Shown: one piece after another, positions 1-64,000 of the stretch
How the letters are laid out: each line of letters starts with the position of its first letter
Position numbering within the stretch: the stretch's first letter is position 1
DNA from: Amycolatopsis pithecellobii
GTDB lineage: Bacteria; Actinomycetota; Actinomycetes; Mycobacteriales; Pseudonocardiaceae
Assembly: GCF_009707865.1 (NCBI RefSeq)
Contig: NZ_WMBA01000012.1
Span: 62,001 to 126,000 of the forward strand
DNA: 64,000 nt
Reading direction: 5' to 3'
Position numbers and translations under genes: made by a program
Notes under the pieces: generated by a model
Databases searched by the model: none
What the model was told of the DNA's origin: nothing
What the model saw: the letters and a program-made list of their open reading frames with translations, nothing else

Positions 1-1675
1 CCAGCAGTTCCAGCACCCGCTGATTCGCCGCCCCGGGATGTTCCTTGCCGATTTCGCCTTCGGCGGTCGGGATGATCAGCTCGGTCGAGGGCCCCGTGCC
101 GGCCGGCACGGCGGCGGTGCTCACGGCGCCCGGGTTCCGTCCATTGTCGACGGTCGGGGACACCAGCTCGTGCCCAGGGCCGGTCTGGATCAGGCCGGCG
201 AGGTTGCCGATGAACCCGGGTGTGACCAGGCCGCCGGCGTCGTCGTACGCCGGCATCGACACCAGGCCGTAGGAACCCGGGCCGAACTGGGCGAGCAGAG
301 CGTCCAAACCGGACCCTTGCGGCAGAAAGCTCCATGCGGAGCCGAAACCGTCGGGGTTCGAGCCGCCGCCGGTCCCGTCATCGACCGGCATCCCGGTGCC
401 GCTGTCGTCGGCGACGAGGCACTTGCGCTGGTCCCCGCCTGTCCCGGACGACCCGGTCGAGCCGGCCGGGGCCGTGCCGCCATTGCTCGCGGGAGTCCCC
501 GGCGTGCCCGAAGTCCCGGTGGTCCCGGTCGTTCCCGAAGTGCCCGTGGTCCCCGAGGTGCCTGGGGTGCCTGGGGTACCGGAACTCCCGCTGCTGCCCG
601 AGCCGCTCGGCGCCGGCGTCGACACCTGGTCCTTGACCCAGCCGACGACCCACCCGGCCGCCTCGCCGAGCCGCTCACCGATCGACCCGCCCGCGGACCC
701 GCCGGCGAGCGCTCCGGCTGTCGCGCCCCCGGCCGTCGCGGCCGGGATCACCGGCGCCGCAAGGCCGTCGGTGGCGACGGTCAGCCCGGCACCGGCGAGG
801 AACCCGGTGATGGCACCGGCGCCACCGCCTTCGTAGGTGCCGATCAACGTGCCGGCCACACCACCGATCTTCTTGCCCGCGGCGGCGTATTCGTCGGCCG
901 AACCGGTGATCAGGGACAGCCCGCCGGAAATGTCCACAGAGGACTTTCCGGAACCGTTGCCGAGATCGACCCCGAGACCGGTGAGCAGGGTGCCGAGATT
1001 GCCGAACACGTTCGTGGCCGGACCCTTCCCGAGTGCCGCGAGCGCCGGGCTGACGTCACCACCGGCGCCCAGCGCGAACAGGTCACCGGCGACGTCCCCG
1101 AACGCCGCGCGAATCGTTGCGGTATTGGGAAAACCGAGCTGGCCGGTGACCGGGTTGAGCACCACGCCGACGTCGGCACCACCGTCGCGAATGGACGGAA
1201 GCCCGAGACCGAGGAGCGTGTTCGCGGCGATGTTCAGCGTATCCGTCGCGCCGGTCTGCTGGACGCCGAGCAGCCCGGAGAAGAACAGCCCTTCCAGACC
1301 GGCGAGCGAACCCGCGTCGAGCGCCGCGTCACACACGGCACGGGTGATGACGTCGATCCCGCCGTTCGTGGCGATGGTGATCTGGGCGAGCGCGGCTACC
1401 GCGGCATTGCTGTACGCGGCGAACGCGGCATCCGGTTCGAGCGCGCTGATCGACGGCGTCGCGAACGCCGAGGACGCGCCGAGCGATTTCGCGTGCAGCG
1501 CCGACATGCGCCGCGCACCGGCTTCCGGGGTGGTCCAGTAGACCGTGACGGGTGCCAGTTCGATCTCCCCGGACACGGTGCGGGCCACGGCTCGCGGCGC
1601 TTTGAGGCGGATGTCCGCCGTGGCGGCGAGTAGCTCACGAGCGCGGATGGCCGCGCTGTTCCAGTTCCGAGGCAT
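1..1675 (-). CDS. Partial hypothetical protein, Gly/Ala-rich with Gly-Thr-Ser-Pro linker
   Basis: This gene runs off the left edge; 558 residues are visible and the C-terminus is missing. It begins MPRNWNSAAIRARELL, preceded by a purine-rich GGAAGGGG ribosome site. Residues about 1-230 are helical-looking and Ala/Leu-rich. Residues about 230-290 form a glycine-rich stretch that could insert into or pack against a membrane. A low-complexity linker of repeated GT, GTS and GTP steps (encoded near 480-620) follows, and then a globular-looking C-terminal part. No catalytic motif was recognised. The layout recalls large substrates or effectors of type VII secretion in actinomycetes, but no WXG motif was confirmed, so function is unknown. 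It lies 91 bp downstream of the condensation gene on the same strand and may or may not belong to the biosynthetic cluster. Confidence 0.7.
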   Translation of the reverse strand, partial: MPRNWNSAAIRARELLAATADIRLKAPRAVARTVSGEIELAPVTVYWTTPEAGARRMSALHAKSLGASSAFATPSISALEPDAAFAAYSNAAVAALAQITIATNGGIDVITRAVCDAALDAGSLAGLEGLFFSGLLGVQQTGATDTLNIAANTLLGLGLPSIRDGGADVGVVLNPVTGQLGFPNTATIRAAFGDVAGDLFALGAGGDVSPALAALGKGPATNVFGNLGTLLTGLGVDLGNGSGKSSVDISGGLSLITGSADEYAAAGKKIGGVAGTLIGTYEGGGAGAITGFLAGAGLTVATDGLAAPVIPAATAGGATAGALAGGSAGGSIGERLGEAAGWVVGWVKDQVSTPAPSGSGSSGSSGTPGTPGTSGTTGTSGTTGTTGTSGTPGTPASNGGTAPAGSTGSSGTGGDQRKCLVADDSGTGMPVDDGTGGGSNPDGFGSAWSFLPQGSGLDALLAQFGPGSYGLVSMPAYDDAGGLVTPGFIGNLAGLIQTGPGHELVSPTVDNGRNPGAVSTAAVPAGTGPSTELIIPTAEGEIGKEHPGAANQRVLELL

Positions 1676-1766
1676 CGCTGGCCCCTTCCGGTCTCCGCTG
1701 GTCGCCCCCTAGGTCGCGCAGCCGCCGCGCGTGTATCGCGAATCAGGACATCTTCATCCAAACGGA

Positions 1767-3158
1767 TTACATCTGACATTGCGCCACCAGCCCGTCGAGA
1801 TAGCCATCCAGCAGGCCGGCCGCGGTGGCCGGGTCACGCAGGTCAGTGGCGTATTCGAGCCACGCCGCGGTGGGCCCGAGCCCGAGCGTCAGTTCCGCCC
1901 GCGCCGCGGCGGCGGCGACGTCCTCGATCCGTGTCGCCAACCCGGCGAAGGTCACCTCGGGACCGGGCAGCTGCTGGTAGGCGAACGCGAGCTGCGGTGC
2001 GCGGCCTGCGCCGAGTACGTCCTCCAGCGGCAGCGCATTGTCGATGGCGGCAGGCAGATGACGGCCCACCTGCTCGACGAGCTCACCGAACGGAACCCGG
2101 CCCGCATCGCGCATCAGCACGCCGAGCCCGATCCGCGAGCAGCTGACGAGGGACTCGAGTTCCCGGTGTTCCCGGTTCGCATAAGACAGCTTGAGCAGGA
2201 TGTCGCCGCCACCGGAAAGGCCGGCCAGCCACCGGCCCAGCGCCGCGACGGCGACGGCGCAAGGCGTGACCTCGTGCGATCGGGCGAACGCCTCGACCGC
2301 GGCCCGTGTCGAGCGGGGGACGGCTCGCCGCACGGTGTCGCCGGCACCCGTGCTCCGGGCCGGGGCCGGCCGGTCGGTGGGCAACTGCGCGAGAGACGCG
2401 CCGTCCAGATGCGCCCGCCAGAACGGGAGTTTGCGTTCGGTGCCGGTCTGGCCGCGTTGCCGGCGCGCGTAATCCGCCGGCTGGGCGCTGGGCGCGGCCA
2501 GCCTCGGTTCGGTCCCGCCGGCTGCCGCGCGGTAGAGCTCGGCCAGTTCCCGCAACACCACCGACAGTGCCCACCCGTCGGTGGCGATATGGTGCGTCAC
2601 CAGCATCAACGCCCAGCGGTCATCGTCCACTTGGAACAGACGGCACACCGGAACGGTGCTGCGGCGAAGATCGAACGGGGTGTCGGCCAGCGCCTGGCAA
2701 GCCTGCTCGACGTCCTGCGGGGGACGGCCGCGCAGATCCTCGACGGGCAGCGGAACCGGTTGGGGCGCAAGGGCTTGCTGCACCCAGTTGCCAGTGTGGT
2801 CGCGGACGAACCGGGACCTGAGCCCCGCATGTCTGCGGACCAGGGCGTCGATCGCGGTCCCGAGCGCGGTGACGTCGAGCCTGCCGGTCAGCCAGATCCT
2901 GGTGGGAACATTGAACACTTCGGGCCGCGGCGCCTGCATGACGGCCGACAGCATGGTCTCCTGTTGCGCGGAAACCGGTGCCACACCGAGGATTCCGCTC
3001 AGGTGCGCAAGCAGCGCGGGTTTGTGGTGCCTCAGCTCGGTGAGCAGGCCGGGGGACAGGGTGCCGGACGGCGCGTCGTAACGCAGGGCGTCACCGGCCG
3101 CGGCGAGCCGCACGTCGAGGGTGCGCAACTTGCCGAGCAGGGCGTCGATCGCGGTCAC
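1767..3158 (-). CDS. Freestanding NRPS condensation protein with TubC-like docking domain
   Basis: 463 residues. Residues 1-50 look like a TubC_N docking domain (LLGKLRTLDVRL, then LRYDAPSGTL, then a helix with LLTELRHHKPALLAHL), the fold that captures the C-terminal tail of an upstream megasynthase. Residues about 60-460 are one condensation domain with the catalytic HHxxxDG motif intact at 189-195 (HHIATDG). There is no adenylation, carrier or thioesterase domain. The GTG start overlaps the stop of the megasynthase gene (GTGA), so the two are translationally coupled. The likely role is to accept the aminoacyl/peptidyl chain from the megasynthase PCP and condense it with an amine or hydroxyl acceptor, possibly the release step. 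A more upstream in-frame start exists but would lie inside the neighbouring gene. Confidence 0.88.
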   Translation of the reverse strand: MTAIDALLGKLRTLDVRLAAAGDALRYDAPSGTLSPGLLTELRHHKPALLAHLSGILGVAPVSAQQETMLSAVMQAPRPEVFNVPTRIWLTGRLDVTALGTAIDALVRRHAGLRSRFVRDHTGNWVQQALAPQPVPLPVEDLRGRPPQDVEQACQALADTPFDLRRSTVPVCRLFQVDDDRWALMLVTHHIATDGWALSVVLRELAELYRAAAGGTEPRLAAPSAQPADYARRQRGQTGTERKLPFWRAHLDGASLAQLPTDRPAPARSTGAGDTVRRAVPRSTRAAVEAFARSHEVTPCAVAVAALGRWLAGLSGGGDILLKLSYANREHRELESLVSCSRIGLGVLMRDAGRVPFGELVEQVGRHLPAAIDNALPLEDVLGAGRAPQLAFAYQQLPGPEVTFAGLATRIEDVAAAAARAELTLGLGPTAAWLEYATDLRDPATAAGLLDGYLDGLVAQCQM

Positions 3159-6100
3159 AGCTCGCCCCTTTCCCGGGCGCCCAGACGAGTCGCCATGCCG
3201 CGCACAGTCGGATCGGCGAAGAACTCGGTGAAGGTGTACTCGGCTGCCAGCCGCTCCCGGATCCGGTTGAGCAGCGCCACCACGGTCAGTGAGTGCCCGC
3301 CGAGGTCGAAGAACCGGGCGTCGTCCGCGAACCCGTCGACGCCGAGCACTTCGGCCCACAGCTCGCGGATGGTCCCGGCGACCGGTGTGCTCGCGTGCCG
3401 GTCCCACTTTCCGTTGCCGGACAACGGAAGTTCATCGACCACCTGCCATCGCTCCGGCACCATCGGCCGGGGCAGCAGCTCGGCCAGCGCCGCCCGCCAG
3501 CGCCGGACGAGCTCGGTCTCGTCGGTGTCCCGGTCGGCGAGCACCTGGCACACCAGCAACTCGCGCCCGCTCGCCTCGTCCACCCTCGGCAGCACGCGCG
3601 CGTCCCGCACCCCGGGCAGCGTGCGCACGGCGCGGGTCACCTCCGCCGGTTCGACGCGCACACCCCGGATCTGCACCTGATCGTCGACGCGGCCGGCGAA
3701 ATCCAGTTCGCCGTCGGTGCGCCAGCGCACCAAGTCGCCCGTGCGGTACCAGCGGCGACCGGCGGTGTCGGTGCGGAACCGGCGGTCGGTCGTGTCCCTG
3801 TGATAGCCGCGGGCCACCTGCGGACCGCCGACGTGCAGTTCTCCGATCGCACCCGGCGGCAGCAGCCGTCCGGCGGCGTCGCGGACTTCGAACACCAGCC
3901 CGGGGTTCGGTGCGCCCAGCGACGGATCGCCGGATCCCTCCGGAGAAACCTTGTTCCAGCAACAGAAAATCGAGCATTCGGTCGGACCGTAGATGTTGTG
4001 CACGGTGAACGGAAGGTCCGCCCGTGGCCGGGCGTGCAGCCGCTCGCCACCGACGCACAGCACTCGCAACGCCGCGTCGGGGGGCCACGGCTGGTCCAGG
4101 ACCGCTTCCCCGACCGCCGTCGGCAGGAAGGCGACCGTGATCCGTTGCCGGACCAGCCAGGTCACCAAGGCCTGCGGGTCGAGCCGCACCTCGTCGGGGA
4201 CCACGTGCAGCTCGGCGCCGGTCAGCAAGGCCGGCCACAGTTCGAGGTTGCCGGCGTCGAACCCCGGCGCGCTGTACCAGGACAGCCTGTCGTCCGCGGT
4301 GAGGCGCATTTCCGCGAGAAACACCGCCAGGGTGGCCGCGACGTTGCCGTGCTCGAGCAGAACCCCCTTCGGGCTCCCGGTCGAGCCGGACGTGTAGAGC
4401 AGGCACAGTAAGTCCTCGGCGGCCACGGAGACTGTCCGAAGTGGACCCTCTTTGGGCATCTGGATACGCGGAACCTCGGGTGCCAGCCTGAGATCCGGGG
4501 CGCCGATCAGTGCCACCGGTTGGGCATTAGCGACCATTGTGGACAGTCGTGGCAACGGCTGGCTGGGATCCAGCGGGAGGTATGCCGCTCCGGCGGCGAC
4601 GGTGCCGAGGATGGCGGCGGCGAGTTCGTGGCCTCGGGGCAAGACAATCGCCACTACGTCCCCTCGCCGCGCACCCAGCTCGGTCAGCCGGGCCGCGATC
4701 CCGTTCGCCGCGGCGAGTATCGCAGTTCCGGTGTGCCGCCCGGTTTCGTCGATCACGTCACCTGCCGGGCGGATGTCGTCGAGCGTGCGACGGCCGGGCG
4801 ACGGTGGTTTGCCGCCACTGAGCGCCCGGAGTTGCTCCTCGTCTCCGGGAGTGCACGGCGGCAGATCGCCGATCCGGTCCGTACCGGCGGCCATGGCGTC
4901 CAGAACCAGCTGGAGGTGATCGAGGTAGCGGCGCGCGGTCGCCTCGTCGTACAGGCCGGCGTCGTACCGGATGGTCAGGCGCAGCCCGGTTCCGCTGCGC
5001 ACCGCGGCCAGCGACAGTTCCAGCGGCGCCGATTCCGCGCCGGTCCCGATCGGTTCCGCCCGCAGGCCGGGAAGTTCCATGGCGGGTAAGGCTTCGGTAT
5101 CCAGGTCCACCGACACCGGCACGAGCGGCTGCCCCGGGGACGCGCCGAGCGCCTCCGGATCGACGTCGAGATGGGCGCTCGCGGCGAGCACCGTGTCCCG
5201 TGCCTCCCGCACCGCGTCGCCGATGCCCATCTCGTCGGTCAGCCTGCCGCGCAACGGCAGCAATGACACGAAAAAGCCCACGGTCGCACCGGTTTCCTCG
5301 CCGCGACGGCCGAAGGTGGTGCCCACGACGAACTCGTCCTGCCCGGAAAAGCGCCGCAGCACCACGCGCCAGGCGGTGAGCAGCCCGGCGTGCAGCGTGG
5401 CACCTTGGTCGCTGCACCACCGGCGCAGCGCCGCCGTCTGATCCGCGGTGAACCACGCGGTCACCGACGCGCCCTTTCCTTGCATGGCGCCGTCGCGGGG
5501 CCGGTCGGTGGGCTGGCGGGGCATGGGCGGTTCCGCCCCGAGATGCCTGCGCCACCAATCGAGATGAGCCGGATCAGCCTTCGGTTCCGGAGCGTCCAAG
5601 GGGGAACCGCCCGGTGCGTCGAACCGGGGCGCGCGCCCGGCCACCGAAGCCCGGTACAGCTCCTGGAGATCGGCGGCGATGAGCCCTGCGGAATGCCCGT
5701 CGGTGATCAGGTGGTGGATGCCGAGCACGAAGGCGTGGTCATCGGTGCCCAGCCGCAGCAGGCGAGGCGTGCACAGCGGGCCGTGCGTCAGATCGTAGGC
5801 ACGACGGCTTTCTTCGTGCACCACAGCGGCGATGGCCGTTTCGGCCTCCTCGCCGTGATGGTCGCTGACCTGCAGCGGCACGTCGATACCGTCCACTTCG
5901 AACTGTCGCAGCTCGTGATCACCATCGTCCTGGCGGAACACCATGCGAAGCCCGGGATGCCGTTCGACGAGACCACGCACGGCGGCGTGTAGTGCCTGTT
6001 CGTCGAGCTTGCCGCGCAGCCGCACCGCCTGGATCTCGTTGTACGCGGCGGCACCGGTGAACTGACAGGCCAGCCAGATCCGGCGCTGCGCCGCCGTGGC

Positions 6101-9100
6101 CGGCCCGCTGCGCTCGGGCGTCGGACCACTTACCTTGCGCCGCAGACGATCCAGCCGTTCGAGACTCGCGGAGACCTGTTCGGCGGACAGGCCGAAATCG
6201 ACGAGTGCCGCGATCTCGTCCACCCCGGCCGCGTCCAGTTTCGCCACCAGGCCCGTGCACGTTTCCGGAGTACCGATCAGGGCGCGTTGATCGCAATAGC
6301 GGTCATAGGCGCGGCGGAACAACGTATCCAGATCAGCCGGGCTCGCGGCCGAAAGATCGTCGGCGGTGACTCCGGCGGCGGCCGAGCGCATCAGCAAGGA
6401 GGAACGCAGATACCGGATCATCGGCTCCAGCGCGTCGGCGCGGGCGATGGCGTGCTCGTCGGCGAGATACGTGTGCAGCAGCACGGTGACCCGGCCGCCA
6501 TCGGGGTCAAGCCCGGCGGCTTGCCGTGCGGCGCGGTAATGCCCGATGTTTTCGGCGAGGTCCTCGACCGTCTGGTGCATCAGGTTCGTCAGCACACCCA
6601 GCCCGAGCCGGCCGGCATCCACATAGGACTCCACGCGGCCCGTGGTGGCCAGCCACATCGGCGGCTCCTGCTGCACCGGGTAGGGCAGCGCCCGCACCTC
6701 GATCTCGGCTCCCGTGCCGGAGCGGCGCCGCACCGGTTCCCCCCGCCACAGGCGTTTGAGTTCGGCAAAGTGGTCGAAGGCGATGTCCCGGCGCCGGTCG
6801 AACCGGTCTGGGTGCAACGCGAAATCCTCGCTGTGCCAGCCGGTGCCGAAGCCGAGCCCTACCCGGCCGTCCGAGAGATTGTCCACTATGGACCATTCTT
6901 CGGCGACCCGGATCGGATCGTGTAACGGCAACACCACCGAACCGGCGTTGAGCCGGATCCGGCTGGTCCGTTGCGTCAGTGCCGCCGCGAGCACCGACGG
7001 GTTGGGGAACAAGCCGCCGAAGGAGTGGAAATGCCGCTCCGGCAACCACAACGCGTGGAAACCGTGTTCGTCGGCGAACCGCGCGGTGTCCAGGACAAGG
7101 CGGTACTTGTCCGATGTGGACCCGTCCGAGTCGCCGAAGAAGTAGATGCTGAACTCCGGCGCGGGCCGGGCCCGCTCGACCGGCACCGGCCTCGGTCGCG
7201 GCCGGATGGCCGGGAAGAAGCCGGCCGCACGCAGCTCCCGTAGCGAGTCGCGCACGGCGTCGGCGACGTAGGCCACGTCCGCGTCGGTGTGTGCGGTGGA
7301 CAGGTAGAAACTGCGCCATTCCCACACGTGCACCCCGCGCAGCAGCAGATGGTGGTAGAGCAGCTCCAGATCCGCGCGGTGGGTGAACCGGAACATCGAG
7401 CCGAAGTGGTCCAGGCGCAGCGGGAATTCCTCGTCGGTGAAGAAGCGGTTCAGCTCATCGGCGAGCCGGCCGGTTCTCGCGTTGACCGCCGCCTGCAGGG
7501 CCGGCCCCTCCTGCTTGAGGTGGGTGAGCACAGCTCGCGCGGCAGCCATCGACACGGGATGCTGCAGATGGGTACCACCGAAGAACACCGTCTCGCGGTG
7601 TGGCCCGCTTTCGTCGCCGTAGCGCCAGAATCCACCGTCCACATAGTCCATCACATCGGCGCGGCCGGCGATCGCCCCGATGGGGAAACCGCTGCCCAGC
7701 GCCTTGCCGTAGGTCGCGAGATCGGCCTGGACACCGTAATGCTGCTGCGCGCCGCCGGGGTGCGGGCGCAGCCCGGTGAGCATCTCGTCGAAGATCAGCA
7801 CGATGCCGTGTTTGCGGGTCAGCTCGCGTAGAGACCGCACGAACTCCTTGGGGCGTAAGGAAGGATTGCGGCATTGCACGGGCTCGACGAGCACGGCCGC
7901 GATCGTGCCGGCCTGCCCTTCGATGGTTTCCAGGCTCTGCGGGTCGCCGTATTCCAGCACAATGAGCTCGGCCACCGCGCTGTCCGGGATACCGGCGGAA
8001 ACCGGCACGGTGCGGCCACCGCCTGCCCGGCCCAGCACCGAATCGAGATGGCCGTGATAGGAACCGCGGAACACGACCACGCGGGTCCGGCCCGTCGCGG
8101 CGCGGGCGAGCCGCAACGCCGCCGAATTGGCCTCGGTCCCGGTGGCGGCGAACGCGACGCGCTCCATCCCGGTCAGCTCGGCGAGCAGGGCCGCGGCCTC
8201 CCCGGTGTCCGCGCTACGCAGGCCGAAGCGCAGGCCATCGGCCAGATGCCGCCGCACGGCCTCGGTGACGAACTCCGGTTCGTGGCCGAACAGCAGGGCG
8301 CCGAACCCCATGGTGATGTCCACGTAGTCGTGGCCGTCGACGTCGGTCAGGTGGGCGCCGTGGGCGGAACGCGCCTGGAGCAGGTAACGCATTTCCTTGG
8401 TGGCGGCCCGGAAGCCGACCACCGCGCGGCTGTCGGCGAGCACCGCACGGTGGCGCTGAGTGTCCTTTTTGGAGCTTCTGGTTCGTTCGGTGAGGCGGTT
8501 GGTCAGGTCGGTGACATGATCGTGGCCGGTCGTCGTGCCCGAGTCGGTGATGGTGACTCTCGGCCCGTGCACCTCGGGCGGTGGCGGGGTGCGGCGCTGC
8601 GCAATGAGCTCCGCCAGCAGCTTGGGGCTGCGTGCCGCCTCCAGCAGCTCGGCCATCGTGATCTCGAGGCCGAACGCGCTTTCCAGTTCCACCTGGACGC
8701 TGATCAGCTGCAGCGAATCGGCACCGAGGTCCACAAAGGACCGGTCAGGGTCGATCCCGCCGGGCTCGTAGCCGAGATGTCGCGCCGTCACCTCGATGAC
8801 GGGGCCGAGCGTGTCCTGGTCCGGCATGGCTGCCTCCGTGGTGTCGTCCTCGGTCAGGTCCAGCGGCGGCGGCCCGGCCCAGTGCCGGGTTCGCCGGAAC
8901 GGATAGTGCGGCAACGGAATCCGCCCGCCGCCGCTGTCTCGCAACAGCACTGTCCAATCCGGATCGTCTCCGGCGCGCAACGGCGTCTCCCCGGCCAGGT
9001 ATGCGCCCAGCGCACGGGTCCACTCGGCGACGGTGTGGCCGGGCACCCCGAGGCGGTGTGCGAATCGGCGACGTCCCAACGCGAGTGTCGTGACCAGATC

Positions 9101-10525
9101 GGCCGGTTCGGTGGCGGGATGCTTTCGCAGAAAGTCGTACACAGCCGAGGCGTACTCGGTCAGTGCGGCGGGATCGCGCGCCGACAGCGGGAGTAAACCC
9201 GGGACGGCGCCGGGAGTACGGGCCGCGCGCGCCGGGGCCTGCTCCACGATGACGTGGGCGTTGGTGCCGCCCATGCCGACCGCGTGCACTCCCGCCCGGC
9301 GCGGTCCCGAGACCGGCCATTCCCGCGCGTGCGAGGCGAGCGTGAAAGGGCTGGTCGCCAGCGCCAGTGCCGGATTGGGGCGGGTGAAGTTGACCAGCGG
9401 CGGGATGATCCCGTGCCGCACCGCGAGCACGGCGGTGATCAGGCCCGCCATCCCGGCGCAGCTGTCGAGATGACCGATCCTCGGTTTCGTGGTGCCGAGC
9501 GCGCAGAAACCGATTTCGCCGGTGTGCCGCCGATAAGCGCTCGTGAGGCCGTCGAACTCGATGGGATCTCCTTTGCGGGTACCGGTGCCGTGCGCTTCGA
9601 GATAACCGATGGAGGTCACCGGCACGCCGGCCGCCTCGACCGCGCGCAGCACCGCGTCCCGTTGCCCGGCCGCGCTGGGCGCGGCGAACCCGGTCTTGGC
9701 GGCGCCGTCGTTGGTCACCCCGGAACCCAGCACGACCGCGTGCACGGTGTCCCCGTCGGCGAGCGCGCGGTCGAGCCGCTTGAGCAGCACGGCGGCGACC
9801 CCGTTGCCGGCCACCGTGCCGTCCGCGGCGGCGTCGAAGGCGCGGAGCATTCCGGTCGGGGACATCGTGGAACCCTTGACGTGCCGGTGTCCGGTCACCT
9901 GGGGAAAGTGCAATGCGGACGATCCGGCCAGCGCGAGCTCGGCGTCTCCGGACAGCAATCCCTGGCACGCCAGGTGTATCGCGACGAGCGAACTGGAGCA
10001 CGCGGTCGAGACGGTGATCGCGGGACCGGTCAGCCCGAGCCGATAGGCCACCTGCGTCGCGGCGTAATCGGTGTAGTTGCCCACCTGTGCCTGCTTGGCG
10101 GCGATCCACTCGGAACCCGGCCCCACGTCGAGATTGTTCGCGAGATAACTGTGCAGCGAGTGCAGGCGATAACCGGTGCTGGCGTAAACCCCGACTCTGG
10201 CACCGGCATCGGGGTACCCGCCGTCCTCCAGCGCGTGATAGCAGCATTCCAGGAACAGCCGGTGCTGCGGATCGGTGATCGCCGCTTCGCGTGCGCTCAT
10301 CCCGAAGAACTCGGCGTCGAAGTGGTCCACACCAGTGAGCAGTCCGCTCGCCGCGACGAACGTGCCGCGCTCTTCCGCGCCGACGCCGGCGTGGGCCAGT
10401 TCCGTGTCGGTGAAATGGTGCACGCGCGAGGTGCCGGCGCTGATGTCGGCCCAGAACCCTTCCGGGGTGTCAGCCCCCGGGAACCTGAGCGACATCCCGA
10501 TGATCGCGATGCGGTCTGTCCACAT
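3155..10525 (-). CDS. Hybrid PKS-NRPS megasynthase: KS-ACP-aminotransferase-LLM-C-A-PCP
   Basis: 2456 residues. Domains: ketosynthase 1-430 (Cys176 in TACSSS, His312 in EAHGTGT, His352); linker 430-565 ending in a YPFRRTRHW post-AT-type motif, but with no acyltransferase; ACP 568-645 (Ser604 in LGADSLQL); class III PLP aminotransferase 680-1105 (Lys941 in TYGKALGSG); luciferase-like flavin monooxygenase 1120-1440; condensation 1470-1895 (HHLITDG 1604-1610); adenylation 1905-2385 (A3 LLYTSGSTGSPKG, A10 Lys2373); PCP 2388-2445 (Ser2412 in LGGHSL). By eye the specificity code reads D-A-L-F-C-G-I-I-F-K, suggesting a branched aliphatic residue (low confidence). The KS-ACP-aminotransferase order implies a beta-amino acyl intermediate, then oxidised by the monooxygenase. 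The ATG at 10525 follows an AGGAGG-rich leader; a longer form from 10606 would enter the MFS gene further. Confidence 0.93.
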   Translation of the reverse strand: MWTDRIAIIGMSLRFPGADTPEGFWADISAGTSRVHHFTDTELAHAGVGAEERGTFVAASGLLTGVDHFDAEFFGMSAREAAITDPQHRLFLECCYHALEDGGYPDAGARVGVYASTGYRLHSLHSYLANNLDVGPGSEWIAAKQAQVGNYTDYAATQVAYRLGLTGPAITVSTACSSSLVAIHLACQGLLSGDAELALAGSSALHFPQVTGHRHVKGSTMSPTGMLRAFDAAADGTVAGNGVAAVLLKRLDRALADGDTVHAVVLGSGVTNDGAAKTGFAAPSAAGQRDAVLRAVEAAGVPVTSIGYLEAHGTGTRKGDPIEFDGLTSAYRRHTGEIGFCALGTTKPRIGHLDSCAGMAGLITAVLAVRHGIIPPLVNFTRPNPALALATSPFTLASHAREWPVSGPRRAGVHAVGMGGTNAHVIVEQAPARAARTPGAVPGLLPLSARDPAALTEYASAVYDFLRKHPATEPADLVTTLALGRRRFAHRLGVPGHTVAEWTRALGAYLAGETPLRAGDDPDWTVLLRDSGGGRIPLPHYPFRRTRHWAGPPPLDLTEDDTTEAAMPDQDTLGPVIEVTARHLGYEPGGIDPDRSFVDLGADSLQLISVQVELESAFGLEITMAELLEAARSPKLLAELIAQRRTPPPPEVHGPRVTITDSGTTTGHDHVTDLTNRLTERTRSSKKDTQRHRAVLADSRAVVGFRAATKEMRYLLQARSAHGAHLTDVDGHDYVDITMGFGALLFGHEPEFVTEAVRRHLADGLRFGLRSADTGEAAALLAELTGMERVAFAATGTEANSAALRLARAATGRTRVVVFRGSYHGHLDSVLGRAGGGRTVPVSAGIPDSAVAELIVLEYGDPQSLETIEGQAGTIAAVLVEPVQCRNPSLRPKEFVRSLRELTRKHGIVLIFDEMLTGLRPHPGGAQQHYGVQADLATYGKALGSGFPIGAIAGRADVMDYVDGGFWRYGDESGPHRETVFFGGTHLQHPVSMAAARAVLTHLKQEGPALQAAVNARTGRLADELNRFFTDEEFPLRLDHFGSMFRFTHRADLELLYHHLLLRGVHVWEWRSFYLSTAHTDADVAYVADAVRDSLRELRAAGFFPAIRPRPRPVPVERARPAPEFSIYFFGDSDGSTSDKYRLVLDTARFADEHGFHALWLPERHFHSFGGLFPNPSVLAAALTQRTSRIRLNAGSVVLPLHDPIRVAEEWSIVDNLSDGRVGLGFGTGWHSEDFALHPDRFDRRRDIAFDHFAELKRLWRGEPVRRRSGTGAEIEVRALPYPVQQEPPMWLATTGRVESYVDAGRLGLGVLTNLMHQTVEDLAENIGHYRAARQAAGLDPDGGRVTVLLHTYLADEHAIARADALEPMIRYLRSSLLMRSAAAGVTADDLSAASPADLDTLFRRAYDRYCDQRALIGTPETCTGLVAKLDAAGVDEIAALVDFGLSAEQVSASLERLDRLRRKVSGPTPERSGPATAAQRRIWLACQFTGAAAYNEIQAVRLRGKLDEQALHAAVRGLVERHPGLRMVFRQDDGDHELRQFEVDGIDVPLQVSDHHGEEAETAIAAVVHEESRRAYDLTHGPLCTPRLLRLGTDDHAFVLGIHHLITDGHSAGLIAADLQELYRASVAGRAPRFDAPGGSPLDAPEPKADPAHLDWWRRHLGAEPPMPRQPTDRPRDGAMQGKGASVTAWFTADQTAALRRWCSDQGATLHAGLLTAWRVVLRRFSGQDEFVVGTTFGRRGEETGATVGFFVSLLPLRGRLTDEMGIGDAVREARDTVLAASAHLDVDPEALGASPGQPLVPVSVDLDTEALPAMELPGLRAEPIGTGAESAPLELSLAAVRSGTGLRLTIRYDAGLYDEATARRYLDHLQLVLDAMAAGTDRIGDLPPCTPGDEEQLRALSGGKPPSPGRRTLDDIRPAGDVIDETGRHTGTAILAAANGIAARLTELGARRGDVVAIVLPRGHELAAAILGTVAAGAAYLPLDPSQPLPRLSTMVANAQPVALIGAPDLRLAPEVPRIQMPKEGPLRTVSVAAEDLLCLLYTSGSTGSPKGVLLEHGNVAATLAVFLAEMRLTADDRLSWYSAPGFDAGNLELWPALLTGAELHVVPDEVRLDPQALVTWLVRQRITVAFLPTAVGEAVLDQPWPPDAALRVLCVGGERLHARPRADLPFTVHNIYGPTECSIFCCWNKVSPEGSGDPSLGAPNPGLVFEVRDAAGRLLPPGAIGELHVGGPQVARGYHRDTTDRRFRTDTAGRRWYRTGDLVRWRTDGELDFAGRVDDQVQIRGVRVEPAEVTRAVRTLPGVRDARVLPRVDEASGRELLVCQVLADRDTDETELVRRWRAALAELLPRPMVPERWQVVDELPLSGNGKWDRHASTPVAGTIRELWAEVLGVDGFADDARFFDLGGHSLTVVALLNRIRERLAAEYTFTEFFADPTVRGMATRLGARERGEL

Positions 10526-11807
10526 ACCCCCTCGCCCTCCTGGCTCTTTTCCTTGTGTGCCAAGCAAACCCAGTACACAACAGCAGTACGGCCAGAATGG
10601 CGGCACCGTGCGAAGCGGCCACGACGGTCACCGGCGGACAGCGGTCCAGCAAGACCGAGCAGGCGAGCATGCCGAGCCCGAAACCGGTGTTCTCCGCGGT
10701 CGCCGAGAGGCCGAACGCCCGGTCACGGGCCGGGCCGGAAAATCTTTGCAGGTAACCGGAATACGACACCTCGGTGAGCCCGTCGGCGCAGCCGGCGGCC
10801 ACCGCGATCACCGCGGTGAGGACAAGGGGGAGGCCGGTGAACGCGAGGATGAACGCCGCGGACATGAGGACGGTTCCCCCGGCGAAACCCCGGAGACCAG
10901 GGCCGTGGCCCCGCCTTTTGCGGTAACCGCGGACGGCCTGCTGCACGATGATGTTACCGATTGCCCACAGGGCAAGGAATCTGCCGGCGAACGCCGCCGG
11001 ATCCGCGTGATCCGCGGCGGAATATACCGGGAGAGCGGCGTTGTGGGAAGCCGAGCCGAAGGCGTCGAGCGCCCGCAGTCCGATGACCATTACCAGCAGC
11101 AGGCCGAGCTTTGGCAGCACCGGTCCAGACCACGTGCGGGCCGGGGTGGGCCGTGGTTCCGGGCGGGTGACTGCCGGGATGGAGAGGCACGCGAACGCGC
11201 ACACCACGAAAGTTCCGGCGTCGACCAGAAAAGCCACGGGGTAGCCCTGCCAGGAGATCACCGGTGGCGCCGACGCGAAGCCGGCCACCATGCCCAGTGA
11301 TCGGGCGACAACGATCAGGGAATTGGCCGGGTCACGCTGATCCTGGCCGACGAGGTCCGGTATAGCGCTGCGCAGCGCGACCAGGAACAGCGTGCTGCCG
11401 CAACCGCCCACAGTGGCCGAGGCGAACAGCACCGGCAGGCGCGCCGGTGCCGGCACCATGACCAGCACGACGAGTACCGCCGCCTGAACGGTACTGGTCC
11501 ATACCATAATCCGCCGATGGGGCAGGCGGTACAGAAGGCGGCCGGCCGTGAGCCCGGTGACGGCGCCGGATCCCAGTCGTACCAACAAAAACAGGCCCAT
11601 GGTGAGAGCGCTGCCGGTCAGCTGGTACACGAACAGGTTCAGTGCCACCATGTTCAGGTAACTGCCGTACGACGAAACGGCATACCCACCGGCCAGTAGC
11701 CGGAAACGGCGTGACAGATCGGTCGCTCTCGTAACGGACCTCAGCGTGCACCCCCTGCGCTCGGCGGGATCGGCGCGATCGTGCGTTGATTGTTGCCCAG
11801 ACGTCAC
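10470..11807 (-). CDS. MFS transporter, probable exporter of the adjacent natural product
   Basis: 445 residues with about 12 hydrophobic segments, typical of MFS antiporters of the enterobactin-exporter/MFS_3 type. After a short polar N-terminus the first segment (LLAGGYAVSSYGSYLNMVALNL) resembles the beginning of that family. The end of the gene overlaps the start of the megasynthase by 56 bp, so the two are coupled. Position and orientation suggest it exports the KS-NRPS product or provides self-resistance. The annotated GTG start has no clear ribosome site; initiation about 25 codons later would also leave all membrane segments. It starts only 35 bp after the gvpK stop, with no terminator seen between. 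Confidence 0.85.
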   Translation of the reverse strand: MTSGQQSTHDRADPAERRGCTLRSVTRATDLSRRFRLLAGGYAVSSYGSYLNMVALNLFVYQLTGSALTMGLFLLVRLGSGAVTGLTAGRLLYRLPHRRIMVWTSTVQAAVLVVLVMVPAPARLPVLFASATVGGCGSTLFLVALRSAIPDLVGQDQRDPANSLIVVARSLGMVAGFASAPPVISWQGYPVAFLVDAGTFVVCAFACLSIPAVTRPEPRPTPARTWSGPVLPKLGLLLVMVIGLRALDAFGSASHNAALPVYSAADHADPAAFAGRFLALWAIGNIIVQQAVRGYRKRRGHGPGLRGFAGGTVLMSAAFILAFTGLPLVLTAVIAVAAGCADGLTEVSYSGYLQRFSGPARDRAFGLSATAENTGFGLGMLACSVLLDRCPPVTVVAASHGAAILAVLLLCTGFAWHTRKRARRARGYVDRPHRDHRDVAQVPGG

Positions 11808-11842
11808 TACGCGTCCAGCCGCCGAAAGGAGTCAGGCGTTGA

Positions 11843-12127
11843 TCACTCTTCGGGAAGCAACGTCCCGAGCGGACCGAGGTCCAGATTCAGGTCTTCCGGT
11901 CTCACGTCGAAGTACTCGCACAACTCGCCCATGCGTTGCTCCAGGCGCATGAGTGTTTCGCCGATGGCCTCGACCTGTTCGTCGGTCAGGTCGCCATGGT
12001 CCACCCGGCGCAGCGCCTGCCTTTCCATCAGCTGGCGCAGCAGTTCCACCACGGTCAGCACGAGACCGACGAGGCTGCGTTCTGCGTTTTCCGGATCCGC
12101 GTTGATCCGCCGCTCCGGCTCATTCAT
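11843..12127 (-). CDS. gvpK: Gas vesicle protein GvpK
   Basis: 94 residues, the usual GvpK size. A charged N-terminus is followed by the conserved amphipathic stretch LVGLVLTVVELLRQLMERQALRRV and a C-terminal acidic helix (MGELCEYFDVRPEDLNLDLGP cut by a short turn). GvpK is an accessory protein needed for gas-vesicle shell growth, probably at nucleation. The ATG overlaps the end of gvpS. It is the last gas-vesicle gene of the operon. Confidence 0.92.
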   Translation of the reverse strand: MNEPERRINADPENAERSLVGLVLTVVELLRQLMERQALRRVDHGDLTDEQVEAIGETLMRLEQRMGELCEYFDVRPEDLNLDLGPLGTLLPEE

Positions 12128-12308
12128 CGGGAGGCCTCAGCGCGGTGACGGAGGACAGCAAGGTACGCAAGGAAATGTGCACCAGATCGACGTCCGCAAT
12201 GGACAGTACGAGGTCACCGCTCACCACGACACCGCCGGCCAGTACCCGGTCGAGCAGATCGACGAGCGCGACCGGCCGTTCCAGCGGCGCCGGCACCGGT
12301 TCGGTCAT
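12120..12308 (-). CDS. gvpS: Short GvpA/GvpJ-family protein (GvpS position)
   Basis: 62 residues. The core VALVDLLDRVLAGGVVVSGD followed by LVLSIADVDLVHISLRTLL is the GvpA/J fold signature (helix, beta-hairpin, helix) without extensions. Its place between gvpL and gvpK matches gvpS in actinomycete clusters (J-L-S-K). It probably contributes to nucleating or capping the vesicle shell. Its ATG overlaps the gvpL stop (ATGA) and its stop overlaps gvpK, so all three are translationally coupled. It is a minor GvpA paralogue and the S designation rests on gene order. Confidence 0.85.
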   Translation of the reverse strand: MTEPVPAPLERPVALVDLLDRVLAGGVVVSGDLVLSIADVDLVHISLRTLLSSVTALRPPDE

Positions 12309-13075
12309 GTCTCCTCCAGCGACGCGAACGAATACGGCGGCCACGGGCCGGTCACCTGCGCCCGGATCGCGTCGTTGTCCTCCTCGCAGGCTTCGGCGGC
12401 GTCGATGAACTTCCGTGCGTCCGCATCGCCGACCAGATACGCGGCGTTGAGGATCATCCGCCCGTTCTCCGCGGCGAGTGCCCGGCTCTGCGGGGGATGG
12501 GTCCTGGCGTCGACGGCCAGGGTGGCGAGCCGGGCGTGGATGCGCCGCGCCTGCTCGATCGCGCGTTGTGACCGGTTTTCCCGCGCGGACAGCGCCGCAC
12601 GACGGCGGGCGAGATACGCCGTCCCGGCGCCACCGCGAGACGAACTGCTCGGTGCGGCAACGGATTCCGGCTCGGCACCGAGGAAAAGCTTGACGCCCCA
12701 CTCGGTCCGCCCGGTCAGCCGGTCGAGCGTCCGGCGGCAGTCGGCGGCCCGCTGCGCCAGCATTTCGCGGACGCGCTCGTCGTCGTGGTAGACCGTGGCC
12801 AGGCGGATCGGCACCACCGGGCGCGCCGCACGCACGGCGGCGATCACCGCGTCATGTGCCTTCGCGACGGCACCGAGCCAGTCGAGGTCTTCGAAGTTGC
12901 GCCGCAACGCTTCCTCGCCGAACGCACTCAGCGGCACGTCGCCGACCACCGCCGCCAGCTCCGCGGACTGGAGGACCCGCGGTGTTTCGCCCGCCACCCC
13001 GGACACCGCCCCGGGCACGGCAGGATCGAGTTCGCCGGTAATGACGTAGAGCCAGATCCCGTATTCCTCAGCCAT
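12305..13075 (-). CDS. gvpL: Gas vesicle protein GvpL/GvpF family
   Basis: 256 residues. It starts MAEEYGIWLYVITGEL, the typical N-terminal ferredoxin-like strand of GvpL/F proteins, and carries the family block VVPIRLATVYHDDERVREML. GvpL/F proteins bind GvpA subunits and act as chaperones or nucleators in shell assembly. The start chosen is the ATG at 13075; longer in-frame extensions run into gvpJ. It overlaps gvpJ at the front and gvpS at the end. A second family member (gvpF) lies five genes upstream. Confidence 0.9.
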   Translation of the reverse strand: MAEEYGIWLYVITGELDPAVPGAVSGVAGETPRVLQSAELAAVVGDVPLSAFGEEALRRNFEDLDWLGAVAKAHDAVIAAVRAARPVVPIRLATVYHDDERVREMLAQRAADCRRTLDRLTGRTEWGVKLFLGAEPESVAAPSSSSRGGAGTAYLARRRAALSARENRSQRAIEQARRIHARLATLAVDARTHPPQSRALAAENGRMILNAAYLVGDADARKFIDAAEACEEDNDAIRAQVTGPWPPYSFASLEET

Positions 13076-13424
13076 CGTCCGCTTCCTCGATCGCCTGGGG
13101 TTCCTTGCCTTCGAGCTCCGCGATCCGGGCCTGCAACCGCCGGTTTTCGTTCTGCAGCCGCGAGGTGTCGCCACTGAGCCACGGATCGCTTTCCCACCAG
13201 TTGATCCCGACTTCCCGCGCCGTTTCGAGCGAGGCGATGACGAGCCGCAGCTTGATCGTCAGCAGTTCGATGTCGAGCAGGTTGATCTGGATGTCGCCCG
13301 CGATCACCAAACCCTTGTCCAGCACTCGTTCCAGGATGTCACCGAGGTTGGCGGCCTGGTGGTTCCCGGTGGTCGCGAGACTGGGCTGGGACGAGTTCGT
13401 GGTGAGCGGCTGCTGGGGGGACAT
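13068..13424 (-). CDS. gvpJ: Gas vesicle protein GvpJ (GvpA family)
   Basis: 118 residues. The GvpA-like core spans about residues 27-80: LGDILERVLDKGLVIAGDI then INLLDIELLTIKLRLVIASL. The family hallmark GINWWESDP follows, and then a C-terminal coiled-coil-like tail (LQNENRRLQARIAELE). GvpJ is a minor shell component thought to form or shape the conical tips. Its ATG shares one base with the gvpO stop, so the two are coupled. Confidence 0.9.
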   Translation of the reverse strand: MSPQQPLTTNSSQPSLATTGNHQAANLGDILERVLDKGLVIAGDIQINLLDIELLTIKLRLVIASLETAREVGINWWESDPWLSGDTSRLQNENRRLQARIAELEGKEPQAIEEADDG

Positions 13425-13747
13425 CAGCTCACCCCGTTCCCGTTCCCATTCCCGGCGCCCGCCTTGCCACGCGCGTACTGGCTCAGGCGGCGATAGGCCA
13501 GCAGTTCGCCGTCGAGATCCAGCTCGACCCGGTAGATCGCCAGAATGTCCGACGACGAGGGGATCCGGCGTTCTTCGAGCACTTCCACCTCCACCAGCCA
13601 GCCGTCCTCGGCCGGTTCGACCGACGTGACACCGAGAGGTGAACTCGACACCAGCTCACCGAGGTGTTGGAGTGCCTTGGCCCCCGCCTCCGAGGCCGTC
13701 AGCTCTTCGCGGCGTGGCTCCGTACCGTCCCGGGAATTCGCGGCCAC
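13424..13747 (-). CDS. gvpO: Gas vesicle protein GvpO
   Basis: 107 residues. The conserved GvpO block is clear: LGELVSSSPLGVTSVEPAED, GWLVEVEVLEERRIPSSSD, then ILAIYRVELDLDGELLAYRR. It ends in a short GNGNGNG tail. GvpO is required for vesicle formation in haloarchaea and common in actinomycete clusters; its molecular role is unsettled. It uses a GTG start with a GAGAGGTGA ribosome site that lies across the end of gvpG. Confidence 0.92.
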   Translation of the reverse strand: MAANSRDGTEPRREELTASEAGAKALQHLGELVSSSPLGVTSVEPAEDGWLVEVEVLEERRIPSSSDILAIYRVELDLDGELLAYRRLSQYARGKAGAGNGNGNGVS

Positions 13748-13753
13748 CAGTCG

Positions 13754-14002
13754 TCACCTCTCCTCGTCCGGCGCCGGGTCCGACGGGGTCAGCCGGTCCA
13801 GAACCTCTTGTTGCGCCTCACGTTCCTCCTCGGCGGAGATCTCACCCGCCGCCCTTGCCTCGGCAGCAGCCTCCAGCTCGCGCCGTACTGCCGCCGGATC
13901 GGTCTGCTCCTCCTCGACCCTGCGCTGGATCAACTCGCCCAGCGAGATGACCCCGTGGACCGGCGCGAGCGGGAGGCCGAAGATCGTCGACAGCAGTCCC
14001 AT
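13754..14002 (-). CDS. gvpG: Gas vesicle protein GvpG
   Basis: 82 residues. The N-terminus MGLLSTIFGLPLAPVHGV is the GvpG signature, followed by a helical, strongly acidic tail. GvpG is a small accessory protein that works with GvpF/L during vesicle assembly. It begins 3 bp after the gvpF stop and is transcribed with the rest of the operon. Confidence 0.92.
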   Translation of the reverse strand: MGLLSTIFGLPLAPVHGVISLGELIQRRVEEEQTDPAAVRRELEAAAEARAAGEISAEEEREAQQEVLDRLTPSDPAPDEER

Positions 14003-14005
14003 CGG

Positions 14006-14764
14006 TTACTCCTGCGGCCCTTGGGTGACCACGAAGTCGTACGCGCCGAGCGGACCGAGCAGCCGGACTTCCACCCGGTCTTTCCAGGCCTCGGCCAGCT
14101 TGCCCACTGCCTCCTCGAGATCGCCCTGGTGCGCCGTTTCGGCCAGGCACGCCAGATGCACCGCGTCCCGTTCGTGCGTCGGCTCCCGCAGCGCGATCTG
14201 CACGTCGAGCGGTTCGAGGGCCTCGACCATGCGCTGGGTGTCGAGCTCCCGCTTGGCCGCGATGCCGTTGTTGATGTTCTCGCCCAGCGCCATCCGTTCG
14301 TTGCGGGTGGCGTCCTCGGGCTTGCCGCGGATCGATTCCCGCAACTCGGCCAGTTGCGGGTTCTCGTCGAGGATTTCGTGGAGAATGGCCTGCTCCACAT
14401 ACCGCGCCTTCACGACGTATTGGGCTTTGCCTTCCAGTTCTTGCAGCGCCGTCAGGAAATCATCGTGGTGAGCTTTCAGCAGCTCGTCCTTGACGGCCTC
14501 CTCCGTGCTCACCGCGGCGCCGAACCGCAATGGCAGCACCGGAGTTTCTCCGGCGGCGGCGTCGATCAATGCCGCGTGTGCGGTCAGATCTTCCGGCCTG
14601 CCCAATGGCTGGTCCCGCGGAATCTCACTCACCAGTGCGGCGATCTGGTCGCACACCAGGGTTTTCACCGGGGCGGGCGGGTCACCGATCCCGCGCGCCT
14701 CGGGGTCGGTCTCAACGTCCGCGGGCACGATCCCGTACACGTACACGACGCTTTCCGTGGCCAT
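14006..14764 (-). CDS. gvpF: Gas vesicle protein GvpF
   Basis: 252 residues, normal for GvpF. The start SVVYVYGIVPADVE is the first strand of the N-terminal domain; the family block PVLPLRFGAAVSTEEAVKD follows near residue 80, and the C-terminal domain ends LLGPLGAYDFVV. GvpF is a GvpA-binding assembly factor located at the growing vesicle. The ATG at 14764 overlaps the gvpA stop region, so expression is coupled to the main shell gene. Confidence 0.92.
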   Translation of the reverse strand: MATESVVYVYGIVPADVETDPEARGIGDPPAPVKTLVCDQIAALVSEIPRDQPLGRPEDLTAHAALIDAAAGETPVLPLRFGAAVSTEEAVKDELLKAHHDDFLTALQELEGKAQYVVKARYVEQAILHEILDENPQLAELRESIRGKPEDATRNERMALGENINNGIAAKRELDTQRMVEALEPLDVQIALREPTHERDAVHLACLAETAHQGDLEEAVGKLAEAWKDRVEVRLLGPLGAYDFVVTQGPQE

Positions 14765-14765
14765 T

Positions 14766-15164
14766 TCAGTTGTTCCCTTTCCGGCGGCGTCCGGCGGGTT
14801 CCTGCTCGTCCTCGCCGAGAATGTCGCGAAGCTTGTCACCGGCTGCTTCGAGCGCACCCTTGGTCTTGGCTTTCGCTCCGCCTTGGTTCATGTCCTCGAG
14901 CAGATCGGGCAGCCCTTTTTGCTCGGTGTCGGAAATGTCGAGCCGGTTCACCGCTTCGGCGAACCGCAGATAAGTGTCCACACTGGCCACCACGACTCGG
15001 GCATCGATGGTCAGCAATTCGATACCGACCAGGGAAACCCGGACGTAGGCGTCGATCACCAGTCCTTTGTCGAGAATGGTGTCGATCACGTCCGCGAGGC
15101 TGCTCGAGCTCGGGCCGCTGAGCCCGCCCCCGCCGCCACCGGACGGCTGTACGGCTGTGGTCAT
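14766..15164 (-). CDS. gvpA: Major gas vesicle shell protein GvpA (actinomycete form)
   Basis: 132 residues. The core (about 22-80) is canonical: [20 protein letters not shown], then [21 protein letters not shown], ending [14 protein letters not shown] glycine/serine-rich N-terminal extension and an acidic/basic C-terminal tail lengthen it beyond the roughly 70-residue cyanobacterial form; such extensions are usual in actinomycetes. The beta-strands line the gas face of the shell. It is the first unmistakable structural gene of the operon and overlaps the upstream SRPBCC gene by an ATGA. Confidence 0.92.
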
Positions 15165-16132
15165 TGCGCTTCCTGCTCTTCCTCGTCGGATTCGGTTTCC
15201 TCGTCCTGCTCGTCTTCCTCGGGCTCGCCTTCCTGGTCCGCCTCGTCGACGACCTGGCCATCACGGATTTCGCCGCGCCATCCGTCGACATCGTCGGGAT
15301 GCAACAACACGACGGTCATCACGTGACGGCGGAAGTGCTTGAGCTCCAACCGGACCCGGCGGCCCTGGGCACGCCAGATGTTCCCGGTGCGCTCGAAGAA
15401 ACCCTGCGGGTGATACTCGAGCACCACCAGGACCCTGGTCAGATCCGGGGTGAGTTCGTGGAAGGTGACGGCACCGTCCACATGGCCCTTCTCACCCTCT
15501 GACCGCCACACGATCCGCTCGCTGGGCACCTGTTCGAGGATGGTGGCTTTCCAGGACCGGTGCGACCACAAGATCTGCGCCTTCCATTCCAGCTCCTCGT
15601 CGCTGACCTGCTCGACGTTTTCCACTTTCTTCATGAACTTGTGGAATTCGCTGAACCGCGTCCACTGGTCGTACACCAGGTCGACCGGGGCGCCGATGTC
15701 GATCTCCTCGATGATGTTGGTGACCTTGATCTTGTCGCCGCCAGCGCCGCCGCCACCCGAGAACGCGCCGCCGACCTTTTCCGCAACGCCGGACAGCACG
15801 CCCTTGACCGCGCCCATGGCGGCCTTTCCTTTCACACTGGGTTTTCCTCCGGTCACCGCCTCGAGAAGACCGCCGCCACCGCCACTGGCGTAGTCGGTGA
15901 GACGGCCCGAGGTCGAGGTGATCCGCTTGGCCAGTGCGGTGGTCGCACGCGTGCTCACGGTCACTGCCAGGTTGCGCAGCGCGTCGGACAGTTCGTCAGG
16001 CAAGGGGAGTGCGGTCACCGCTTTCGACGCGGTGTCGGTCGCCTTGGACGCGGTGTCGGTGACCTTGCTCGTCACCCCCGATGCGGCCTGACCGCCTTTG
16101 TTCGCGGCTTTCCTCAGTTGCTTGGTGGCCAT
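15161..16132 (-). CDS. SRPBCC/START-fold gas-vesicle accessory protein (GvpZ-like)
   Basis: 323 residues. Residues 1-130 are Ala/Thr/Lys-rich and helical. Residues about 138-270 form a polyketide-cyclase/SRPBCC domain ([20 protein letters not shown], then a [10 protein letters not shown] strand and a DGAVTFHEL strand), and the last 50 residues are almost purely acidic. Proteins of this kind are embedded in actinomycete gvp clusters; by gene order this may correspond to GvpZ of Streptomyces, recalled rather than checked. The domain could bind a hydrophobic ligand, or the tail could solubilise GvpA. The ATG at 16132 sits 8 nt after GGGAGG; a GTG three codons upstream is possible. Confidence 0.8.
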
Positions 16133-16137
16133 GGCAT

Positions 16138-16767
16138 TCACCTCCCGGCCCGGCGCACCGGTGTCCGGCGCGACGTGGCGCGGCCGCGACGCGCGGGCTG
16201 CCTGCGGGGGCGCTCTTCTTCCTCGTCTTCGCTTTCCTTCTCAGCGCTCTTGGCGCGGGGGGAGGTGCGGCGGCGTGCCGGACGTTCCGGTTCGGGCTCC
16301 GGTTCCTCTTCGGCGCTTTCCTCTTCTTCCGAAGATTCGTCGGAGGCTTCCTCCGAGGTTTCTTCCGAGGATTCCTCTGGAGTCTCCTCAGTTTCTTCTG
16401 CTTCCGCGGTGTCCTCTGTGTCCTCTGCGGCCTCATCGGACGGCGCGGTCGCCTTCTTGGCTCCCTCGGAAAGCTTGGCTCCCTCGGAAAGCCGTTCGGT
16501 GAGCGAGTCGATCCGGCTGCTGGCCGCGGTGACGGCGGCCGCCTTGGCGGCACTCAGCAACTCACCGCGCGCGACGTCGGCCAGCTTCCCCAGTTCGCCC
16601 GAAGAACCGAGCTGTTTCAACCCGTTCTGCAGCAGTGCGGCCGGGGAAGTGTTCACTCGCCCGGTCGCTCCGGCGGCGGCGATCATCAACGCCAGCCGCA
16701 TCTTTTTCGTCCGTCCCAGTAGGTATCCAGTCCCCACCCCAAGGGCGATACGTGTTCCTGCCTTCAT
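16138..16767 (-). CDS. Acidic/basic gas-vesicle accessory protein (GvpY-like), first gene of operon
   Basis: 209 residues. A short N-terminal segment (RIALGVGTGYLLGRTKKMRL and a following Ala-rich helix) resembles a membrane- or shell-associated anchor. Residues 110-165 are dominated by Glu/Ser/Thr, and the tail is Arg-rich. The protein is therefore mostly disordered and strongly polyampholytic, reminiscent in composition of GvpC/GvpH-type scaffold proteins though not homologous by eye. The position next to the SRPBCC gene matches the Y-Z pair of Streptomyces clusters. ATG at 16767, ribosome site AGGAGG six bases upstream, sigma-B-type promoter immediately above. Confidence 0.7.
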   Translation of the reverse strand: MKAGTRIALGVGTGYLLGRTKKMRLALMIAAAGATGRVNTSPAALLQNGLKQLGSSGELGKLADVARGELLSAAKAAAVTAASSRIDSLTERLSEGAKLSEGAKKATAPSDEAAEDTEDTAEAEETEETPEESSEETSEEASDESSEEEESAEEEPEPEPERPARRRTSPRAKSAEKESEDEEEERPRRQPARRGRATSRRTPVRRAGR

Positions 16768-16792
16768 CGCTGTCCTCCTTCGCTCAACCGAG

Positions 16793-16817
16793 CTACCCGG
16801 GGTGAGAATCGCGAAAC
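16793..16817 (-). promoter_or_regulatory. Sigma-B-type promoter of the gas-vesicle operon
   Basis: On the minus strand the sequence reads GTTT, a 15-base spacer, then GGGTAG. This matches the sigma-B/SigF-type consensus of actinomycetes (GTTT-N14-16-GGGTA). The -10 lies about 26 bp before the ATG of the first gene, leaving room for the AGGAGG site in a short leader. The same motif with the same spacing occurs at 26323-26347. Confidence 0.6.
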
Positions 16818-17142
16818 CCCGGAACGGGGATGAAAACAATGTTCGAAGCCTGGTGACGCCGTGAAGATCAATTAACCGGGCGGATTTCACGGCGAGTTCA
16901 CTGACCAGAATCCGCTCAGCAGCAGGGAAAGTCGGCAAAACTGATCCACAATGGACAGTCTCGTCGTAAATAGCTGCTCCGTTCGGCCCAACTTCCCCGA
17001 TTGCTCACGCAGTGCACACGATCGAATCCTCCGGGCGCCTCTTTTTCTGATGTGCCAATGGAAATGTCTGACGCATCACATCTTGGACCGAGCTGTCCAA
17101 GAATCATGGACTGATCGGTCAAGGAACGCTAGCCTCGTGGCC
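16818..17142. other. Divergent intergenic region, gas-vesicle operon versus MFS gene
   Basis: No gene is seen in these 325 bp. The left part is less GC-rich than its surroundings and belongs upstream of the sigma-B-type promoter; the right part holds the two operator candidates described separately. An in-frame upstream extension of the MFS gene is possible to 16951 but encodes no transporter-like sequence. Confidence 0.6.
17082..17122. promoter_or_regulatory. Two GAC-N6-GTC operator candidates before the MFS gene
   Basis: Site 1 is a perfect inverted repeat, TTGGACCGAGCTGTCCAA (17083-17100; 7-bp arms counting flanking C/G). Site 2, ATGGACTGATCGGTCAA (17106-17122), shares the GAC-N6-GTC core with imperfect flanks. 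Their centres are 23 bp apart, about two helical turns. They lie 20-60 bp before the MFS start and are plausible binding sites for the TetR protein encoded at 19477. Confidence 0.55.
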
Positions 17143-18315
17143 ATGACGACGAAGACAACGCAGGCGCCGCCAAGCCGGCGAGCTTCGACGGGGTTCCGGT
17201 CCGTGGCGGCCGTGTATCTCCTGGCCATGCTCGGCGGCACCCTCCCGGTGCCGCTGTACGTGCTGTGGGCGCCAGCCATGGGTTTCGGCCCGTTCACCAC
17301 CACGTTGATCTTCGCCGTCTACGCGATCGGCGTCGTCGTCTCGCTGATCCTTTTCGCGTCGATGTCGGACCGCTCCGGGCGCCGCCCGCTCATGGTGGCC
17401 GCGCTGGTGCTGGTCGCGGCGAGCACCGTGTCGTTCCTGCTTGCCGGCAACGTCGTGATGCTGCTGGTGGCGCGGGTGCTCAGCGGGCTGGCGACCGGCG
17501 TGATCACCGCAACGGCCACCGCCTGGCTGGAGGAACTGGGCGGGCCGAGGCGCGCCACCGTGACCGCGACGGCCGCGAACCTCGGGGGGCTCGGTCTGGG
17601 GCCGTTGGTCGCGGGTCTGTTCGCACAGCTGGCACCCGCGCCGACCCACCTTGTTTTTGCCGTCTATCTCGCGACGCTGGTGCCGGCCGTGCTGGCGATC
17701 GCGCTCGCACCCGAAACCGTGGACGACCGCAGGCCCCCGGTCGTGATCATGCGCCGCCCGACGGTCCCGGCCGGTCGGGCGGACCTGGCCCGGTTCGCGA
17801 GCGCGGCGGCCGCGGTCTCCGCGGGGTTCGAGGTGAACGCGTTGTTTTCCTCGCTGGTACCGGGCTTTCTGCACCAGGGCCTCGGCGTGACCAATCAGGC
17901 GGTGGCCGGGGGAGTGGTCGCGGTGCTGTTCCTGTCAGCGCTTCTCGCCCAGCTTTTCGCCCCGCCTCGCCGGCTGTCGCAGCACTGGATCGCGGCGGCG
18001 TTGCTGATCTCCGGCGTGGCCGTCTTCGTCGCCGGACTGTGGACCCGGTCGCTGGCGGTTTTCGTGATCGGGACGGTGCTGGCCGGTGCGGGCAGTGGTC
18101 TGTCGTTCCGCCGCGGCCTGGCCGTCACCGCGCGGCTGGCCGACCCGCGGCGCCGAGCCGATCTGAACGCGTCGTATTTCCTGGCCGCCTATGCCGGAAA
18201 TATCGTGCCGACCCTGGCACTCGGCGGGCTGGGGCAGCTCCTCCCGCTCAACCTCGCAACCTCGTTGCTCGCCGCGGTCGTCATCGCGGTCACGGCCCTC
18301 GCCGGCCGTGCCTGA
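17143..18315 (+). CDS. MFS drug/metabolite transporter
   Basis: 390 residues with about 12 membrane segments. The MFS loop 2-3 signature appears as FASMSDRSGRRPLMVAAL, and ARVLSGLATGVITATATAW in segment 4-5 fits drug:H+ antiporters. Substrate unknown. The chosen ATG at 17143 has only a weak ribosome site, and a GTG two codons upstream is an alternative. It is followed after 20 bp by an alpha/beta hydrolase and then a TetR gene, the layout of an inducible efflux/detoxification unit. Confidence 0.88.
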   Translation: MTTKTTQAPPSRRASTGFRSVAAVYLLAMLGGTLPVPLYVLWAPAMGFGPFTTTLIFAVYAIGVVVSLILFASMSDRSGRRPLMVAALVLVAASTVSFLLAGNVVMLLVARVLSGLATGVITATATAWLEELGGPRRATVTATAANLGGLGLGPLVAGLFAQLAPAPTHLVFAVYLATLVPAVLAIALAPETVDDRRPPVVIMRRPTVPAGRADLARFASAAAAVSAGFEVNALFSSLVPGFLHQGLGVTNQAVAGGVVAVLFLSALLAQLFAPPRRLSQHWIAAALLISGVAVFVAGLWTRSLAVFVIGTVLAGAGSGLSFRRGLAVTARLADPRRRADLNASYFLAAYAGNIVPTLALGGLGQLLPLNLATSLLAAVVIAVTALAGRA

Positions 18316-18335
18316 AAGAACCGAAGGAGAAACTG

Positions 18336-19277
18336 ATGACTGTCACTCTCGACGCCCCGGCCGGTCCCGGCTCGGTGGACGGCACGCCCGGTCTGCCCGA
18401 AGGTTTCGGTGACGTCTTCGCCAGCCGCTGGGTCGACATCGGCGAGCTGCGTCTGCACGCCGTGGTCGGTGGGGACGGGCCGCCGCTGCTGTTGCTGGCG
18501 GGCTGGCCGCAGACGTGGTACGCGTGGCGGCTGCTGATGCCCGAACTGGCGCGTGACTACACGGTCATCGCCCCCGACCCGCGGGGCGTCGGCCTGTCCG
18601 GCAAACCCGCCGGCGGCTACGACATCGGCACCCTCGCCCGGGACATGGTGTCGCTGATGGGGGCGCTGGGCCACGCACGGTTCGCCATGGTCGGCCACGA
18701 CGTGGGGATGTGGACCGGCTACGCACTGGCCGTCGATCACCCCGACCGGGTCGAGCGGCTGGCGCTGGCCGAGGCGGTCATCCCCGGCCTGGCCCCGTCG
18801 CCGCCGATCTTCGGCCCCCAGGATGTGGTGAACCGCTTGTGGCACTTCACTTTCAACCGGCTCGACGAGCTCAACGAACTGCTCGTCGCCGGCCGCGAGG
18901 ACGTGTTCTTCCGGTGGCAGTTCGCGAACAAGGCGGCGAACCCGCTGGCGGAAACGGCGATCCAGCACTATATCGAGTCCATCGCTCGCAGTCCGGAAGC
19001 GCTGCGCGCCTGTTTCGCGTTCTACCGTGCGGTCACCGAAAACATGGCCCAGAACGCGGAACGCGCGGCGACCACGCTGACGTTGCCGGTGCTGACGATC
19101 GCGGGGGAGCGCTCCACCGGTGCGCTGGTGGAGCAGACCATCGCGCCCGTGGCGTCGGATGTGCACAGCATCGTCATCCCGGACTGCGGTCATTTCCCGG
19201 CGGAGGAAGCCCCCGCGGTGACGCTGGCCGCCGTCAGGGAGTTCCTTGCACCGTACCTGCAGGCCCGCGCGAGTTGA
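18336..19277 (+). CDS. Alpha/beta hydrolase, epoxide-hydrolase-like
   Basis: 313 residues. The oxyanion-hole region LLLLAGWPQTWYAWRLLMP is followed by the motif DPRGVGLSGKP and the nucleophile elbow MVGHDVGMWTGY with Asp as nucleophile, as in epoxide hydrolases and haloalkane dehalogenases. A late His (DCGHFPAEEAP) completes the triad. It is preceded by GGAGA at good spacing and shares a likely operon with the upstream MFS gene. Its TGA stop lies inside the first unit of the 22-bp repeat element, so the last codons (arginine, alanine, serine) are written in repeat sequence. Confidence 0.9.
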   Translation: MTVTLDAPAGPGSVDGTPGLPEGFGDVFASRWVDIGELRLHAVVGGDGPPLLLLAGWPQTWYAWRLLMPELARDYTVIAPDPRGVGLSGKPAGGYDIGTLARDMVSLMGALGHARFAMVGHDVGMWTGYALAVDHPDRVERLALAEAVIPGLAPSPPIFGPQDVVNRLWHFTFNRLDELNELLVAGREDVFFRWQFANKAANPLAETAIQHYIESIARSPEALRACFAFYRAVTENMAQNAERAATTLTLPVLTIAGERSTGALVEQTIAPVASDVHSIVIPDCGHFPAEEAPAVTLAAVREFLAPYLQARAS

Positions 19278-19444
19278 GCGTTGCGTGCGCGCGAGTTGAG
19301 CGTTGGGTGCGGGCGAGTTGAGCGTTGCGTGTGGCGGGAACGTGCAACTCGCGGGGCGGGAACGCGCAACTCGCGCGGCAGAAACGTGCAACTCGCGCGG
19401 CGGGAACGTGCAACTCGCGTGGCGGGAACGTGCAACTCGCGCGG
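19269..19444. repeat. 22-bp tandem repeat element, mirror-type (3 direct + 5 inverted units), copy 1
   Basis: Exactly eight 22-bp units. Three direct units start GCGAGTTGAGCGTTG (19269, 19291, 19313). Five opposite units each contain AACGTGCAACTCGC or a close variant (19335, 19357, 19379, 19401, 19423). The cores GCGAGTTG and CAACTCGC are complementary, so the transcript could fold into long hairpins. The element begins within the last codons of the hydrolase and ends about 30 bp before the TetR start. A related element lies at 46379-46532. Confidence 0.9.
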
Positions 19445-19476
19445 CTAGGCTAGACCACGGCAGGAAGGAGAGCGGT

Positions 19477-20073
19477 GTGTCGGGGCGCAAGCAGTTCGAC
19501 GTCGACGAGGCGCTCGACAAGGCGATGCGGCAGTTCTGGGAGCACGGCTTCGCCGAAACGTCGATCGACACCCTCGGCAAGGCGATGGGGCTCGGGCGCG
19601 GGTCCTTGTACGGCACCTTCGGGGACAAGGACGCGCTGTTCCGGCAAGCTCTCGTCCGGTATTCGGCGTCGTACGAGCACCGCTACGATCTGGCGCTGGC
19701 CGAGCACCCGGACGATCCGGTCGCCGCGATCGAGGCCTTCTTCGGGGTGATCCTCGACCGCATCGCCGACCCGGACGTGCCCGGCGGATGTCTCGTCATC
19801 CAGTCCGCGGCGCAGGGCTCGGCGCTTTCGCCCGAAGCGCGCGACGCCGTCCGCGGTGCGCTGACCGCGCAACGGCGTCGCGTCCGCCGGGCACTCGAAC
19901 CGGCGTCGGCGACGGTCGATGCCTCGGTGCTCGACGATCTGGCCCTGCTCGTCACCGGCGTCCAGCAGGCGATCGTGGTGCAGAGCCGTTCCGCCGCGTC
20001 ACCGGAGGAACTGCGTTCCCTCGCCAGGACCGCCGTCGACGCCGTCGCGACGGCGCTGGACAAGGCACACTGA
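19477..20073 (+). CDS. TetR-family transcriptional regulator
   Basis: 198 residues. The N-terminal HTH is clear: ALDKAMRQFWEHGFAETSID, then LGKAMGLGRGSLYGTFGDKD. The C-terminal ligand domain fits the TetR_C subgroup containing LVIQSAAQG. The GTG at 19477 is seven bases after AAGGAG; longer in-frame forms would translate the repeat element. It probably represses the upstream MFS-hydrolase pair through the GAC-N6-GTC sites at 17082-17122; that link is inference. Confidence 0.9.
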   Translation: MSGRKQFDVDEALDKAMRQFWEHGFAETSIDTLGKAMGLGRGSLYGTFGDKDALFRQALVRYSASYEHRYDLALAEHPDDPVAAIEAFFGVILDRIADPDVPGGCLVIQSAAQGSALSPEARDAVRGALTAQRRRVRRALEPASATVDASVLDDLALLVTGVQQAIVVQSRSAASPEELRSLARTAVDAVATALDKAH

Positions 20074-20076
20074 GGC

Positions 20077-20619
20077 TCAGTACCCCGGCGCGTAGAAACG
20101 GTATTCCGCGGAATAGGGCACGGCATCCAGTGCGCCGTCGGTGCAGGCGCCGGCCGGCGCGACACCGCCCACGGTGTCCAGCCGCTGAACGTAGTCGACG
20201 GAACCGAAGACGCCGGCCCCACGGTTGCCCGTCGACTTCAGGAGCAGCTGCGGCACCGCACCCGGCGTGGGCACGCTCGCCACGGTGGTGCCGGTGACGG
20301 CACTGCCGTCCGCCGTGGCGATCCACTTCGGGCCCGCCGTGTGCAGCACCTGCGTGCTGGTGGCGTCGAGCACCGCGGCGGGCTCCAGCAGTGCCCACGC
20401 CTGGTTCGTGCAGCTGTACACCTGGCTGCCCTCATCGACATGCGCGGTGAGGACGAGCCGGTGCCCGTCCGGGACACGAAGTTCGCCCGGTACCGCGACG
20501 GCCCCGATCCGCGTGTTCGCGGCCGATGCCGGAGCGGTTGCCGGGCTGCCCCCGGGCAAGCCGGGTAGCGCCAAGGCCCCGACGCCGAGCAGGGCGACGA
20601 CGGGCAGGACGAACTTCAT
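20077..20619 (-). CDS. Secreted DUF3455 protein
   Basis: 180 residues with a clear signal sequence (MKFVLPVVALLGVGALALPG). The mature part has the DUF3455 pattern: a strand VPDGHRLVLTAHVDEGSQVYSC, the block AGPKWIATADGSAVTG, then SVDYVQRLDTVGG and a final PYSAEYRFYAPGY. Two or three cysteines could form disulfides. The family is widespread in actinomycetes and fungi with unknown function. ATG at 20619 follows GGGGGAA. It converges with the TetR gene with 3 bp between. Confidence 0.85.
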   Translation of the reverse strand: MKFVLPVVALLGVGALALPGLPGGSPATAPASAANTRIGAVAVPGELRVPDGHRLVLTAHVDEGSQVYSCTNQAWALLEPAAVLDATSTQVLHTAGPKWIATADGSAVTGTTVASVPTPGAVPQLLLKSTGNRGAGVFGSVDYVQRLDTVGGVAPAGACTDGALDAVPYSAEYRFYAPGY

Positions 20620-20834
20620 GCGATTCCCCCAATGGAATAGTGACCCTCGTGTGCGCCCGTTCCTGGACGCACTGACGAGTCTCCTGATGGTGGCCGGTGC
20701 GGTCAAATTACCTGATGTGGCAAGAAATCGACGCGCCCGGCCATCAACAGCACTTCATCGTCGGTCCATTGTGGATAATCATCGGGCACGGAGTGTGGTA
20801 ATGGACAACAAATCCGTCCCGTTCGGGTCGGCGG
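20620..20834. other. Intergenic region without a recognised gene
   Basis: 215 bp between the tautomerase and the DUF3455 start. It is relatively AT-rich and contains a near-copy of the dispersed palindrome, GTCCA-TTG-TGGAT (20764-20776). It presumably holds the DUF3455 promoter; no clear -10/-35 pair was assigned. Confidence 0.5.
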
Positions 20835-21041
20835 TTACTTCCCCTGCAACTTGGCAAGGGTGAGCACGGTGTCCGCGATACCCCAGCCGCCGTCGGCGAC
20901 CTCTTCGACGAGGACCATCGTGTTGGCCCGCGCCTGGTCGCCGTAGATCTCGGCGTACAGGTCGGTCGTGCGGTGGATGATGAGCTCCTTCTGCTCGGCG
21001 GACAGCGTACCGGCGGGCACCTTGTAGTTCGCGAACGGCAT
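20835..21041 (-). CDS. 4-oxalocrotonate tautomerase-family enzyme
   Basis: 68 residues. The protein starts Met-Pro (MPFANYKVPAGTLSAEQKE), so Pro would become the N-terminal catalytic base after Met removal, as in the tautomerase superfamily. The length fits a 4-OT-type subunit that assembles as a multimer. It lies 32 bp after two SDR genes on the same strand, so the three probably form an operon for reduction/isomerisation of small carbonyl compounds. Substrate unknown. Confidence 0.87.
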   Translation of the reverse strand: MPFANYKVPAGTLSAEQKELIIHRTTDLYAEIYGDQARANTMVLVEEVADGGWGIADTVLTLAKLQGK

Positions 21042-21073
21042 GATCTTCTCCTTCTTCTCTCTTCTGGTTGCGG

Positions 21074-21976
21074 TCAGCGGGTGGCGTTGGCGGGCAGCAG
21101 TTCGCTGATCCCGATGCGGTGGTAGAACTCGGCCCGGATGCGGTCGTTGACGGTCGACACGACGTCGCTGCCATCACGGCTGGGGTCGATATGGGTGCGG
21201 AACGGCCGTTGCCCGGCCGGCAGTTCGATCACTCGCGCGATCTCGTCGGCGACCTCGTCCGCGTCATGGCCCTCCGGGAAGATGTCGGTGAGCCGTTGGG
21301 CCATCCCGGCACGCAGCTTCCCGTAGTGCGCGTCGTACGCGTCGGCCCGTGCCTCGTCCGCCGGGGTGCCGGCATGCGCGAAATGGTTGGTACCACTGGG
21401 ATACGCGCCGGGAACGACGATCACCGTGTCGATACCGAACTTGAGCACTTCGGCCGCGTAGCTCTCGGCGAGCGCGTCCATTCCCGCCTTGGCGGCGAAG
21501 TAGGGCGCGAGGAACGGCGGGTGGCCGCCGCGGGTGCTGGAGCTGCCGACCCACACCAGCAGGCCGTTTCCCTGCTCCCGCAGGACGGGCAGCGCCGCCC
21601 GGTTCACCCGTTGCGTGCTGAGCACATTGACGTCGTAGAGCTCCGCCAGCTGCTCGGGGGTGAACGCCTCGGTGGGGCCCAGCACCATGTGCCCGGCGTT
21701 GTGTACCACCACATCCAGGCGGCCCTGCTCGTCGACGATCCGGGCGATCGCGGCATCCACCGACGCCTGGTCCTGCACGTCCATTTCGATCCCGCGCGCG
21801 TCGATCCCTTCGGCCGCCGACAGTTCGGCCAGTTCCTTGACCCGCGGTGCGTTGCGGTCACCGGTCGCGCGCATCCCCGCGTACACCGTGTGCCCGGCCC
21901 GCGCCAGGGTGCGGGCGGTGAGGTTGCCGAATCCCGAGGACGCCCCGGTGATCACGATGATTTGCTTGTCACTCAT
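21074..21976 (-). CDS. Short-chain dehydrogenase/reductase
   Basis: 300 residues. Rossmann motif TGASSGFGNLTARTLA, NAD(P) motif VVHNAGHMVLGP, catalytic Ser in WVGSSSTRGG and Tyr-x-x-x-Lys as YFAAKAGMD. The C-terminal extension ending FYHRIGISELLPANATR is typical of classical SDRs acting on larger carbonyls. ATG at 21976. Second gene of the SDR-SDR-tautomerase operon. Confidence 0.9.
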   Translation of the reverse strand: MSDKQIIVITGASSGFGNLTARTLARAGHTVYAGMRATGDRNAPRVKELAELSAAEGIDARGIEMDVQDQASVDAAIARIVDEQGRLDVVVHNAGHMVLGPTEAFTPEQLAELYDVNVLSTQRVNRAALPVLREQGNGLLVWVGSSSTRGGHPPFLAPYFAAKAGMDALAESYAAEVLKFGIDTVIVVPGAYPSGTNHFAHAGTPADEARADAYDAHYGKLRAGMAQRLTDIFPEGHDADEVADEIARVIELPAGQRPFRTHIDPSRDGSDVVSTVNDRIRAEFYHRIGISELLPANATR

Positions 21977-21989
21977 GGAGAATCTCCGC

Positions 21990-22730
21990 TCAGATGATTC
22001 CGCCGTTGGCACGGATGAGCTGGCCGTTGACCCAGCGGCCCTGCGGTCCGGCGAGGAACGCGACGACGCCGGCGATGTCCTCCGGCGTGCCGAGCCGCTC
22101 CAGCGGCGGCTGAGCGGCGAGCCGGTCGATCGTGTCCTGGTCCTTGCCCTCGAAGAACAGGTCGGTCGCGGTGGGGCCGGGGGCTACGGAGTTGACGGTG
22201 ATGTTCCGCCCGCGCAGTTCCCGCGCGAGGATCAGGGTAAGTGCCTCCACGGCCCCCTTTGTCGCGGCGTATCCGCCGTAGCGCGGGAAGGACAGGGCGG
22301 TCACCGAGGACGACAGGGTGATCACGGCGCCCCCGTCACGCAGCCGGCGCGCGGCTTGCTGCGCCACGACGAACGTGCCACGGATGTTGGTGCGGACCAG
22401 CTCGTCGAATACCGCCAGGTCGAAGTCGGCGACGGTCGCGAGCGGCATCGTGCCCGCGCTGTGCGCCACCACATCGACCCCGCCGAACGTGGTCTCGGCC
22501 GCGTCGAACAGCGCGGTCACCGCCTGCTCGTCGCCGACGTCGGCTTGTGCGGACATCGCCTGCCCGCCCGCTGTCTCGATGTCGCCGACGACCTCGTCCG
22601 CGAGATCCTTGCGCCCCGCGTAGCCGACGACGACGGCGAAACCGTCGGCCGCCAGCCGGCTCGCGATCGAACGGCCGATTCCGCGGGAGCCGCCGGTGAC
22701 GATCGCGACCCGGGTGGTGGACTCAGTCAT
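21990..22730 (-). CDS. Short-chain dehydrogenase (3-oxoacyl-ACP-reductase-like)
   Basis: 246 residues. TGGSRGIGRSIASRLA is the cofactor site, HSAGTMP the NAG variant, SSSVTALSFPRYGGYAATK holds catalytic Ser/Tyr/Lys, and the tail VNGQLIRANGGI is family-typical. Such SDRs reduce or oxidise small keto/hydroxy substrates. It is the first gene of the operon, divergent from the XRE-type regulator at 22863 across 132 bp, so that regulator probably controls it. Confidence 0.9.
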   Translation of the reverse strand: MTESTTRVAIVTGGSRGIGRSIASRLAADGFAVVVGYAGRKDLADEVVGDIETAGGQAMSAQADVGDEQAVTALFDAAETTFGGVDVVAHSAGTMPLATVADFDLAVFDELVRTNIRGTFVVAQQAARRLRDGGAVITLSSSVTALSFPRYGGYAATKGAVEALTLILARELRGRNITVNSVAPGPTATDLFFEGKDQDTIDRLAAQPPLERLGTPEDIAGVVAFLAGPQGRWVNGQLIRANGGII

Positions 22731-22862
22731 TGTGGACTCCTTCGCTCTGGTTCCTGTCGGACATCACCGACTCTGCCCAGCGCCGCGACGGGGTACCAGG
22801 TGGCGTTTACCCGGGGGTTGCCGACCCCTGGCTCAGCGCGGCGAGGAGTGCACACTGGTGGG

Positions 22863-23711
22863 GTGAACCTCGGTGAACTGGGCCTGTTTCTCAAGTCGCG
22901 CCGCGACCGGATCCGGCCGCCGGACGTCGGTCTGCCCACCGGTCCCCGGCGCCGGGTGCCGGGCCTGCGCCGCGACGAAGTGGCTCAACAGGCCGGAATC
23001 TCCGTCGACTACTACATCGAGCTGGAACGGGGAAGCGGCGCGCAACCGTCCGAGCAGGTGCTCGCCTCGCTCGCCCGCGCGCTGCGCCTGACCCTGGACG
23101 AACGCGATCACATCTACCACCTGGCGGGACGTCCCGTGCCGCCCAGCGGTGGTGCCGCCGCGCATGTCCACCCCGGGATGCTCGACCTGCTCGGCCGGTT
23201 ACCGGGCACACCGGCGCAGGTCATCACCGATCTGCACGTCACGCTGGTGCAGAACGATCTCGCCGTCGCCCTGCTCGGCCCGGCGCCTGCCACGCGGGGA
23301 ATCGAGGCCAGCCTGGTCTACCGGTGGTTCACCGACCCGGCGGCTCGCACGATCTACCCGGCCGACGATCACGAACAGCATTCCCGGACGTTCGTGGCGG
23401 ACCTGCGTGCCGCTGCCGCGCGGCGCGGCGGCGATCAGGAAGTCACCGCGCTCATCACCGAGCTGCTGCGGCGGAGCCAGGAATTCGGTGAGCTGTGGGA
23501 AAAACAGGACGTCGCCGTCCGCCGCAACGATCGCAAGCGCATCGTGCACCCCAGCCTCGGTGTCATCGACGTCAACTGCCTCAACCTGGTGAGCGAAGAC
23601 GGCACGCAACGGCTGCTGTGGTTCACCCCGGCCATCGGCACCGAATCCGTGGACCAGCTGGAACTGCTGGCCGTCGTGGGCACCCAGGACCTCACGCCCG
23701 ACCGCCGCTGA
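22863..23711 (+). CDS. XRE-family regulator with MmyB-like ligand domain
   Basis: 282 residues. The N-terminal HTH (about 1-85) has the actinomycete pattern LGLFLKSRRDRIRPPDVGLP, RRVPGLRRDEVAQQAGIS, then YYIELERGSGAQPSEQVL. The remainder is an MmyB-like PAS-fold domain (SLVYRWFTDPAARTIYP) thought to bind a fatty acid or other small ligand. Genes of this type commonly sit divergent from an SDR, as here. The GTG start has no close Shine-Dalgarno sequence; one six codons upstream is possible. Confidence 0.9.
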   Translation: MNLGELGLFLKSRRDRIRPPDVGLPTGPRRRVPGLRRDEVAQQAGISVDYYIELERGSGAQPSEQVLASLARALRLTLDERDHIYHLAGRPVPPSGGAAAHVHPGMLDLLGRLPGTPAQVITDLHVTLVQNDLAVALLGPAPATRGIEASLVYRWFTDPAARTIYPADDHEQHSRTFVADLRAAAARRGGDQEVTALITELLRRSQEFGELWEKQDVAVRRNDRKRIVHPSLGVIDVNCLNLVSEDGTQRLLWFTPAIGTESVDQLELLAVVGTQDLTPDRR

Positions 23712-23714
23712 CGG

Positions 23715-24356
23715 TCAGCCCTCGGCCACGGACTCCGCCAGTTCCCGGTCCAGCGCGACCCGCACGAGGGCGGCGGCCAGGAGTGCCTCGTCGTCAGTGT
23801 GCCGGGCGAGCTGCGCCGGGTCCGCCGGCAGCCCGATCCGTTTCGCGCCGTCGAGGGCCTTCTTGTCCAGGTACGGCCGCAGCTCCGGCCACACCGCCTG
23901 CGCCTCCCGGCAGAAGATGTCCGCACCGACCGGGCCGACCCGGGCGAACTTCCGCAGCCGCCGCCGGATTCCCTCGGTGCCACCGTCACCGGCCTCGCGC
24001 AGTTTCCGCAGATCGCCGGAATAGTCCCGCAGCAGCGTTTCCGCGCTGTCCCCCAACGCCGTGGCGGTCTGCTCGTCGTAGCGCAAGTAGTGCGCCCGGC
24101 CCAGCGCGTCCACCCGATCCTGCCACCGGGAATCCGCCATCGCCCGCGGCGTCGTCAGCTTGGCCGCGGCGAGTTCCTTCGCCGCGGCCACCGCGATCCC
24201 GGCATTGATCCGGGTGGACAGCAGCGTCGCCAGTACCAGCAGCCGGTACAGCGGCGAAGGCTTGTCGGCGAGCTTGATGCCGGCCTCGTCCGCGTACGTC
24301 CGGCCCGCTTTGTCCAGCAGGCGCCGCACGATCACAGCCTGGTCAGACACGGGCAC
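23715..24356 (-). CDS. Endonuclease III-like HhH-GPD family protein
   Basis: 213 residues. The helix-hairpin-helix region reads RRLRKFARVGPVGADIF, followed by the C-terminal helix motif WPELRPYLDKKALDGAK. N-terminal helices (SPLYRLLVLATLLSTRINAG) fit the EndoIII fold. The usual catalytic Lys of the hairpin and the C-terminal Fe-S cysteine quartet are not visible, so it may be a divergent, possibly non-glycosylase member. The GTG start overlaps the preceding gene; a second GTG two codons on is possible. Confidence 0.75.
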   Translation of the reverse strand: MPVSDQAVIVRRLLDKAGRTYADEAGIKLADKPSPLYRLLVLATLLSTRINAGIAVAAAKELAAAKLTTPRAMADSRWQDRVDALGRAHYLRYDEQTATALGDSAETLLRDYSGDLRKLREAGDGGTEGIRRRLRKFARVGPVGADIFCREAQAVWPELRPYLDKKALDGAKRIGLPADPAQLARHTDDEALLAAALVRVALDRELAESVAEG

Positions 24357-24678
24357 CCGACGGTTGCAGCGCGCGGCGCACCAGGTCGGAGATCTCGGTC
24401 GGCTCCGGGTGCACGAGCTCGGGCCAGCTCGCCAGGACCCGGTGCTCCTCCATCCGCTCCGGCTCCAGCGCGAGCGCCCAGCCGTTGTTGCTGTCCCACA
24501 CCAACATCAACAGCCGGCCGGGATGCCTCGGCGAGGTGTCGGCCAGCGCGATGTAGGCCCACGACGGGGTGCCGTACTCGGTCAGTGACGCGGCGGGTTC
24601 CACGCCCAGCGCGACAGCGACGGATTCGACATAGTGCCGCAGTTGGGGGTGCGACCGGAAGGTCGAGGCGGTTTTCAC
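24343..24678 (-). CDS. Small conserved actinomycete protein (DUF6292-like)
   Basis: 111 residues. It opens with HPQLRHYVESVAVALGVEPA, continues WAYIALADTSPRHPGRLLML, then VWDSNNGWALALEPERMEEH. This pattern is familiar from small Pseudonocardiaceae proteins that I associate with DUF6292; the family number is from memory. No catalytic residues were recognised. It overlaps the EndoIII-like gene by 14 bp and is probably co-transcribed. Confidence 0.7.
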   Translation of the reverse strand: MKTASTFRSHPQLRHYVESVAVALGVEPAASLTEYGTPSWAYIALADTSPRHPGRLLMLVWDSNNGWALALEPERMEEHRVLASWPELVHPEPTEISDLVRRALQPSGARV

Positions 24679-24739
24679 GGATGCTCCTCACCGGCGAGCT
24701 GTGTGCTGCCACTGGGAGTTTTCCCACTGTCAGGTGGTT

Positions 24740-25783
24740 TCAACCGTCCTGTGTGGGCACATCGAGTTCCCCGTGACGGATGGTGAGGGTGCGGGCGATG
24801 TCGACGAGTTTGACGTTGAGCGACTGGGAAGTCTTGCGCAGCAGATCGAAGGCTTCCTCGGCGGTGATCCCCTGCCGGTTCATCAAGATGCCCTTGGCCT
24901 GCCCGATGACGTCGCGGGTGTCGATCGCCTGTCTCAGCTGGGTTTGGGCCAGCTCGGCGAGTTCCGACGTCTGGGTATTGGCCAGCGCGAGTGACGCGTG
25001 GGTGGCCAGCAGCAGGGCGAGATGCCGCTCGGTGTCACTGAACCCGTACGGCTGCCGGCAGTAGATGTTCAGCGCACCGGACGGCCGTCCGCTGCCGGTG
25101 GCCTGCAACAGTTCCGTGGCCAGGACGCAGCGATATCCGCGCTGGGTGGCGGCGGCGGCGAACTCGGGCCATCGCCGCTCATGCGCCAGGTCCTCGCTGA
25201 GCACATAGCCGGGGCCTTCCGGGCGCGCGGCGTCGACGCACGGCCCTTTCCCCGACTCGTACTGCACCTGGTCGAGCTGGCCGGCGACCACGCTCGTCTC
25301 GACGGGTGTGGTGAATTCGCCCTCCGGCGTGCGGATGGTGACGCTGACCAGATCGGCGGCGGGGATGACGATGGTAGCGGCCTTGATGATCTGCTCCAGC
25401 GTGGCGGCGACCGAGGTCTCGCCGAGCAGGGTCCGGGTCAGCGACTCGAGCTGCTCCGCGAGCGTGCTGGTGTCCGCTTGCTCGTCGTCGTTGGTCAGTG
25501 CCCGGTCGAGGTCGCTGAACAGGGACAGCGCGCCGATGGCGGTGAGTGTCTGCGCCGCCGCGCCGGTGGGATCGACCACGACATGGCAGCGGATCCCTTC
25601 CTCGGCACGGAGGCGAATGAAGGCGTGCACGGCCTCTGCGTCCGCCGCGGTGAGCGGCCGCACGTCACGCAAATCCAGCACCACGAGTGGCGTCAGCACA
25701 CCGGCCGCCGTTGCCGGGAGCTCGCCGAGCTGACCGGAAAGGCGCAGCACCAGCGCCCGGTCCACCCGCAATCCCTTGTCCAT
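24740..25783 (-). CDS. STAS-like/GAF/ANTAR RNA-binding regulator
   Basis: 347 residues. Residues 1-95 resemble a STAS domain (LVVLDLRDVRPLTAADAEAV), residues about 110-270 are a GAF sensor (VSVTIRTPEGEFTTPVETS; DQVQYESGKGPCVDAARPEG), and residues about 280-335 are an ANTAR output (LRQAIDTRDVIGQAKGILMN, then ITAEEAFDLLRKTSQS). ANTAR proteins bind tandem hairpins in nascent RNA and prevent termination. The GPCVDA element is typical of actinomycete GAF-ANTAR sensors. It is divergent from a STAS gene, and the two may act in one stress or partner-switch pathway. Confidence 0.9.
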   Translation of the reverse strand: MDKGLRVDRALVLRLSGQLGELPATAAGVLTPLVVLDLRDVRPLTAADAEAVHAFIRLRAEEGIRCHVVVDPTGAAAQTLTAIGALSLFSDLDRALTNDDEQADTSTLAEQLESLTRTLLGETSVAATLEQIIKAATIVIPAADLVSVTIRTPEGEFTTPVETSVVAGQLDQVQYESGKGPCVDAARPEGPGYVLSEDLAHERRWPEFAAAATQRGYRCVLATELLQATGSGRPSGALNIYCRQPYGFSDTERHLALLLATHASLALANTQTSELAELAQTQLRQAIDTRDVIGQAKGILMNRQGITAEEAFDLLRKTSQSLNVKLVDIARTLTIRHGELDVPTQDG

Positions 25784-25935
25784 CAGGCAACTCTAATGCG
25801 GCTTGCCGTGCCAGTGGGTTGTCGACCTGCTTTTTGCCTGCCAGGTGGGAGTCGTTACTGTCTTGCACGTACTCAGGTTGAGCAACCAGCCTGCCGCCCC
25901 GGCAAGCGACTCCCGTGGTCGCATTGGAGGGCTTG

Positions 25936-26316
25936 ATGGTTGCTGCGCCTGATTTTCTGGACCCGCCGGGCGATCTGTTGCGGATTCGCCGCGAGCTGGC
26001 CGATGGCGCCGTGGTGCTGCGCGTGGCAGGTGATGTGGACCTGTCCACCGCCGGCAAGCTCTCCGAGCAGTTGCGCGGTGCACGGGATTTCGTCGTCCCG
26101 CCGGCTCCGGTGATCGCCGATCTGGACGAGGTGGAGTTTCTCGGCTCGGCGGGCCTGATGGCTCTGGTGCAGGAAAACGAGGCCTGCCGGCAGCGTGGGC
26201 TGACGCTGCGGATCGTGAGTTCGTCGCGGCTGGTGGTGCGCGCGATCAGCGTCGCCGGTCTGGCCGAGGTGCTGCCCGTGCTGCCCACCGTGCAGGCCGC
26301 GCTGACCATGACGTAG
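25936..26316 (+). CDS. STAS-domain anti-anti-sigma factor
   Basis: 126 residues. STAS core: VVLRVAGDVDLSTAGKLSEQ, then the phospho-acceptor region LDEVEFLGSAGLMALVQ, where the Ser is the likely target of an anti-sigma kinase, and TLRIVSSSRLVVRAISVAGL. ATG at 25936 is preceded by GGAGGG; a GTG at 25915 is in frame but has no ribosome site. It lies just before a gene with a sigma-B-type promoter, in keeping with a role in the general stress cascade. Confidence 0.88.
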   Translation: MVAAPDFLDPPGDLLRIRRELADGAVVLRVAGDVDLSTAGKLSEQLRGARDFVVPPAPVIADLDEVEFLGSAGLMALVQENEACRQRGLTLRIVSSSRLVVRAISVAGLAEVLPVLPTVQAALTMT

Positions 26317-26322
26317 CGCAGT

Positions 26323-26347
26323 GTTTCCCCGCGAGCGATCCGGGTAG
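26323..26347 (+). promoter_or_regulatory. Sigma-B-type promoter before the SAP-like gene
   Basis: GTTT, a 15-base spacer and GGGTAG lie about 36 bp before the ATG at 26383. Motif and spacing are identical to the gas-vesicle promoter at 16793-16817. The start of the motif falls just downstream of the STAS gene stop. Confidence 0.6.
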
Positions 26348-26382
26348 TCAACGGATCGGTTGTTCGCGGAAGGGAGGTCATC

Positions 26383-26715
26383 ATGCCTCAGCAGGCGTGG
26401 AACGCCAAACGGGAACGGCAGTACAAGCACATCAAGGACAGCCAACGTGAGCGCGGCGCGGGTGAAGGGCGCGCGGAGGAGATCGCGGCACGCGTGGTGA
26501 ACAAGAACCGCGCGCAGAGCGGCGAATCCCGGCAGGCGAGCAAGACTTCGACGAAGGATGTCTCGCCGCAGCATCGTGGCGGCAAGCGTTCCGGCAAGCG
26601 GCAGGGACCAGGCGGGCCGACGCGGGACCAGCTGTACAACGAGGCCAAGAAGCGCGGGATTCCCGGCCGTTCGAAGATGACGAAGAAGCAGCTCCAGCAG
26701 GCTTTGGGCCGCTGA
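26383..26715 (+). CDS. Small basic SAP/Rho-N-like protein
   Basis: 110 residues, strongly basic (many Lys, Arg, Gln) and probably nucleic-acid binding. Residues 1-60 are a charged helix (AWNAKRERQYKHIKDSQRER). Residues 80-110 form a SAP/Rho-N-type helix-extended-helix (TRDQLYNEAKKRGIPGRSKM, then TKKQLQQALGR). Similar actinomycete proteins are often labelled plasmid stabilisation protein without evidence. The sigma-B-type promoter suggests induction in stress or stationary phase, perhaps for nucleoid protection. Ribosome site GGGAGG, ATG start. Confidence 0.75.
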   Translation: MPQQAWNAKRERQYKHIKDSQRERGAGEGRAEEIAARVVNKNRAQSGESRQASKTSTKDVSPQHRGGKRSGKRQGPGGPTRDQLYNEAKKRGIPGRSKMTKKQLQQALGR

Positions 26716-26726
26716 GCCCCAGCCGG

Positions 26727-26758
26727 GCCCTGGCAGGTGATGCCCCGCCTGCCAGGGC
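26727..26758. terminator. Bidirectional hairpin terminator
   Basis: Arms GCCCTGGCAGG (26727-26737) and CCTGCCAGGGC (26748-26758) pair perfectly over 11 bp with a 10-nt loop, followed by CTTTA on the plus strand. It sits between the convergent SAP-like gene and the VOC gene. Confidence 0.8.
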
Positions 26759-26759
26759 T

Positions 26760-27113
26760 TTACCCTGCCTGGACCTCGATGTATTCGAAGACGGCGCCGT
26801 CCGCGTGGCGCGCGATCATGCGTGCGCCGTTGGGTGCGTGCGCGGGGCCTTCCAAGATTTCGCCGCCGGTTCCGGTGATGGTGCCCTGGGCCGCGCCGAT
26901 ATCGGTCACCAGCAGGGTCGCCGTCCGGCGGACGCGTTCGAGGTCCGGCGGCGCGCCCGCCAGCAGCAGGAACGGTCCTACCCAGGCGAGTTCGATGTCG
27001 CCGAACCGGAAGCGCCGGACGTCGGTCGTGCCGGCGAGCGAGCAGTAAGTTTCCAGTGCGGTGTCGAGGTTTTCGACCTCGACGCGGGCGAGGACCTCCC
27101 GGACGACGGGCAT
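26760..27113 (-). CDS. VOC (glyoxalase/bleomycin-resistance) superfamily protein
   Basis: 117 residues with the beta-alpha-beta-beta-beta layout of VOC proteins: LARVEVENLDTALETYCSLA, then FRFGDIELAWVGPFLLLAG, TATLLVTDIG and a final ARHADGAVFEYIEVQAG with the Glu that often ligates metal. Substrate unknown. It follows the IclR gene by 4 bp on the same strand, so it may be co-regulated with the divergent catabolic operon. Confidence 0.82.
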   Translation of the reverse strand: MPVVREVLARVEVENLDTALETYCSLAGTTDVRRFRFGDIELAWVGPFLLLAGAPPDLERVRRTATLLVTDIGAAQGTITGTGGEILEGPAHAPNGARMIARHADGAVFEYIEVQAG

Positions 27114-27117
27114 GGTT

Positions 27118-27876
27118 TCACTGGTTCCCGGCATAGCTCTGCTCGATTCGGTGCGCGGCCTCGAGAAGTGCGGGCCGGATCGTCTCCGCCAGCGCCGAGT
27201 GACTGACGCGGTCCGCGTGACTGGAAATCCCGATCGCGGCAACGGTTCCCCCGTCACCGTGCACCGGCACCGCGACCGAGCGGACGCCCGCGTCCGGTTC
27301 GTCGCTGGTCAGCCAGCCGTCCCGGCGGATCGACGCGATGTCCGCGCGAAGTGCCGGCCGGTCCAGTCCGTCCCGGGACTCTCCGGTGAGGTAGCCGGCC
27401 AGCCACTCGTCCGGCTTTCCCGCCAGCAGGACCCGCCCCAGTGAGCTCCGGTACGCCGGCACGCGGCTGCCGACCGCGACGTTCGCCGCCATCAGGCGGT
27501 TGCTGGGCACGTGGGCGACGAACACCGCCTGATCCCCTTCGAGCACCGCCATCGACGCGGGTTCGTTGAACCGCGCGGAAAGCGCGGCCAGCCGGGGCAG
27601 CGCGAGACCCGGTAAGCGCAGTGCCGCCAGGTAAGCGTCGCCCAGTTCCAGCACCGCCGGGTGCAACCGGAAGTGCTGGCCCTCGGTGCGGAGATAGCCG
27701 CGGGCGAGCAACGTGTGCAGGAAGCGCCGGGCGGCGGCGCGGTCGAGTCCGGTCGCCTTGGCCACGTCGCTCAGCGTCATGGCCGGCTGCTCGGGCCGGA
27801 ACGCGGCGAGCACGGCGAGCCCGCGCTCGGCGGAGGTCACCAGCTCCGGATCGGCTTCTTTCGCGGTCACGATCAC
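27118..27876 (-). CDS. IclR-family transcriptional regulator
   Basis: 252 residues. Winged HTH 10-75 (SAERGLAVLAAFRPEQPAMT, then LSDVAKATGLDRAAARRFLH) and the IclR effector domain (ARFNEPASMAVLEGDQAVFV; AYRSSLGRVLLAG; DEPDAGVRSVAVPVHG). This is the PcaU/PcaR-like branch controlling aromatic or cyclic-acid catabolism. It is divergent from the dehydrogenase operon across 135 bp and is its likely local regulator. The GTG start at 27876 has an alternative GTG two codons later. Confidence 0.9.
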   Translation of the reverse strand: MIVTAKEADPELVTSAERGLAVLAAFRPEQPAMTLSDVAKATGLDRAAARRFLHTLLARGYLRTEGQHFRLHPAVLELGDAYLAALRLPGLALPRLAALSARFNEPASMAVLEGDQAVFVAHVPSNRLMAANVAVGSRVPAYRSSLGRVLLAGKPDEWLAGYLTGESRDGLDRPALRADIASIRRDGWLTSDEPDAGVRSVAVPVHGDGGTVAAIGISSHADRVSHSALAETIRPALLEAAHRIEQSYAGNQ

Positions 27877-28011
27877 CAGCCTAGCTCTCGATCAGGCGTC
27901 CAGCGCACGATGGTGCGAATACCTGCGCAAGGGCATCCCCGCTTGCTTTTTCCGCTGGATCGGCCAATACTCAGGCGCTGTGCGAACGAACGTGCGCAAG
28001 GAGCCGAAACA

Positions 28012-29007
28012 ATGAAGGTTGCGGTGACGACCGGGCCACACCGGGTCGAAATCCTCGAACGCCCGCCGTGTGAGGCCGGCGCGGACCAGGTGCTGGTGGC
28101 TGTCGAATCGGTGGGCGTCTGCGGCACGGACGCGCATATCTGGGCAGGTGAATACCCCGCGGCCACGTTGCCGCTGGTGCAAGGACACGAGATCACCGGC
28201 TGGGCGGACGGCCGGCGCGTCGTCATCGAACCGGCGTTCTCCTGTGGCCACTGCTTCGCGTGTCGAGTCGGCCGTGCGAACGCCTGTGCGCGCAGCGCCG
28301 TGCTCGGTGTGCATCTCGACGGCGCGCTGAGCGAGCTGATCGCCGTACCGGCCGCTCGCGTGCACGCCGCCGAGGGGCTGTCGGCCGTGACCGCCGCCAT
28401 GGTCGAACCGGCCGCCATCGCCATGCAGGCCGTCGCGCGGTCGCAGCCCACGGCGGGGGCGGACGCGCTGGTGCTGGGCTGCGGCCCGATCGGGCTGCTG
28501 GCCACCCGCGCGCTGGTGGACCGCGGAGTCCGGGTGGCCGCCCTCGACCGTGTGCCCGCGCGGGCACAACGCGCCCGGCGATTCGGGGCCACCTACGCCG
28601 AGCCGGTCGGCGAAACGCTCGAGGCACACCAGCGGGCCGCCATCGTCGAGTGGGCCGGTGGGGAGGGCCCGTCCATCGTCATCGAGGCCACCGGCGCGGC
28701 CGGTTCGCTGGCCACCGCGCTCGATCTGGTGGTGAGCGCGGGCCGGATCGTGGCCGTGGGCATCTCCGCGGCGCAGGCCCGGTTGCCGATGAACACGTTG
28801 CCGTACAAGGAACTCGACCTCGTCGGCAGCCGTAACAGCCGGGCGCTGTTCCCCGAAGCGATCGAGTTCGCCGGGCGGCACCATGAGCTGGTGGAGGAGC
28901 TGGTGACCCACCGCTTCCCGCTGGCGCGGACGCAGGACGCCTTCGCCCTCGCGCACAGCGGCGACCCGGCGCTGGGCAAGACCCTCATCGAGGTGGGCGG
29001 CGCATGA
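28012..29007 (+). CDS. Zinc-dependent medium-chain alcohol dehydrogenase
   Basis: 331 residues. Catalytic-zinc Cys in VGVCGTDAHIWAGEYP, HE in LVQGHEITGW, structural-zinc cysteines in SCGHCFACRVGRANAC, and the cofactor site LGCGPIGLLATRALV. This pattern fits sorbitol/threonine-type MDR enzymes that oxidise a secondary alcohol of a polyol or hydroxy acid. Ribosome site AAGGAG, ATG at 28012. The stop overlaps the next gene (ATGA), and it leads a five-gene operon. Confidence 0.9.
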   Translation: MKVAVTTGPHRVEILERPPCEAGADQVLVAVESVGVCGTDAHIWAGEYPAATLPLVQGHEITGWADGRRVVIEPAFSCGHCFACRVGRANACARSAVLGVHLDGALSELIAVPAARVHAAEGLSAVTAAMVEPAAIAMQAVARSQPTAGADALVLGCGPIGLLATRALVDRGVRVAALDRVPARAQRARRFGATYAEPVGETLEAHQRAAIVEWAGGEGPSIVIEATGAAGSLATALDLVVSAGRIVAVGISAAQARLPMNTLPYKELDLVGSRNSRALFPEAIEFAGRHHELVEELVTHRFPLARTQDAFALAHSGDPALGKTLIEVGGA

Positions 29008-30929
29008 GTTCCCTCGCCTCGCCGCTGCGACTCGGGCCCGTCGAGTTGCGCAACCGCGTCGTCGCCGCGCCGATGGAACGCAACTACTGCGATCACCACG
29101 GCATCCCCACCGACCACTACGTACGGCGACTGGCGGCGGTCGCCACGGGCGGCACGGCACTCGTCTACGCCGAGGCCGCGTTCGTACGCGCGGACGGCCG
29201 GGTGCGTCCCCGGCAGCTCGCCGCGGACGAGGACACCACGATTGCAGGCCTGCGGCGGCTGGCGGACACGGTGCACGAGGCCGGCGCGCTGTTCGGGATG
29301 CAACTCGTGCACGGCGGGAGGCTCGCCAAGGCGGCTGTCAGCGGGTATCAGCCGGTGGCGCCCTCGCCGGTCGTCGCGACGGTGATCGACGGCGACCTGC
29401 CCGGGCAACTCGAACCCGACGACATCGCCGACCTCGCCGCCCGCTACGCCGATGCGGCCCGCCGCAGCGCCGACGCCGGAGCCGACGTGATCTCACTGCA
29501 CGCGGCACACGGTTACCTGCTTGCGCAGTTCCTGTCGCCGCGGACGAACCAGCGCACCGACCGCTACGGAGATCCCGCGCTGTTTCTGCGGGAGGTCATC
29601 ACCGCGGTCCGCGACGCCGTGCCGGGGCTGGCCGTCGGGATTCGCGTCTCGGCACACGAAGGGCTCCCCGACGGACTCGATGTCGAGGCGACCCTCGGCA
29701 TTCTCCAGCGGGCCGGAGTGTCCGAATTGGACTTCGTCGACGTCTCGGCCGGATGTTACGAGGCAGGCCAGTGGATTACTCCGCCCGGGGAGTTCCCGCG
29801 CGGTGTGCATGCGGAGGCGGCCGCGCGGTTCCGTGCGCTCGGACCGCCGGTCGGGGTCGCGGGCCGGATCGTGGACGGGGCGACCGCGCAGGAGATCATT
29901 TCCCGTGGGGAAGCGGATTTCGTCACCGTGGCCCGTGCGCTGCACGCCGATCCCGAGTGGACCAGGAAAGTCCTCAATGGACAGAAGCCGCGCCCCTGTA
30001 TTTCCTGCAACTACTGCACCGACGCGCTGCGCACAGGCGAACCGGTCGGGTGCGCGGTGGCACCCGAGGCCGCCGGGGCCTTGCCCATAGCCGCGCCCGT
30101 GACCGGCAAGCCGGGCGTACTCGTCGTCGGCGGGGGACCGGCCGGGCTGGAGGCCGCCCGCGTCGCCGCCGCCCACGGCTATCGCACCCGGTTGGCCGAA
30201 CGCCGCGAGACACTCGGCGGTGCGCTGGGACTTGCCGCGCAGCTGCACGAATACCCGGAATACCGGCACATCATCGACTGGTACACCGGGGAACTGGCCG
30301 AAGCGAAGGTGGCCGTCGAGCTCGGGACTACGTTGTCCGCGGCCGATATCGCCGGCCAGCCCGAAGAGATCATCGTGCTGGCCACCGGAATGCCCCGTGC
30401 CGTGCCCCGGTTGCCCGGGGCGTCGCCAGGCCGGGTGCGCGGCCTGCTCGAGTGGCTGGCGGAGGAAACCGTTGCCGAGGACGAATACGTCGTGTGGGGC
30501 GCGGACCGCAACGGCACCGCCCTGGCCGACCATCTCGCGACGGCCGGCGCCAGGGTGACGCTCGTCGGCGCGGAACCGGAACTGGCGCACGATGTCGGGC
30601 CCAGGGCGAAAATCCTGCCGCTGGCCAGGCTCACCGGCGATCCGAAGGTGCGACTCGTGCTGGGCGCGGTGCTGACCGCGGTGGAACCGGAGCACATCCA
30701 CGTCCGCCACAGCGGCGGGGAAACGGCGGTGATTCCCGCGTCCGGCCCGGTTCTGGTGTCGGTCGACGCCGCCGACGCCGTCAACCCGGTGGCCGGAATC
30801 CGAGCCGTGGCACCGGAAAAGACCGTGGTCGCGGTGGGCGACGCGGCCGGGGAGGGCGGCTGGTCCGCGCTCGCGGTCCGGCACGCCGCCCTCACCATGC
30901 ACCGACTGGCAGGAGGAGAACGCAGATGA
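29004..30929 (+). CDS. Old-yellow-enzyme/FAD-dependent oxidoreductase (2,4-dienoyl-CoA-reductase type)
   Basis: 641 residues. Residues 1-340 are the FMN TIM-barrel (LGPVELRNRVVAAPMERNY; VISLHAAHGYLLAQFLSPRT; NQRTDRYGD). Next is a 4Fe-4S site with the pattern CISCNYC and a later Cys. Then comes an FAD/NAD(P) domain starting VLVVGGGPAGLEAARVAA. The organisation is that of 2,4-dienoyl-CoA reductase, trimethylamine dehydrogenase and BaiCD-type enzymes, which reduce activated C=C bonds or demethylate amines. With its neighbours it suggests degradation of an unsaturated or cyclic acid. Confidence 0.9.
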   Translation: MSSLASPLRLGPVELRNRVVAAPMERNYCDHHGIPTDHYVRRLAAVATGGTALVYAEAAFVRADGRVRPRQLAADEDTTIAGLRRLADTVHEAGALFGMQLVHGGRLAKAAVSGYQPVAPSPVVATVIDGDLPGQLEPDDIADLAARYADAARRSADAGADVISLHAAHGYLLAQFLSPRTNQRTDRYGDPALFLREVITAVRDAVPGLAVGIRVSAHEGLPDGLDVEATLGILQRAGVSELDFVDVSAGCYEAGQWITPPGEFPRGVHAEAAARFRALGPPVGVAGRIVDGATAQEIISRGEADFVTVARALHADPEWTRKVLNGQKPRPCISCNYCTDALRTGEPVGCAVAPEAAGALPIAAPVTGKPGVLVVGGGPAGLEAARVAAAHGYRTRLAERRETLGGALGLAAQLHEYPEYRHIIDWYTGELAEAKVAVELGTTLSAADIAGQPEEIIVLATGMPRAVPRLPGASPGRVRGLLEWLAEETVAEDEYVVWGADRNGTALADHLATAGARVTLVGAEPELAHDVGPRAKILPLARLTGDPKVRLVLGAVLTAVEPEHIHVRHSGGETAVIPASGPVLVSVDAADAVNPVAGIRAVAPEKTVVAVGDAAGEGGWSALAVRHAALTMHRLAGGERR

Positions 30930-32353
30930 GTGCGCTACCGCGGCTCTCGACGGAGAACACGGTCAGCGTGCCGTCCGTCGAGTTGCCGATGACGACACAC
31001 GCCGACGTCGTGGTCGCCGGGGGAGGGCCCGCGGGGTTCTGCGCGGCGATCGGGGCGTCCCGTGCAGGCGCGCGGGTGGTCCTCGTCGAACGTGGCCCCT
31101 TTCTCGGCGGCACCGCGACGGGGGCGATGGTCGCCAGCTTCATGGGTTTCTACTGGCGCGAGGTGCTGGTCGGCGGCGGCGTCGGGCACGAGATCACGCA
31201 GCGGCTCATCGAAGCGGGCGGCGCGACGGAATTCACCCCGTACGTCCTGGCCGAAGCGAGCGAAAACCCGCTTCGCGTGCGTACTTTCCCGTTCGACCCG
31301 GAGATCCTCAAGCTGGTCCTCGACGACCTGGCCACGGAGGCGGGGATCGAGGTGCTGTTGCACAGCCAGGCGACCAGTCCCGTGCTGCACGACGGAAAGG
31401 TGCACGGGCTGGTCGTGCAAGGCCGGTACGCCGCCGAAGCCATCGGCGCACCGGTGGTCGTGGACGCCACCGCCGACGCGGTGGTCAGCCGGAAATCGGG
31501 CTGTGGCACCGAAAACTCGCTCGACGAGCGTCGCGATCGCCAGCCGATGACCATGATGGCCCGGTTGTCCAATGTGGACGTCGGTCGGTTCAGGGCGCTG
31601 GACAGGGCGGAGAAGCGGCGGCTGGCCAGGCTCGGCGTCGAGACCGGTCAGCTCGCCCAGCAACTGCTGTCGCTGCTCAGTTCCCCCTCGGGCAACGACG
31701 CGTTCATCCTCATGACGAGGGTGACCGGGCTCGACGGGTCCGACAGCCACGACCTGACCAGGGCCGAGATCGCCGGCCGCGCCCAGCTGCGCTCGGTCAT
31801 CTCGTTCCTGCGCGAGGCCGTGCCCGGTTTCGAAAGCGCTTACCTGTCCTCGATCGCGCCGTGGATCGGGGTGCGCGAGACCTGGCGCATCGCCGGTGAC
31901 TACGTGCTGACCGAGTCCGATGTCCTTGCGGGACACCAATTTCCCGACGCGATCGCCCAGGCGGGCGGACCACTCGACGTGCACGACAACAAGACGGGGC
32001 TCACCCTGCTCGAACCACCCGCGCCGTTCTCGGTGCCCTATCGCAGCCTGCTGCCGAAGGGGGTGGACGGTCTGCTCGTCGCCGGCCGGTGCCTGTCCGC
32101 CACCCAGGCGGCCATGGGTGCGGTGCGGCACATGGGCACCGCGATGGCCACCGGCCAGGCCGCCGGTGTCGCGGCGGCGCTGGCCGCCCAGCTCGGCGTG
32201 GCCCCGCGTGCGGTGCCGCCCGAGCGGATCCGTGCCGTGCTGCGTACCCAGGGCGCGATCGTCGACCCACCGGCAGCGGTGGCGCCTTCCCTTTCCCGAA
32301 ACCCCGACCCGGAGGTCAATGATGACCAGTCCCGCTTCACCCACCACGGATAA
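30926..32353 (+). CDS. FAD-dependent oxidoreductase (FAD_oxidored family)
   Basis: 475 residues. The dinucleotide site is VVVAGGGPAGFCAAIGASRA with the following Glu in VLVERGPFLGG. The C-terminal FAD contact reads LLVAGRCLSATQAAMGAVR, then HMGTAMATGQAAGVAAALA, the signature of the pfam12831-type family. These enzymes are dehydrogenases of carboxylic acids or related compounds; the exact substrate cannot be read. ATG at 30926 with AGGAGGAG overlaps the upstream stop by ATGA. It overlaps the transporter gene by 32 bp. Confidence 0.87.
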   Translation: MSALPRLSTENTVSVPSVELPMTTHADVVVAGGGPAGFCAAIGASRAGARVVLVERGPFLGGTATGAMVASFMGFYWREVLVGGGVGHEITQRLIEAGGATEFTPYVLAEASENPLRVRTFPFDPEILKLVLDDLATEAGIEVLLHSQATSPVLHDGKVHGLVVQGRYAAEAIGAPVVVDATADAVVSRKSGCGTENSLDERRDRQPMTMMARLSNVDVGRFRALDRAEKRRLARLGVETGQLAQQLLSLLSSPSGNDAFILMTRVTGLDGSDSHDLTRAEIAGRAQLRSVISFLREAVPGFESAYLSSIAPWIGVRETWRIAGDYVLTESDVLAGHQFPDAIAQAGGPLDVHDNKTGLTLLEPPAPFSVPYRSLLPKGVDGLLVAGRCLSATQAAMGAVRHMGTAMATGQAAGVAAALAAQLGVAPRAVPPERIRAVLRTQGAIVDPPAAVAPSLSRNPDPEVNDDQSRFTHHG

Positions 32354-33659
32354 ACGCGGGCGGACCCGCGCCGTCGCCTCGAACCTCATCGGCACCGTCC
32401 TGGAATGGTACGACTTCTACGTCTACGGGACGGCGACCTCGCTGGCGCTGGGCACGCTGTTCTTCCCATCCGTCAGTGCGGTGGCCGGGACGCTGGCCGC
32501 GTTCGCCACCTATGCGATCGGATTCGTGCTGCGCCCTGTGGCCGGGGTCGTGCTCGCCCGCTGGGGCGACGTCATCGGCCGCAAGAACGTCATGGTGATC
32601 TGCCTGATCCTGATGGGCATTGCCACCGGAGGTATCGGACTGCTGCCGACGTATACGAAGGTGGGGGTGCTCGCGCCGATCCTGCTGGTGGTGCTGCGGC
32701 TGGTGCAGAGCATCGGTGCCGGCGCCGAATACGGCACCGCGATCACGATGAGCGCCGAGTACTCCACGGCACGCCGCCGGGGACTGCTGGCGAGTATGCC
32801 CGCGCTCGGGGTGTCGCTGGGCATCCTGCTCGGCACCGGGGTTTTCGCGACGCTGTCCGGGCTGGGAAAAACGGAGTTTCTCGCGTGGGGCTGGCGGATC
32901 CCGTTCCTCATCGGGTTCCTCCTGGTGTTCGTCGGCCTCTACATCCGGCTGCGGGTCGACGAGTCGCCCGAGTTCACCGCCCTCAAGAAGACCGGAACCG
33001 TGGTGCGCAACCCGATCCGTGAACTGCTGCGGACCCATCGCAAGCGCGTGGTGCTCGCCGCGCTGGCCCGCTCCACCGACGCCGTCGGCAGCCAGATCTT
33101 CAACGTGTTCGCGATCTCCTACTGCACGAGCTCGCTCAAGATGCCCGCGGCGCCCGCATTGACCGGCGTGATGGCCGGAAACCTGGTGGGGCTGCTGGTC
33201 ATTCCGCTCGCCGGACGCTGCGCGGACCGGTGGGGCCGCCGCCCGGTCTTCCTCACCGGCCTGTTCTCCGTGGCGGTCTTCGGGTTCCCGTTCTTCTGGC
33301 TGCTCCAGACCCGCAACCCGCTGCTCGTCGTGGTCGCCCTGGTGCTCGTGTACGGCATCGGAGTGAAGATCGCGCTGTCGGTGTCCGGGGCGTATCTGGC
33401 GGAGATGTTCGAGCCCCGGGTCCGCAACAGCGGCGTGAATCTCGCCCGCTCGGCCTCCGATCCGATCGCCGGGTTCACCCCGCTGATCGCCACCGGCCTG
33501 CTGGCGGTAGCGGGCTACTGGGCCGTCGGGGTGCTCGTGGTCGGCACCGCCCTGATCTCCGCCGCGGCCGTCATCGCCGGGCCCGAAACCGGTGATCACG
33601 GATCGAGCGGGCATGATGAAATGTCGAGCGGGAAGGCACGGAAGGCACCTGCTGAGTGA
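32322..33659 (+). CDS. MHS-family MFS symporter for a carboxylic acid
   Basis: 445 residues, 12 segments. Metabolite:H+ symporter signatures are clear: NLIGTVLEWYDFYVYGTATS at the first segment, ARWGDVIGRKNVMVICLILM at loop 2-3, and FLAWGWRIPFLIGFLL. Members import shikimate, alpha-ketoglutarate, proline/betaine and similar acids, so the operon probably feeds on an imported organic acid. Two adjacent ATGs (32319, 32322) follow GGAGGT; the second has better spacing. GTGA overlap with the IclR gene. Confidence 0.9.
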   Translation: MTSPASPTTDKRGRTRAVASNLIGTVLEWYDFYVYGTATSLALGTLFFPSVSAVAGTLAAFATYAIGFVLRPVAGVVLARWGDVIGRKNVMVICLILMGIATGGIGLLPTYTKVGVLAPILLVVLRLVQSIGAGAEYGTAITMSAEYSTARRRGLLASMPALGVSLGILLGTGVFATLSGLGKTEFLAWGWRIPFLIGFLLVFVGLYIRLRVDESPEFTALKKTGTVVRNPIRELLRTHRKRVVLAALARSTDAVGSQIFNVFAISYCTSSLKMPAAPALTGVMAGNLVGLLVIPLAGRCADRWGRRPVFLTGLFSVAVFGFPFFWLLQTRNPLLVVVALVLVYGIGVKIALSVSGAYLAEMFEPRVRNSGVNLARSASDPIAGFTPLIATGLLAVAGYWAVGVLVVGTALISAAAVIAGPETGDHGSSGHDEMSSGKARKAPAE

Positions 33660-34531
33660 AGGGCACCGGGGATATGAGCAGCGAGGGGCTCGGCCCGTTC
33701 GTGCGGACCTTCGACCGCGGGCTGGACGTGTTGACGTGTTTTTCCGCCGACCGGGCCGAGCTGTCGGCGGCGGAGGTCGCGGCCCGGTGCGGGTTCGACC
33801 CGGCCACCGCCCGCCGCCTGCTGCGCACCCTGGAGTCACTCGGATATGTGGACGGCGCCGGGGGCCGGTACCGGCTCACGGCGAAGGTGCTGGACCTGGG
33901 CTACCTGACGATCGCGTCGCAGACCTTCCCCGAGATCGTGCAGCCCTATCTGGAGGATGTGGCGCAGGAAGTGGACCATTCCTGCTCGCTGGCCGTCCTC
34001 GATGGTGACACCGCGGTGTTCGTCGCGAGGGCCGCGGTGCGGCGGGTCATGTCGATCAGGCTGGCGCCCGGAACCCGGGTGCCGGCCGCGGCGTCGGCGG
34101 TGGGGCGTGCCCTGCTGTCCGGGCTCACCGACGAGCAGCTGACGGCGCACTTCACCCGCTTCCCCCCGGTCGCCTACACCGACCGGACCATCACCGACCC
34201 GCGGGAGCTGCTCGCCCGTATCGCCGAGGTGCGTGCGCAGGGGTGGGCACTGATCGACCAGGAACTGGAACGAGGTGTGCGCAGCGTTTCGGTCCCGCTG
34301 CACGACGCCGCGGGCGCCGTGGTCGCGGCGGTCACCATCGGCACCCACACGGGCCAGATCGATGACGACACACTGTTCCACGCCATCCTCCCCCACCTGC
34401 AAACCTGCGCGGCGGCGATCGAACGCACGGTCACCATCGGCCCAGTCTCAGCCACCATGTTCACGGGGCCGCAACCGGTGACCCCGTCATCACGTGTGGC
34501 GGATTCCACAATAGACAGCCGGCCCCGATAA
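33656..34531 (+). CDS. IclR-family regulator, last gene of the catabolic operon
   Basis: 291 residues. HTH region VRTFDRGLDVLTCFSADRAE, then VAARCGFDPATARRLLRTL; effector domain with SCSLAVLDGDTAVFVARAAV, APGTRVPAAASAVGRALLSG and ERGVRSVSVPLHDAAG, close to the PcaR/CatR-like branch. The GTG at 33656 overlaps the transporter stop; an ATG six codons later (33674) would give a more usual N-terminus. Two IclR genes therefore bracket the same operon. The C-terminal 30 residues after the effector domain look disordered. Confidence 0.87.
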   Translation: MKGTGDMSSEGLGPFVRTFDRGLDVLTCFSADRAELSAAEVAARCGFDPATARRLLRTLESLGYVDGAGGRYRLTAKVLDLGYLTIASQTFPEIVQPYLEDVAQEVDHSCSLAVLDGDTAVFVARAAVRRVMSIRLAPGTRVPAAASAVGRALLSGLTDEQLTAHFTRFPPVAYTDRTITDPRELLARIAEVRAQGWALIDQELERGVRSVSVPLHDAAGAVVAAVTIGTHTGQIDDDTLFHAILPHLQTCAAAIERTVTIGPVSATMFTGPQPVTPSSRVADSTIDSRPR

Positions 34532-34541
34532 GACACCAAAA

Positions 34542-34577
34542 GGCGGGGCCGCGCACATGAAGGGCAGCGGCCCCGCC
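34542..34577. terminator. Bidirectional hairpin terminator
   Basis: Arms GGCGGGGCCGC (34542-34552) and GCGGCCCCGCC (34567-34577), 11 bp perfect with a 14-nt loop, between the convergent IclR gene and the ParB-like gene. Confidence 0.8.
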
Positions 34578-34590
34578 GGAAGAGCGGGTG

Positions 34591-35424
34591 TCAGCTGGGG
34601 ATCGCGATGGCCGGCAGCGGTTCGCGGGGGGTGTAGCGCAACGTGCTCAGCGTTTCGCCGCGGGCCCAGGAGTTGAACGCCTTCAAGTACAGGGTCAGGT
34701 GTTCGCGGGTTTCCCGGCGGCGCTTGACCTGGCCGGCTTCGGAGCGGGCCATCCGCAGCATGGTGTTGCGGAAGGTCAGCCGCGCGTCGTTGCGGCCCAG
34801 TCCGGCGCCGTCGACGATGCCGTCGAACCACTCGTCCACGCTGGTCCGCCCGGTGGTGTGGTCCACCAGATAGCTGGCCGCCGAGGCGGCGGACTTGATC
34901 ATCCCGGTGCCGGCCGCGATACGCTCGCCGAGGCTGATGTAGTCACGGACCTTCGGGTGCTGCTCGAGTGTGTGCAGCACCTGCGGGTTGGTCACCGCGG
35001 CGGAACCACCGGCCCACGAGGTGTCCGGGCGGTTTTCGTACAGCCAGATGATGCGCAGCATCGCGGCCAGCGTGGTGGTGGACTTCTCACCTTCGATGGC
35101 GAGCACATCGGCCGCATTGCGGCGCTTCCCGGTGTCGAGCACGTCGAACGTGTCCGGCGGGACCTCGGTGAACACCGTCATTTCGATCGGCAGCTCGGCG
35201 GCCACGACCGCGGCCAGCCGGTGCTGCCCGTCGACCAGGACACCGTTCGTGTCGAACGCGATTCCCTGGTGTGTGATCTGCCATTCACCGCGCCGCATGG
35301 CTTCGGCGAAAGCCCGCACCACGGATTTCGACAGTGGCCGGTTCGCTGTGTTCGATTCCAGCATCGTCGCGGCCTTCTCGGGCGTGATCTTCTGCGTCCT
35401 GCTCCGCATCGTCAATCCGATCAT
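34591..35424 (-). CDS. Orphan ParB/sulfiredoxin-fold protein
   Basis: 277 residues. The ParB/Srx-like core lies at about 10-100: ITPEKAATMLESNTANRPLS, WQITHQGIAFDTNGVLVDG, then GQHRLAAVVAAELPIEMTVF and the FDVLDTGKRRNAADVL segment. The remaining 170 residues are helical. No partner parA gene, integrase or phage structural gene is near. Similar proteins are common in actinophages and genomic islands, where they may act as nucleotide-dependent DNA-binding or nuclease-like factors. No ribosome site was seen before either ATG (35424 or 35409). Confidence 0.75.
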   Translation of the reverse strand: MIGLTMRSRTQKITPEKAATMLESNTANRPLSKSVVRAFAEAMRRGEWQITHQGIAFDTNGVLVDGQHRLAAVVAAELPIEMTVFTEVPPDTFDVLDTGKRRNAADVLAIEGEKSTTTLAAMLRIIWLYENRPDTSWAGGSAAVTNPQVLHTLEQHPKVRDYISLGERIAAGTGMIKSAASAASYLVDHTTGRTSVDEWFDGIVDGAGLGRNDARLTFRNTMLRMARSEAGQVKRRRETREHLTLYLKAFNSWARGETLSTLRYTPREPLPAIAIPS

Positions 35425-35555
35425 TTGGACGGTCGTCGTGCCTACACGATATTCAGTCGCATCCTACGAGTTCAATCGCGTCCGCATACGCACCGTCGGT
35501 CTTGGCTCACTCCTTGGTGGTTGACCAAGATAGAGGAAAAGCCCGCGAAATGGAT

Positions 35556-35586
35556 CAGGCCACCCCGTATACGGCGGGGTGGCCTG
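35556..35586. terminator. Hairpin terminator after the MGH1-like gene
   Basis: Arms CAGGCCACCCCG (35556-35567) and CGGGGTGGCCTG (35575-35586) form a perfect 12-bp stem with a 7-nt loop. It lies just downstream of the minus-strand glycosidase stop. Confidence 0.8.
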
Positions 35587-35598
35587 AGTCGTATCCGG

Positions 35599-37665
35599 TC
35601 AGTTCGCGGCCCGGTATTCCAGCCAGTCCAGGTTGATCGAGCCGCTGTCACCAGCCGCGTAGGACACCGTGATCACCGGGTTCAGACCGCTGACCGGGAT
35701 ATCGCCGAAGGTCACCGTGCCCCAATCATCCCAGCTACTGGACACCCTGGGGAAACTCACCTGCCGCACCGGCGTGCCGTCCACCGACACCGTCATCGTG
35801 CGGGCTTCGTTGTTGGCGTTGGCGTACCGCAAGGTGATCGAGCCGGTCCCGGCCGCCGCCGTGGTGCGGTGCACCGTGAATGCCGACGAAGCACCCTGGG
35901 CCCACAGGCCGTCGAGGAATGCGCGACCGGAGTAACCGGTGTGGTTCACGTTCGTCTTCACGCCACCGGTGTTGAGCGCGTCCTCCGCCTCGATATGCGC
36001 GGGGTCGGGGCAGCCCCGCAACGTGGCGGTGCCCGCCGTGTCCGGGCACAGGTCCCGCGCGTCGGGCACTTGATCGCCGTCCCGGTCACCGGCGGTGGCG
36101 CCGGTCAACGTGATGTCGATGGTGTGCTTGCCGCTCAACGACGCCGGGATTTCGCTCCGGAAAGCCCGGCGGCCGTCGATCGTGAACGAACCGATCCGGG
36201 TGCCCGCGCCGTGCAACGCGATGGTGAGATCGGCGTTGCGGTAATGCAGATCACGCAAGGTCACGTCACCCCAGCCGGCGGGCAGGTCCGGCGTGAACGA
36301 CAGACCGGAATCGGTGAAGTCCAATCCGAACAGTCCGGTGTGGATCATGTCGAGGAACGCGGTGGCCGACCAGGTCTGGTCCGGTTGCGAGCCCCAGTGG
36401 AACTTCACCGTGTCACCCAGCCGCTGCCAGCCACCGTCGACGACACCGGTGTTCCCGTTGTAGATCTCCCAGAATCCGCTGTTGCCATCGGCGAGCTCGG
36501 CCAGCCGTGCCGTCTCGGCGGCGAACCCGTTCTGTTCACCCTGCTGCGCCAGCGCCTTGGCCCAGAAGCCCTGCACGACCGGCCAGACGATCGCGTTGTG
36601 CCTGCCGGGCTGGGCGTCGGAATAACGCGCCCAGTTCGGGTAGGTGTCGGGCATACCCCACGTCATCTCGGTGGCATGGGCCAGTATCGAGCGGGCCTGC
36701 GCCGGGTTCGCGATACCGAAGATCAGCGCGAACGCCAGCCCGGTGCCTTCCTGATAGGCGCCGGTGGTCCCGTCGGCCAGCACCAGGTAGTTGTACAGCC
36801 CGGTCTGCTGGTTCCAGAAATGCTTGTTGATCGCGGACTTGAGCGCGTTGGCCTTCGCCCGGTACGAAGCCGCCTCCTGGCCCGGCCTGCCCAGTTTCTC
36901 CGCCATGTTCGCCAGGTTGACGTAGGCGGCGTAGTAGACCTCGTTGGTGCTCAAGAACATTCCGGTCGACACGCCGGGCCACGGCATGCTGCCGGTGCTG
37001 ACCGATTCGGTGGCGTCGGCGGGTGGTGCCGGATATCCGGCGATGCCGTCGTTGAAGAACGAGGCACCGGTGAACAGCCCGTAGGCGGGGTTGAACCCGG
37101 CCGTGCTCGCGTGCTCCCGGATCGTGACCGTGTCGGCCGCGGTGCGATACGCGTTCTCCAGGAAGCTCCGGTCACCGGTGACGAGGTACTGGTTCCACGC
37201 CGCCGTCACCCAGATGACCTGGTCCCACTGCTGATCGTCCTGCTGGACCTGGAGATTGCCGCCTGCGTCCTTCTCCACGACCGACCACAGCGTGTTCTTC
37301 GCCAGTGCGGGGGACAGCAGGCTGGTGGCGTTCCAGCTGTTCACCGAAGCGTCACGGGTCCACGGCTGTGGGTAACCGCCGCCGGCCCTGACGATGCCGA
37401 TGTCCGGGTCCAGCAGGCCGCTCTTGTTGTAGTGCGCGGGATCGGCCGTGATCGTGTTGGTCTGGAGCACGTTCTTCAGTGCCGCCTGGTACGCGGTGCC
37501 GAACAGGGCCTGGCTGTTGGGGTTCGCGAACTCGATCGAAGGCGTCGACGCCGCGACCGCCGCGGTTCCGGCCGCGGGGGCGGCCCCGTATCCGGTGACG
37601 GCGCACAGCGCAGCCGCGGCAAGTATCGCGACACCGGCACGCCTGCCGACTGGTCTGTACCTCAT
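35599..37665 (-). CDS. Secreted glycosidase, MGH1/GH63-like barrel with TSP3 and CBM35
   Basis: 688 residues with a signal peptide (about 1-40, RRAGVAILAAAALCAVTGYG). Residues 50-470 form an (alpha/alpha)6-type catalytic domain: GGGYPQPWTRDASVNSWNAT, QWDQVIWVTAAWNQYLVTGD and WGSQPDQTWSATAFLDMIHT. One calcium-binding thrombospondin-3-like motif follows (DRDGDQVPDARDLCPD), then a C-terminal CBM35 (AHIEAEDALNTGG to NLDWLEYRAAN). It probably trims alpha-linked oligosaccharides outside the cell. ATG at 37665. Divergent from the GH3 gene, with which it likely forms a glycan-utilisation locus. Confidence 0.83.
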   Translation of the reverse strand: MRYRPVGRRAGVAILAAAALCAVTGYGAAPAAGTAAVAASTPSIEFANPNSQALFGTAYQAALKNVLQTNTITADPAHYNKSGLLDPDIGIVRAGGGYPQPWTRDASVNSWNATSLLSPALAKNTLWSVVEKDAGGNLQVQQDDQQWDQVIWVTAAWNQYLVTGDRSFLENAYRTAADTVTIREHASTAGFNPAYGLFTGASFFNDGIAGYPAPPADATESVSTGSMPWPGVSTGMFLSTNEVYYAAYVNLANMAEKLGRPGQEAASYRAKANALKSAINKHFWNQQTGLYNYLVLADGTTGAYQEGTGLAFALIFGIANPAQARSILAHATEMTWGMPDTYPNWARYSDAQPGRHNAIVWPVVQGFWAKALAQQGEQNGFAAETARLAELADGNSGFWEIYNGNTGVVDGGWQRLGDTVKFHWGSQPDQTWSATAFLDMIHTGLFGLDFTDSGLSFTPDLPAGWGDVTLRDLHYRNADLTIALHGAGTRIGSFTIDGRRAFRSEIPASLSGKHTIDITLTGATAGDRDGDQVPDARDLCPDTAGTATLRGCPDPAHIEAEDALNTGGVKTNVNHTGYSGRAFLDGLWAQGASSAFTVHRTTAAAGTGSITLRYANANNEARTMTVSVDGTPVRQVSFPRVSSSWDDWGTVTFGDIPVSGLNPVITVSYAAGDSGSINLDWLEYRAAN

Positions 37666-37851
37666 TGTGCACACCTTTCCATGCGCGGTTGCCCGAATGG
37701 GCAACGCGCCGAAATCGCCGGGGTCATTTCACCACGGAACCCGCGTTTTTGGCGCTGTTGAGGGAAAAACCTGTCCTGTTCTGTCACTTGCCGTTGTCCG
37801 GCAGCACGGTTAGCGTGCGAACGCAGGATTATCGGTTAAGGAGCGACAAAG

Positions 37852-40800
37852 TTGTTGCGACCACTTCTCAAAGCCTCGCTTTCCGCGGCGGTGGTGGTCT
37901 CGACCGCCGTCGCCGCCACCGTGCTGCCCGCCTCCCCGGTCGTGGCCGCCGCCTCCTGCCCGTGGGTCACCTCGACCGCGCCGATCGACCAGCGCGTCGA
38001 TCAGTTGCTCGCGCAGATGACCCTCGACGAGAAGCTGCAGGAGCTGCACGGCGACAACAGCCACAGCTACTCCGGCACCGTCCCGGCCCAGCCGCGGCTG
38101 TGCATCCCGGCACTGACGCTCAACGACGGTCCCGGCGGCGTCGGGCTCGGCATGAGCGGCATCACCCAGCTGCCGTCACCGGTGTCCCTCGCTTCCACCT
38201 TCGACAAGCCGCTCGGCAAGCAGTACGGCCAGGTCATCGGAAGTGAGGAATGGGCGAAGGGCGCCGCGGTGGCGCTCGGTCCGACGGTGAACATCGTGCG
38301 GGATCCGCGCTGGGGCCGTGCGTTCGAAAGTTACGGCGAGGACCCGTATCTGGCCGGGCAGATCGGCGTGGCCGACGTGCAGGGCATCCAGAGCACCGGT
38401 GAGCTGGCGCAGGTCAAGCACTGGGCGCTCTACAACCAGGAGACCAACCGCGGCAACTCCACCGACGACGTGATCATCGATTCGCGGACCGAGCAGGAGA
38501 TCTACCTGTCGCAGTTCAAGGCGATCGTGGAGCAGGCCCAGCCCGCATCGCTCATGTGCTCGTACGCCTTCATCAACGGCCAGGCCGCCTGCCAGGACCC
38601 GTACATCATGAACCAGGTGCTGCGCGAGCAGTGGCACTATCCGGGGTTCGTCACGACCGACTGGGGTGGCGCGAAATCCACCCTCGGCTCGGTCGAGGCC
38701 GGGCTGAACATGGAGATGCCCGACGATGCCCGCTACGGCGCCGCGCTCAAGCAGGCCGTCGAATCCGGACAGGTGCCGCTCGGCACGATCGATTCCCTGC
38801 TGCGGCCGACGCTGACCCAGATGTTCCGGTTCAACCTGTTCACGAAGACGCCGGCCGGCACCCCGGACGCGGTCGTCACCACACCGGCGAACCAGGCGGT
38901 CGGCTCGCAGGTGGCCAAGGACGGCACCGTGCTGCTGAAGAACGCCGACGGCATCCTGCCGTTGTCGCCGGACAAGAAATCCTCGATCGCGGTCATCGGG
39001 GACGCCGCCGGTGCCAACGCGATGACCAGTGGCGGCGGCTCGGCCGCGGTGCGCGCCGACCAGATCGTGACGCCGTACCAAGGGATTTCCGCCCGCGCGG
39101 GCAAGGACGTCACGGTCAACTACGCGCAGGGCAACAGCAGCCTCGGCGGGCTGCCGCTGGTGCCGAAAACGGTGCTCACGCCGAGCAGCGGCACCGGTAA
39201 CGGGCTCACCGGCACCTACTACAACGGCATGACCCTCTCCGGCGCGCCGCTCGCCACCCGCGACACCGACCAGATCGCCTTCGACTGGAAGGGCGGTGCC
39301 CCGGTACCGGGTGTGCCGCGCACCCAGTGGTCCGCCAAGTACACCGGCACCCTGAACCCGCCCACGTCGGGGACCTACACGTTCTCCATCACCAGCGACG
39401 ACGGCAGCCGGTTGTTCGTCGACGGCAAGCAGGTCATCGACAACTGGCACGACCAGGGCGGTGTCACGCAGACCGGGCAGGTCACCCTCACCGCGGGGAA
39501 GCCGGTGTCCGTCGAAGTCGACTACTACCAGGACGGCGGCGGGTCGCTCGTGCAGTTCGGCTGGCAGCCACCGGGCGGGACGGCCAGCCCCGAACAGCAG
39601 GCCGTCGATCTCGCCAGGTCCTCGGACGTGGCGGTCGTTTTCGCCGCGAAGAACGAAGCGGAAGGCAGCGACCTGAGCGACCTCGAGCTGCCGGCCGATG
39701 AGACCTCGCTGATCGAGCACGTCGCCGCGGCCAACCCGAACACGATCGTCGTGCTCAACACCGGCTCGGCCGTGACCATGCCGTGGCTGGACAAGGTGAA
39801 GGGCGTGTTCGAGGCGTGGTATCCGGGCCAAGATTACGGAAACGCCATCGCCGCGCTGTTGTTCGGTGACGTCAACCCGTCGGGCAAGCTACCGGTCACG
39901 TTCCCGAAGAGCCTGGCCGATGTGCCGGCCTCGACCCCGCAGCAATTCCCGGGTGTCGACGGCAAGGTGAACTACTCCGAAGGCCTCAAGGTCGGCTATC
40001 GCTGGTACGACGCGCAGCGCATCGCGCCGCTGTTCCCCTTCGGCTCCGGCCTGTCCTACACCTCGTTCCGCTTCGGCAATCTGCGGGTCGACCCGCCGCA
40101 GACCACGTCGCTGGGCACGGTGCACGCGAGCGTCGACGTCACCAACACCGGCAGCCGCGCCGGCGCCGACGTCGCCCAGCTCTACGTCGGGAACCCGGCC
40201 GAGAGCGGAGAGCCGCCGCATCAGCTCAAAGGGTTCGAGAAGGTGTTCCTCCAGCCGGGCGAAACGAAGCGGGTCACCTTCACCGTTTCGCCGGACTCGC
40301 TGGCCACGTTCGACTCCACCACGCAGGCCTGGCAGGTCGCGAGCGGCACCTACCAGCTGTTCGCCGGCGACTCGTCGGCCAACCTGCCACTGCAGGGCGG
40401 CCTCCGGGTGACGCGCAGCTTCGGCCCGCAAGGCGTCACCGTGCAGGCACCGGACATCGTGACACCGGGCAAGCCGAGCCAGGTCACCGCCACCTTCGTC
40501 AACAGGGCGGACGTCGCGGTCACGGGGGCGACGGTCAGCCCGGCCGTGCCGCCGGGCTGGACGATCACCCCGGCGACGGCCACGGCCCGGCGGGTCGGCG
40601 CACACAGCAGTCAGAGCTTCGCCTTCACGCTCACCCCGCCGGCCACCGCGGCGCCGGGCCACGCGAAGGTCACCGTGAACGGGGTCTTCACCGGGCCCGG
40701 GGTGGGCCGGTCCACGGTCAACCCGGCGAGCCAGAACGTGTCCGTGCCGTACGCCGGTTTCGCCGCGGCCCGCAACAACGTCGGGATCAGCGACAACGCC

Positions 40801-41298
40801 GACCCGGGCGCGGCGGATTTCGACGGCTCCGGCTACAGCTATTCGGCGCAGGAACTGGCGAAGCTCGGCATCACGCCAGGTGGCACCGTGACGGCGGACG
40901 GCGCGACGTTCACCTGGCCGGACGTTCCGGCGGGCCGGCCGGACAACGTCGCCACCGCAGGACAGCTGGTCACCATGACCGGCAGCGGGACGTCGCTGCA
41001 TCTGCTCGGCGCCGGCGCACCGGGCAACCAGAGCGGTGACCTCACCATCCGCTACACCGACGGGACCACGTCGACGGCCACCGTCTCGTTCGCCGACTGG
41101 TGGAGCAACACCCCGCTGCCGGCCGACACGCTGGTGGCCACCGCACAGAACTGGAACCAGCCCCCGGACGGCACCGGGCCGCACAAGGTGAGCCTGTACG
41201 CCACCAAGGTTCCGCTGACTCCTGGCAAGACGATCGCGTACCTGCTGCTGCCGCAACTGCCGGGTCTGCACGTGTTCGCGACCGCGACCACCGGCTGA
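37852..41298 (+). CDS. Secreted GH3 beta-glycosidase with PA14 insert
   Basis: 1148 residues. Signal peptide 1-33. GH3 N-terminal barrel with the nucleophile Asp270 in GFVTTDWGG and upstream motifs RLCIPALTLNDGPGGVG and QVKHWALYNQET. The GH3 C-terminal alpha/beta sandwich is interrupted at about 450-590 by a PA14 carbohydrate-binding domain (GLTGTYYNGMTLSG to GSLVQFGWQPPGG). An Fn3-like domain (VDVTNTGSRAGADVAQLYVG), a NEW3-type domain and a final beta-sandwich follow. Likely activity is beta-glucosidase or beta-xylosidase. TTG start eight bases after AAGGAG. Confidence 0.9.
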   Translation: MLRPLLKASLSAAVVVSTAVAATVLPASPVVAAASCPWVTSTAPIDQRVDQLLAQMTLDEKLQELHGDNSHSYSGTVPAQPRLCIPALTLNDGPGGVGLGMSGITQLPSPVSLASTFDKPLGKQYGQVIGSEEWAKGAAVALGPTVNIVRDPRWGRAFESYGEDPYLAGQIGVADVQGIQSTGELAQVKHWALYNQETNRGNSTDDVIIDSRTEQEIYLSQFKAIVEQAQPASLMCSYAFINGQAACQDPYIMNQVLREQWHYPGFVTTDWGGAKSTLGSVEAGLNMEMPDDARYGAALKQAVESGQVPLGTIDSLLRPTLTQMFRFNLFTKTPAGTPDAVVTTPANQAVGSQVAKDGTVLLKNADGILPLSPDKKSSIAVIGDAAGANAMTSGGGSAAVRADQIVTPYQGISARAGKDVTVNYAQGNSSLGGLPLVPKTVLTPSSGTGNGLTGTYYNGMTLSGAPLATRDTDQIAFDWKGGAPVPGVPRTQWSAKYTGTLNPPTSGTYTFSITSDDGSRLFVDGKQVIDNWHDQGGVTQTGQVTLTAGKPVSVEVDYYQDGGGSLVQFGWQPPGGTASPEQQAVDLARSSDVAVVFAAKNEAEGSDLSDLELPADETSLIEHVAAANPNTIVVLNTGSAVTMPWLDKVKGVFEAWYPGQDYGNAIAALLFGDVNPSGKLPVTFPKSLADVPASTPQQFPGVDGKVNYSEGLKVGYRWYDAQRIAPLFPFGSGLSYTSFRFGNLRVDPPQTTSLGTVHASVDVTNTGSRAGADVAQLYVGNPAESGEPPHQLKGFEKVFLQPGETKRVTFTVSPDSLATFDSTTQAWQVASGTYQLFAGDSSANLPLQGGLRVTRSFGPQGVTVQAPDIVTPGKPSQVTATFVNRADVAVTGATVSPAVPPGWTITPATATARRVGAHSSQSFAFTLTPPATAAPGHAKVTVNGVFTGPGVGRSTVNPASQNVSVPYAGFAAARNNVGISDNADPGAADFDGSGYSYSAQELAKLGITPGGTVTADGATFTWPDVPAGRPDNVATAGQLVTMTGSGTSLHLLGAGAPGNQSGDLTIRYTDGTTSTATVSFADWWSNTPLPADTLVATAQNWNQPPDGTGPHKVSLYATKVPLTPGKTIAYLLLPQLPGLHVFATATTG

Positions 41299-41320
41299 CA
41301 ACCGGACAAAAGACCGGACA

Positions 41321-41335
41321 AGCTCGGCGCGAGCT
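41321..41335 (+). terminator. Short hairpin after the GH3 gene
   Basis: Arms AGCTCG (41321-41326) and CGAGCT (41330-41335) around GCG, followed by GTTCATTTCTTG. A weak intrinsic terminator or attenuator in the 96-bp gap before the GH31 gene. Confidence 0.45.
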
Positions 41336-41394
41336 GTTCATTTCTTGATCGGTGCCGAAGTAGCGTCACCGAGGATTCAGGCGAGGAGGCAAAG

Positions 41395-44300
41395 GTGGCG
41401 ACTCGGGCGAGACGGTTGCGGCGGCGCGGTCTGGTGGCGCTGCTCGCGGTAGCGGGCATGGTGGCCGCCCTGCTGACCGCGGTGGCGTCGGTGGACGCGG
41501 CGGCGGTGCCGCGTCCTCAGGTGGTGACCGCCGGGCAAGCCCGGTTCGAGGTGCTGTCACCGACGCTGATCCGGACCGAATATGCGGGTGACTCGGCGTT
41601 CGTCGACGCCGGCACGCACAACGTGGTCGGTCGTGACAGCTTCGGCCGGACCCCTTACACCACAACGACTCGCGACGGCTGGCTGACGGTCCAGACCAGT
41701 GCCGTCCAGCTGCGCTACAAGCTCGGATCGGGCCCCTTCGGCGACAGCAACCTGACCGTTCAGCTGCGCACCGGCGGGCAGACCGTCAACGCCTCGCCGT
41801 GGGCCGGGCGAGGGATACCGGTGTGCGCGTTCGGCGTGTTGTGCGAAGCCGAGGACCTGGGGCTGACCGGCCCGGGTGTGGCGAGCGATCACCGCGGCTA
41901 CACCGGCGGTGGGTTCGCCGCCGGCTTCATCAACACCGGCGACGCGCTGACGTTCCGCACCGAAGCCCCGGCAGCCGGTGCCTACCAGCTGGATCTGCGC
42001 TATGCCAACGGGTTCGGCGGCGACGGGCAGCACACCACCCGCTCGCTGACCGTGCGGGTGGACGGCGGCGACGCGCACACCATCTCGTTGCCGCCCACGA
42101 CCGACTGGGACAACTGGGCAGTGGCAACGGTGCCGGTCACTTTGGGCGCCGGGCAGCACGAGGTGCGGGTCGAGCATGCGGTCACCGACTCCGGCAACGT
42201 CAACATCGACAGCCTCGCCGTGGTGCAGCAGGGTGCCGCCTTCCCACAGCCCATCCCGCCCGCGCCGGTGCCCTGCGCGTACGGCGCGATCTGCGAGGCC
42301 GAGCTGGGTGCGCAGGCCGGCGGCGCACGGACCGCCGACAACCACGACGGCTACTCCGGCAAGGGTTTCCTCGCCGGCCTGGAGCAGGCGGGCGCATCGG
42401 ACGCGCTGACCGTCACCGGTGTCCCCGCAGCCGGTAAGTACGACCTGCAGGTGCGCTACGCCAACGCGGCCGCCGACCCGGCACCGATCCAGCCGCGCAC
42501 CGTCACGGTCGAGGTGGGCAATGCCGCACCGGCCACCGTGACCCTCGCCCCGACGAGCAGCTGGAACTCGTGGCGCACCATCGCCGTGCCGGTCCAGCTG
42601 GCCGCGGGCACCAACACCGTGACCCTCGGCTGCCCCGACGCGGCGAGCTGCCACCTCAACGTCGACACGTTCGCGGTCACCGCACCGGGGTCGCCGCTGC
42701 TCGCCCCGCACGCGGCGCTCGGTGGCTACCGGCGCGGGCTCGACGGCGTCAACGGCACCGCCGTCACCGTCCCGGGCATCCTGTACCAGGACGGCTGGTC
42801 GCTGCTGGACGACACGGCATCGGCGCTGTACGACCCGCGCACCAAGGCGGTGACCCAGCGGCCCGCGCACGGTGGCAAGCCATACCAGGACGGCTACGTG
42901 TTCGCCTACGGGCAGAACTACAACCAGGCGTTGCAGGAGCTGTCCACGTTGACCGGACCGCCGATGCTGCTACCGCGCTGGGCCTACGGCGTCTGGTACT
43001 CCGAGTACTACGACCGCACCGCGGCGGACTTCCAGCAGAACATCGTGCCCCGCTTCCGGTCCGAGCAGGTGCCGCTGGACGCGCTGGTCGTCGACACCGA
43101 CTTCAAGTCGCCGAACCAGTGGAACGGCTGGGAAATCGACAAGAACAAGTTCCCCGACCCGGCCGCGTTCTTCTCCTGGGCGCACGATCAGGGTCTGCAC
43201 ACGACACTGAACATCCACCCGAGCATCGTGGGTTCCGACCCGCAGTTCGCGGCGGCGCAGGCCACCGCGAAGGGCAAGCTCAAGGCCGGCGGGTGCGGCA
43301 CCGACTGCTACGTGTTCGACTTCGGTGACCCGGACCAGTTGCAGGCCTACCTCCAGCTGCACCGCACGATGGCGCCGCAGGGGGTGGACTTCTGGTGGCT
43401 GGACTGGTGCTGCGACGGTTCGTATTCGAGCCTGTCCGGAGTCACCCCGGACGCCTGGATCAACCAGCAGTACGCCGCCGAGTCGGCCAACGCCATCGAC
43501 CGCGGGTTCGCGTTCTCCCGTGCGTACGGTTCGCTGCAGGCCGGTGGTTACAGCTCACCGAACGCCGTGCCGACCGGGCCGTGGGCGGACAAGCGCACGA
43601 CGTTGCACTTCACCGGTGACGCCATTTCCAACTGGCCGACGCTGGCCTACGAGGTCGGCTACACCCCTGGCGAGTCGGTCGCGACCGGCATGGCGTCGGT
43701 GAGCCACGACATCGGCGGCCACACGATGGGGCTGCAGGAACCGGGGACCGAACCGGGCAGCACCAAGCTGCCGGACGATCTGTACGCGCGCTGGGTGCAG
43801 CTCGGCACGTTCCAGCCGATCGACCGGCTGCACTCCAACCACAGTGACCGGCTGCCCTGGCAGTACGGTCCGGCCGCGGAGGCTTCGGCGAAGAAGTTCC
43901 TGAACCTGCGCGAAGATCTGGTGCCCTACACCTATTCGCTCGCCCAGCAGGCGAGCACCACGGGCCTGCCCATCACGCAGCCGCTGTACCTGCAGTACCC
44001 GGGTGAGCAGGAGGCCTACGCGCAGTCGGGTTCGGAGTACCTGTACGGCCCCGACGTCCTGGTGGCGCCGGCGACCAGCCCGGGTACCACCGCGACCACG
44101 TCGGTGTGGTTCCCGCCGGGCAGCGACTGGACGGACTACTTCACCGGCCAGACCTACCACGGCGGCAGCACGGCGCAGATCACCACGGGCTGGGACACCA
44201 TGCCGGTGTTCCTGCGCGCGGGTGCCGTCCTGCCGACCCGGAGCGAGAACGTCAGCGGGGACGTGAAGAACCCGCTGACCGACGTGACGGTCACCGTCGC

Positions 44301-44631
44301 GGGCGGCCACAACGGCTCGTTCACCCTGTACGAGGACGACGGCCAGTCGGCCCAGCCGAGGAGCACGAGCACCCGGATCAGCTACACCGAGGACGCGCGC
44401 TCCGCGACGGTGTCGATCGATTCGCCGCGGGGCACGTATCCGGGGATGCCCGCGCAGCGCACCTGGACCGTCCGGGTCGCGGGCAAATCGGCACCGGCGG
44501 GCGTGCTCGTCAACGGCCGTCGCGGGGCGGACGGCACCTGGACCTGGGACCCGGCAACGAAAACCGTCACGGTGAAGGCCCCGGCGCAACCCACCGGGCG
44601 CCCGCTCACCGTGCGGTTGCTGGATCGGTAA
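41395..44631 (+). CDS. Secreted GH31 alpha-glycosidase with two CBM35-like inserts
   Basis: 1078 residues. Signal peptide 1-37. The N-terminal beta-domain is followed by two CBM35-like modules (CEAEDLGLTGPGVASDHRG and CEAELGAQAGGARTADNHDG, about residues 150-285 and 297-430). The GH31 barrel carries nucleophile Asp670 in FWWLDWCCDG and the acid/base Asp742 in HFTGDAISNW. The distal beta-domain follows (MPVFLRAGAVLPTR). Substrate could be xyloglucan-type alpha-xyloside or an alpha-glucan. GTG start after GAGGAGG. Probably co-expressed with GH3; the pair would remove alternate alpha- and beta-linked sugars. Confidence 0.9.
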   Translation: MATRARRLRRRGLVALLAVAGMVAALLTAVASVDAAAVPRPQVVTAGQARFEVLSPTLIRTEYAGDSAFVDAGTHNVVGRDSFGRTPYTTTTRDGWLTVQTSAVQLRYKLGSGPFGDSNLTVQLRTGGQTVNASPWAGRGIPVCAFGVLCEAEDLGLTGPGVASDHRGYTGGGFAAGFINTGDALTFRTEAPAAGAYQLDLRYANGFGGDGQHTTRSLTVRVDGGDAHTISLPPTTDWDNWAVATVPVTLGAGQHEVRVEHAVTDSGNVNIDSLAVVQQGAAFPQPIPPAPVPCAYGAICEAELGAQAGGARTADNHDGYSGKGFLAGLEQAGASDALTVTGVPAAGKYDLQVRYANAAADPAPIQPRTVTVEVGNAAPATVTLAPTSSWNSWRTIAVPVQLAAGTNTVTLGCPDAASCHLNVDTFAVTAPGSPLLAPHAALGGYRRGLDGVNGTAVTVPGILYQDGWSLLDDTASALYDPRTKAVTQRPAHGGKPYQDGYVFAYGQNYNQALQELSTLTGPPMLLPRWAYGVWYSEYYDRTAADFQQNIVPRFRSEQVPLDALVVDTDFKSPNQWNGWEIDKNKFPDPAAFFSWAHDQGLHTTLNIHPSIVGSDPQFAAAQATAKGKLKAGGCGTDCYVFDFGDPDQLQAYLQLHRTMAPQGVDFWWLDWCCDGSYSSLSGVTPDAWINQQYAAESANAIDRGFAFSRAYGSLQAGGYSSPNAVPTGPWADKRTTLHFTGDAISNWPTLAYEVGYTPGESVATGMASVSHDIGGHTMGLQEPGTEPGSTKLPDDLYARWVQLGTFQPIDRLHSNHSDRLPWQYGPAAEASAKKFLNLREDLVPYTYSLAQQASTTGLPITQPLYLQYPGEQEAYAQSGSEYLYGPDVLVAPATSPGTTATTSVWFPPGSDWTDYFTGQTYHGGSTAQITTGWDTMPVFLRAGAVLPTRSENVSGDVKNPLTDVTVTVAGGHNGSFTLYEDDGQSAQPRSTSTRISYTEDARSATVSIDSPRGTYPGMPAQRTWTVRVAGKSAPAGVLVNGRRGADGTWTWDPATKTVTVKAPAQPTGRPLTVRLLDR

Positions 44632-44639
44632 CGGGGCAG

Positions 44640-44676
44640 ACGTGAGCCGCCGCGGCGATCCCGCGGCGGCTCACGT
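44640..44676. terminator. Strong bidirectional hairpin terminator
   Basis: Arms ACGTGAGCCGCCGCGG (44640-44655) and CCGCGGCGGCTCACGT (44661-44676) pair perfectly over 16 bp with a 5-nt loop. It separates the convergent GH31 and hydratase genes and includes the stop codon of the latter. Confidence 0.85.
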
Positions 44677-45975
44677 GTCCAGGTATCGCAGGACACCACC
44701 GGTCCAGACGGGGAAACCGGCGGCGAGCGTGGAGGCGATGTTCGCATCGGCAGCCGTGATGACGAGCCCGTCCGCGAGCGCCTGCCGCGCGGCTTTGGCG
44801 ATGGATTCGACATCGCCCGAGGCGTCGAGAAGCGCCTGGGTGAAGGGTCCGGCGCCGCCTCGGCTGACGATCGGGATACCGCCGTCCGCGACGGCATTGT
44901 CGTAAGCCGCGGCGATCGCCGCTTCGTCGGCGTCGGCGTCGGCGTGGATCTCGATGACGGGTGCGTTTTCGGCGAAGAACGCGTCGGCCATGCGCAGTTC
45001 GCCGCGCCGGGGGAACGCCGTGGACGTCGTGCCGGCGGTCGAATCCGACGCTGCTCCCTCGGGACGCGAAGCGCCGGCGGTGACGGCCTTGATGTCGAAG
45101 TAGTTGTGGCGCATGTCCGCCGTCACCGGCGCGGACAGCAGCTCGAGAAATGCTTGTGTCTCAAGGGGAAACGCCTCGTCCACCGGCATCTCGGCGGTGC
45201 GCGCCGACACGTCCAGCACGGCCGGGTAGGTGAGTAGCGGGGTGCCTTCGGTGAGCCGCCGGACCTGCTCGCGCACATCCGCGATGTCCGACCCGGGGAT
45301 GCGGTATCCGGGCTGTTCCCAGCGCTGCCCGAACGGTTCGCGCTGGGCCAGTACCCAGTCGCGGGCGGCGGTCACGACCGCGTCCCTGGTCGGCGCCACG
45401 TCGTCGATGAGCCCGGCCCGCAGCGCCGCCGTGGGCCGGTAGGCGGTGCCCGGACCGACGATGTCGAGCACCGTGGCGGCGACGCCGGCCATGCGCGTCA
45501 CCCGGACCACACCGCCGCCACCGGGCATGATGCCCATCTGCGTTTCGGCCAGCGCCCATACCACGTCCGGCTGCTCGAGGCCGACACGGTAGTGGCAGGC
45601 CAGTGCCAGTTCGAAGCCACCGCCCAGTGCCGATCCGACCAGCGCCGCGGCGACCGGGCGGCCGATCGTCTCCAGCCGCCGCAACTGGTCGCGGAAGCGC
45701 TCCAGCACGTCGTAGGTGCCGGCGGCCTCTTCGGCGGGGATCTCGGCGTGCACGACATCCGGACCGGAGAAGAACGAGCGCTTCGCCGACGTCAGGACCA
45801 CGCCGCGCAGCTCGCCGGGCCGAGCTTCGAGCTCGTCGAGGCAGGCATCCAAGCCGGCGAGATGCCGCGCGTTGGCCATGTTCGAAGTACGCCCGGGATC
45901 GTCCAGCGTGATCGTGACGATCCCGTCGCTGTCCCACGACCACCGCACCGCACCGGACTGTTTGATGTTCGTCAT
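44671..45975 (-). CDS. Shortened FadB-like enoyl-CoA hydratase
   Basis: 434 residues. Residues 1-290 are a crotonase domain resembling the N-terminal half of FadB/FadJ: SAKRSFFSGPDVVHAEIPAE, VGSALGGGFELALACHYRVG (oxyanion Gly), and ALAETQMGIMPGGGGVVRVT (catalytic Glu region). Residues 385-434 (ALADGLVITAADANIASTLA, then GFPVWTGGVLRYLD) match the extreme C-terminus of FadB 3-hydroxyacyl-CoA dehydrogenase. The NAD-binding Rossmann core expected between them is absent; no GxGxxG is visible. The gene may therefore come from an internal deletion while keeping hydratase function. Divergent from an ArsR gene across an operator. Confidence 0.8.
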   Translation of the reverse strand: MTNIKQSGAVRWSWDSDGIVTITLDDPGRTSNMANARHLAGLDACLDELEARPGELRGVVLTSAKRSFFSGPDVVHAEIPAEEAAGTYDVLERFRDQLRRLETIGRPVAAALVGSALGGGFELALACHYRVGLEQPDVVWALAETQMGIMPGGGGVVRVTRMAGVAATVLDIVGPGTAYRPTAALRAGLIDDVAPTRDAVVTAARDWVLAQREPFGQRWEQPGYRIPGSDIADVREQVRRLTEGTPLLTYPAVLDVSARTAEMPVDEAFPLETQAFLELLSAPVTADMRHNYFDIKAVTAGASRPEGAASDSTAGTTSTAFPRRGELRMADAFFAENAPVIEIHADADADEAAIAAAYDNAVADGGIPIVSRGGAGPFTQALLDASGDVESIAKAARQALADGLVITAADANIASTLAAGFPVWTGGVLRYLDT

Positions 45976-45994
45976 ACCGTCAAGCTAGATGATA

Positions 45995-46012
45995 GTTTGA
46001 GAACGGTCAAAC
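45995..46012. promoter_or_regulatory. ArsR operator candidate
   Basis: Perfect inverted repeat GTTTGA-N6-TCAAAC between the divergent hydratase and ArsR genes, 20-40 bp from both starts. It is positioned to repress both. Confidence 0.6.
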
Positions 46013-46036
46013 AGTCCGCGAGAAGCAAGGAGTGGC

Positions 46037-46342
46037 GTGGTTTCCGCCGAACACCCGGACCTGTCGGAGGTCGAGCTGGTCGACATCCTCCGCGCGATCG
46101 CCGACCCCATCCGGTTGCGCATCGTCCAGGTTCTCGCTGACGGCGCGGCGCACTTTAAGAGCGAGGACGAGTGGGGCTGCACCGTGCACAAGTCGACGAT
46201 GAGCCACCACTTCAAAACCCTCGAACAGGCCGGGCTCACGCGGACCATCACCATCGGCCGGCAGCACACCATCCAGCTGCGCCGTGAGGAGCTCGACGCC
46301 CGGTTCCCCGGCCTGATCGACGCACTGGCGCCGCGACACTAG
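46037..46342 (+). CDS. ArsR-family winged-helix regulator
   Basis: 101 residues. HTH: LVDILRAIADPIRLRIVQVL, then CTVHKSTMSHHFKTLEQAGL with recognition helix STMSHHFKTLEQAG, and wing TRTITIGRQHTIQLR. No metal-binding Cys pair typical of metalloid sensors is present, so it probably senses an organic ligand. GTG start after AAGGAG. Likely autorepressor and repressor of the divergent hydratase gene. Confidence 0.9.
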   Translation: MVSAEHPDLSEVELVDILRAIADPIRLRIVQVLADGAAHFKSEDEWGCTVHKSTMSHHFKTLEQAGLTRTITIGRQHTIQLRREELDARFPGLIDALAPRH

Positions 46343-46378
46343 GGGTGTTCAGGAGCGGCTCGCGCCGCGGTGCGGTGC

Positions 46379-46532
46379 GCGAGTTGCGCGTTCCTGGTGC
46401 GCGAGTTGCGCGTTCCCGCTACGCGAGTTGCGCGTTCCCGCCACTCGCAACGCTCAACTCGCGTGCTCGCAACGTTCAACTCGCGCGCACGCAAGGCTCA
46501 ACTCGCGTGCTCGCAACGCTCAACTCGCGCCT
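46379..46532. repeat. 22-bp tandem repeat element, mirror-type (3 + 4 units), copy 2
   Basis: Exactly seven 22-bp units: three reading GCGAGTTGCGCGTTCC (46379, 46401, 46423), then four with the reverse-oriented core CAACTCGCG (46445, 46467, 46489, 46511). Read on the minus strand it is the same design as copy 1: GAGTTGAGCG-type units first, then CGCAACTCGC-type units. On that strand it starts at the TAG stop of the aldo-keto reductase gene. Confidence 0.9.
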
Positions 46533-47427
46533 AGCCGTGGAAGTAGGACACCGACTCGGCGCCGATACCGTCGAGTTCGGCGATGGTGTCCGCGTCCAGT
46601 TCGAGGTCGCCGGCGGCGATGTTCTCGGCCAGGTGGTCCGGGTTGGCGGTGCCCGCGATGAGCAGCGTGCGCTCGTAGCGGGCGAGTAGCCAGGCGAGGG
46701 CGATCTGCGTGGGAGTCACCCCGATGGCGTCGGCCGCGGCACGCACCGCGGGCTGGTCGGCGACGTTGGGCGCGCCTGGAAACGCGGAACCGAGCGGGAA
46801 GTACGGCACCCACGCCACATCGTGTTTCCGGCACAGTTCGAGCACCGGCTCGGCGCCGCGATCCAGGACGCTGTAGGCGTTCTGCACGCAGGCGATACCG
46901 GCCGGCAGCGCGTGCTCCAGCTGCGCCGCGTTGACCGCGCTCAGCCCGATCGCCCCGATCTTGCCCTCGTCCCGCAGCGCGATGAGCTCCGCCAGCTGGC
47001 TGTCGATATCGACGAGCTGGTCGCCCTCGGCAACGACGCCCGGCGGGTTGTCGGCCCGGCGCAGGTTGACCACCGCCAGCTGCTCGGCACCCAGAGTGGC
47101 GAGGTTGGCCTCCACGCTCGCGCGCAGCTCTTCCGGCCGCTGGGCGAGGGCGGGCGCGCCGTTCTCGCCGTGCTTCGCGCCGACCTTGCTCACCAGCAGC
47201 AGATCGTCCGGATAAGGGTGCAGTGCCGCGCGGATCCGGGCGTTCGCGGTGCCGTCGCCGTAGAACTGAGCGGTGTCGATGTGGTTGATGCCCCGCTCGA
47301 CCGCGAGGCGCAGGATTCGCACCGCGACCTGTTCGTCGACGGCCTGGCGCCCCGGTGCTTCGGCGAGCTGCATCGCGCCGAAGCCGATGCGGGCGACCGA
47401 ACGTCCGGCCAGTGTCGTTGTGCTCAT
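46531..47427 (-). CDS. Aldo/keto reductase
   Basis: 298 residues. LAGRSVARIGFGAMQLAEAP opens the barrel; catalytic Asp/Tyr in HIDTAQFYGDGTANARIRAA and Lys in LLLVSKVGAKHGE. The fourth tetrad residue is Asn in LAVVNLRRADNP rather than His, as in a known AKR subgroup that reduces aldehydes or ketones less generally. NADPH region IALAWLLARYERTLLIAGTA. Divergent from a TetR gene whose operators lie before its start; probably induced by a reactive carbonyl or drug. Confidence 0.9.
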   Translation of the reverse strand: MSTTTLAGRSVARIGFGAMQLAEAPGRQAVDEQVAVRILRLAVERGINHIDTAQFYGDGTANARIRAALHPYPDDLLLVSKVGAKHGENGAPALAQRPEELRASVEANLATLGAEQLAVVNLRRADNPPGVVAEGDQLVDIDSQLAELIALRDEGKIGAIGLSAVNAAQLEHALPAGIACVQNAYSVLDRGAEPVLELCRKHDVAWVPYFPLGSAFPGAPNVADQPAVRAAADAIGVTPTQIALAWLLARYERTLLIAGTANPDHLAENIAAGDLELDADTIAELDGIGAESVSYFHG

Positions 47428-47460
47428 TTCGATCCCCTTGGCTGGGCTGGCATAGTGGTC

Positions 47461-47482
47461 GTACCGGAGGAGCCTCCGGTAC
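47461..47482. promoter_or_regulatory. TetR operator candidate 1 (22-bp perfect palindrome)
   Basis: Arms GTACCGGAGG and CCTCCGGTAC around AG. Shares the core CGGAGG-N2-CCTCCG with the second palindrome 19 bp further on. Lies between the divergent aldo-keto reductase and TetR genes. Confidence 0.75.
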
Positions 47483-47500
47483 GACTCAGTCTAGCAGAAT

Positions 47501-47514
47501 CGGAGGGCCCTCCG
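47501..47514. promoter_or_regulatory. TetR operator candidate 2, overlapping the ribosome site
   Basis: Perfect 14-bp palindrome CGGAGGGCCCTCCG. Its first half contains the GGAGG ribosome site of the TetR gene, whose TTG start is 3 bp after the palindrome. Autorepression could act on DNA and the same sequence could fold in mRNA. Confidence 0.7.
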
Positions 47515-47516
47515 TT

Positions 47517-48065
47517 TTGGTCCGTGCGGATGCGAAACGCAACCGGCAACGCCTCATCGAGGTCGCACGCCGGGCGTTCGGTGCGAGCGAGGGCAAGGTG
47601 TCCCTGGAGGCGATCGCGCGGGAAGCCGGAGTGGGCATCGGCACGCTCTACCGGCATTTCCCGACCCGGGAGGCACTCGTCGAAGCCCTGTACGGCGCGG
47701 AGCGGGCCCAGCTGTGCGACAGCGCGGACGAGTTGCTGGCCGCGGCGCCGCCGGACCGCGCACTGCGGGCTTGGATGGACCGGTTCGGCGAGTACTTCGC
47801 GAGCAAGCGTGAGATGGCCGGTGTCCTGCGGGCGATGGCCGCTTCCGGAGCGGTCGACCCGGACGGCGTACGTGCCGAGCTGGCCGCCGCCGCGGCACGG
47901 CTGCTCGACGCCGGGGCTGCCGCCGGCACCCTCCGCGACGACGTCCGCGCCGAGGATGTGGTGGCCGCTCTCGTCGGGACTTTCCTCGTGTGCGACGAGC
48001 CGGGCCGGCGGGAGCAGGCGGGTCGCCTGCTCGATCTGCTGATGGACAGCCTGCGCCCCCGCTGA
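47517..48065 (+). CDS. TetR-family regulator of the aldo/keto reductase
   Basis: 182 residues. HTH: RLIEVARRAFGASEGKVSLE, then AIAREAGVGIGTLYRHFPTR. The C-terminal part matches the common actinomycete TetR ligand domain (FGEYFASKREMAGVLRAMAA). Start by TTG at 47517 just after GGAGG; no ATG or GTG fits better. The paired palindromes upstream make autoregulation and control of the divergent reductase likely. The end is 3 bp from the convergent SMP-30 gene. Confidence 0.88.
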   Translation: MVRADAKRNRQRLIEVARRAFGASEGKVSLEAIAREAGVGIGTLYRHFPTREALVEALYGAERAQLCDSADELLAAAPPDRALRAWMDRFGEYFASKREMAGVLRAMAASGAVDPDGVRAELAAAAARLLDAGAAAGTLRDDVRAEDVVAALVGTFLVCDEPGRREQAGRLLDLLMDSLRPR

Positions 48066-48068
48066 CGG

Positions 48069-48962
48069 TCAGGCGCCGGGAACCGGCACCCGGATCGCCA
48101 GCAGTCTCGCCTCGCGCGCGGCCGAACGCGCGTGTTCGTCGAAGTCCGGTGCGGCACAGGCGAACAGCGTCTTCCCATCGGACCCACCGAGCGCGCAAGC
48201 GAAAACGGGCGTGCCGGGCCGCACCTCGTCGGTGATCTTGCCGCCCTCGGTGACCCGCACCAGCCGGGCGTGGGCACCGTCCGCGATCCACAGCGCGCCT
48301 TCCGCATCGAGGCAGCAGCCGTCGGGCGCGATTTCCAGCTGTGGCAAGGCTTTTCCGACAGCCCGCTCGGTGGGCACCGGGCCGAACTCCGCCCAGATCC
48401 GGCGGTTGACGAGCGCGCCGTCACCCGTCACGTCGAAGGCCGTGACCCGGTTGCCGAAGGTCTCGCCGACGAGCAGCGCGCCGTCGTTCGTGAGGACGCT
48501 CCCGTTGGGGAACCACAGGTCGGTGGCGACTTCGGTGACAGTGCCGTCGGGATCGACGCGATGTAGCGCGGCCGTTTCCAGTGGAGCCGCGCCCATCAGG
48601 TCGAAGCCGAAGTTCCCGACATAGGCCCGGCCTCGTCCGTCGACGACCATGTCGTTGAGATGCCCTGTCGCGTGCCCGTTCAGCTCCGCGTGGGTGACCA
48701 GTTCGCCGTCAGGTTCGCGTCGCAGGATCCGGCGGTCACGCATGGACACGATGAGCAGCCGGCCGTCGGGTAGCCAGCCCAGCCCGGAAGGCTGCTGCGG
48801 GACGGTCGCTTCGACGCGGAGGTCCGAACCATCCTCGCGGGCGGAAAATACCTGGTACTGATAGAAATCCGCGAACCAGATGCGGCTTTGGCGCCAGCGG
48901 GGCGCTTCCAGGAACGAGAAGCCTTCGAGCACCGTGGTCGCGGTCATGGCCGCCATGGTCAT
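48069..48962 (-). CDS. SMP-30/gluconolactonase-family lactonase
   Basis: 297 residues, six-bladed beta-propeller repeats: LEGFSFLEAPRWRQSRIWFA, GLGWLPDGRLLIVSMRDRRI, HLNDMVVDGRGRAYVGNFGF, LWFPNGSVLTNDGALLVGET and APDGCCLDAEGALWIADGAH. Metal ligands Glu (LEAPRW), Asn (HLND) and Asp (ALWIADG) are present. It probably hydrolyses a sugar or other lactone. Several ATGs cluster at 48962, 48956 and 48947, and the true start is uncertain. A TTGACA lies about 20 bp upstream. Confidence 0.88.
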   Translation of the reverse strand: MTMAAMTATTVLEGFSFLEAPRWRQSRIWFADFYQYQVFSAREDGSDLRVEATVPQQPSGLGWLPDGRLLIVSMRDRRILRREPDGELVTHAELNGHATGHLNDMVVDGRGRAYVGNFGFDLMGAAPLETAALHRVDPDGTVTEVATDLWFPNGSVLTNDGALLVGETFGNRVTAFDVTGDGALVNRRIWAEFGPVPTERAVGKALPQLEIAPDGCCLDAEGALWIADGAHARLVRVTEGGKITDEVRPGTPVFACALGGSDGKTLFACAAPDFDEHARSAAREARLLAIRVPVPGA

Positions 48963-49151
48963 ATCCGGTCCCGGCGCTGTCAAGGAATCCGGACGCGGCG
49001 GCCGGGAAGCGCAGTGCGGTCACCCGCGATGAGGGATGCCGCTGCGGGCCGGGAGCCGCCATGCTGACCAGGCGCCGGCCCCAGGCGCACCGGTGGCCGT
49101 GCCGGCCTGAAGCGGCCACCGGTTTCCCGCCCATGGGTCGTGGGGACGGAC

Positions 49152-49394
49152 ATGTCGCGGACGGACGAGGAAATCCTGCTGCTGGGCCGGTTGCGGCCGG
49201 GTGCGGCCCGGGAGGCGCACAGAACCGTCCACCTGTTCGTGCTGCCGCCCCAGGGCGCTTCGTGCGTCACGACGCTGTGCGGGCTGTGCCTGCGCTGCGC
49301 CGACCTCCAGTTGCTCGCCGAACCGGCGGGAATGCCCTGCGAAGGGTGTCTCGTTGGGGCCCCGGGACCACCGCCGCCGCACCGTGACGATTGA
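49152..49394 (+). CDS. Zinc-ribbon-like miniprotein
   Basis: 80 residues. Four or five cysteines are arranged around TTLCGLCLRCADLQLLAE and MPCEGCL, consistent with a small zinc ribbon. The first half is hydrophilic with a short strand HRTVHLFVLPPQGAS. Similar tiny proteins are frequent and uncharacterised in Pseudonocardiaceae. The ATG at 49152 follows GGGGAC; a GTG at 49140 is possible. It precedes a sensor kinase gene by 121 bp. Confidence 0.65.
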   Translation: MSRTDEEILLLGRLRPGAAREAHRTVHLFVLPPQGASCVTTLCGLCLRCADLQLLAEPAGMPCEGCLVGAPGPPPPHRDD

Positions 49395-49515
49395 CGGACG
49401 TGTGTCACCGGGTCGGGTGAAGTCACCCGGCTCTCTGTGCTGAGTGGTACCGGCTGTTCTCCTGCGCTCTTAACGTCTCGGAGACGGATCATCGTTTTCC
49501 GGGAAGGGGAGCCAC
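49395..49515. promoter_or_regulatory. Intergenic region with two palindromes before the kinase gene
   Basis: CGGGTGA-AG-TCACCCG (49424-49439) is a perfect hairpin, probably the terminator of the miniprotein gene. CGTCTC-G-GAGACG (49474-49486) lies about 30 bp before the kinase start and could be an operator. Confidence 0.5.
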
Positions 49516-51258
49516 GTGACGAGTGCCGGCAATGGGGGTGCGGCGCAGCTTTCCCTGCTCCTGGTGACGGCCGCCGAACTGGTTTCCTCACGTGCGGACG
49601 GTGCGCAGTATCGTGGGCGTTTCGCGGAGCTGATCGCGTCCGTGCCCGGGGTACGGTCCGTGCGCCTGGCGGCAGCGGACGAAACACCCGCGGGGCAAGG
49701 GATTTTCCGGATCCCCCTGCCACCTCGTGCCGGCCACCCCGGGGAACGGGACGTCCTGCTGGTCCAGCCGGCGGGCATGGGGGACCGGCACTGGATCGGG
49801 CGGGCACAGCGGGAGCGGGTGGAATCGGTGCTCGTCTTCCTTTCCCGCGCGCTGGCCGTGCCCACGTTGCTCGGCAGCGTGTCGGGCGCGCCGGTGCTGC
49901 TGGTACGCCTCACCGCGGACGGCTGGTTCCCGTGCTCGGCGCACACCGCCGAGCTGATCGGTGGCCCAGGGGACCCCGACCGGGCGGCCGGTCCGCTCAC
50001 GATGGTCCACCCGCGTGACCGGATCGTCGCGCTCCGGGCCTTCGGAACCGTCCACAGTGGACTGAGCCGGAGCGCGAGCGCGCGGCTGCGGGTGAGCGGC
50101 AGGGCCGGCGGTGAGCTGAGTCTCGACGTGCTTTTCCTGGACCTGAGGTCGGTGCCCGGTATCGACGGGATCGTCGTGGCCGGTCACGACGTGACACAGG
50201 CGCGAGCGGACCATTCCGCGGTGCGGGAGTTGCTGTTCCGGCTGCCGCAGGCGGCGTTCATCGCCGGGAATGGCGGCACCGTGGCCATCGCGAACGCGGC
50301 CCTCGCGCAGCTGACCGGCACGCGTGCCCAGGACTGGACCGGGGCGAGCGAGGAACGAGTACTGCGCACCGTGTCCGCCTCCTGCCTCGATGAGCGGGAC
50401 GCCTACAACAGGCTGCTTTCCGTGCTCGGTGCGCGCCGGGGCGAGACCGGAGCCGGACTGGGCGGCGGCCGGACGCTGACCGCCGAGCGCAGGCCGCTCG
50501 TCGAGTCCGGGGTGGAGACCGGTGCATTGTGGACATTCGACGTGCGCGACAACCGGGCCGCCACCGAGGAACCCGTGCCGAACCGCGACCGGAACAAGGC
50601 ACTTTCCGCTGTGGCGCACGAAATCCGCACTCCGATGACGGCCCTGCTGAGCTTCGCCGGGCTGCTCGCCGACTCGCGGCTGGGCGCGCTGAGCGTGGAG
50701 CAGCGCTCGGCCGCGGAGGTGATCAACCGCAACGCCGGGCAACTGGTGCGGCTTGCCGATGATCTCCAGTTGCTCAACCGGCTCGAGAGCGGCGAGGTAC
50801 GGGTGCGGTTCGCCGCGACGGACGTGCCCGCTCTGGTGCGCGAACTGGTCGCCGAGCACCGCGGTGACATCACCTATGTCACAGGGCAGGGGCCGCGGGC
50901 ACATGCCGATCCCGTGCTGGTGCGCCAGATTCTGCGTTACGTGCTCGACAACGCGGTGCGTTACGGCGGCGCGCGGATCCGTGCCGGTGCGTCGTTCGCC
51001 CAGGGCTGGTGGACGATCGAGATCGCGGACTCGGGCATCGGCATCCCCAACGGTGAGCTCGACCGGGTACTGCGCCCGTTCGAGCGCGGCACCAACGTCA
51101 CCGGCAGCGGGCTTGCCGGCGCGGGACTGGGACTGGCGATCGCCGGGGAACTGGTGAAGCTGCACGGCGGGACCCTGCGCCTGGCCAGTGTCGCCGGCAC
51201 CGGCACGACTGTCTCCATTGGACTCCCGGTCAACGGCGCGAAAACGGGGAACTGGTGA
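49516..51258 (+). CDS. Soluble PAS-containing histidine kinase
   Basis: 580 residues without membrane segments. An N-terminal GAF-like region is followed by PAS-like domains (LLFRLPQAAFIAGNGGTVAI; NAALAQLTGTRAQDW). The HisKA phospho-acceptor is His368 in SAVAHEIRTPMTALLSFAGL, and the HATPase_c domain has N-box ILRYVLDNAVRYGG, G1 EIADSGIGIP and G2 GAGLGLAIAGELVKLHGG. No response-regulator gene is adjacent, so its partner is encoded elsewhere, or it acts with the neighbouring sigma/ANTAR genes. GTG start after GGGGAG. Confidence 0.9.
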   Translation: MTSAGNGGAAQLSLLLVTAAELVSSRADGAQYRGRFAELIASVPGVRSVRLAAADETPAGQGIFRIPLPPRAGHPGERDVLLVQPAGMGDRHWIGRAQRERVESVLVFLSRALAVPTLLGSVSGAPVLLVRLTADGWFPCSAHTAELIGGPGDPDRAAGPLTMVHPRDRIVALRAFGTVHSGLSRSASARLRVSGRAGGELSLDVLFLDLRSVPGIDGIVVAGHDVTQARADHSAVRELLFRLPQAAFIAGNGGTVAIANAALAQLTGTRAQDWTGASEERVLRTVSASCLDERDAYNRLLSVLGARRGETGAGLGGGRTLTAERRPLVESGVETGALWTFDVRDNRAATEEPVPNRDRNKALSAVAHEIRTPMTALLSFAGLLADSRLGALSVEQRSAAEVINRNAGQLVRLADDLQLLNRLESGEVRVRFAATDVPALVRELVAEHRGDITYVTGQGPRAHADPVLVRQILRYVLDNAVRYGGARIRAGASFAQGWWTIEIADSGIGIPNGELDRVLRPFERGTNVTGSGLAGAGLGLAIAGELVKLHGGTLRLASVAGTGTTVSIGLPVNGAKTGNW

Positions 51259-51283
51259 GGATCTCGCCGGATTGGCCCGGAAA

Positions 51284-51853
51284 TCACAGTCGTTCGCGGG
51301 CCGCCACGCGGTCGCGAAGCCGGTCCACCGCCTGTGTCGAAAGCTGGAACACGCGCGAATCGCTGATGCCCAGTTCCGCCGCCAGGTCCGCGATGTGCCG
51401 GTGCTGCAGGAAGCGGCCGGTGAGGATTTTCCGCAGCCGCACGGGGAGGCGGTCGATCTCGGCCCGTACCGTGCGCAGCCTTTCCCTGCCCAGCACGATT
51501 TCCTCCGTGCTGGGCGTGGCATCGGGCAGCCGGTTGTCGATGGCCTGTGAGCTCTGTGGGACAACGTACACTTTGTACGGTGGCGGTGCTTTCGGTCTCG
51601 CGTCGGTCATGAACCGCCCGCGTTCGGCTGCCGCCGCGGCGAGAATCGCCTTCTCCAGTCTCGGTTTCGCGAAGCGCCAGAACGAGTACCCGTCGTGTTC
51701 TTTGCACGCCTCGGCCGAAACCACGAGGGCGTACACGCCCGCGGCGGTGATCTCGTCGACGTCCACATAGGCGGGGAGCCCGGCCGTGATCCCGCGGACC
51801 CTCTCGTGGACCAGCGGAAGGTACGCGCCGATCAGCTCATGCCAGTCGTCCAT
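51284..51853 (-). CDS. Short sigma-70 family factor (WhiG/FliA-like regions 2 and 4)
   Basis: 189 residues. Residues 5-85 correspond to region 2 (HELIGAYLPLVHERVRGITA; VDVDEITAAGVYALVVSA; FWRFAKPRLEKAILAAAAAE). Residues 120-185 are region 4 (RAEIDRLPVRLRKILTGRFL, then HRHIADLAAELGISDSRVFQ with HTH LSTQAVDRLRDR). Region 3 seems replaced by a short linker. It could direct a small specialised regulon, or be a degenerate sigma acting as a DNA-binding regulator. Transcribed with the ANTAR gene upstream. Confidence 0.8.
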   Translation of the reverse strand: MDDWHELIGAYLPLVHERVRGITAGLPAYVDVDEITAAGVYALVVSAEACKEHDGYSFWRFAKPRLEKAILAAAAAERGRFMTDARPKAPPPYKVYVVPQSSQAIDNRLPDATPSTEEIVLGRERLRTVRAEIDRLPVRLRKILTGRFLQHRHIADLAAELGISDSRVFQLSTQAVDRLRDRVAARERL

Positions 51854-51862
51854 CCTCGCCGG

Positions 51863-52630
51863 TCACCTCGCCGTGGACTTCGGCTCCACCGTCAGCAACG
51901 GCGCGACCGTCTCCGCATGCGCGATCACCGCCCGCGCCACGTCGTCGAGCCGCTTCCGGCCCTGCCGCGCGAACCGTCGCATCAGCTCGAACGCCTCGTC
52001 GGGGGTCCGCTCATGCCGTTCCGCGAGCACACCCTTGGCCTGCTCGATGACGATCCTGGTCCGCAGCGCGGTCTGCAACTGTCCGGTGAGGACTCCGGCC
52101 GCGTCCAGTGCGCGCCGGTCCAGGATGAAGCTGGTGACCATTGTGGACAGTGCGACGGCGATCGTGGTGTCCTCCCGGCTCAGCGCGCCCGGCCGGCGCC
52201 GGAACAGGGTCAGCGCGCCGAGCCCCTCCGCGTGCCGGCGCAGCGGCAGCGCGTGCACGGCCGAGTATCCGGCCCGCAACGCGGTGGTGCGGAAGCTCTC
52301 CCACTGTTTCGCCTCGTGCAGATCCGGTACGTGCACGGGGATCCGGGTGCGGAAGCTGATCACCCCCGGCCCGTCGGAAAAGCGCATCTGCAGAAGTTGC
52401 AGCAGCCGCGCGGTTTCGCAGGACGCGGCGACGGCCGACAGTGCGCCGTCCGGGCCCGACAGGAGTATTCCGGCCGCGTCGACGTCGAGCAGGGTGGCCG
52501 ACTGTGTCGCGAGCAGTTCGAGGCACCGGGCTTCGTCGAGCGTCTGTCCGGGAAGGTCACACAGCGCCAGGAAGGCCCCGGCGAGGTCCGACGCGCGGAT
52601 CTTCGGGCTTCGCGGATGGTCGTTGGTCAT
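51863..52630 (-). CDS. GAF-ANTAR RNA-binding regulator
   Basis: 255 residues. GAF domain 30-170 (LDVDAAGILLSGPDGALSAV; MRFSDGPGVISFRTRIPVHV; YSAVHALPLRRHAEGLGALT) and ANTAR 185-245 (LQTALRTRIVIEQAKGVLAE, then RTPDEAFELMRRFARQGRKR). Likely an antiterminator that reads a small-molecule or redox signal through GAF. It is 9 bp before the sigma-like gene. ATG at 52630; a TTG two codons upstream is possible. Confidence 0.88.
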   Translation of the reverse strand: MTNDHPRSPKIRASDLAGAFLALCDLPGQTLDEARCLELLATQSATLLDVDAAGILLSGPDGALSAVAASCETARLLQLLQMRFSDGPGVISFRTRIPVHVPDLHEAKQWESFRTTALRAGYSAVHALPLRRHAEGLGALTLFRRRPGALSREDTTIAVALSTMVTSFILDRRALDAAGVLTGQLQTALRTRIVIEQAKGVLAERHERTPDEAFELMRRFARQGRKRLDDVARAVIAHAETVAPLLTVEPKSTAR

Positions 52631-52708
52631 GCGCAATGCCTATCTCCACCGGCCCTCCCGCGAGAACCGCTGGCGCGACGTTCACCTGCAACGGGTGAAC
52701 AGGCGCGC

Positions 52709-53914
52709 TCATGCCATCGCCGTGTCGAGGACTTTCAGCACCGCGGTCGTCACATCGTGCATCTCTTCGGCGCCGAGTCCGGGATGGATCGGGAGCGTGA
52801 ACGAGGTCCGGCCGAGCTGCGCGGCCACCGGGAGAACCGGCGAATTCTCCTCGAGACCGGCGAACGCGCGTTCCCGCGAGATCTCGGCGTCGCCGCCGGA
52901 ACCGCATGGGACTCCTTCGGCGTTGATCGCGTCGATCACCCGGTCGGTGTCCCAGCCGCTGCCCAGCCGTTCCGGCCGCAGGTGCGCGTAGAAGCGATGA
53001 TAGGAATGCTCCACATGCGCCGGTGGGTCTTCGGCCCGCACCGCCGGCACCCCGCGTAGCAGGTCCAGCAACAGCGCGGCGTTCGCCTGCCGTTGTTTGA
53101 CCAGTTCGTCGAGCCGGCCGAGCTGGATCCGCCCGATCGCCGCCTGGAGTTCGGTCATCCTGGCGTTCGTGCCGAAACTGTCGTGCAGCCGCGGCGCGCG
53201 TCCCCGTGGCTGGATCCGTTGCACGCTGGCCACATTCTTGCCCTGGTCCTTGAACTCCCAGCAACAGCGCCATAACGACAGGTCCGACGTGGTGATCGCG
53301 CCACCCTCCCCGCCGCTGGTGATGATCTTGCCGTGGCCGAACGACCAGGTGGCGACATCCCCGAAACTGCCGACCGGCTGGCCGAAATAACGGGCGCCGT
53401 GTGCCTGCGCGCAGTCCTCGATGATCCGCACGTCGCGTTCCCCCGCCAGCCGCAGCAGCGGGTTGAGCTCGGCGGGATGCCCGGCCAGATGCACCACGAT
53501 GATGGCCTTGGTGCGCGCGGAAAGCAGCGGCTCCACGGTATCGCTGGTGAGGCACTGGCTGTGGATGTCCACGTCGGCCAGTACGGGTCTGGCCCCGCAA
53601 CGCACGACGGCCGATGCGGTCGCCATCACGGCGATCGCGGGCACGATCACCTCGTCACCGGGGCCGACGCCCAGACCGCGCAGCGCGATCTCGAGCGCCA
53701 CGGTCCCGTTCGCGACCGCCACCGCGTAGAGCGCACCCGCGCCGGCCGCGAACTCGCGTTCGAAAGCCCGCCCGTGCGGGCCCGTCCAGTAGCTCACCTG
53801 CCCGGAGCGGAGCACATCGGAGGCCGCGGCGAGCTCGGCGGGACCGAAGACGGGCCACGAGGGCAGCGGGGTGGTACGGACGGGGAGGCCGCCGTCGACA
53901 GCGAGTGCGGGCAT
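52709..53914 (-). CDS. DegT/DnrJ/EryC1-family PLP aminotransferase
   Basis: 401 residues. PLP lysine Lys196 in SFGHGKIITSGGEGGAITTS, Asp167 in RIIEDCAQAHGARYFGQPVG, and substrate-side motif SFGTNARMTELQAAIGRIQL. The N-terminal block FGPAELAAASDVLRSGQVSY is family-typical. These enzymes transaminate nucleotide-linked keto sugars (or keto-cyclitols) for polysaccharides or antibiotics. With the Wzz-like, phosphatase-like and NeuD-like neighbours it suggests an amino-sugar-containing surface glycan. Confidence 0.9.
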   Translation of the reverse strand: MPALAVDGGLPVRTTPLPSWPVFGPAELAAASDVLRSGQVSYWTGPHGRAFEREFAAGAGALYAVAVANGTVALEIALRGLGVGPGDEVIVPAIAVMATASAVVRCGARPVLADVDIHSQCLTSDTVEPLLSARTKAIIVVHLAGHPAELNPLLRLAGERDVRIIEDCAQAHGARYFGQPVGSFGDVATWSFGHGKIITSGGEGGAITTSDLSLWRCCWEFKDQGKNVASVQRIQPRGRAPRLHDSFGTNARMTELQAAIGRIQLGRLDELVKQRQANAALLLDLLRGVPAVRAEDPPAHVEHSYHRFYAHLRPERLGSGWDTDRVIDAINAEGVPCGSGGDAEISRERAFAGLEENSPVLPVAAQLGRTSFTLPIHPGLGAEEMHDVTTAVLKVLDTAMA

Positions 53915-53952
53915 CGCTTTCCTTTCTGCGGTGGGACATGCGTCACTGTGCC

Positions 53953-54579
53953 TCAGGTGGGGACCTCGGGCGGGTTCGTGACGGGTTTGAGAAAACTGAC
54001 GAAGCGATGCACGGCGGATTCGACGAGAGTCGCCGAAATTGTATAGCTGTAATCGGAAAACCGGGTGGGGTCAGGGATATCGTCGGTCACGGTTGTCTCG
54101 TGGGCGCCGTCCTCGCGCAGCTGCCTCCCGGCTTCGGCGGCCGCTCTCGCCCTGATCACCGGATCGCGGGGCAGCCGAAGCGTGTCGATCAAGGGCAGCA
54201 GCCGGCCGAGTTCGAGCAGGCAGAACGTTCTGGTGCGGGCGACCGGTTCGAGGGCGACCACGGCGGCGTGTTGCGGGCGTTCCGCGGTCAGCACGAGATC
54301 CGCGCCCTTTAGTTGCCGCCCGGTCAGGCCGGCGGTACGAAACGTGCTCGCCTCTTCGGCCAGGCCGCGCGTCCGCAGCGCCAGTGCGGTGCGCGGGTCC
54401 ATCGCGCTTCCCGGCAGCGCCCGGATGCCCGCGCTGGACACGGCGAACCGGTTCGCCATCGGGCCCAGCGCGGTGCGCAGCAGTTGCCGCGTCAGGAGTT
54501 CCGCCAGCGGTGACCGGATCCTGTTCTCCGTGCCGACGAACAGGATCCGGAACGCGCGCGTACTTCCCCGTTGTGCCAT
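53953..54579 (-). CDS. Low-molecular-weight tyrosine-phosphatase-like protein lacking the catalytic Cys
   Basis: 208 residues, LMW-PTP fold: ILFVGTENRIRSPLAELLT at the P-loop, FAVSSAGIRALPGSAMDPRT, and DDIPDPTRFSDYSYT carrying the general-acid Asp-Pro. The P-loop nucleophile Cys (usually FVCTGNxCRSP) is Gly16, and the following Gly is Glu18; only Arg22 and Ser23 remain. A classical Cys-based reaction is therefore impossible unless the sequence is wrong. In related loci the phosphatase reverses BY-kinase phosphorylation. Here it may bind phosphotyrosine or act as a scaffold. ATG after GGAGGGG. Confidence 0.85.
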   Translation of the reverse strand: MAQRGSTRAFRILFVGTENRIRSPLAELLTRQLLRTALGPMANRFAVSSAGIRALPGSAMDPRTALALRTRGLAEEASTFRTAGLTGRQLKGADLVLTAERPQHAAVVALEPVARTRTFCLLELGRLLPLIDTLRLPRDPVIRARAAAEAGRQLREDGAHETTVTDDIPDPTRFSDYSYTISATLVESAVHRFVSFLKPVTNPPEVPT

Positions 54580-54659
54580 GAAAGCCCCTCCGTCGGATTG
54601 TCGCTGTCCTTTCGTTACCAATCCGCCGGGACCGTCTCCGCCTACTTTTGGCCGGATTG

Positions 54660-56042
54660 TCAGCGGCGATGCCCGGCCCCGTTCCTCGGTAGCCCGTTCG
54701 GCCGGTCGCGTTTGCGGCCGTTCACGGTCAGCACCGGCGGGCGCTGGAGTGCCGCGAGCGGGGCGGTGACCTGCGGATCCCGTTCGGTGGTACCGGTTTT
54801 GGAGCCCGGCACCATCGAAAGGACGGTGCCATATAGCCGCCCGCCTGCCTGGCTCAGCTCGCGGAGCGCGGACCTGGCCCGCGACCGGGTCGTTTTCCCG
54901 TGCCTGACCACGAGCAGCGCGCCGTCGCCGGCGGCGGCGAGGACGGCGGCGCCCGTGCCCGGCGCCAGTGGCGGGGCTTCGACCAGCACCATGTCGTAGC
55001 GGCAACGTAGTTCGTCAAGCAGGATACGCATCCGCCCGGAGGACAGCAGCCCGGCCGGGTCGGGCGGGATCAGCCCACCGGCGAGCACGTCGAACAGCGA
55101 GCCGGCCCACGGCTGCAGCGCGTGGTCCACGGCGATCCGCCCGGCCAGCACCGTGGTCAGCCCGAACCCGTCGTCCAGCCCGAGACAGCCCGCCATCGTC
55201 GGCCGCGCCAGATCGGCTTCGACCAGCACGACCCGGTGCCCCGCAGTGGCGAGCACGATCGCGAGGTTGCACAGCAGCGTCGTGGTGCCGGACCCGGGCA
55301 CGGTCCCGGCGAAAACGATCACCTTGCGCGCGGTGTCCACATCGACGAACTGCAGATTGGCGCGCAGCTCACGGAAAACGTGGGCCTGCGGTGCATGTGG
55401 ACGTTCCCGTACCGTCAGCGGGTCCCATGGCACGTTCGGGTCGGCGGGCAGGACCGCGAGGTTCGGCGTTTCGGTCAGCCGCACCAGCTCCTCTTCCGAT
55501 TTCAGGGTGCGGGGCCGGAATTCGCGCACCAGAGCCAGCGCGCACCCGGCGGCGAGCGCGCCGAGCGGGACGTACACCCTCCAATCAGGACTCACCGCTG
55601 AGGTCGGCAGCGCCGCGGGCGCCAGCACGACCGCCGGTGCCGGCATGCCCGGTGCCGGCGGCTCCAGCTCGGTGACCAGCTGGGTGAACACGTCGCCCGC
55701 CGCGTCCGCGATTCGCTTGGCCTGCAATGGATTCCGGTCGGTCGCGGTGACGGTGAGCAGTGTGGTGCCGGCCGAGAAGGTGAGTTCGCCGGCGATGTCC
55801 GCACCGGACATCGCCGGTCCCAGTGCGGCCGCGATGTCCCGGCCCAGCCGGTCAGTCCGCAACAATGCGGCGTAGGAATCGGTCCGCTGTGCGGACGCCG
55901 GCACGTAAATCGTGATCCGGGCGGCGTATTCGGGCGGACTGCGCCACAGGAAAGCCGTGGCGCCACAGAGGCCACACAGGAGTCCTGACAGGATGGTGCG
56001 CCATCTTTTCCTGGCCAATCGTGGATAGTCGTGCGGGGTCAC
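54660..56042 (-). CDS. Wzz/BY-kinase-like polysaccharide co-polymerase with degenerate ATP site
   Basis: 460 residues. Membrane segments at about 17-33 and 156-172 flank a periplasmic Wzz-like domain; the cytoplasmic part (215-400) has the BY-kinase/ParA fold. Walker A reads GTVPGSGTTTLLCN: the invariant Lys of GEGKT is Thr253. Walker A' has Glu275 and Walker B Glu355 in MVLVEAPPL where Asp is usual. The Tyr-rich C-terminal tail of autokinases is absent; the end is Arg/Asn/Gly-rich. It may thus regulate chain length without kinase activity. ATG-initiated, upstream of the phosphatase-like gene. Confidence 0.87.
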   Translation of the reverse strand: MTPHDYPRLARKRWRTILSGLLCGLCGATAFLWRSPPEYAARITIYVPASAQRTDSYAALLRTDRLGRDIAAALGPAMSGADIAGELTFSAGTTLLTVTATDRNPLQAKRIADAAGDVFTQLVTELEPPAPGMPAPAVVLAPAALPTSAVSPDWRVYVPLGALAAGCALALVREFRPRTLKSEEELVRLTETPNLAVLPADPNVPWDPLTVRERPHAPQAHVFRELRANLQFVDVDTARKVIVFAGTVPGSGTTTLLCNLAIVLATAGHRVVLVEADLARPTMAGCLGLDDGFGLTTVLAGRIAVDHALQPWAGSLFDVLAGGLIPPDPAGLLSSGRMRILLDELRCRYDMVLVEAPPLAPGTGAAVLAAAGDGALLVVRHGKTTRSRARSALRELSQAGGRLYGTVLSMVPGSKTGTTERDPQVTAPLAALQRPPVLTVNGRKRDRPNGLPRNGAGHRR

Positions 56043-56212
56043 ATTGCCTCCGGCCGGTCGAGGGGGCTGGGGAATCGGCTGGGGCCTGGCCGGAAAACTT
56101 TTTTCAAAATCATCGGGACAAGGGGAAACATGGTGTCGCGGGACGAGATCGATTTCCAGGGGGCGAATTCACCCTGTCGCGGAAGAGCGCGCCGGGGACC
56201 CGGGCCGCCGGC
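56043..56212. other. Intergenic region upstream of the Wzz-like gene
   Basis: 170 bp without a recognised gene. It contains an AT-rich patch near 56097-56110 (AAAACTTTTTTCAAAAT), the least GC-rich sequence nearby, probably part of the promoter of the minus-strand polysaccharide genes. Confidence 0.5.
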
Positions 56213-56255
56213 GCGCTCACCCGGGTGCGGCCGGCGGCCGCACCCGGGTGAGCGC
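56213..56255. terminator. 43-bp perfect palindrome at the 3' end of the NeuD-like gene
   Basis: Two 21-bp arms (56213-56233 beginning GCGCTCACCCGGGTG; 56235-56255 ending CACCCGGGTGAGCGC) around a single central G. The left arm contains the NeuD-like stop codon and the right arm its last codons. In RNA this makes an unusually long stem; probably a bidirectional terminator or stability element. Confidence 0.75.
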
Positions 56256-56846
56256 AGCTTTCCCGAGCCGGCTGTGCGTGACCACCTCGCCCGCCTCGAC
56301 GCAAGTGCTGGGGCCGATCACCAGTCCCGGCAGCACGCGGGCGCCGTGTCCGACCGTCACGTCACCGTGCAACACCACTCGTCCGGCGACGTCGGCGCCC
56401 GGCAGCACGGTGACGTAGTCGTGCAGCACGCTGTCGTGCCCGATCGTCGAGCCGGCCTGCACCTGGGTGTGGGCCGAGAGCTGGGCGCCGGTCGCCACAT
56501 AAGTGTTGGCCAGCACGATGCATCCGCCCGCCAGCGACGTGTCGTGCCCGATCGTCGCGGCCGGATGCACGAGCAGGGAGGGGATCAGCCCGCGCCCCAG
56601 CATCCGCTCGGACAGCGACCGGCGTAGCAGCGGATCCGCGACCGCCACCACGTACGCCCCACTGCGCGCCTCTTCCGGCCGCCGCACGGCGACCCCGTGC
56701 AGTTTCTTGACCGACAAATGGTCGTCGATGAGGACCAGACCACTAGGCCGGTATCCACATGCGAAAGCCGCGTCCAATGCCTCGCGGCCCAGGCCGCCGG
56801 CTCCGACGATGTGCAGGGGAGAGAGCTGGGTGGGGCGTCCGGTCAT
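56217..56846 (-). CDS. NeuD/PglD-like sugar O/N-acyltransferase
   Basis: 209 residues. The N-terminal nucleotide-sugar-binding Rossmann-like domain reads PLHIVGAGGLGREALDAAFA with GYRPSGLVLIDDH. The C-terminal left-handed beta-helix has hexapeptide repeats (VHPAATIGHDTSLAGGCIVL; QAGSTIGHDSVLHDYVTVLP; LHGDVTVGHGARVLPGLVIG). Such enzymes acetylate amino groups of UDP-amino sugars or hydroxyls of sialic-acid-like sugars. ATG at 56846. It begins the polysaccharide gene set on this strand; the C-terminal residues fall in the long palindrome. Confidence 0.87.
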   Translation of the reverse strand: MTGRPTQLSPLHIVGAGGLGREALDAAFACGYRPSGLVLIDDHLSVKKLHGVAVRRPEEARSGAYVVAVADPLLRRSLSERMLGRGLIPSLLVHPAATIGHDTSLAGGCIVLANTYVATGAQLSAHTQVQAGSTIGHDSVLHDYVTVLPGADVAGRVVLHGDVTVGHGARVLPGLVIGPSTCVEAGEVVTHSRLGKAALTRVRPPAAPG

Positions 56847-56936
56847 TTCCGTGCTTCCTCGCCGACTGGTTTCGCAATGGCCGGGAAAAAGCCCGGTGAA
56901 TTCGTGTGGATGTTGATTCAGCGCGAGTTCGGGCGC

Positions 56937-57031
56937 TTCACCCACGGCGGGTGAAACTACCACGGATATTCGTCCGTACGCCTCGATCAGACGGTCGCAA
57001 GTAGTAGGTGGTGTTGCGCCAAGTGGGTGAA
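56937..57031. promoter_or_regulatory. GGGTGAA inverted repeat and extra half-site between divergent genes
   Basis: TTCACCC-ACGGC-GGGTGAA (56937-56955) is a perfect inverted repeat, and another GGGTGAA lies at 57025-57031. They sit between the NeuD-like gene and the LuxR/MalT-like gene and are candidate operators. The rest of 56847-57090 shows no gene. Confidence 0.5.
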
Positions 57032-57090
57032 TACCGCGAAATCTCTCATCCATTGGAGGGGCAATAGCCAGTTTTGGGTAGAGCTAACCG

Positions 57091-59745
57091 GTGCCAATGA
57101 GAGAAATTCTCTTAGCCTCGTCCATTGTGCAAACTGGGGAGTGGTTCCTCATCGCGCAGACAGTCCCGATGCCCAAGACAACAGCGCCACTTATGCCACG
57201 TGCCGTCATCTGCCGCAGCCGCCTCGGAGGCAAGATGCCGGACACGGACAATTCCGCCCCCGTGGTGACTTCGGTGTGCGCCCCGGCCGGCTACGGGAAG
57301 ACGACGTTGCTGTCGGCCTGGACCCGCCACCTCGGCTCCCGGGTCGGCTGGGTGCGAATCGACGAATCGGACAACGAACCCGTGCTGCTGTGCGGGGCGA
57401 TCCTCGCCGCGATCCGGCAGGCGGTGGGGCACCGGCCTGGCGACGCCGAACCGCCCCGCCAGGCCGGCAGTGAGCTGGCACTCGTCGCCGCGCTGGCGGA
57501 CCTCCTGGACCGAGAGGACCGCCCGGTCTTCCTGGTGATCGACGACGTGCACCGGTTGTGTCAACCGGAGGCGCTGCGGGTGCTGGAGTTGCTGATCCAG
57601 TGGTTGCCGGCCCCGCTGCGGCTGGTCCTTTCGGGCCGGCGGGAGCTGACGGTGGGGCTGCACCGGTTGCGGTTGGCCGGGCAGCTGTCGGACATCCGGG
57701 GCGCCGACCTTGCCCTGCGGGCCGGTGAGGTCGCGAAAGTCCTTGCGCAGGCGGGAATCCAGCTCGACCCCGCCGGTCTCGACCGGGTCGTGGCGCTGAC
57801 CGCGGGCTGGCCCGCGGCCGTCCGCCTGGTGGTACAGGCGATGACCCGCGCCGGTGCGGAGATTCTCCCCGCCGACGAGGACGTGATGACCGATCCGTCG
57901 GTCCGGGACTACCTCGAGGGCGAGGTGCTCGCCGCGCTGTCCACACGCGAACTCGCGCTGCTCAATGCCCTGTGTGTCTTCGACAAGTTCACCGCGGCGG
58001 CCGTCACCAGCCTCACCGGGAGCACGGATTCGCTGGGACTGCTGGAAAATCTCCAACGAGCAGGAAATCTGGTCGTCCGTACCGGTGACCACGGTCGCTA
58101 CCAGGTTCAACCTTTCCTGCGCTCCTATCTGTACACCGCGCTGCGAAGCTCGCAGCCGCCCACGCTGGCTTCGCTGCACGAGGCGGCCGCGCGATGGTCA
58201 CTGAAGGTGCGCGACTTTCGCGCCGCGGCCGAGCACGCCGTCCGGGGTTGCGATCCGGAGTTGATGGCGGAGGTCGTCAGCACCTACGGACCGTCCCTTG
58301 TGCTCCGTGGTGACGACGCCCTCCTGATGGAACTGGCGGCGAAGCTGCCGCCGGAGCTGCAGGCGCGGCCGGGCATCGGTCTCGTCGTCGCGCTGGGCGA
58401 AATGGCCAGCGGAGATTTGGGTTCCGCCGAGTTGAGGCTCGCGGAAATGTCCGGGGCGCTACCGGAGGAGAACGGCAGCCGGCTGCGCGATCTGCGGGTG
58501 ATCGTGCGTACCAAGCGGGCCAGGCTGACGGGGCGGCTGTCCCCGGAGATCGCCGAGCTCGACGAGCGGCTCGGCCGGATGCACGAGCCGGACCTGATCG
58601 TGCTGGGACTGCTCAACCGCGGCACGGCGGCGTTGTGGCTTGCCCGGTACGACGACGCGGAGCGCGATCTGGAGCAGGCACTGCGACTGTCCGAACGCCA
58701 CGGTTTCGACGTGGCGGTGCTGCACTGCCTGAGCACGCTCGCCGGGCTGGCCGGGGCGCGCGCCGAGCTGCGCCGCGCGGCACGCCTGGCGGAGCAGACG
58801 ATCGAGTTCGCGCGGCATCGCCCCACCCTGTCGAAGGCGTCCTGCTATTACGCCTACATCGTGTGTGCCTGGGTCGGGTACCTGCAGCTCGACGCCCCGA
58901 TGACCAAGGCCGGTATCGCGGGCGCGATGCGGCTGCGTGGATGCGCCGGCGACCGCACCGTCGAGCTCGGCGGGGAGGTCCTCGCCGCGATCATCGATTT
59001 CGACTACGGGGACGATCCCTATGCGGCGCACGTGCGGCTGCGGCAGCTGTGGGCCCGGGTGCGCCCGGACGAACCGGTCCAGTCGGCGCTCGTCGCCTAC
59101 CTCGTCTCGATCGAACAACGGATGGCTTTGCGCCTCGGCCGTCCCGGCTGGGCGGTCGACGCGGAACGCCGCGCGGCGATGCTGCTGGGCGAATCCGGCG
59201 ACGTGGAGCTGATGCGCGCCAGGATGTTGTGGCACCAGGGCAGGACGACGGCGGTCCGCGCGCACCTGCAGAAGATCATTGACGGCGAGCTCGGCTGCCG
59301 GTCGCTCACCGCGAGAATCGAGGCGTACCTGCTCACCGCTGTGCTCGCGCACCGCGCCGGTGACGAGCGGCGTGCCGACGCGGCGTTGCGTGCCGCCGTG
59401 GCGATCACCGGGCCGCACCGGATGATCCGCCCGTTCTGGGATGTCGGCGCCGAGGTGCGGGAGCTTCTCGTGGTCCGGCAGGGACGGTTCGGCAGGCTCG
59501 ACGAGTTCGTGGCCGATGTCGTGGCGGCGCTGCCGCCGGGGCAGCCGGTGGAACCGGAACTGACCGCACGGGAGGCGCAGTTGTTACGGGAACTCCCTTC
59601 GCTGGCAACAGTCGAGGAAATCGCGGCCGCGATGTACGTGTCCGCCAACACCGTGAAGACGCATTTGCGGAATGTGTACCGGAAGCTGGGCGTGACGTCC
59701 CGCCGCGAGGCGATCGTCGCGGCACGCCAGCGAGGTCTGTTGTGA
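57091..59745 (+). CDS. LuxR-family regulator of MalT/LAL type
   Basis: 884 residues. STAND ATPase with P-loop VCAPAGYGKTTLLSAWTRHL (about residue 65), sensor region FLVIDDVHRLCQPEALRVLE, and a TPR-like middle (WLARYDDAERDLEQALRLSE; GLAGARAELRRAARLAEQTI). The C-terminal LuxR HTH is LTAREAQLLRELPSLATVEE, then IAAAMYVSANTVKTHLRNVY. The start is uncertain: GTG 57091, ATG 57097 or ATG 57169. The conserved MPRAVICRSRL-type entry begins near residue 35. It may control the adjacent polysaccharide genes or a distant pathway; the promoter is shared with the NeuD-like gene. Confidence 0.88.
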   Translation: MPMREILLASSIVQTGEWFLIAQTVPMPKTTAPLMPRAVICRSRLGGKMPDTDNSAPVVTSVCAPAGYGKTTLLSAWTRHLGSRVGWVRIDESDNEPVLLCGAILAAIRQAVGHRPGDAEPPRQAGSELALVAALADLLDREDRPVFLVIDDVHRLCQPEALRVLELLIQWLPAPLRLVLSGRRELTVGLHRLRLAGQLSDIRGADLALRAGEVAKVLAQAGIQLDPAGLDRVVALTAGWPAAVRLVVQAMTRAGAEILPADEDVMTDPSVRDYLEGEVLAALSTRELALLNALCVFDKFTAAAVTSLTGSTDSLGLLENLQRAGNLVVRTGDHGRYQVQPFLRSYLYTALRSSQPPTLASLHEAAARWSLKVRDFRAAAEHAVRGCDPELMAEVVSTYGPSLVLRGDDALLMELAAKLPPELQARPGIGLVVALGEMASGDLGSAELRLAEMSGALPEENGSRLRDLRVIVRTKRARLTGRLSPEIAELDERLGRMHEPDLIVLGLLNRGTAALWLARYDDAERDLEQALRLSERHGFDVAVLHCLSTLAGLAGARAELRRAARLAEQTIEFARHRPTLSKASCYYAYIVCAWVGYLQLDAPMTKAGIAGAMRLRGCAGDRTVELGGEVLAAIIDFDYGDDPYAAHVRLRQLWARVRPDEPVQSALVAYLVSIEQRMALRLGRPGWAVDAERRAAMLLGESGDVELMRARMLWHQGRTTAVRAHLQKIIDGELGCRSLTARIEAYLLTAVLAHRAGDERRADAALRAAVAITGPHRMIRPFWDVGAEVRELLVVRQGRFGRLDEFVADVVAALPPGQPVEPELTAREAQLLRELPSLATVEEIAAAMYVSANTVKTHLRNVYRKLGVTSRREAIVAARQRGLL

Positions 59746-59757
59746 TCGGAGGATGAC

Positions 59758-60126
59758 GTGGACAGAGTGGGCACAGGGTTGATCCTCGCCTGGGAGGACG
59801 CCTATCGCCGGTATTCGGCCGCTGCGGGGCCGAACGTGGTGGAGACTTCACGGGCCGTGGCCTGCGCATGGCGGGAGCTCGAAACGGCGGGCGCCCTGCC
59901 GTGGTGGCTGCGGGCGGCGGTGCGGTCGGCGGCGGAGGCGTTCGAGCAGCAAGCCAGGTCCTGGGAAGCCGAATCGGTACGCGTCGCACCGCGGAGCGTG
60001 CGGACGAGGATCCGGTGCACCCTCGCGCCGGGCACCGGCGAGCATGCCGGCGTGCGCGTCCCGCACTCTCGAGAACCCGGTGACGCCGCCACCCCGCAGC
60101 GACAGTCCACAGTGGACTACGGATAG
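59758..60126 (+). CDS. Small hypothetical protein
   Basis: 122 residues, starting GTG after GGAGGATGA. Residues 1-70 are helical (LILAWEDAYRRYSAAAGPNV, then VACAWRELETAGALPWWLRA), and the rest is Arg/Pro-rich and probably disordered. No family recognised. It begins 12 bp after the LuxR/MalT-like stop and so may be co-transcribed. A dispersed palindrome copy (60105-60117) lies in its last codons. Confidence 0.6.
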   Translation: MDRVGTGLILAWEDAYRRYSAAAGPNVVETSRAVACAWRELETAGALPWWLRAAVRSAAEAFEQQARSWEAESVRVAPRSVRTRIRCTLAPGTGEHAGVRVPHSREPGDAATPQRQSTVDYG

Positions 60127-60174
60127 CGGGACGGCCGTCGCGTCGGCGGCCGCCCGGGTGGCTAGTCTGTCGGC

Positions 60175-60531
60175 ATGAGTGACGCCGAGACGTTGTTCGA
60201 GCGGATGATGGCGGGGGAGATCCCCGCCGATGTCGTGTACTCCGACGACACTACGTTCGCCATCCGGGACATCCGGCCGCAGTCGCGGGTGCACGTGCTG
60301 GTCGTCCCGCGCACGCGTTACCGCAACGTGGCCGAGCTGGCCGCGGCCGACCCGCAGCTGCTGGCGGACGTCATCGCCACCGCGGCGAAGGTCGCCGAAA
60401 TCGAGGGAATCAAGGACACCGGCTACCGCGTCGTGTTCAACACGGACAGTGACGCCGGGCAGACCGTCTTCCACGTCCACGCCCACGTCCTGGGCGGCGA
60501 GCCACTGGGCCTGTTCGGGCGGTCCGACTAG
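60175..60531 (+). CDS. HIT-family histidine triad hydrolase
   Basis: 118 residues. FERMMAGEIPADVVYSDDTT is the HIT entry motif, and QTVFHVHAHVLGGEPLG holds the histidine triad HVHAHV. HIT (HINT-like) proteins hydrolyse nucleoside phosphoramidates. The HIT-phoH-ybeY-corC order is conserved across actinomycetes and supports both the call and the housekeeping nature of this end of the window. A hairpin follows its stop. Confidence 0.92.
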   Translation: MSDAETLFERMMAGEIPADVVYSDDTTFAIRDIRPQSRVHVLVVPRTRYRNVAELAAADPQLLADVIATAAKVAEIEGIKDTGYRVVFNTDSDAGQTVFHVHAHVLGGEPLGLFGRSD

Positions 60532-60541
60532 GCTTTTGTTT

Positions 60542-60558
60542 AAGCGGCGGAGCCGCTT
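60542..60558 (+). terminator. Hairpin after the HIT gene
   Basis: AAGCGGC-GGA-GCCGCTT, 7-bp stem with 3-nt loop, 11 bp after the HIT stop; no long T-run follows. The remaining 60559-60726 holds no gene; it likely carries the phoH promoter. Confidence 0.6.
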
Positions 60559-60726
60559 GCTGTGGGCCGTCAACTGACACCGCCTCAGGTTCCGCCACCC
60601 GCACCGCCACGCAAGCCACTTTCACAACACTCCATAACCACCTGCGATGCGGGGGTGTGTGCCGCTAGCATCATGGATGACAACACCGCCGACTAGCGCA
60701 CGCGCAGAAAGCAGGCCCGAAAGCAC

Positions 60727-61809
60727 GTGGCCGGAACCGCACAGGGTGGAGCCGCCCGATCCGACGTCCACTCGGACGTCCCAGAAGCCAAAACCGAGAT
60801 CGCCGACCGCATGTCGCGGAGCGCGCAGTCCCGGTTCCCGATCCCCGACACGGCAGCACTGACCCTGCTCGGCTCCCGCGACCAGAACCTGCGAATGGCG
60901 GAGGAGCTGCTCGAAGCCGATGTCCACGTGCGCGGCAACGAGGTCACCCTCACCGGCGCGCCCGCCGACGTCGCCTTCGCCGAACGTGTCTTCGCCGAAC
61001 TGGTCACCCTCGCCGAACGTGGCCAGCAGGTCGGCCCCGACACCGTGCGCCGCACCGTCGGGATGCTCTCGGCCGGCGGCAAGGAATCGCCTGCCGAAGT
61101 ACTCAGCATGGACATCCTGTCCCGGCGCGGGCGCACGATCCGGCCCAAGACGCTGAACCAGAAGCGTTATGTCGACGCGATCGACAACCACACCATCGTG
61201 TTCGGGATCGGCCCCGCGGGTACCGGCAAGACGTACCTGGCGATGGCGAAGGCCGTGCAGGCGTTGCAGGCCAAGCAGGTCACCCGGATCATCCTGACCC
61301 GCCCGGCCGTCGAGGCGGGCGAGCGGCTCGGCTTCCTGCCCGGCACGCTGTCGGAGAAGATCGACCCGTACCTGCGCCCGCTCTACGACGCGCTGCACGA
61401 CATGGTCGACCCGGACTCGATCCCGCGGCTCATCCAGGCCGGCACGATCGAGATCGCGCCGCTGGCGTACATGCGCGGCCGTACCCTGAACGACGCGTTC
61501 ATCATCCTCGACGAGGCGCAGAACACCACGCCCGAGCAGATGAAGATGTTCCTGACCCGGCTCGGGTTCAACTCGAAGATCGTGGTCACCGGTGACATCA
61601 CCCAGGTCGACCTGCCGTCCGGCCAGCGCAGCGGCCTGCGGATCGTGCGGGACATCCTCGAAGGCGTGGAAGATCTGCACTTCGCCCAGCTGACCAGCCA
61701 GGACGTGGTCCGGCACCGGCTGGTCGGGGACATCGTGGACGCCTACGAGAAGTGGCAGTCCACCCAGGACGCCGCGGAAGGCACCAACGGCTGGAAAGGC
61801 CGCCATTAA
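60727..61809 (+). CDS. phoH: PhoH-family ATPase
   Basis: 360 residues. N-terminal KH-like region, then the PhoH core with Walker A FGIGPAGTGKTYLAMAKAVQ, Walker B AFIILDEAQNTTPEQMKMFL, and motifs ILTRPAVEAGERLGFLPG and KIVVTGDITQVDLP. PhoH proteins are ATPases linked to RNA metabolism and, with YbeY, to ribosome maturation and quality control. GTG at 60727. It leads the phoH-ybeY-corC run, with 6 bp to ybeY. Confidence 0.93.
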   Translation: MAGTAQGGAARSDVHSDVPEAKTEIADRMSRSAQSRFPIPDTAALTLLGSRDQNLRMAEELLEADVHVRGNEVTLTGAPADVAFAERVFAELVTLAERGQQVGPDTVRRTVGMLSAGGKESPAEVLSMDILSRRGRTIRPKTLNQKRYVDAIDNHTIVFGIGPAGTGKTYLAMAKAVQALQAKQVTRIILTRPAVEAGERLGFLPGTLSEKIDPYLRPLYDALHDMVDPDSIPRLIQAGTIEIAPLAYMRGRTLNDAFIILDEAQNTTPEQMKMFLTRLGFNSKIVVTGDITQVDLPSGQRSGLRIVRDILEGVEDLHFAQLTSQDVVRHRLVGDIVDAYEKWQSTQDAAEGTNGWKGRH

Positions 61810-61815
61810 CCCGTC

Positions 61816-62370
61816 ATGAGCATCGAAATCGCCAACGAGTCGGGGATGGCGGTGGACGAGAAGTCCATCGTCTCCGCCGCCCGGTTCGCCCTTGACCGTA
61901 TGGAGGTCAGCCCGCTCGCCGAGCTTTCGGTGGTGCTGGTGACCCTCGACGTGATGTCGGATCTGCACGTGCGCTGGATGGACCTGCCAGGGCCCACCGA
62001 CGTGATGGCCTTCCCGATGGACGAGCTGGACTCCGCCCGCCGTCCCGACGCGGGGGACACGTCACCGGCGCTGCTCGGGGACATCGTGCTGTGCCCGGCG
62101 TTCGCGAAGGACCAGGCCCGCACGGCCGGTCACTCGCTGATGGACGAACTGCACCTGCTCACCGTGCACGGCGTGCTGCACCTGCTCGGCTACGACCACG
62201 CCGAGCCCGCCGAGGAGCGGGAGATGTTCGGGTTGCAGAAGCGCATCCTCGCCGATTTCAAGACCGCGGTGTCGGCGGCCAAACGGCGGGACGCGCAACG
62301 GTCCAGTGACGATCGTCTGCTGGGCGCGGCAGGGCTGAATGCCGCGGACGACACCGTGGAGAACACCTAG
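61816..62370 (+). CDS. ybeY: Endoribonuclease YbeY
   Basis: 184 residues. The zinc motif is [19 protein letters not shown] (H3xH5xH), and [16 protein letters not shown] is the second conserved block. YbeY acts in 16S rRNA 3'-end processing and 70S ribosome quality control. A C-terminal extension of about 35 residues after the core is Asp/Ala-rich. It sits between phoH and corC as usual. Confidence 0.93.
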
Positions 62371-62373
62371 CCG

Positions 62374-63699
62374 ATGGCGAGTTCGGCTTCCCTGCTGGTG
62401 ATCGCCGTCGCGCTGGTTCTGCTCGGTGGGGTGTTCGCCGCGGCCGATGCGGCGATCAGCACCGTGTCCCCGGCCAGGGTGGACGGGCTGATCCGGATGG
62501 GCGTCCCCGGCGCGCGCGGGCTGGCAGCCGTCGTCGCCGAACGTCGCAGGCACATCAATCTGCTGCTGTTGCTGCGGCTGGGCTGTGAGCTGACCGCGAC
62601 GGTGCTGGTCACGGTGGTGTTCCTGCGCTGGATTTCGCCGGAGTGGGCGGCGGTCGTGGTCGCCGCGGTCGTCATGGTCGTGGTCTGTTACGTGCTGATC
62701 GGGGTGGGCCCGCGCACGATCGGCCGCCAGCACCCATACCGCGTGGGCGCCGCGGTGGCCGGGGTGGTGCGCGCGCTCGGCACCGTGCTCGGCCCGTTGT
62801 CACGCCTGCTGATCACGATCGGCAACGCGATCACGCCGGGGCAGGGTTTCCGCGAGGGCCCGTTCAGTTCGGAGATCGAGCTGCGCGAGCTGGTCGATCT
62901 GGCGCAGGAACGCGGTGTGGTGGAGCCGGCCGAGCGGGAGATGATCCACTCGGTGTTCGAGCTGGGCGACACCGTGGCCCGCGAGGTCATGGTGCCGCGC
63001 ACGGAGATCATCTGGATCGAGCGGGACAAGACGGTGCGGCAGGCGCTGGCGCTCTCGCTGCGCACCGGGTTCACCCGCGTCCCGGTGATCGACGAGTCGG
63101 TCGATGACATCGTCGGGGTGCTCAACCTCAAGGATCTGGTGCGGGCCGCGCTGGACGACGGTGCGGCGAAGCCCGTCGCGGACCTGATGTACCCGGCGGC
63201 ATTCGTGCCCGACTCCAAGCGCCTCGGCGATCTCCTGCGGGACATGCAGCGCTCGCACAACCATCTGGCGATCGCGGTCGACGAGTACGGCGGCACCGCC
63301 GGGCTGCTGACGATCGAGGACATCCTGGAGGAGATCGTCGGGGAGATCACCGACGAGTCCGACCAGGAGGAACGGCCGCCGGTCGAGCACCTGGAAGGCG
63401 GCGCGGTCCGGGTGTCGGCCCGGCTCGGCGTCGACGATCTCGGCGAGCTGTTCGGTATCGAACTGTCCGATCACGACGTCGAGACCGTCGGCGGGCTGCT
63501 CGCGCAGCGGCTCGGCCGGGTGCCACTGCCCGGCGCGGAGGCCGAAGTGGACGGGTTGCATCTGCGCGCGGAGGGCGGCAAGGACCGCCGCGGCCGGATG
63601 CGGATTACGACGGTCGTGGTGCGTGCCGCCGAGTCCGCGGCCCCACGTAGGGTGCTTCGAGACCAGGATGAGCGGGACGGGAGCGTTGAGGATGTCTGA
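62374..63699 (+). CDS. HlyC/CorC-family (DUF21-CBS) membrane protein
   Basis: 441 residues. The N-terminal DUF21 domain has three or four membrane segments ([54 protein letters not shown]). Then come a CBS pair ([60 protein letters not shown]) and the CorC_HlyC transporter-associated domain ([18 protein letters not shown]). Likely magnesium/cobalt efflux or its regulation. ATG 3 bp after the ybeY stop, and its stop overlaps the next gene. Confidence 0.9.
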
Positions 63700-64000
63700 G
63701 CTGGCGCCGGAAGACGAGAAGATCGTGATTCTCGCCCGATCGGCCCGTGCGCGCACGCAGGCCGCCGAGGGCGCCGCGGTGCGGGACACCGACGGCCGTA
63801 CCTACGCGGCCGTCACCGTCGCGTTGCCGTCGTTGCGGATCACCGCGTTGCAGGCGGCGATCGCCGCCGCGGTGTCCAGCGGTGCCGAGGGACTGGAGGC
63901 CGCGGCGGTCGTCACGGACGGTGTGGTGGACGAGGCTTCGGTGCGCGCGGTGCGTGACCTGGCCGCGTCGGCGCCGATCTTCCGCGCGGACGCCAAGGGT
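63692..64000 (+). CDS. Partial cytidine-deaminase-like protein
   Basis: 103 residues visible, continuing past the right edge. [20 protein letters not shown], then [20 protein letters not shown] and [20 protein letters not shown] match the cytidine-deaminase-like protein found between corC and era in actinomycetes. The zinc motif HAE/PCxxC is not seen in the visible part; [14 protein letters not shown] occupies the position of the usual Ser/Thr-Ala-Glu helix, so it may be non-catalytic. ATG overlaps the corC stop. Confidence 0.75.

Follow-up and report, generated by a model that had tools for sequence, protein, structure and literature searches.

The two arrays in the window

The window, the whole stretch of 64,000 nt that was analysed, carries two arrays of short repeat units beside gene ends. 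The genes and repeat features concerned are listed below.

18336..19277, + strand: alpha/beta hydrolase gene (Abhydrolase_1, E 2.2e-22), whose stop codon TGA is provided by unit 1 of copy 1
19269..19326, + strand: arm 1 of copy 1, three A-type units with the core GCGAGTTGAGCGTT at 19269, 19291 and 19313
19327..19338, no strand: centre of copy 1, 12 nt, GCGTGTGGCGGG, separating the arms
19339..19440, - strand: arm 2 of copy 1, five B-type units with the core GCGAGTTGCRCGTT on the - strand
19477..20073, + strand: TetR-type regulator gene downstream of copy 1 (TetR_N, E 2.5e-12)
46037..46342, + strand: ArsR-like helix-turn-helix gene, ending towards copy 2 (HTH_20, E 2.4e-7)
46379..46436, + strand: arm 1 of copy 2, three B-type units with the core GCGAGTTGCGCGTT
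46437..46448, no strand: centre of copy 2, 12 nt, CCCGCCACTCGC, separating the arms
46449..46528, - strand: arm 2 of copy 2, four A-type units, one with a core mismatch
46531..47427, - strand: aldo-keto reductase gene, its end 2 bp from copy 2 (Aldo_ket_red, E 6.7e-47)

By TRF, 22-bp arrays were detected at 19266-19331 and 19333-19445 for copy 1, and at 46373-46440 and 46444-46529 for copy 2. When GCGAGTTGNNCGTT was searched with at most one mismatch, 15 matches were obtained in the window, every one inside the two copies, against 0.46 expected and a largest count of 3 in the shuffled window. These results confirm the two 22-bp-period copies given in the preliminary description, as well as its counts of three plus five units in copy 1 and three plus four in copy 2. 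Within both copies the same-strand step is always 22 bp, and the turn between the arms is 26 bp from start to start. It had also been stated that the hydrolase stop codon lies within unit 1 and that copy 2 is copy 1 flipped; both statements are correct, the arm types running A then B in copy 1 and B then A in copy 2. The label 'mirror repeat' is wrong, because the arms are inverted (reverse-complement) repeats. The placement at gene ends holds for both copies, but copy 2, which sits between two convergent genes, adjoins two gene ends and not one. Among named organisms, the closest relatives of the aldo-keto reductase beside it are from Amycolatopsis. No Rfam family matched the window above its gathering score.

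Arrays across the genome and their position relative to genes

The element is found far outside the window as well. Its genome (G000, 7.9 Mb) contains 386 two-unit matches, against 11 for the control, and 58 array centres at up to 3 mismatches. The design is k units in one direction, a 12-nt centre, and m units in the opposite direction. The copies in the genome keep the 22-bp period (127 of 135 same-strand steps) and the converging layout, with exactly 26 bp in 18 of 19 turns from + to -. The two-armed layout was found in 19 of 22 arrays, counting L050 (arms 99 bp apart), and the arms converge in all 19; strict unit finding makes some of them appear one-armed (7 instead of 19 two-armed), and the arm counts given here rest on the 19. 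The centre GCGTGCGRCGGG, mostly unpaired, is common to about 20 of the 50 centres listed, as counted by hand. The orientation rule that the preliminary description gave for the arm types was not borne out: among ten two-armed arrays in tandem-gene context the order was A-B twice and B-A three times, four had arms of the same type, and one was unclear. By eye, a single unit has only a weak dyad (GAG..YTC), and the outer ends of arrays are often complementary (CCC..GGG).

Arrays favour the 3' ends of genes, as the preliminary description had supposed. Taken as relative counts and not as genome-wide rates, since the gene calls came from a home-made caller based on codon usage and many tiles were centred on arrays, the arrays of G000 lay 11 times between tandem, 10 times between convergent and never between divergent genes, against 170, 40 and 99 gaps of at least 60 bp (Fisher p 3.6e-4; 21 of 22 arrays, the one at the start of L049, on a tile edge, having no left neighbour). 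For the other genomes the corresponding counts were 14, 23 and 3 against 275, 98 and 185 gaps (p 1.7e-4), leaving aside L159, which overlaps a called gene, and arrays lacking a called neighbour on each side. Divergent placement thus amounts to 0 of 21 arrays in G000 and 3 of 40 elsewhere, and to none of the 57 two-armed arrays for which both neighbours were called. The upstream stop codon falls inside a repeat unit in 5 of 21 G000 arrays; a sixth case, L050, depends on a stray unit and was left out. Of the one-armed arrays, L054 and L064 are found at stop codons in convergent gaps, and L051 is 417 bp downstream of its gene, away from the stop.

Frame, period and spread in other genomes

Related species carry their own versions of the element. 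The frame CGAGT-N6-YTC with a 7-8 bp spacer, at a period of exactly 21 or 22 bp, was found in at least 10 genera of one family, which is probably Pseudonocardiaceae, to judge from the Amycolatopsis relatives of the aldo-keto reductase and from one two-unit, 21-bp match in Amycolatopsis thermalba (L202); arrays of three units were not found among the 80 named loci. The 22-bp pattern had no match in 103 genomes from the order's other families; as this pattern overlooks family members with 21-bp arrays (e.g. G071 and G138), confinement to the family holds for the 22-bp form only. All 167 unit pairs from seven genome sets, in which 16-30 bp was allowed, were spaced by exactly 21 or 22 bp with one period per set, the tiles of G048, G049 and G136 having been picked by 22-bp hits; for G138 the loose pattern had served to pick them. 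When contiguous stretches, some of which (G000 contigs C51 and C63; the ppx region of G093) were already known to hold an array, were scanned without any motif, lag 22 came out at 10 of 11 noncoding spots in G000 and lag 21 at 3 of 3 spots in G061 and 2 of 4 in G093; CGWGT words were present in all 15 lag-21/22 spots. The same scan of G121, G070 and G058 showed no array of this kind, and three-unit arrays were absent from 120 kb, 120 kb and 80 kb of these genomes, respectively. Together with G100, these three have the largest loose unit-pair counts, which may reflect another kind of repeat or pairs clustered elsewhere. The polarity of the arms is not conserved across genomes: the four two-armed arrays of G256 diverge, and G048 has both converging and diverging ones. 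The match excess over controls and shuffles, the motif-free scan and the exact 21- or 22-bp spacing refute a chance low-complexity expansion, the coincidence that the preliminary description had set against its own reading; both the period and the link to gene ends are shared by copies elsewhere in the genome.

The expansion is species-specific. There are 192 loose unit pairs in G000, 329 in G014 and none in G011, the closest to G000 among the relatives compared on ppx; the control for the loose pattern had hits in 23 genomes (44 in total by hand count), so that counts of 1-2 mean little. Compared with G011, L059 shows a TGATG gene overlap into which about 190 bp have been cleanly inserted, and no target-site duplication was seen by eye at this single site. 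The mobile repeat suggested in the preliminary description is therefore plausible, given that the closest compared relative has no matches and that one insertion site is clean. The ppx gene end carries an array in two species of one genus, G061 and G093. By eye, the spot of the G000 array L061 is taken in G011 by several T-tailed terminator hairpins in a row, and that of the G000 ppx array by a short hairpin.

Several possible origins were considered. A RAYT/REPIN system was rejected because G000 has no match to Y1_Tnp (PF01797); this domain was present in two of seven array-rich genomes (G214 and G118), absent from G000, G048, G049, G256 and G136, and matched in 4 of all 20 genomes searched. 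A plasmid or phage origin lost weight, copy 2 being unmatched in the plasmid collection and the three-unit pattern in viral contigs.

RNA folding, interpretation and known systems

The two copies of the window fold well whichever strand is taken (z between -5.8 and -6.7, or between -4.1 and -5.0 when flanks are included), and near-perfect stems are formed by L061 (z about -15) and by the G093 array behind ppx. The one-armed L054 and L064 fold weakly (z -1.1 to -2.2), and some one-armed arrays elsewhere beat their shuffles (L154, z -4.3 on one strand; L280, -4.2; L279, -4.0). In the ppx arrays of G093 and G061 the units are in mirror order along a long stem, in which C-to-T differences stay paired as G-U (by eye). 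Mirrored units were no more alike than non-mirrored ones in 19 G000 arrays (0.60 vs 0.61; spacers 0.37 in both), and in other genera they were nominally more alike (0.82 vs 0.70, 12 arrays). Mirror order did not depart from permutations (p 0.42, 0.79 and 0.09 for 5 arrays of G000, 10 of the genus and 16 of other genera, respectively), no G-U bias was seen on the transcribed strand of 26 tandem-context arrays (90 vs 83, sign test p 0.68), and the 8-nt spacers in G000 are not complementary. Selection on RNA pairing is weakened as an explanation by the negative permutation and G-U tests and by the G000 likeness values. Signs of pairing exist despite these tests, in the mirrored units of other genera, the ppx arrays of G093 and G061, and L061. 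No terminator-like site was found around copy 1. Canonical terminators stood in 0 of 10 convergent gaps with arrays vs 11 of 50 without (p 0.18), and in 2 of 11 tandem gaps with arrays vs 30 of 220 without (p 0.65); neither difference is significant, and a loss of canonical terminators beside arrays is not supported.

The arrays are a family-specific interspersed repeat. Tentatively, we consider it possible, rather than probable, that each unit serves a putative protein as a DNA site, in a patch buffering transcription at gene ends. What the data show is the unit, its strict period, the preference for gene ends, the expansion particular to the species and the insertion at a new gene junction; the protein, its cooperative binding and its effect as a boundary to transcription are inferred. 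Each of the head-to-tail sites, 21 or 22 bp apart, often in two opposed blocks and mostly at gene 3' ends, would most likely be bound by a sequence-specific protein. With two helical turns from one site to the next, bound proteins would be aligned on one face of the DNA; they might form a cooperative patch, which could stop or buffer transcription leaving the gene from either side. A DNA-binding protein is favoured because the tests for RNA-pairing selection were negative and one-armed arrays exist. The exact period, the position at gene ends and the lack of a conserved arm polarity also count in its favour. Against a protein patch, tandem duplication of one ancestral unit would also give a constant period within a genome, and the inverted two-armed layout is not needed for it; the near-perfect stems, the well-folding one-armed arrays, L051 and the three arrays between divergent genes likewise count against it. 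A more specific version, in which a gene-end boundary is made by DNA-bound protein and not RNA, on phased arrays forming species 'dialects' that co-evolve with a putative family-specific protein family, seems to us unlikely. The term 'dialects' refers to the observation that the frame CGAGT-N6-YTC is fixed while the inner letters are changeable, the opposed arms of one element also differing.

It is doubtful, though worth serious attention, that the arrays instead act as RNA hairpins, the inverted arms pairing, on transcripts of either strand, into a long imperfect stem that would terminate transcription bidirectionally without a U-tract, or protect the mRNA 3' end. The folding of the window copies, the 19 two-armed arrays, the position of the G000 arrays L061 and ppx where G011 has hairpins, the mirror-ordered, G-U-preserving ppx stems of G093 and G061, and the greater likeness of mirrored units in other genera all point that way; one-armed arrays, however, occupy the same kind of site, mirror order is within chance and G-U bias absent, the G000 spacers do not pair, copy 1 has no terminator-like surroundings, and canonical terminators are not significantly depleted. 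Of the comb of hairpins or long stem proposed in the preliminary description, what stands is that a few arrays pair very well; selected pairing is what the mirror-order and G-U tests and the one-armed arrays speak against. A selfish BIME- or MITE-like repeat, spread by a putative enzyme or gene conversion, tolerated behind genes, purged near promoters and having no host function, would account for the species-specific counts, the clean insertion at L059, the stop codons within units and the shared, mostly unpaired centre, which copying would leave. We judge it unlikely, though still a serious rival. Against it, frame and period persist between genera while other letters drift, which suggests recognition, the ppx end carries an array in both G061 and G093, no target-site duplication was seen by eye at L059, and G000 lacks a RAYT match. 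A landing site for gyrase or a nucleoid protein, relieving supercoils behind genes by analogy with the proposal for E. coli REPs described in PMC3733652, would fit the REP-like position behind and between converging genes. Patchy presence among related species argues against such a housekeeping role, and we hold this very improbable.

How genes end in high-GC actinobacteria is poorly settled, and U-tract terminators are often missing. An abundant, patterned gene-end element with a strict two-turn period is a directly testable candidate for how genes end, and the protein-patch reading would make the arrays a handle on a possible new DNA-binding protein. They also show cleanly how a repeat can keep its frame from one species to the next while the other letters change. 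Among the literature matches listed, no earlier description of such a phased element was found by titles and abstract openings.

Of the known systems, REP, BIME and REPIN elements, as described in PMC3733652 and PMC3116915, are short, interspersed and species-specific, with inverted partners, and lie mostly between convergent or same-direction genes. To that extent the arrays resemble them, being dispersed in many copies, mostly in convergent or same-direction gaps, with inverted arms and species-specific expansion. They differ in their head-to-tail units, strict 21- or 22-bp period, frequent arrangement in two opposed blocks, and one-armed forms, and a RAYT match is missing from G000 and from 4 of the 6 other array-rich genomes searched; by eye, the GTAG or CGTC tag expected at one end of a REP was not consistent in the two window copies (copy 1 lacks it, and copy 2 has a single CTAC, within a spacer). 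A single REP unit is a palindrome of 20-40 bp, and beside it stands the weak dyad of the array unit. Rho-independent terminators share with the arrays an inverted repeat that follows a stop codon and can serve either side, but the arrays have tandem fixed-core units and one-armed forms; a hairpin with U-tract lies in 0 of 10 array-bearing convergent gaps and 2 of 11 tandem ones, and none was found around copy 1. With CRISPR they share short, regularly spaced repeats, whereas their 7-8-bp spacers are themselves repeated, the arrays are many and small, and an arm is inverted. The iterons of plasmid origins are recognised by a DNA-binding protein and repeat directly at about 22 bp, a spacing of two helical turns. 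The arrays may be compared to these by analogy, in the length of their direct repeats and the two-turn spacing, and differ from them in that dozens of copies lie on the chromosome, close to the 3' ends of genes, and frequently have a second, inverted arm.

Repeat arrays in the window and across the genome

The positions and the exact 22-bp step of the two arrays at gene 3' ends, as given in the preliminary description, were both borne out; the turn between opposed arms measures 26 bp. These arrays, and a separate long open reading frame, are located in the window as follows:

19269-19444, first array (copy 1)
46379-46532, second array (copy 2)
3155-10606, minus strand, open reading frame of 2483 codons

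With at most one mismatch allowed, the window contains 15 occurrences of GCGAGTTGN2CGTT (0.46 expected), all of them within the two arrays. The window matched no tRNA and, at gathering score, no Rfam family. Both copies fold well as RNA on either strand.

The observation as a whole was confirmed and is general beyond the window. With up to three mismatches, two-unit matches in this genome (G000) numbered 195+191, against 10+1 for the reversed-pattern control, and a centre-spanning pattern found 58 centres (control 0). By hand count, the 12-nt sequence GCGTGCGRCGGG or its reverse is present in about 20 of 50 listed centres. Among 845 kb of fetched G000 sequence, 22 arrays of at least three units were found, in which 127 of 135 same-strand steps are 22 bp and 18 of 19 plus-to-minus turns are 26 bp; the three minus-to-plus neighbours involve stray single units. 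Of the 22, 19 have two arms, which converge in every case (99 bp apart at locus L050), and three have one (L051, L054 and L064). The units fall into two types, A (GCGAGTTGAGCGTTGCGTGCGC) and B (GCGAGTTGCGCGTTCCCGCYGC). Often the two arms differ in type, and either type may come first in the direction of transcription; arms of the same type are also common. Arrays seem to be unevenly spread over the genome: 275 kb fetched from contig C56 contained a single array, one-armed and near 225 kb, while C51 and C63 carry one per 20-25 kb in the portions fetched.

Period and spread among genomes

All 167 unit pairs measured by script in fetched sequence are 21 or 22 bp apart, with a single period per genome set: 22 bp in G000, G048, G049 and G136, and 21 bp in G014, G138 and the pooled stretches of G061, G093, G121, G070 and G058. 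A motif-free scan was run on contiguous stretches, some previously known to bear arrays (C51 and C63 of G000; the ppx site of G093). Of 11 noncoding spots in G000, 10 showed lag 22; lag 21 was seen in 3/3 of G061 and 2/4 of G093. CGWGT words are present in all 15 lag-21/22 spots of these three genomes. The single lag-21 spot in G121 was rejected as an array because it has no CGWGT word and lies between divergent genes. In the scanned stretches of G070, G058 and G011 there was no spot at lag 21 or 22.

When as many as two mismatches were allowed, 3 of the 19 genomes searched in the genus contained the G000 unit pair. A looser form matched 28 of 297 family genomes (11 of 46 genera; controls all 0), a second 15 of 140 (10 of 44 genera; controls 0), and the loosest, allowing any 16-30 bp spacing, 50 of 140 (23 of 44 genera), with 44 control matches in 23 genomes; at least 10 matches occurred in 23 genomes of 14 genera, and at least 10 control matches in one genome. 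For the phylum and the order the search used the 22-bp pattern alone. Among 296 genomes of the phylum the one match was G000 itself, with two control hits in others; among 120 of the order, 103 of them from other families, G000 was again the one match. Judged from the loci inspected, the array design is common to at least 10 genera.

In L166-L168 of G256 the frame is shared but the unit classes differ between arms (CGTACG/TGTCCG/TGCACG versus TCTGCG), as though one element had brought together two dialects. A separate 22-bp array in G013 (L294, 167-303) has units CGCCGTGTTCCCGGTTCAGGCC, a CGTGT version of the frame. The long, single-orientation 21-bp array of G015 (L290, 2554-2986) has the look of a higher-order block, made up of several different units, that was duplicated.

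Position relative to genes and comparison with a close relative

Gene calls came from a codon-usage-trained script, and contexts were counted for arrays with called genes on both sides, against background gaps of at least 60 bp. The 21 G000 arrays lie between 11 same-direction, 10 convergent and 0 divergent gene pairs (background 170/40/99; Fisher p 3.6e-4), and the 40 arrays of other genomes between 14, 23 and 3, respectively (background 275/98/185; p 1.7e-4). For two-armed arrays of all genomes with both neighbours called (n=57) the figures are 26 tandem, 31 convergent and 0 divergent. The nearest upstream stop codon is within 60 bp in 29 of 37 arrays of other genomes (median 8 bp). In 5 of 21 G000 arrays, setting aside L050, where the case depends on a stray unit, this stop lies inside a unit; four of these five genes end in GCGAGTTGA, and thus the unit supplies the stop codon.

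The closest relative compared, G011, whose ppx protein is 89% identical in amino acids to that of G000 (the highest among five other genus members sampled), gave no match in the strict unit-pair search or in three looser ones. Sites were compared by eye, excluding one-flank matches and long inserts. At L059, two genes overlapping as TGATG in G011 are separated in G000 by about 190 extra bp including the array, with no target duplication visible by eye. At L061, G000 has an array where G011 carries T-tailed terminator hairpins in a row; by eye, there are four of these at the G011 site (L327, about 1680-2200), with the upstream gene's end partly repeated between them. Behind ppx, a 7-bp hairpin followed by a terminator with TTTTTG stands in G011; G000 has an array there, and its counterpart of the downstream TTTTTG tail reads ATTTCA. 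The first array of L066 was added beside a hairpin kept in G000, and that of L057 looks like an insertion, at a lower flank identity of 68-71%. Arrays behind ppx occur in 3 of 30 family genomes (G000, G061 and G093); those of G061 and G093, species of one genus, lie at the same place and have mirror-ordered units in common.

RNA stem, recognised unit and known repeats

We infer the function of the arrays. The units might pair across the centre as an RNA stem, or each might be recognised as a site. A nested look is seen in L071, L072, L093 and the G093 ppx array, and is absent from the G256 arrays and the A/B arrays of G000. In 19 G000 arrays the variable core is as alike in mirrored units (0.60) as in non-mirrored ones (0.61), and spacer likeness is 0.37 for both; in 12 arrays of other genera, compared with no significance test, the values are 0.82 versus 0.70 (core) and 0.55 versus 0.53 (spacer). 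Permutation of unit order showed no mirror order beyond chance in 5 G000 arrays (p 0.42), 10 from the rest of the genus (p 0.79) or 16 from other genera (p 0.09). On the transcribed strand of 26 arrays in tandem contexts, paired-arm differences were 83 A-C versus 90 G-U (sign test, p 0.68). The one-armed L054 and L064 lie at gene ends and fold weakly (z -1.1 to -2.2 relative to shuffles); for the one-armed L154, L279 and L280, which belong to other genomes, one strand of each gives z -4.0 to -4.3. On the mirrored-unit, permutation, A-C/G-U and one-armed-array results, we rate recognition of each unit above an RNA stem by a modest margin. Such recognition would most simply involve a putative DNA-binding protein with sites at two-turn spacing.

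Known REPs are likewise found behind coding regions and mainly where neighbouring genes converge or run in the same direction (PMC3733652), and REP doublets can form ordered tandem clusters (PMC3116915). The array element resembles them in position and dispersal, but G000 has no match to RAYT, the transposase of REP systems, and the two window copies carry no consistent tag; the consulted parts of these two papers describe no head-to-tail arrays of strict 21/22-bp period with opposed arms. We concluded on these grounds that the array element is a kind of interspersed repeat distinct from REP.
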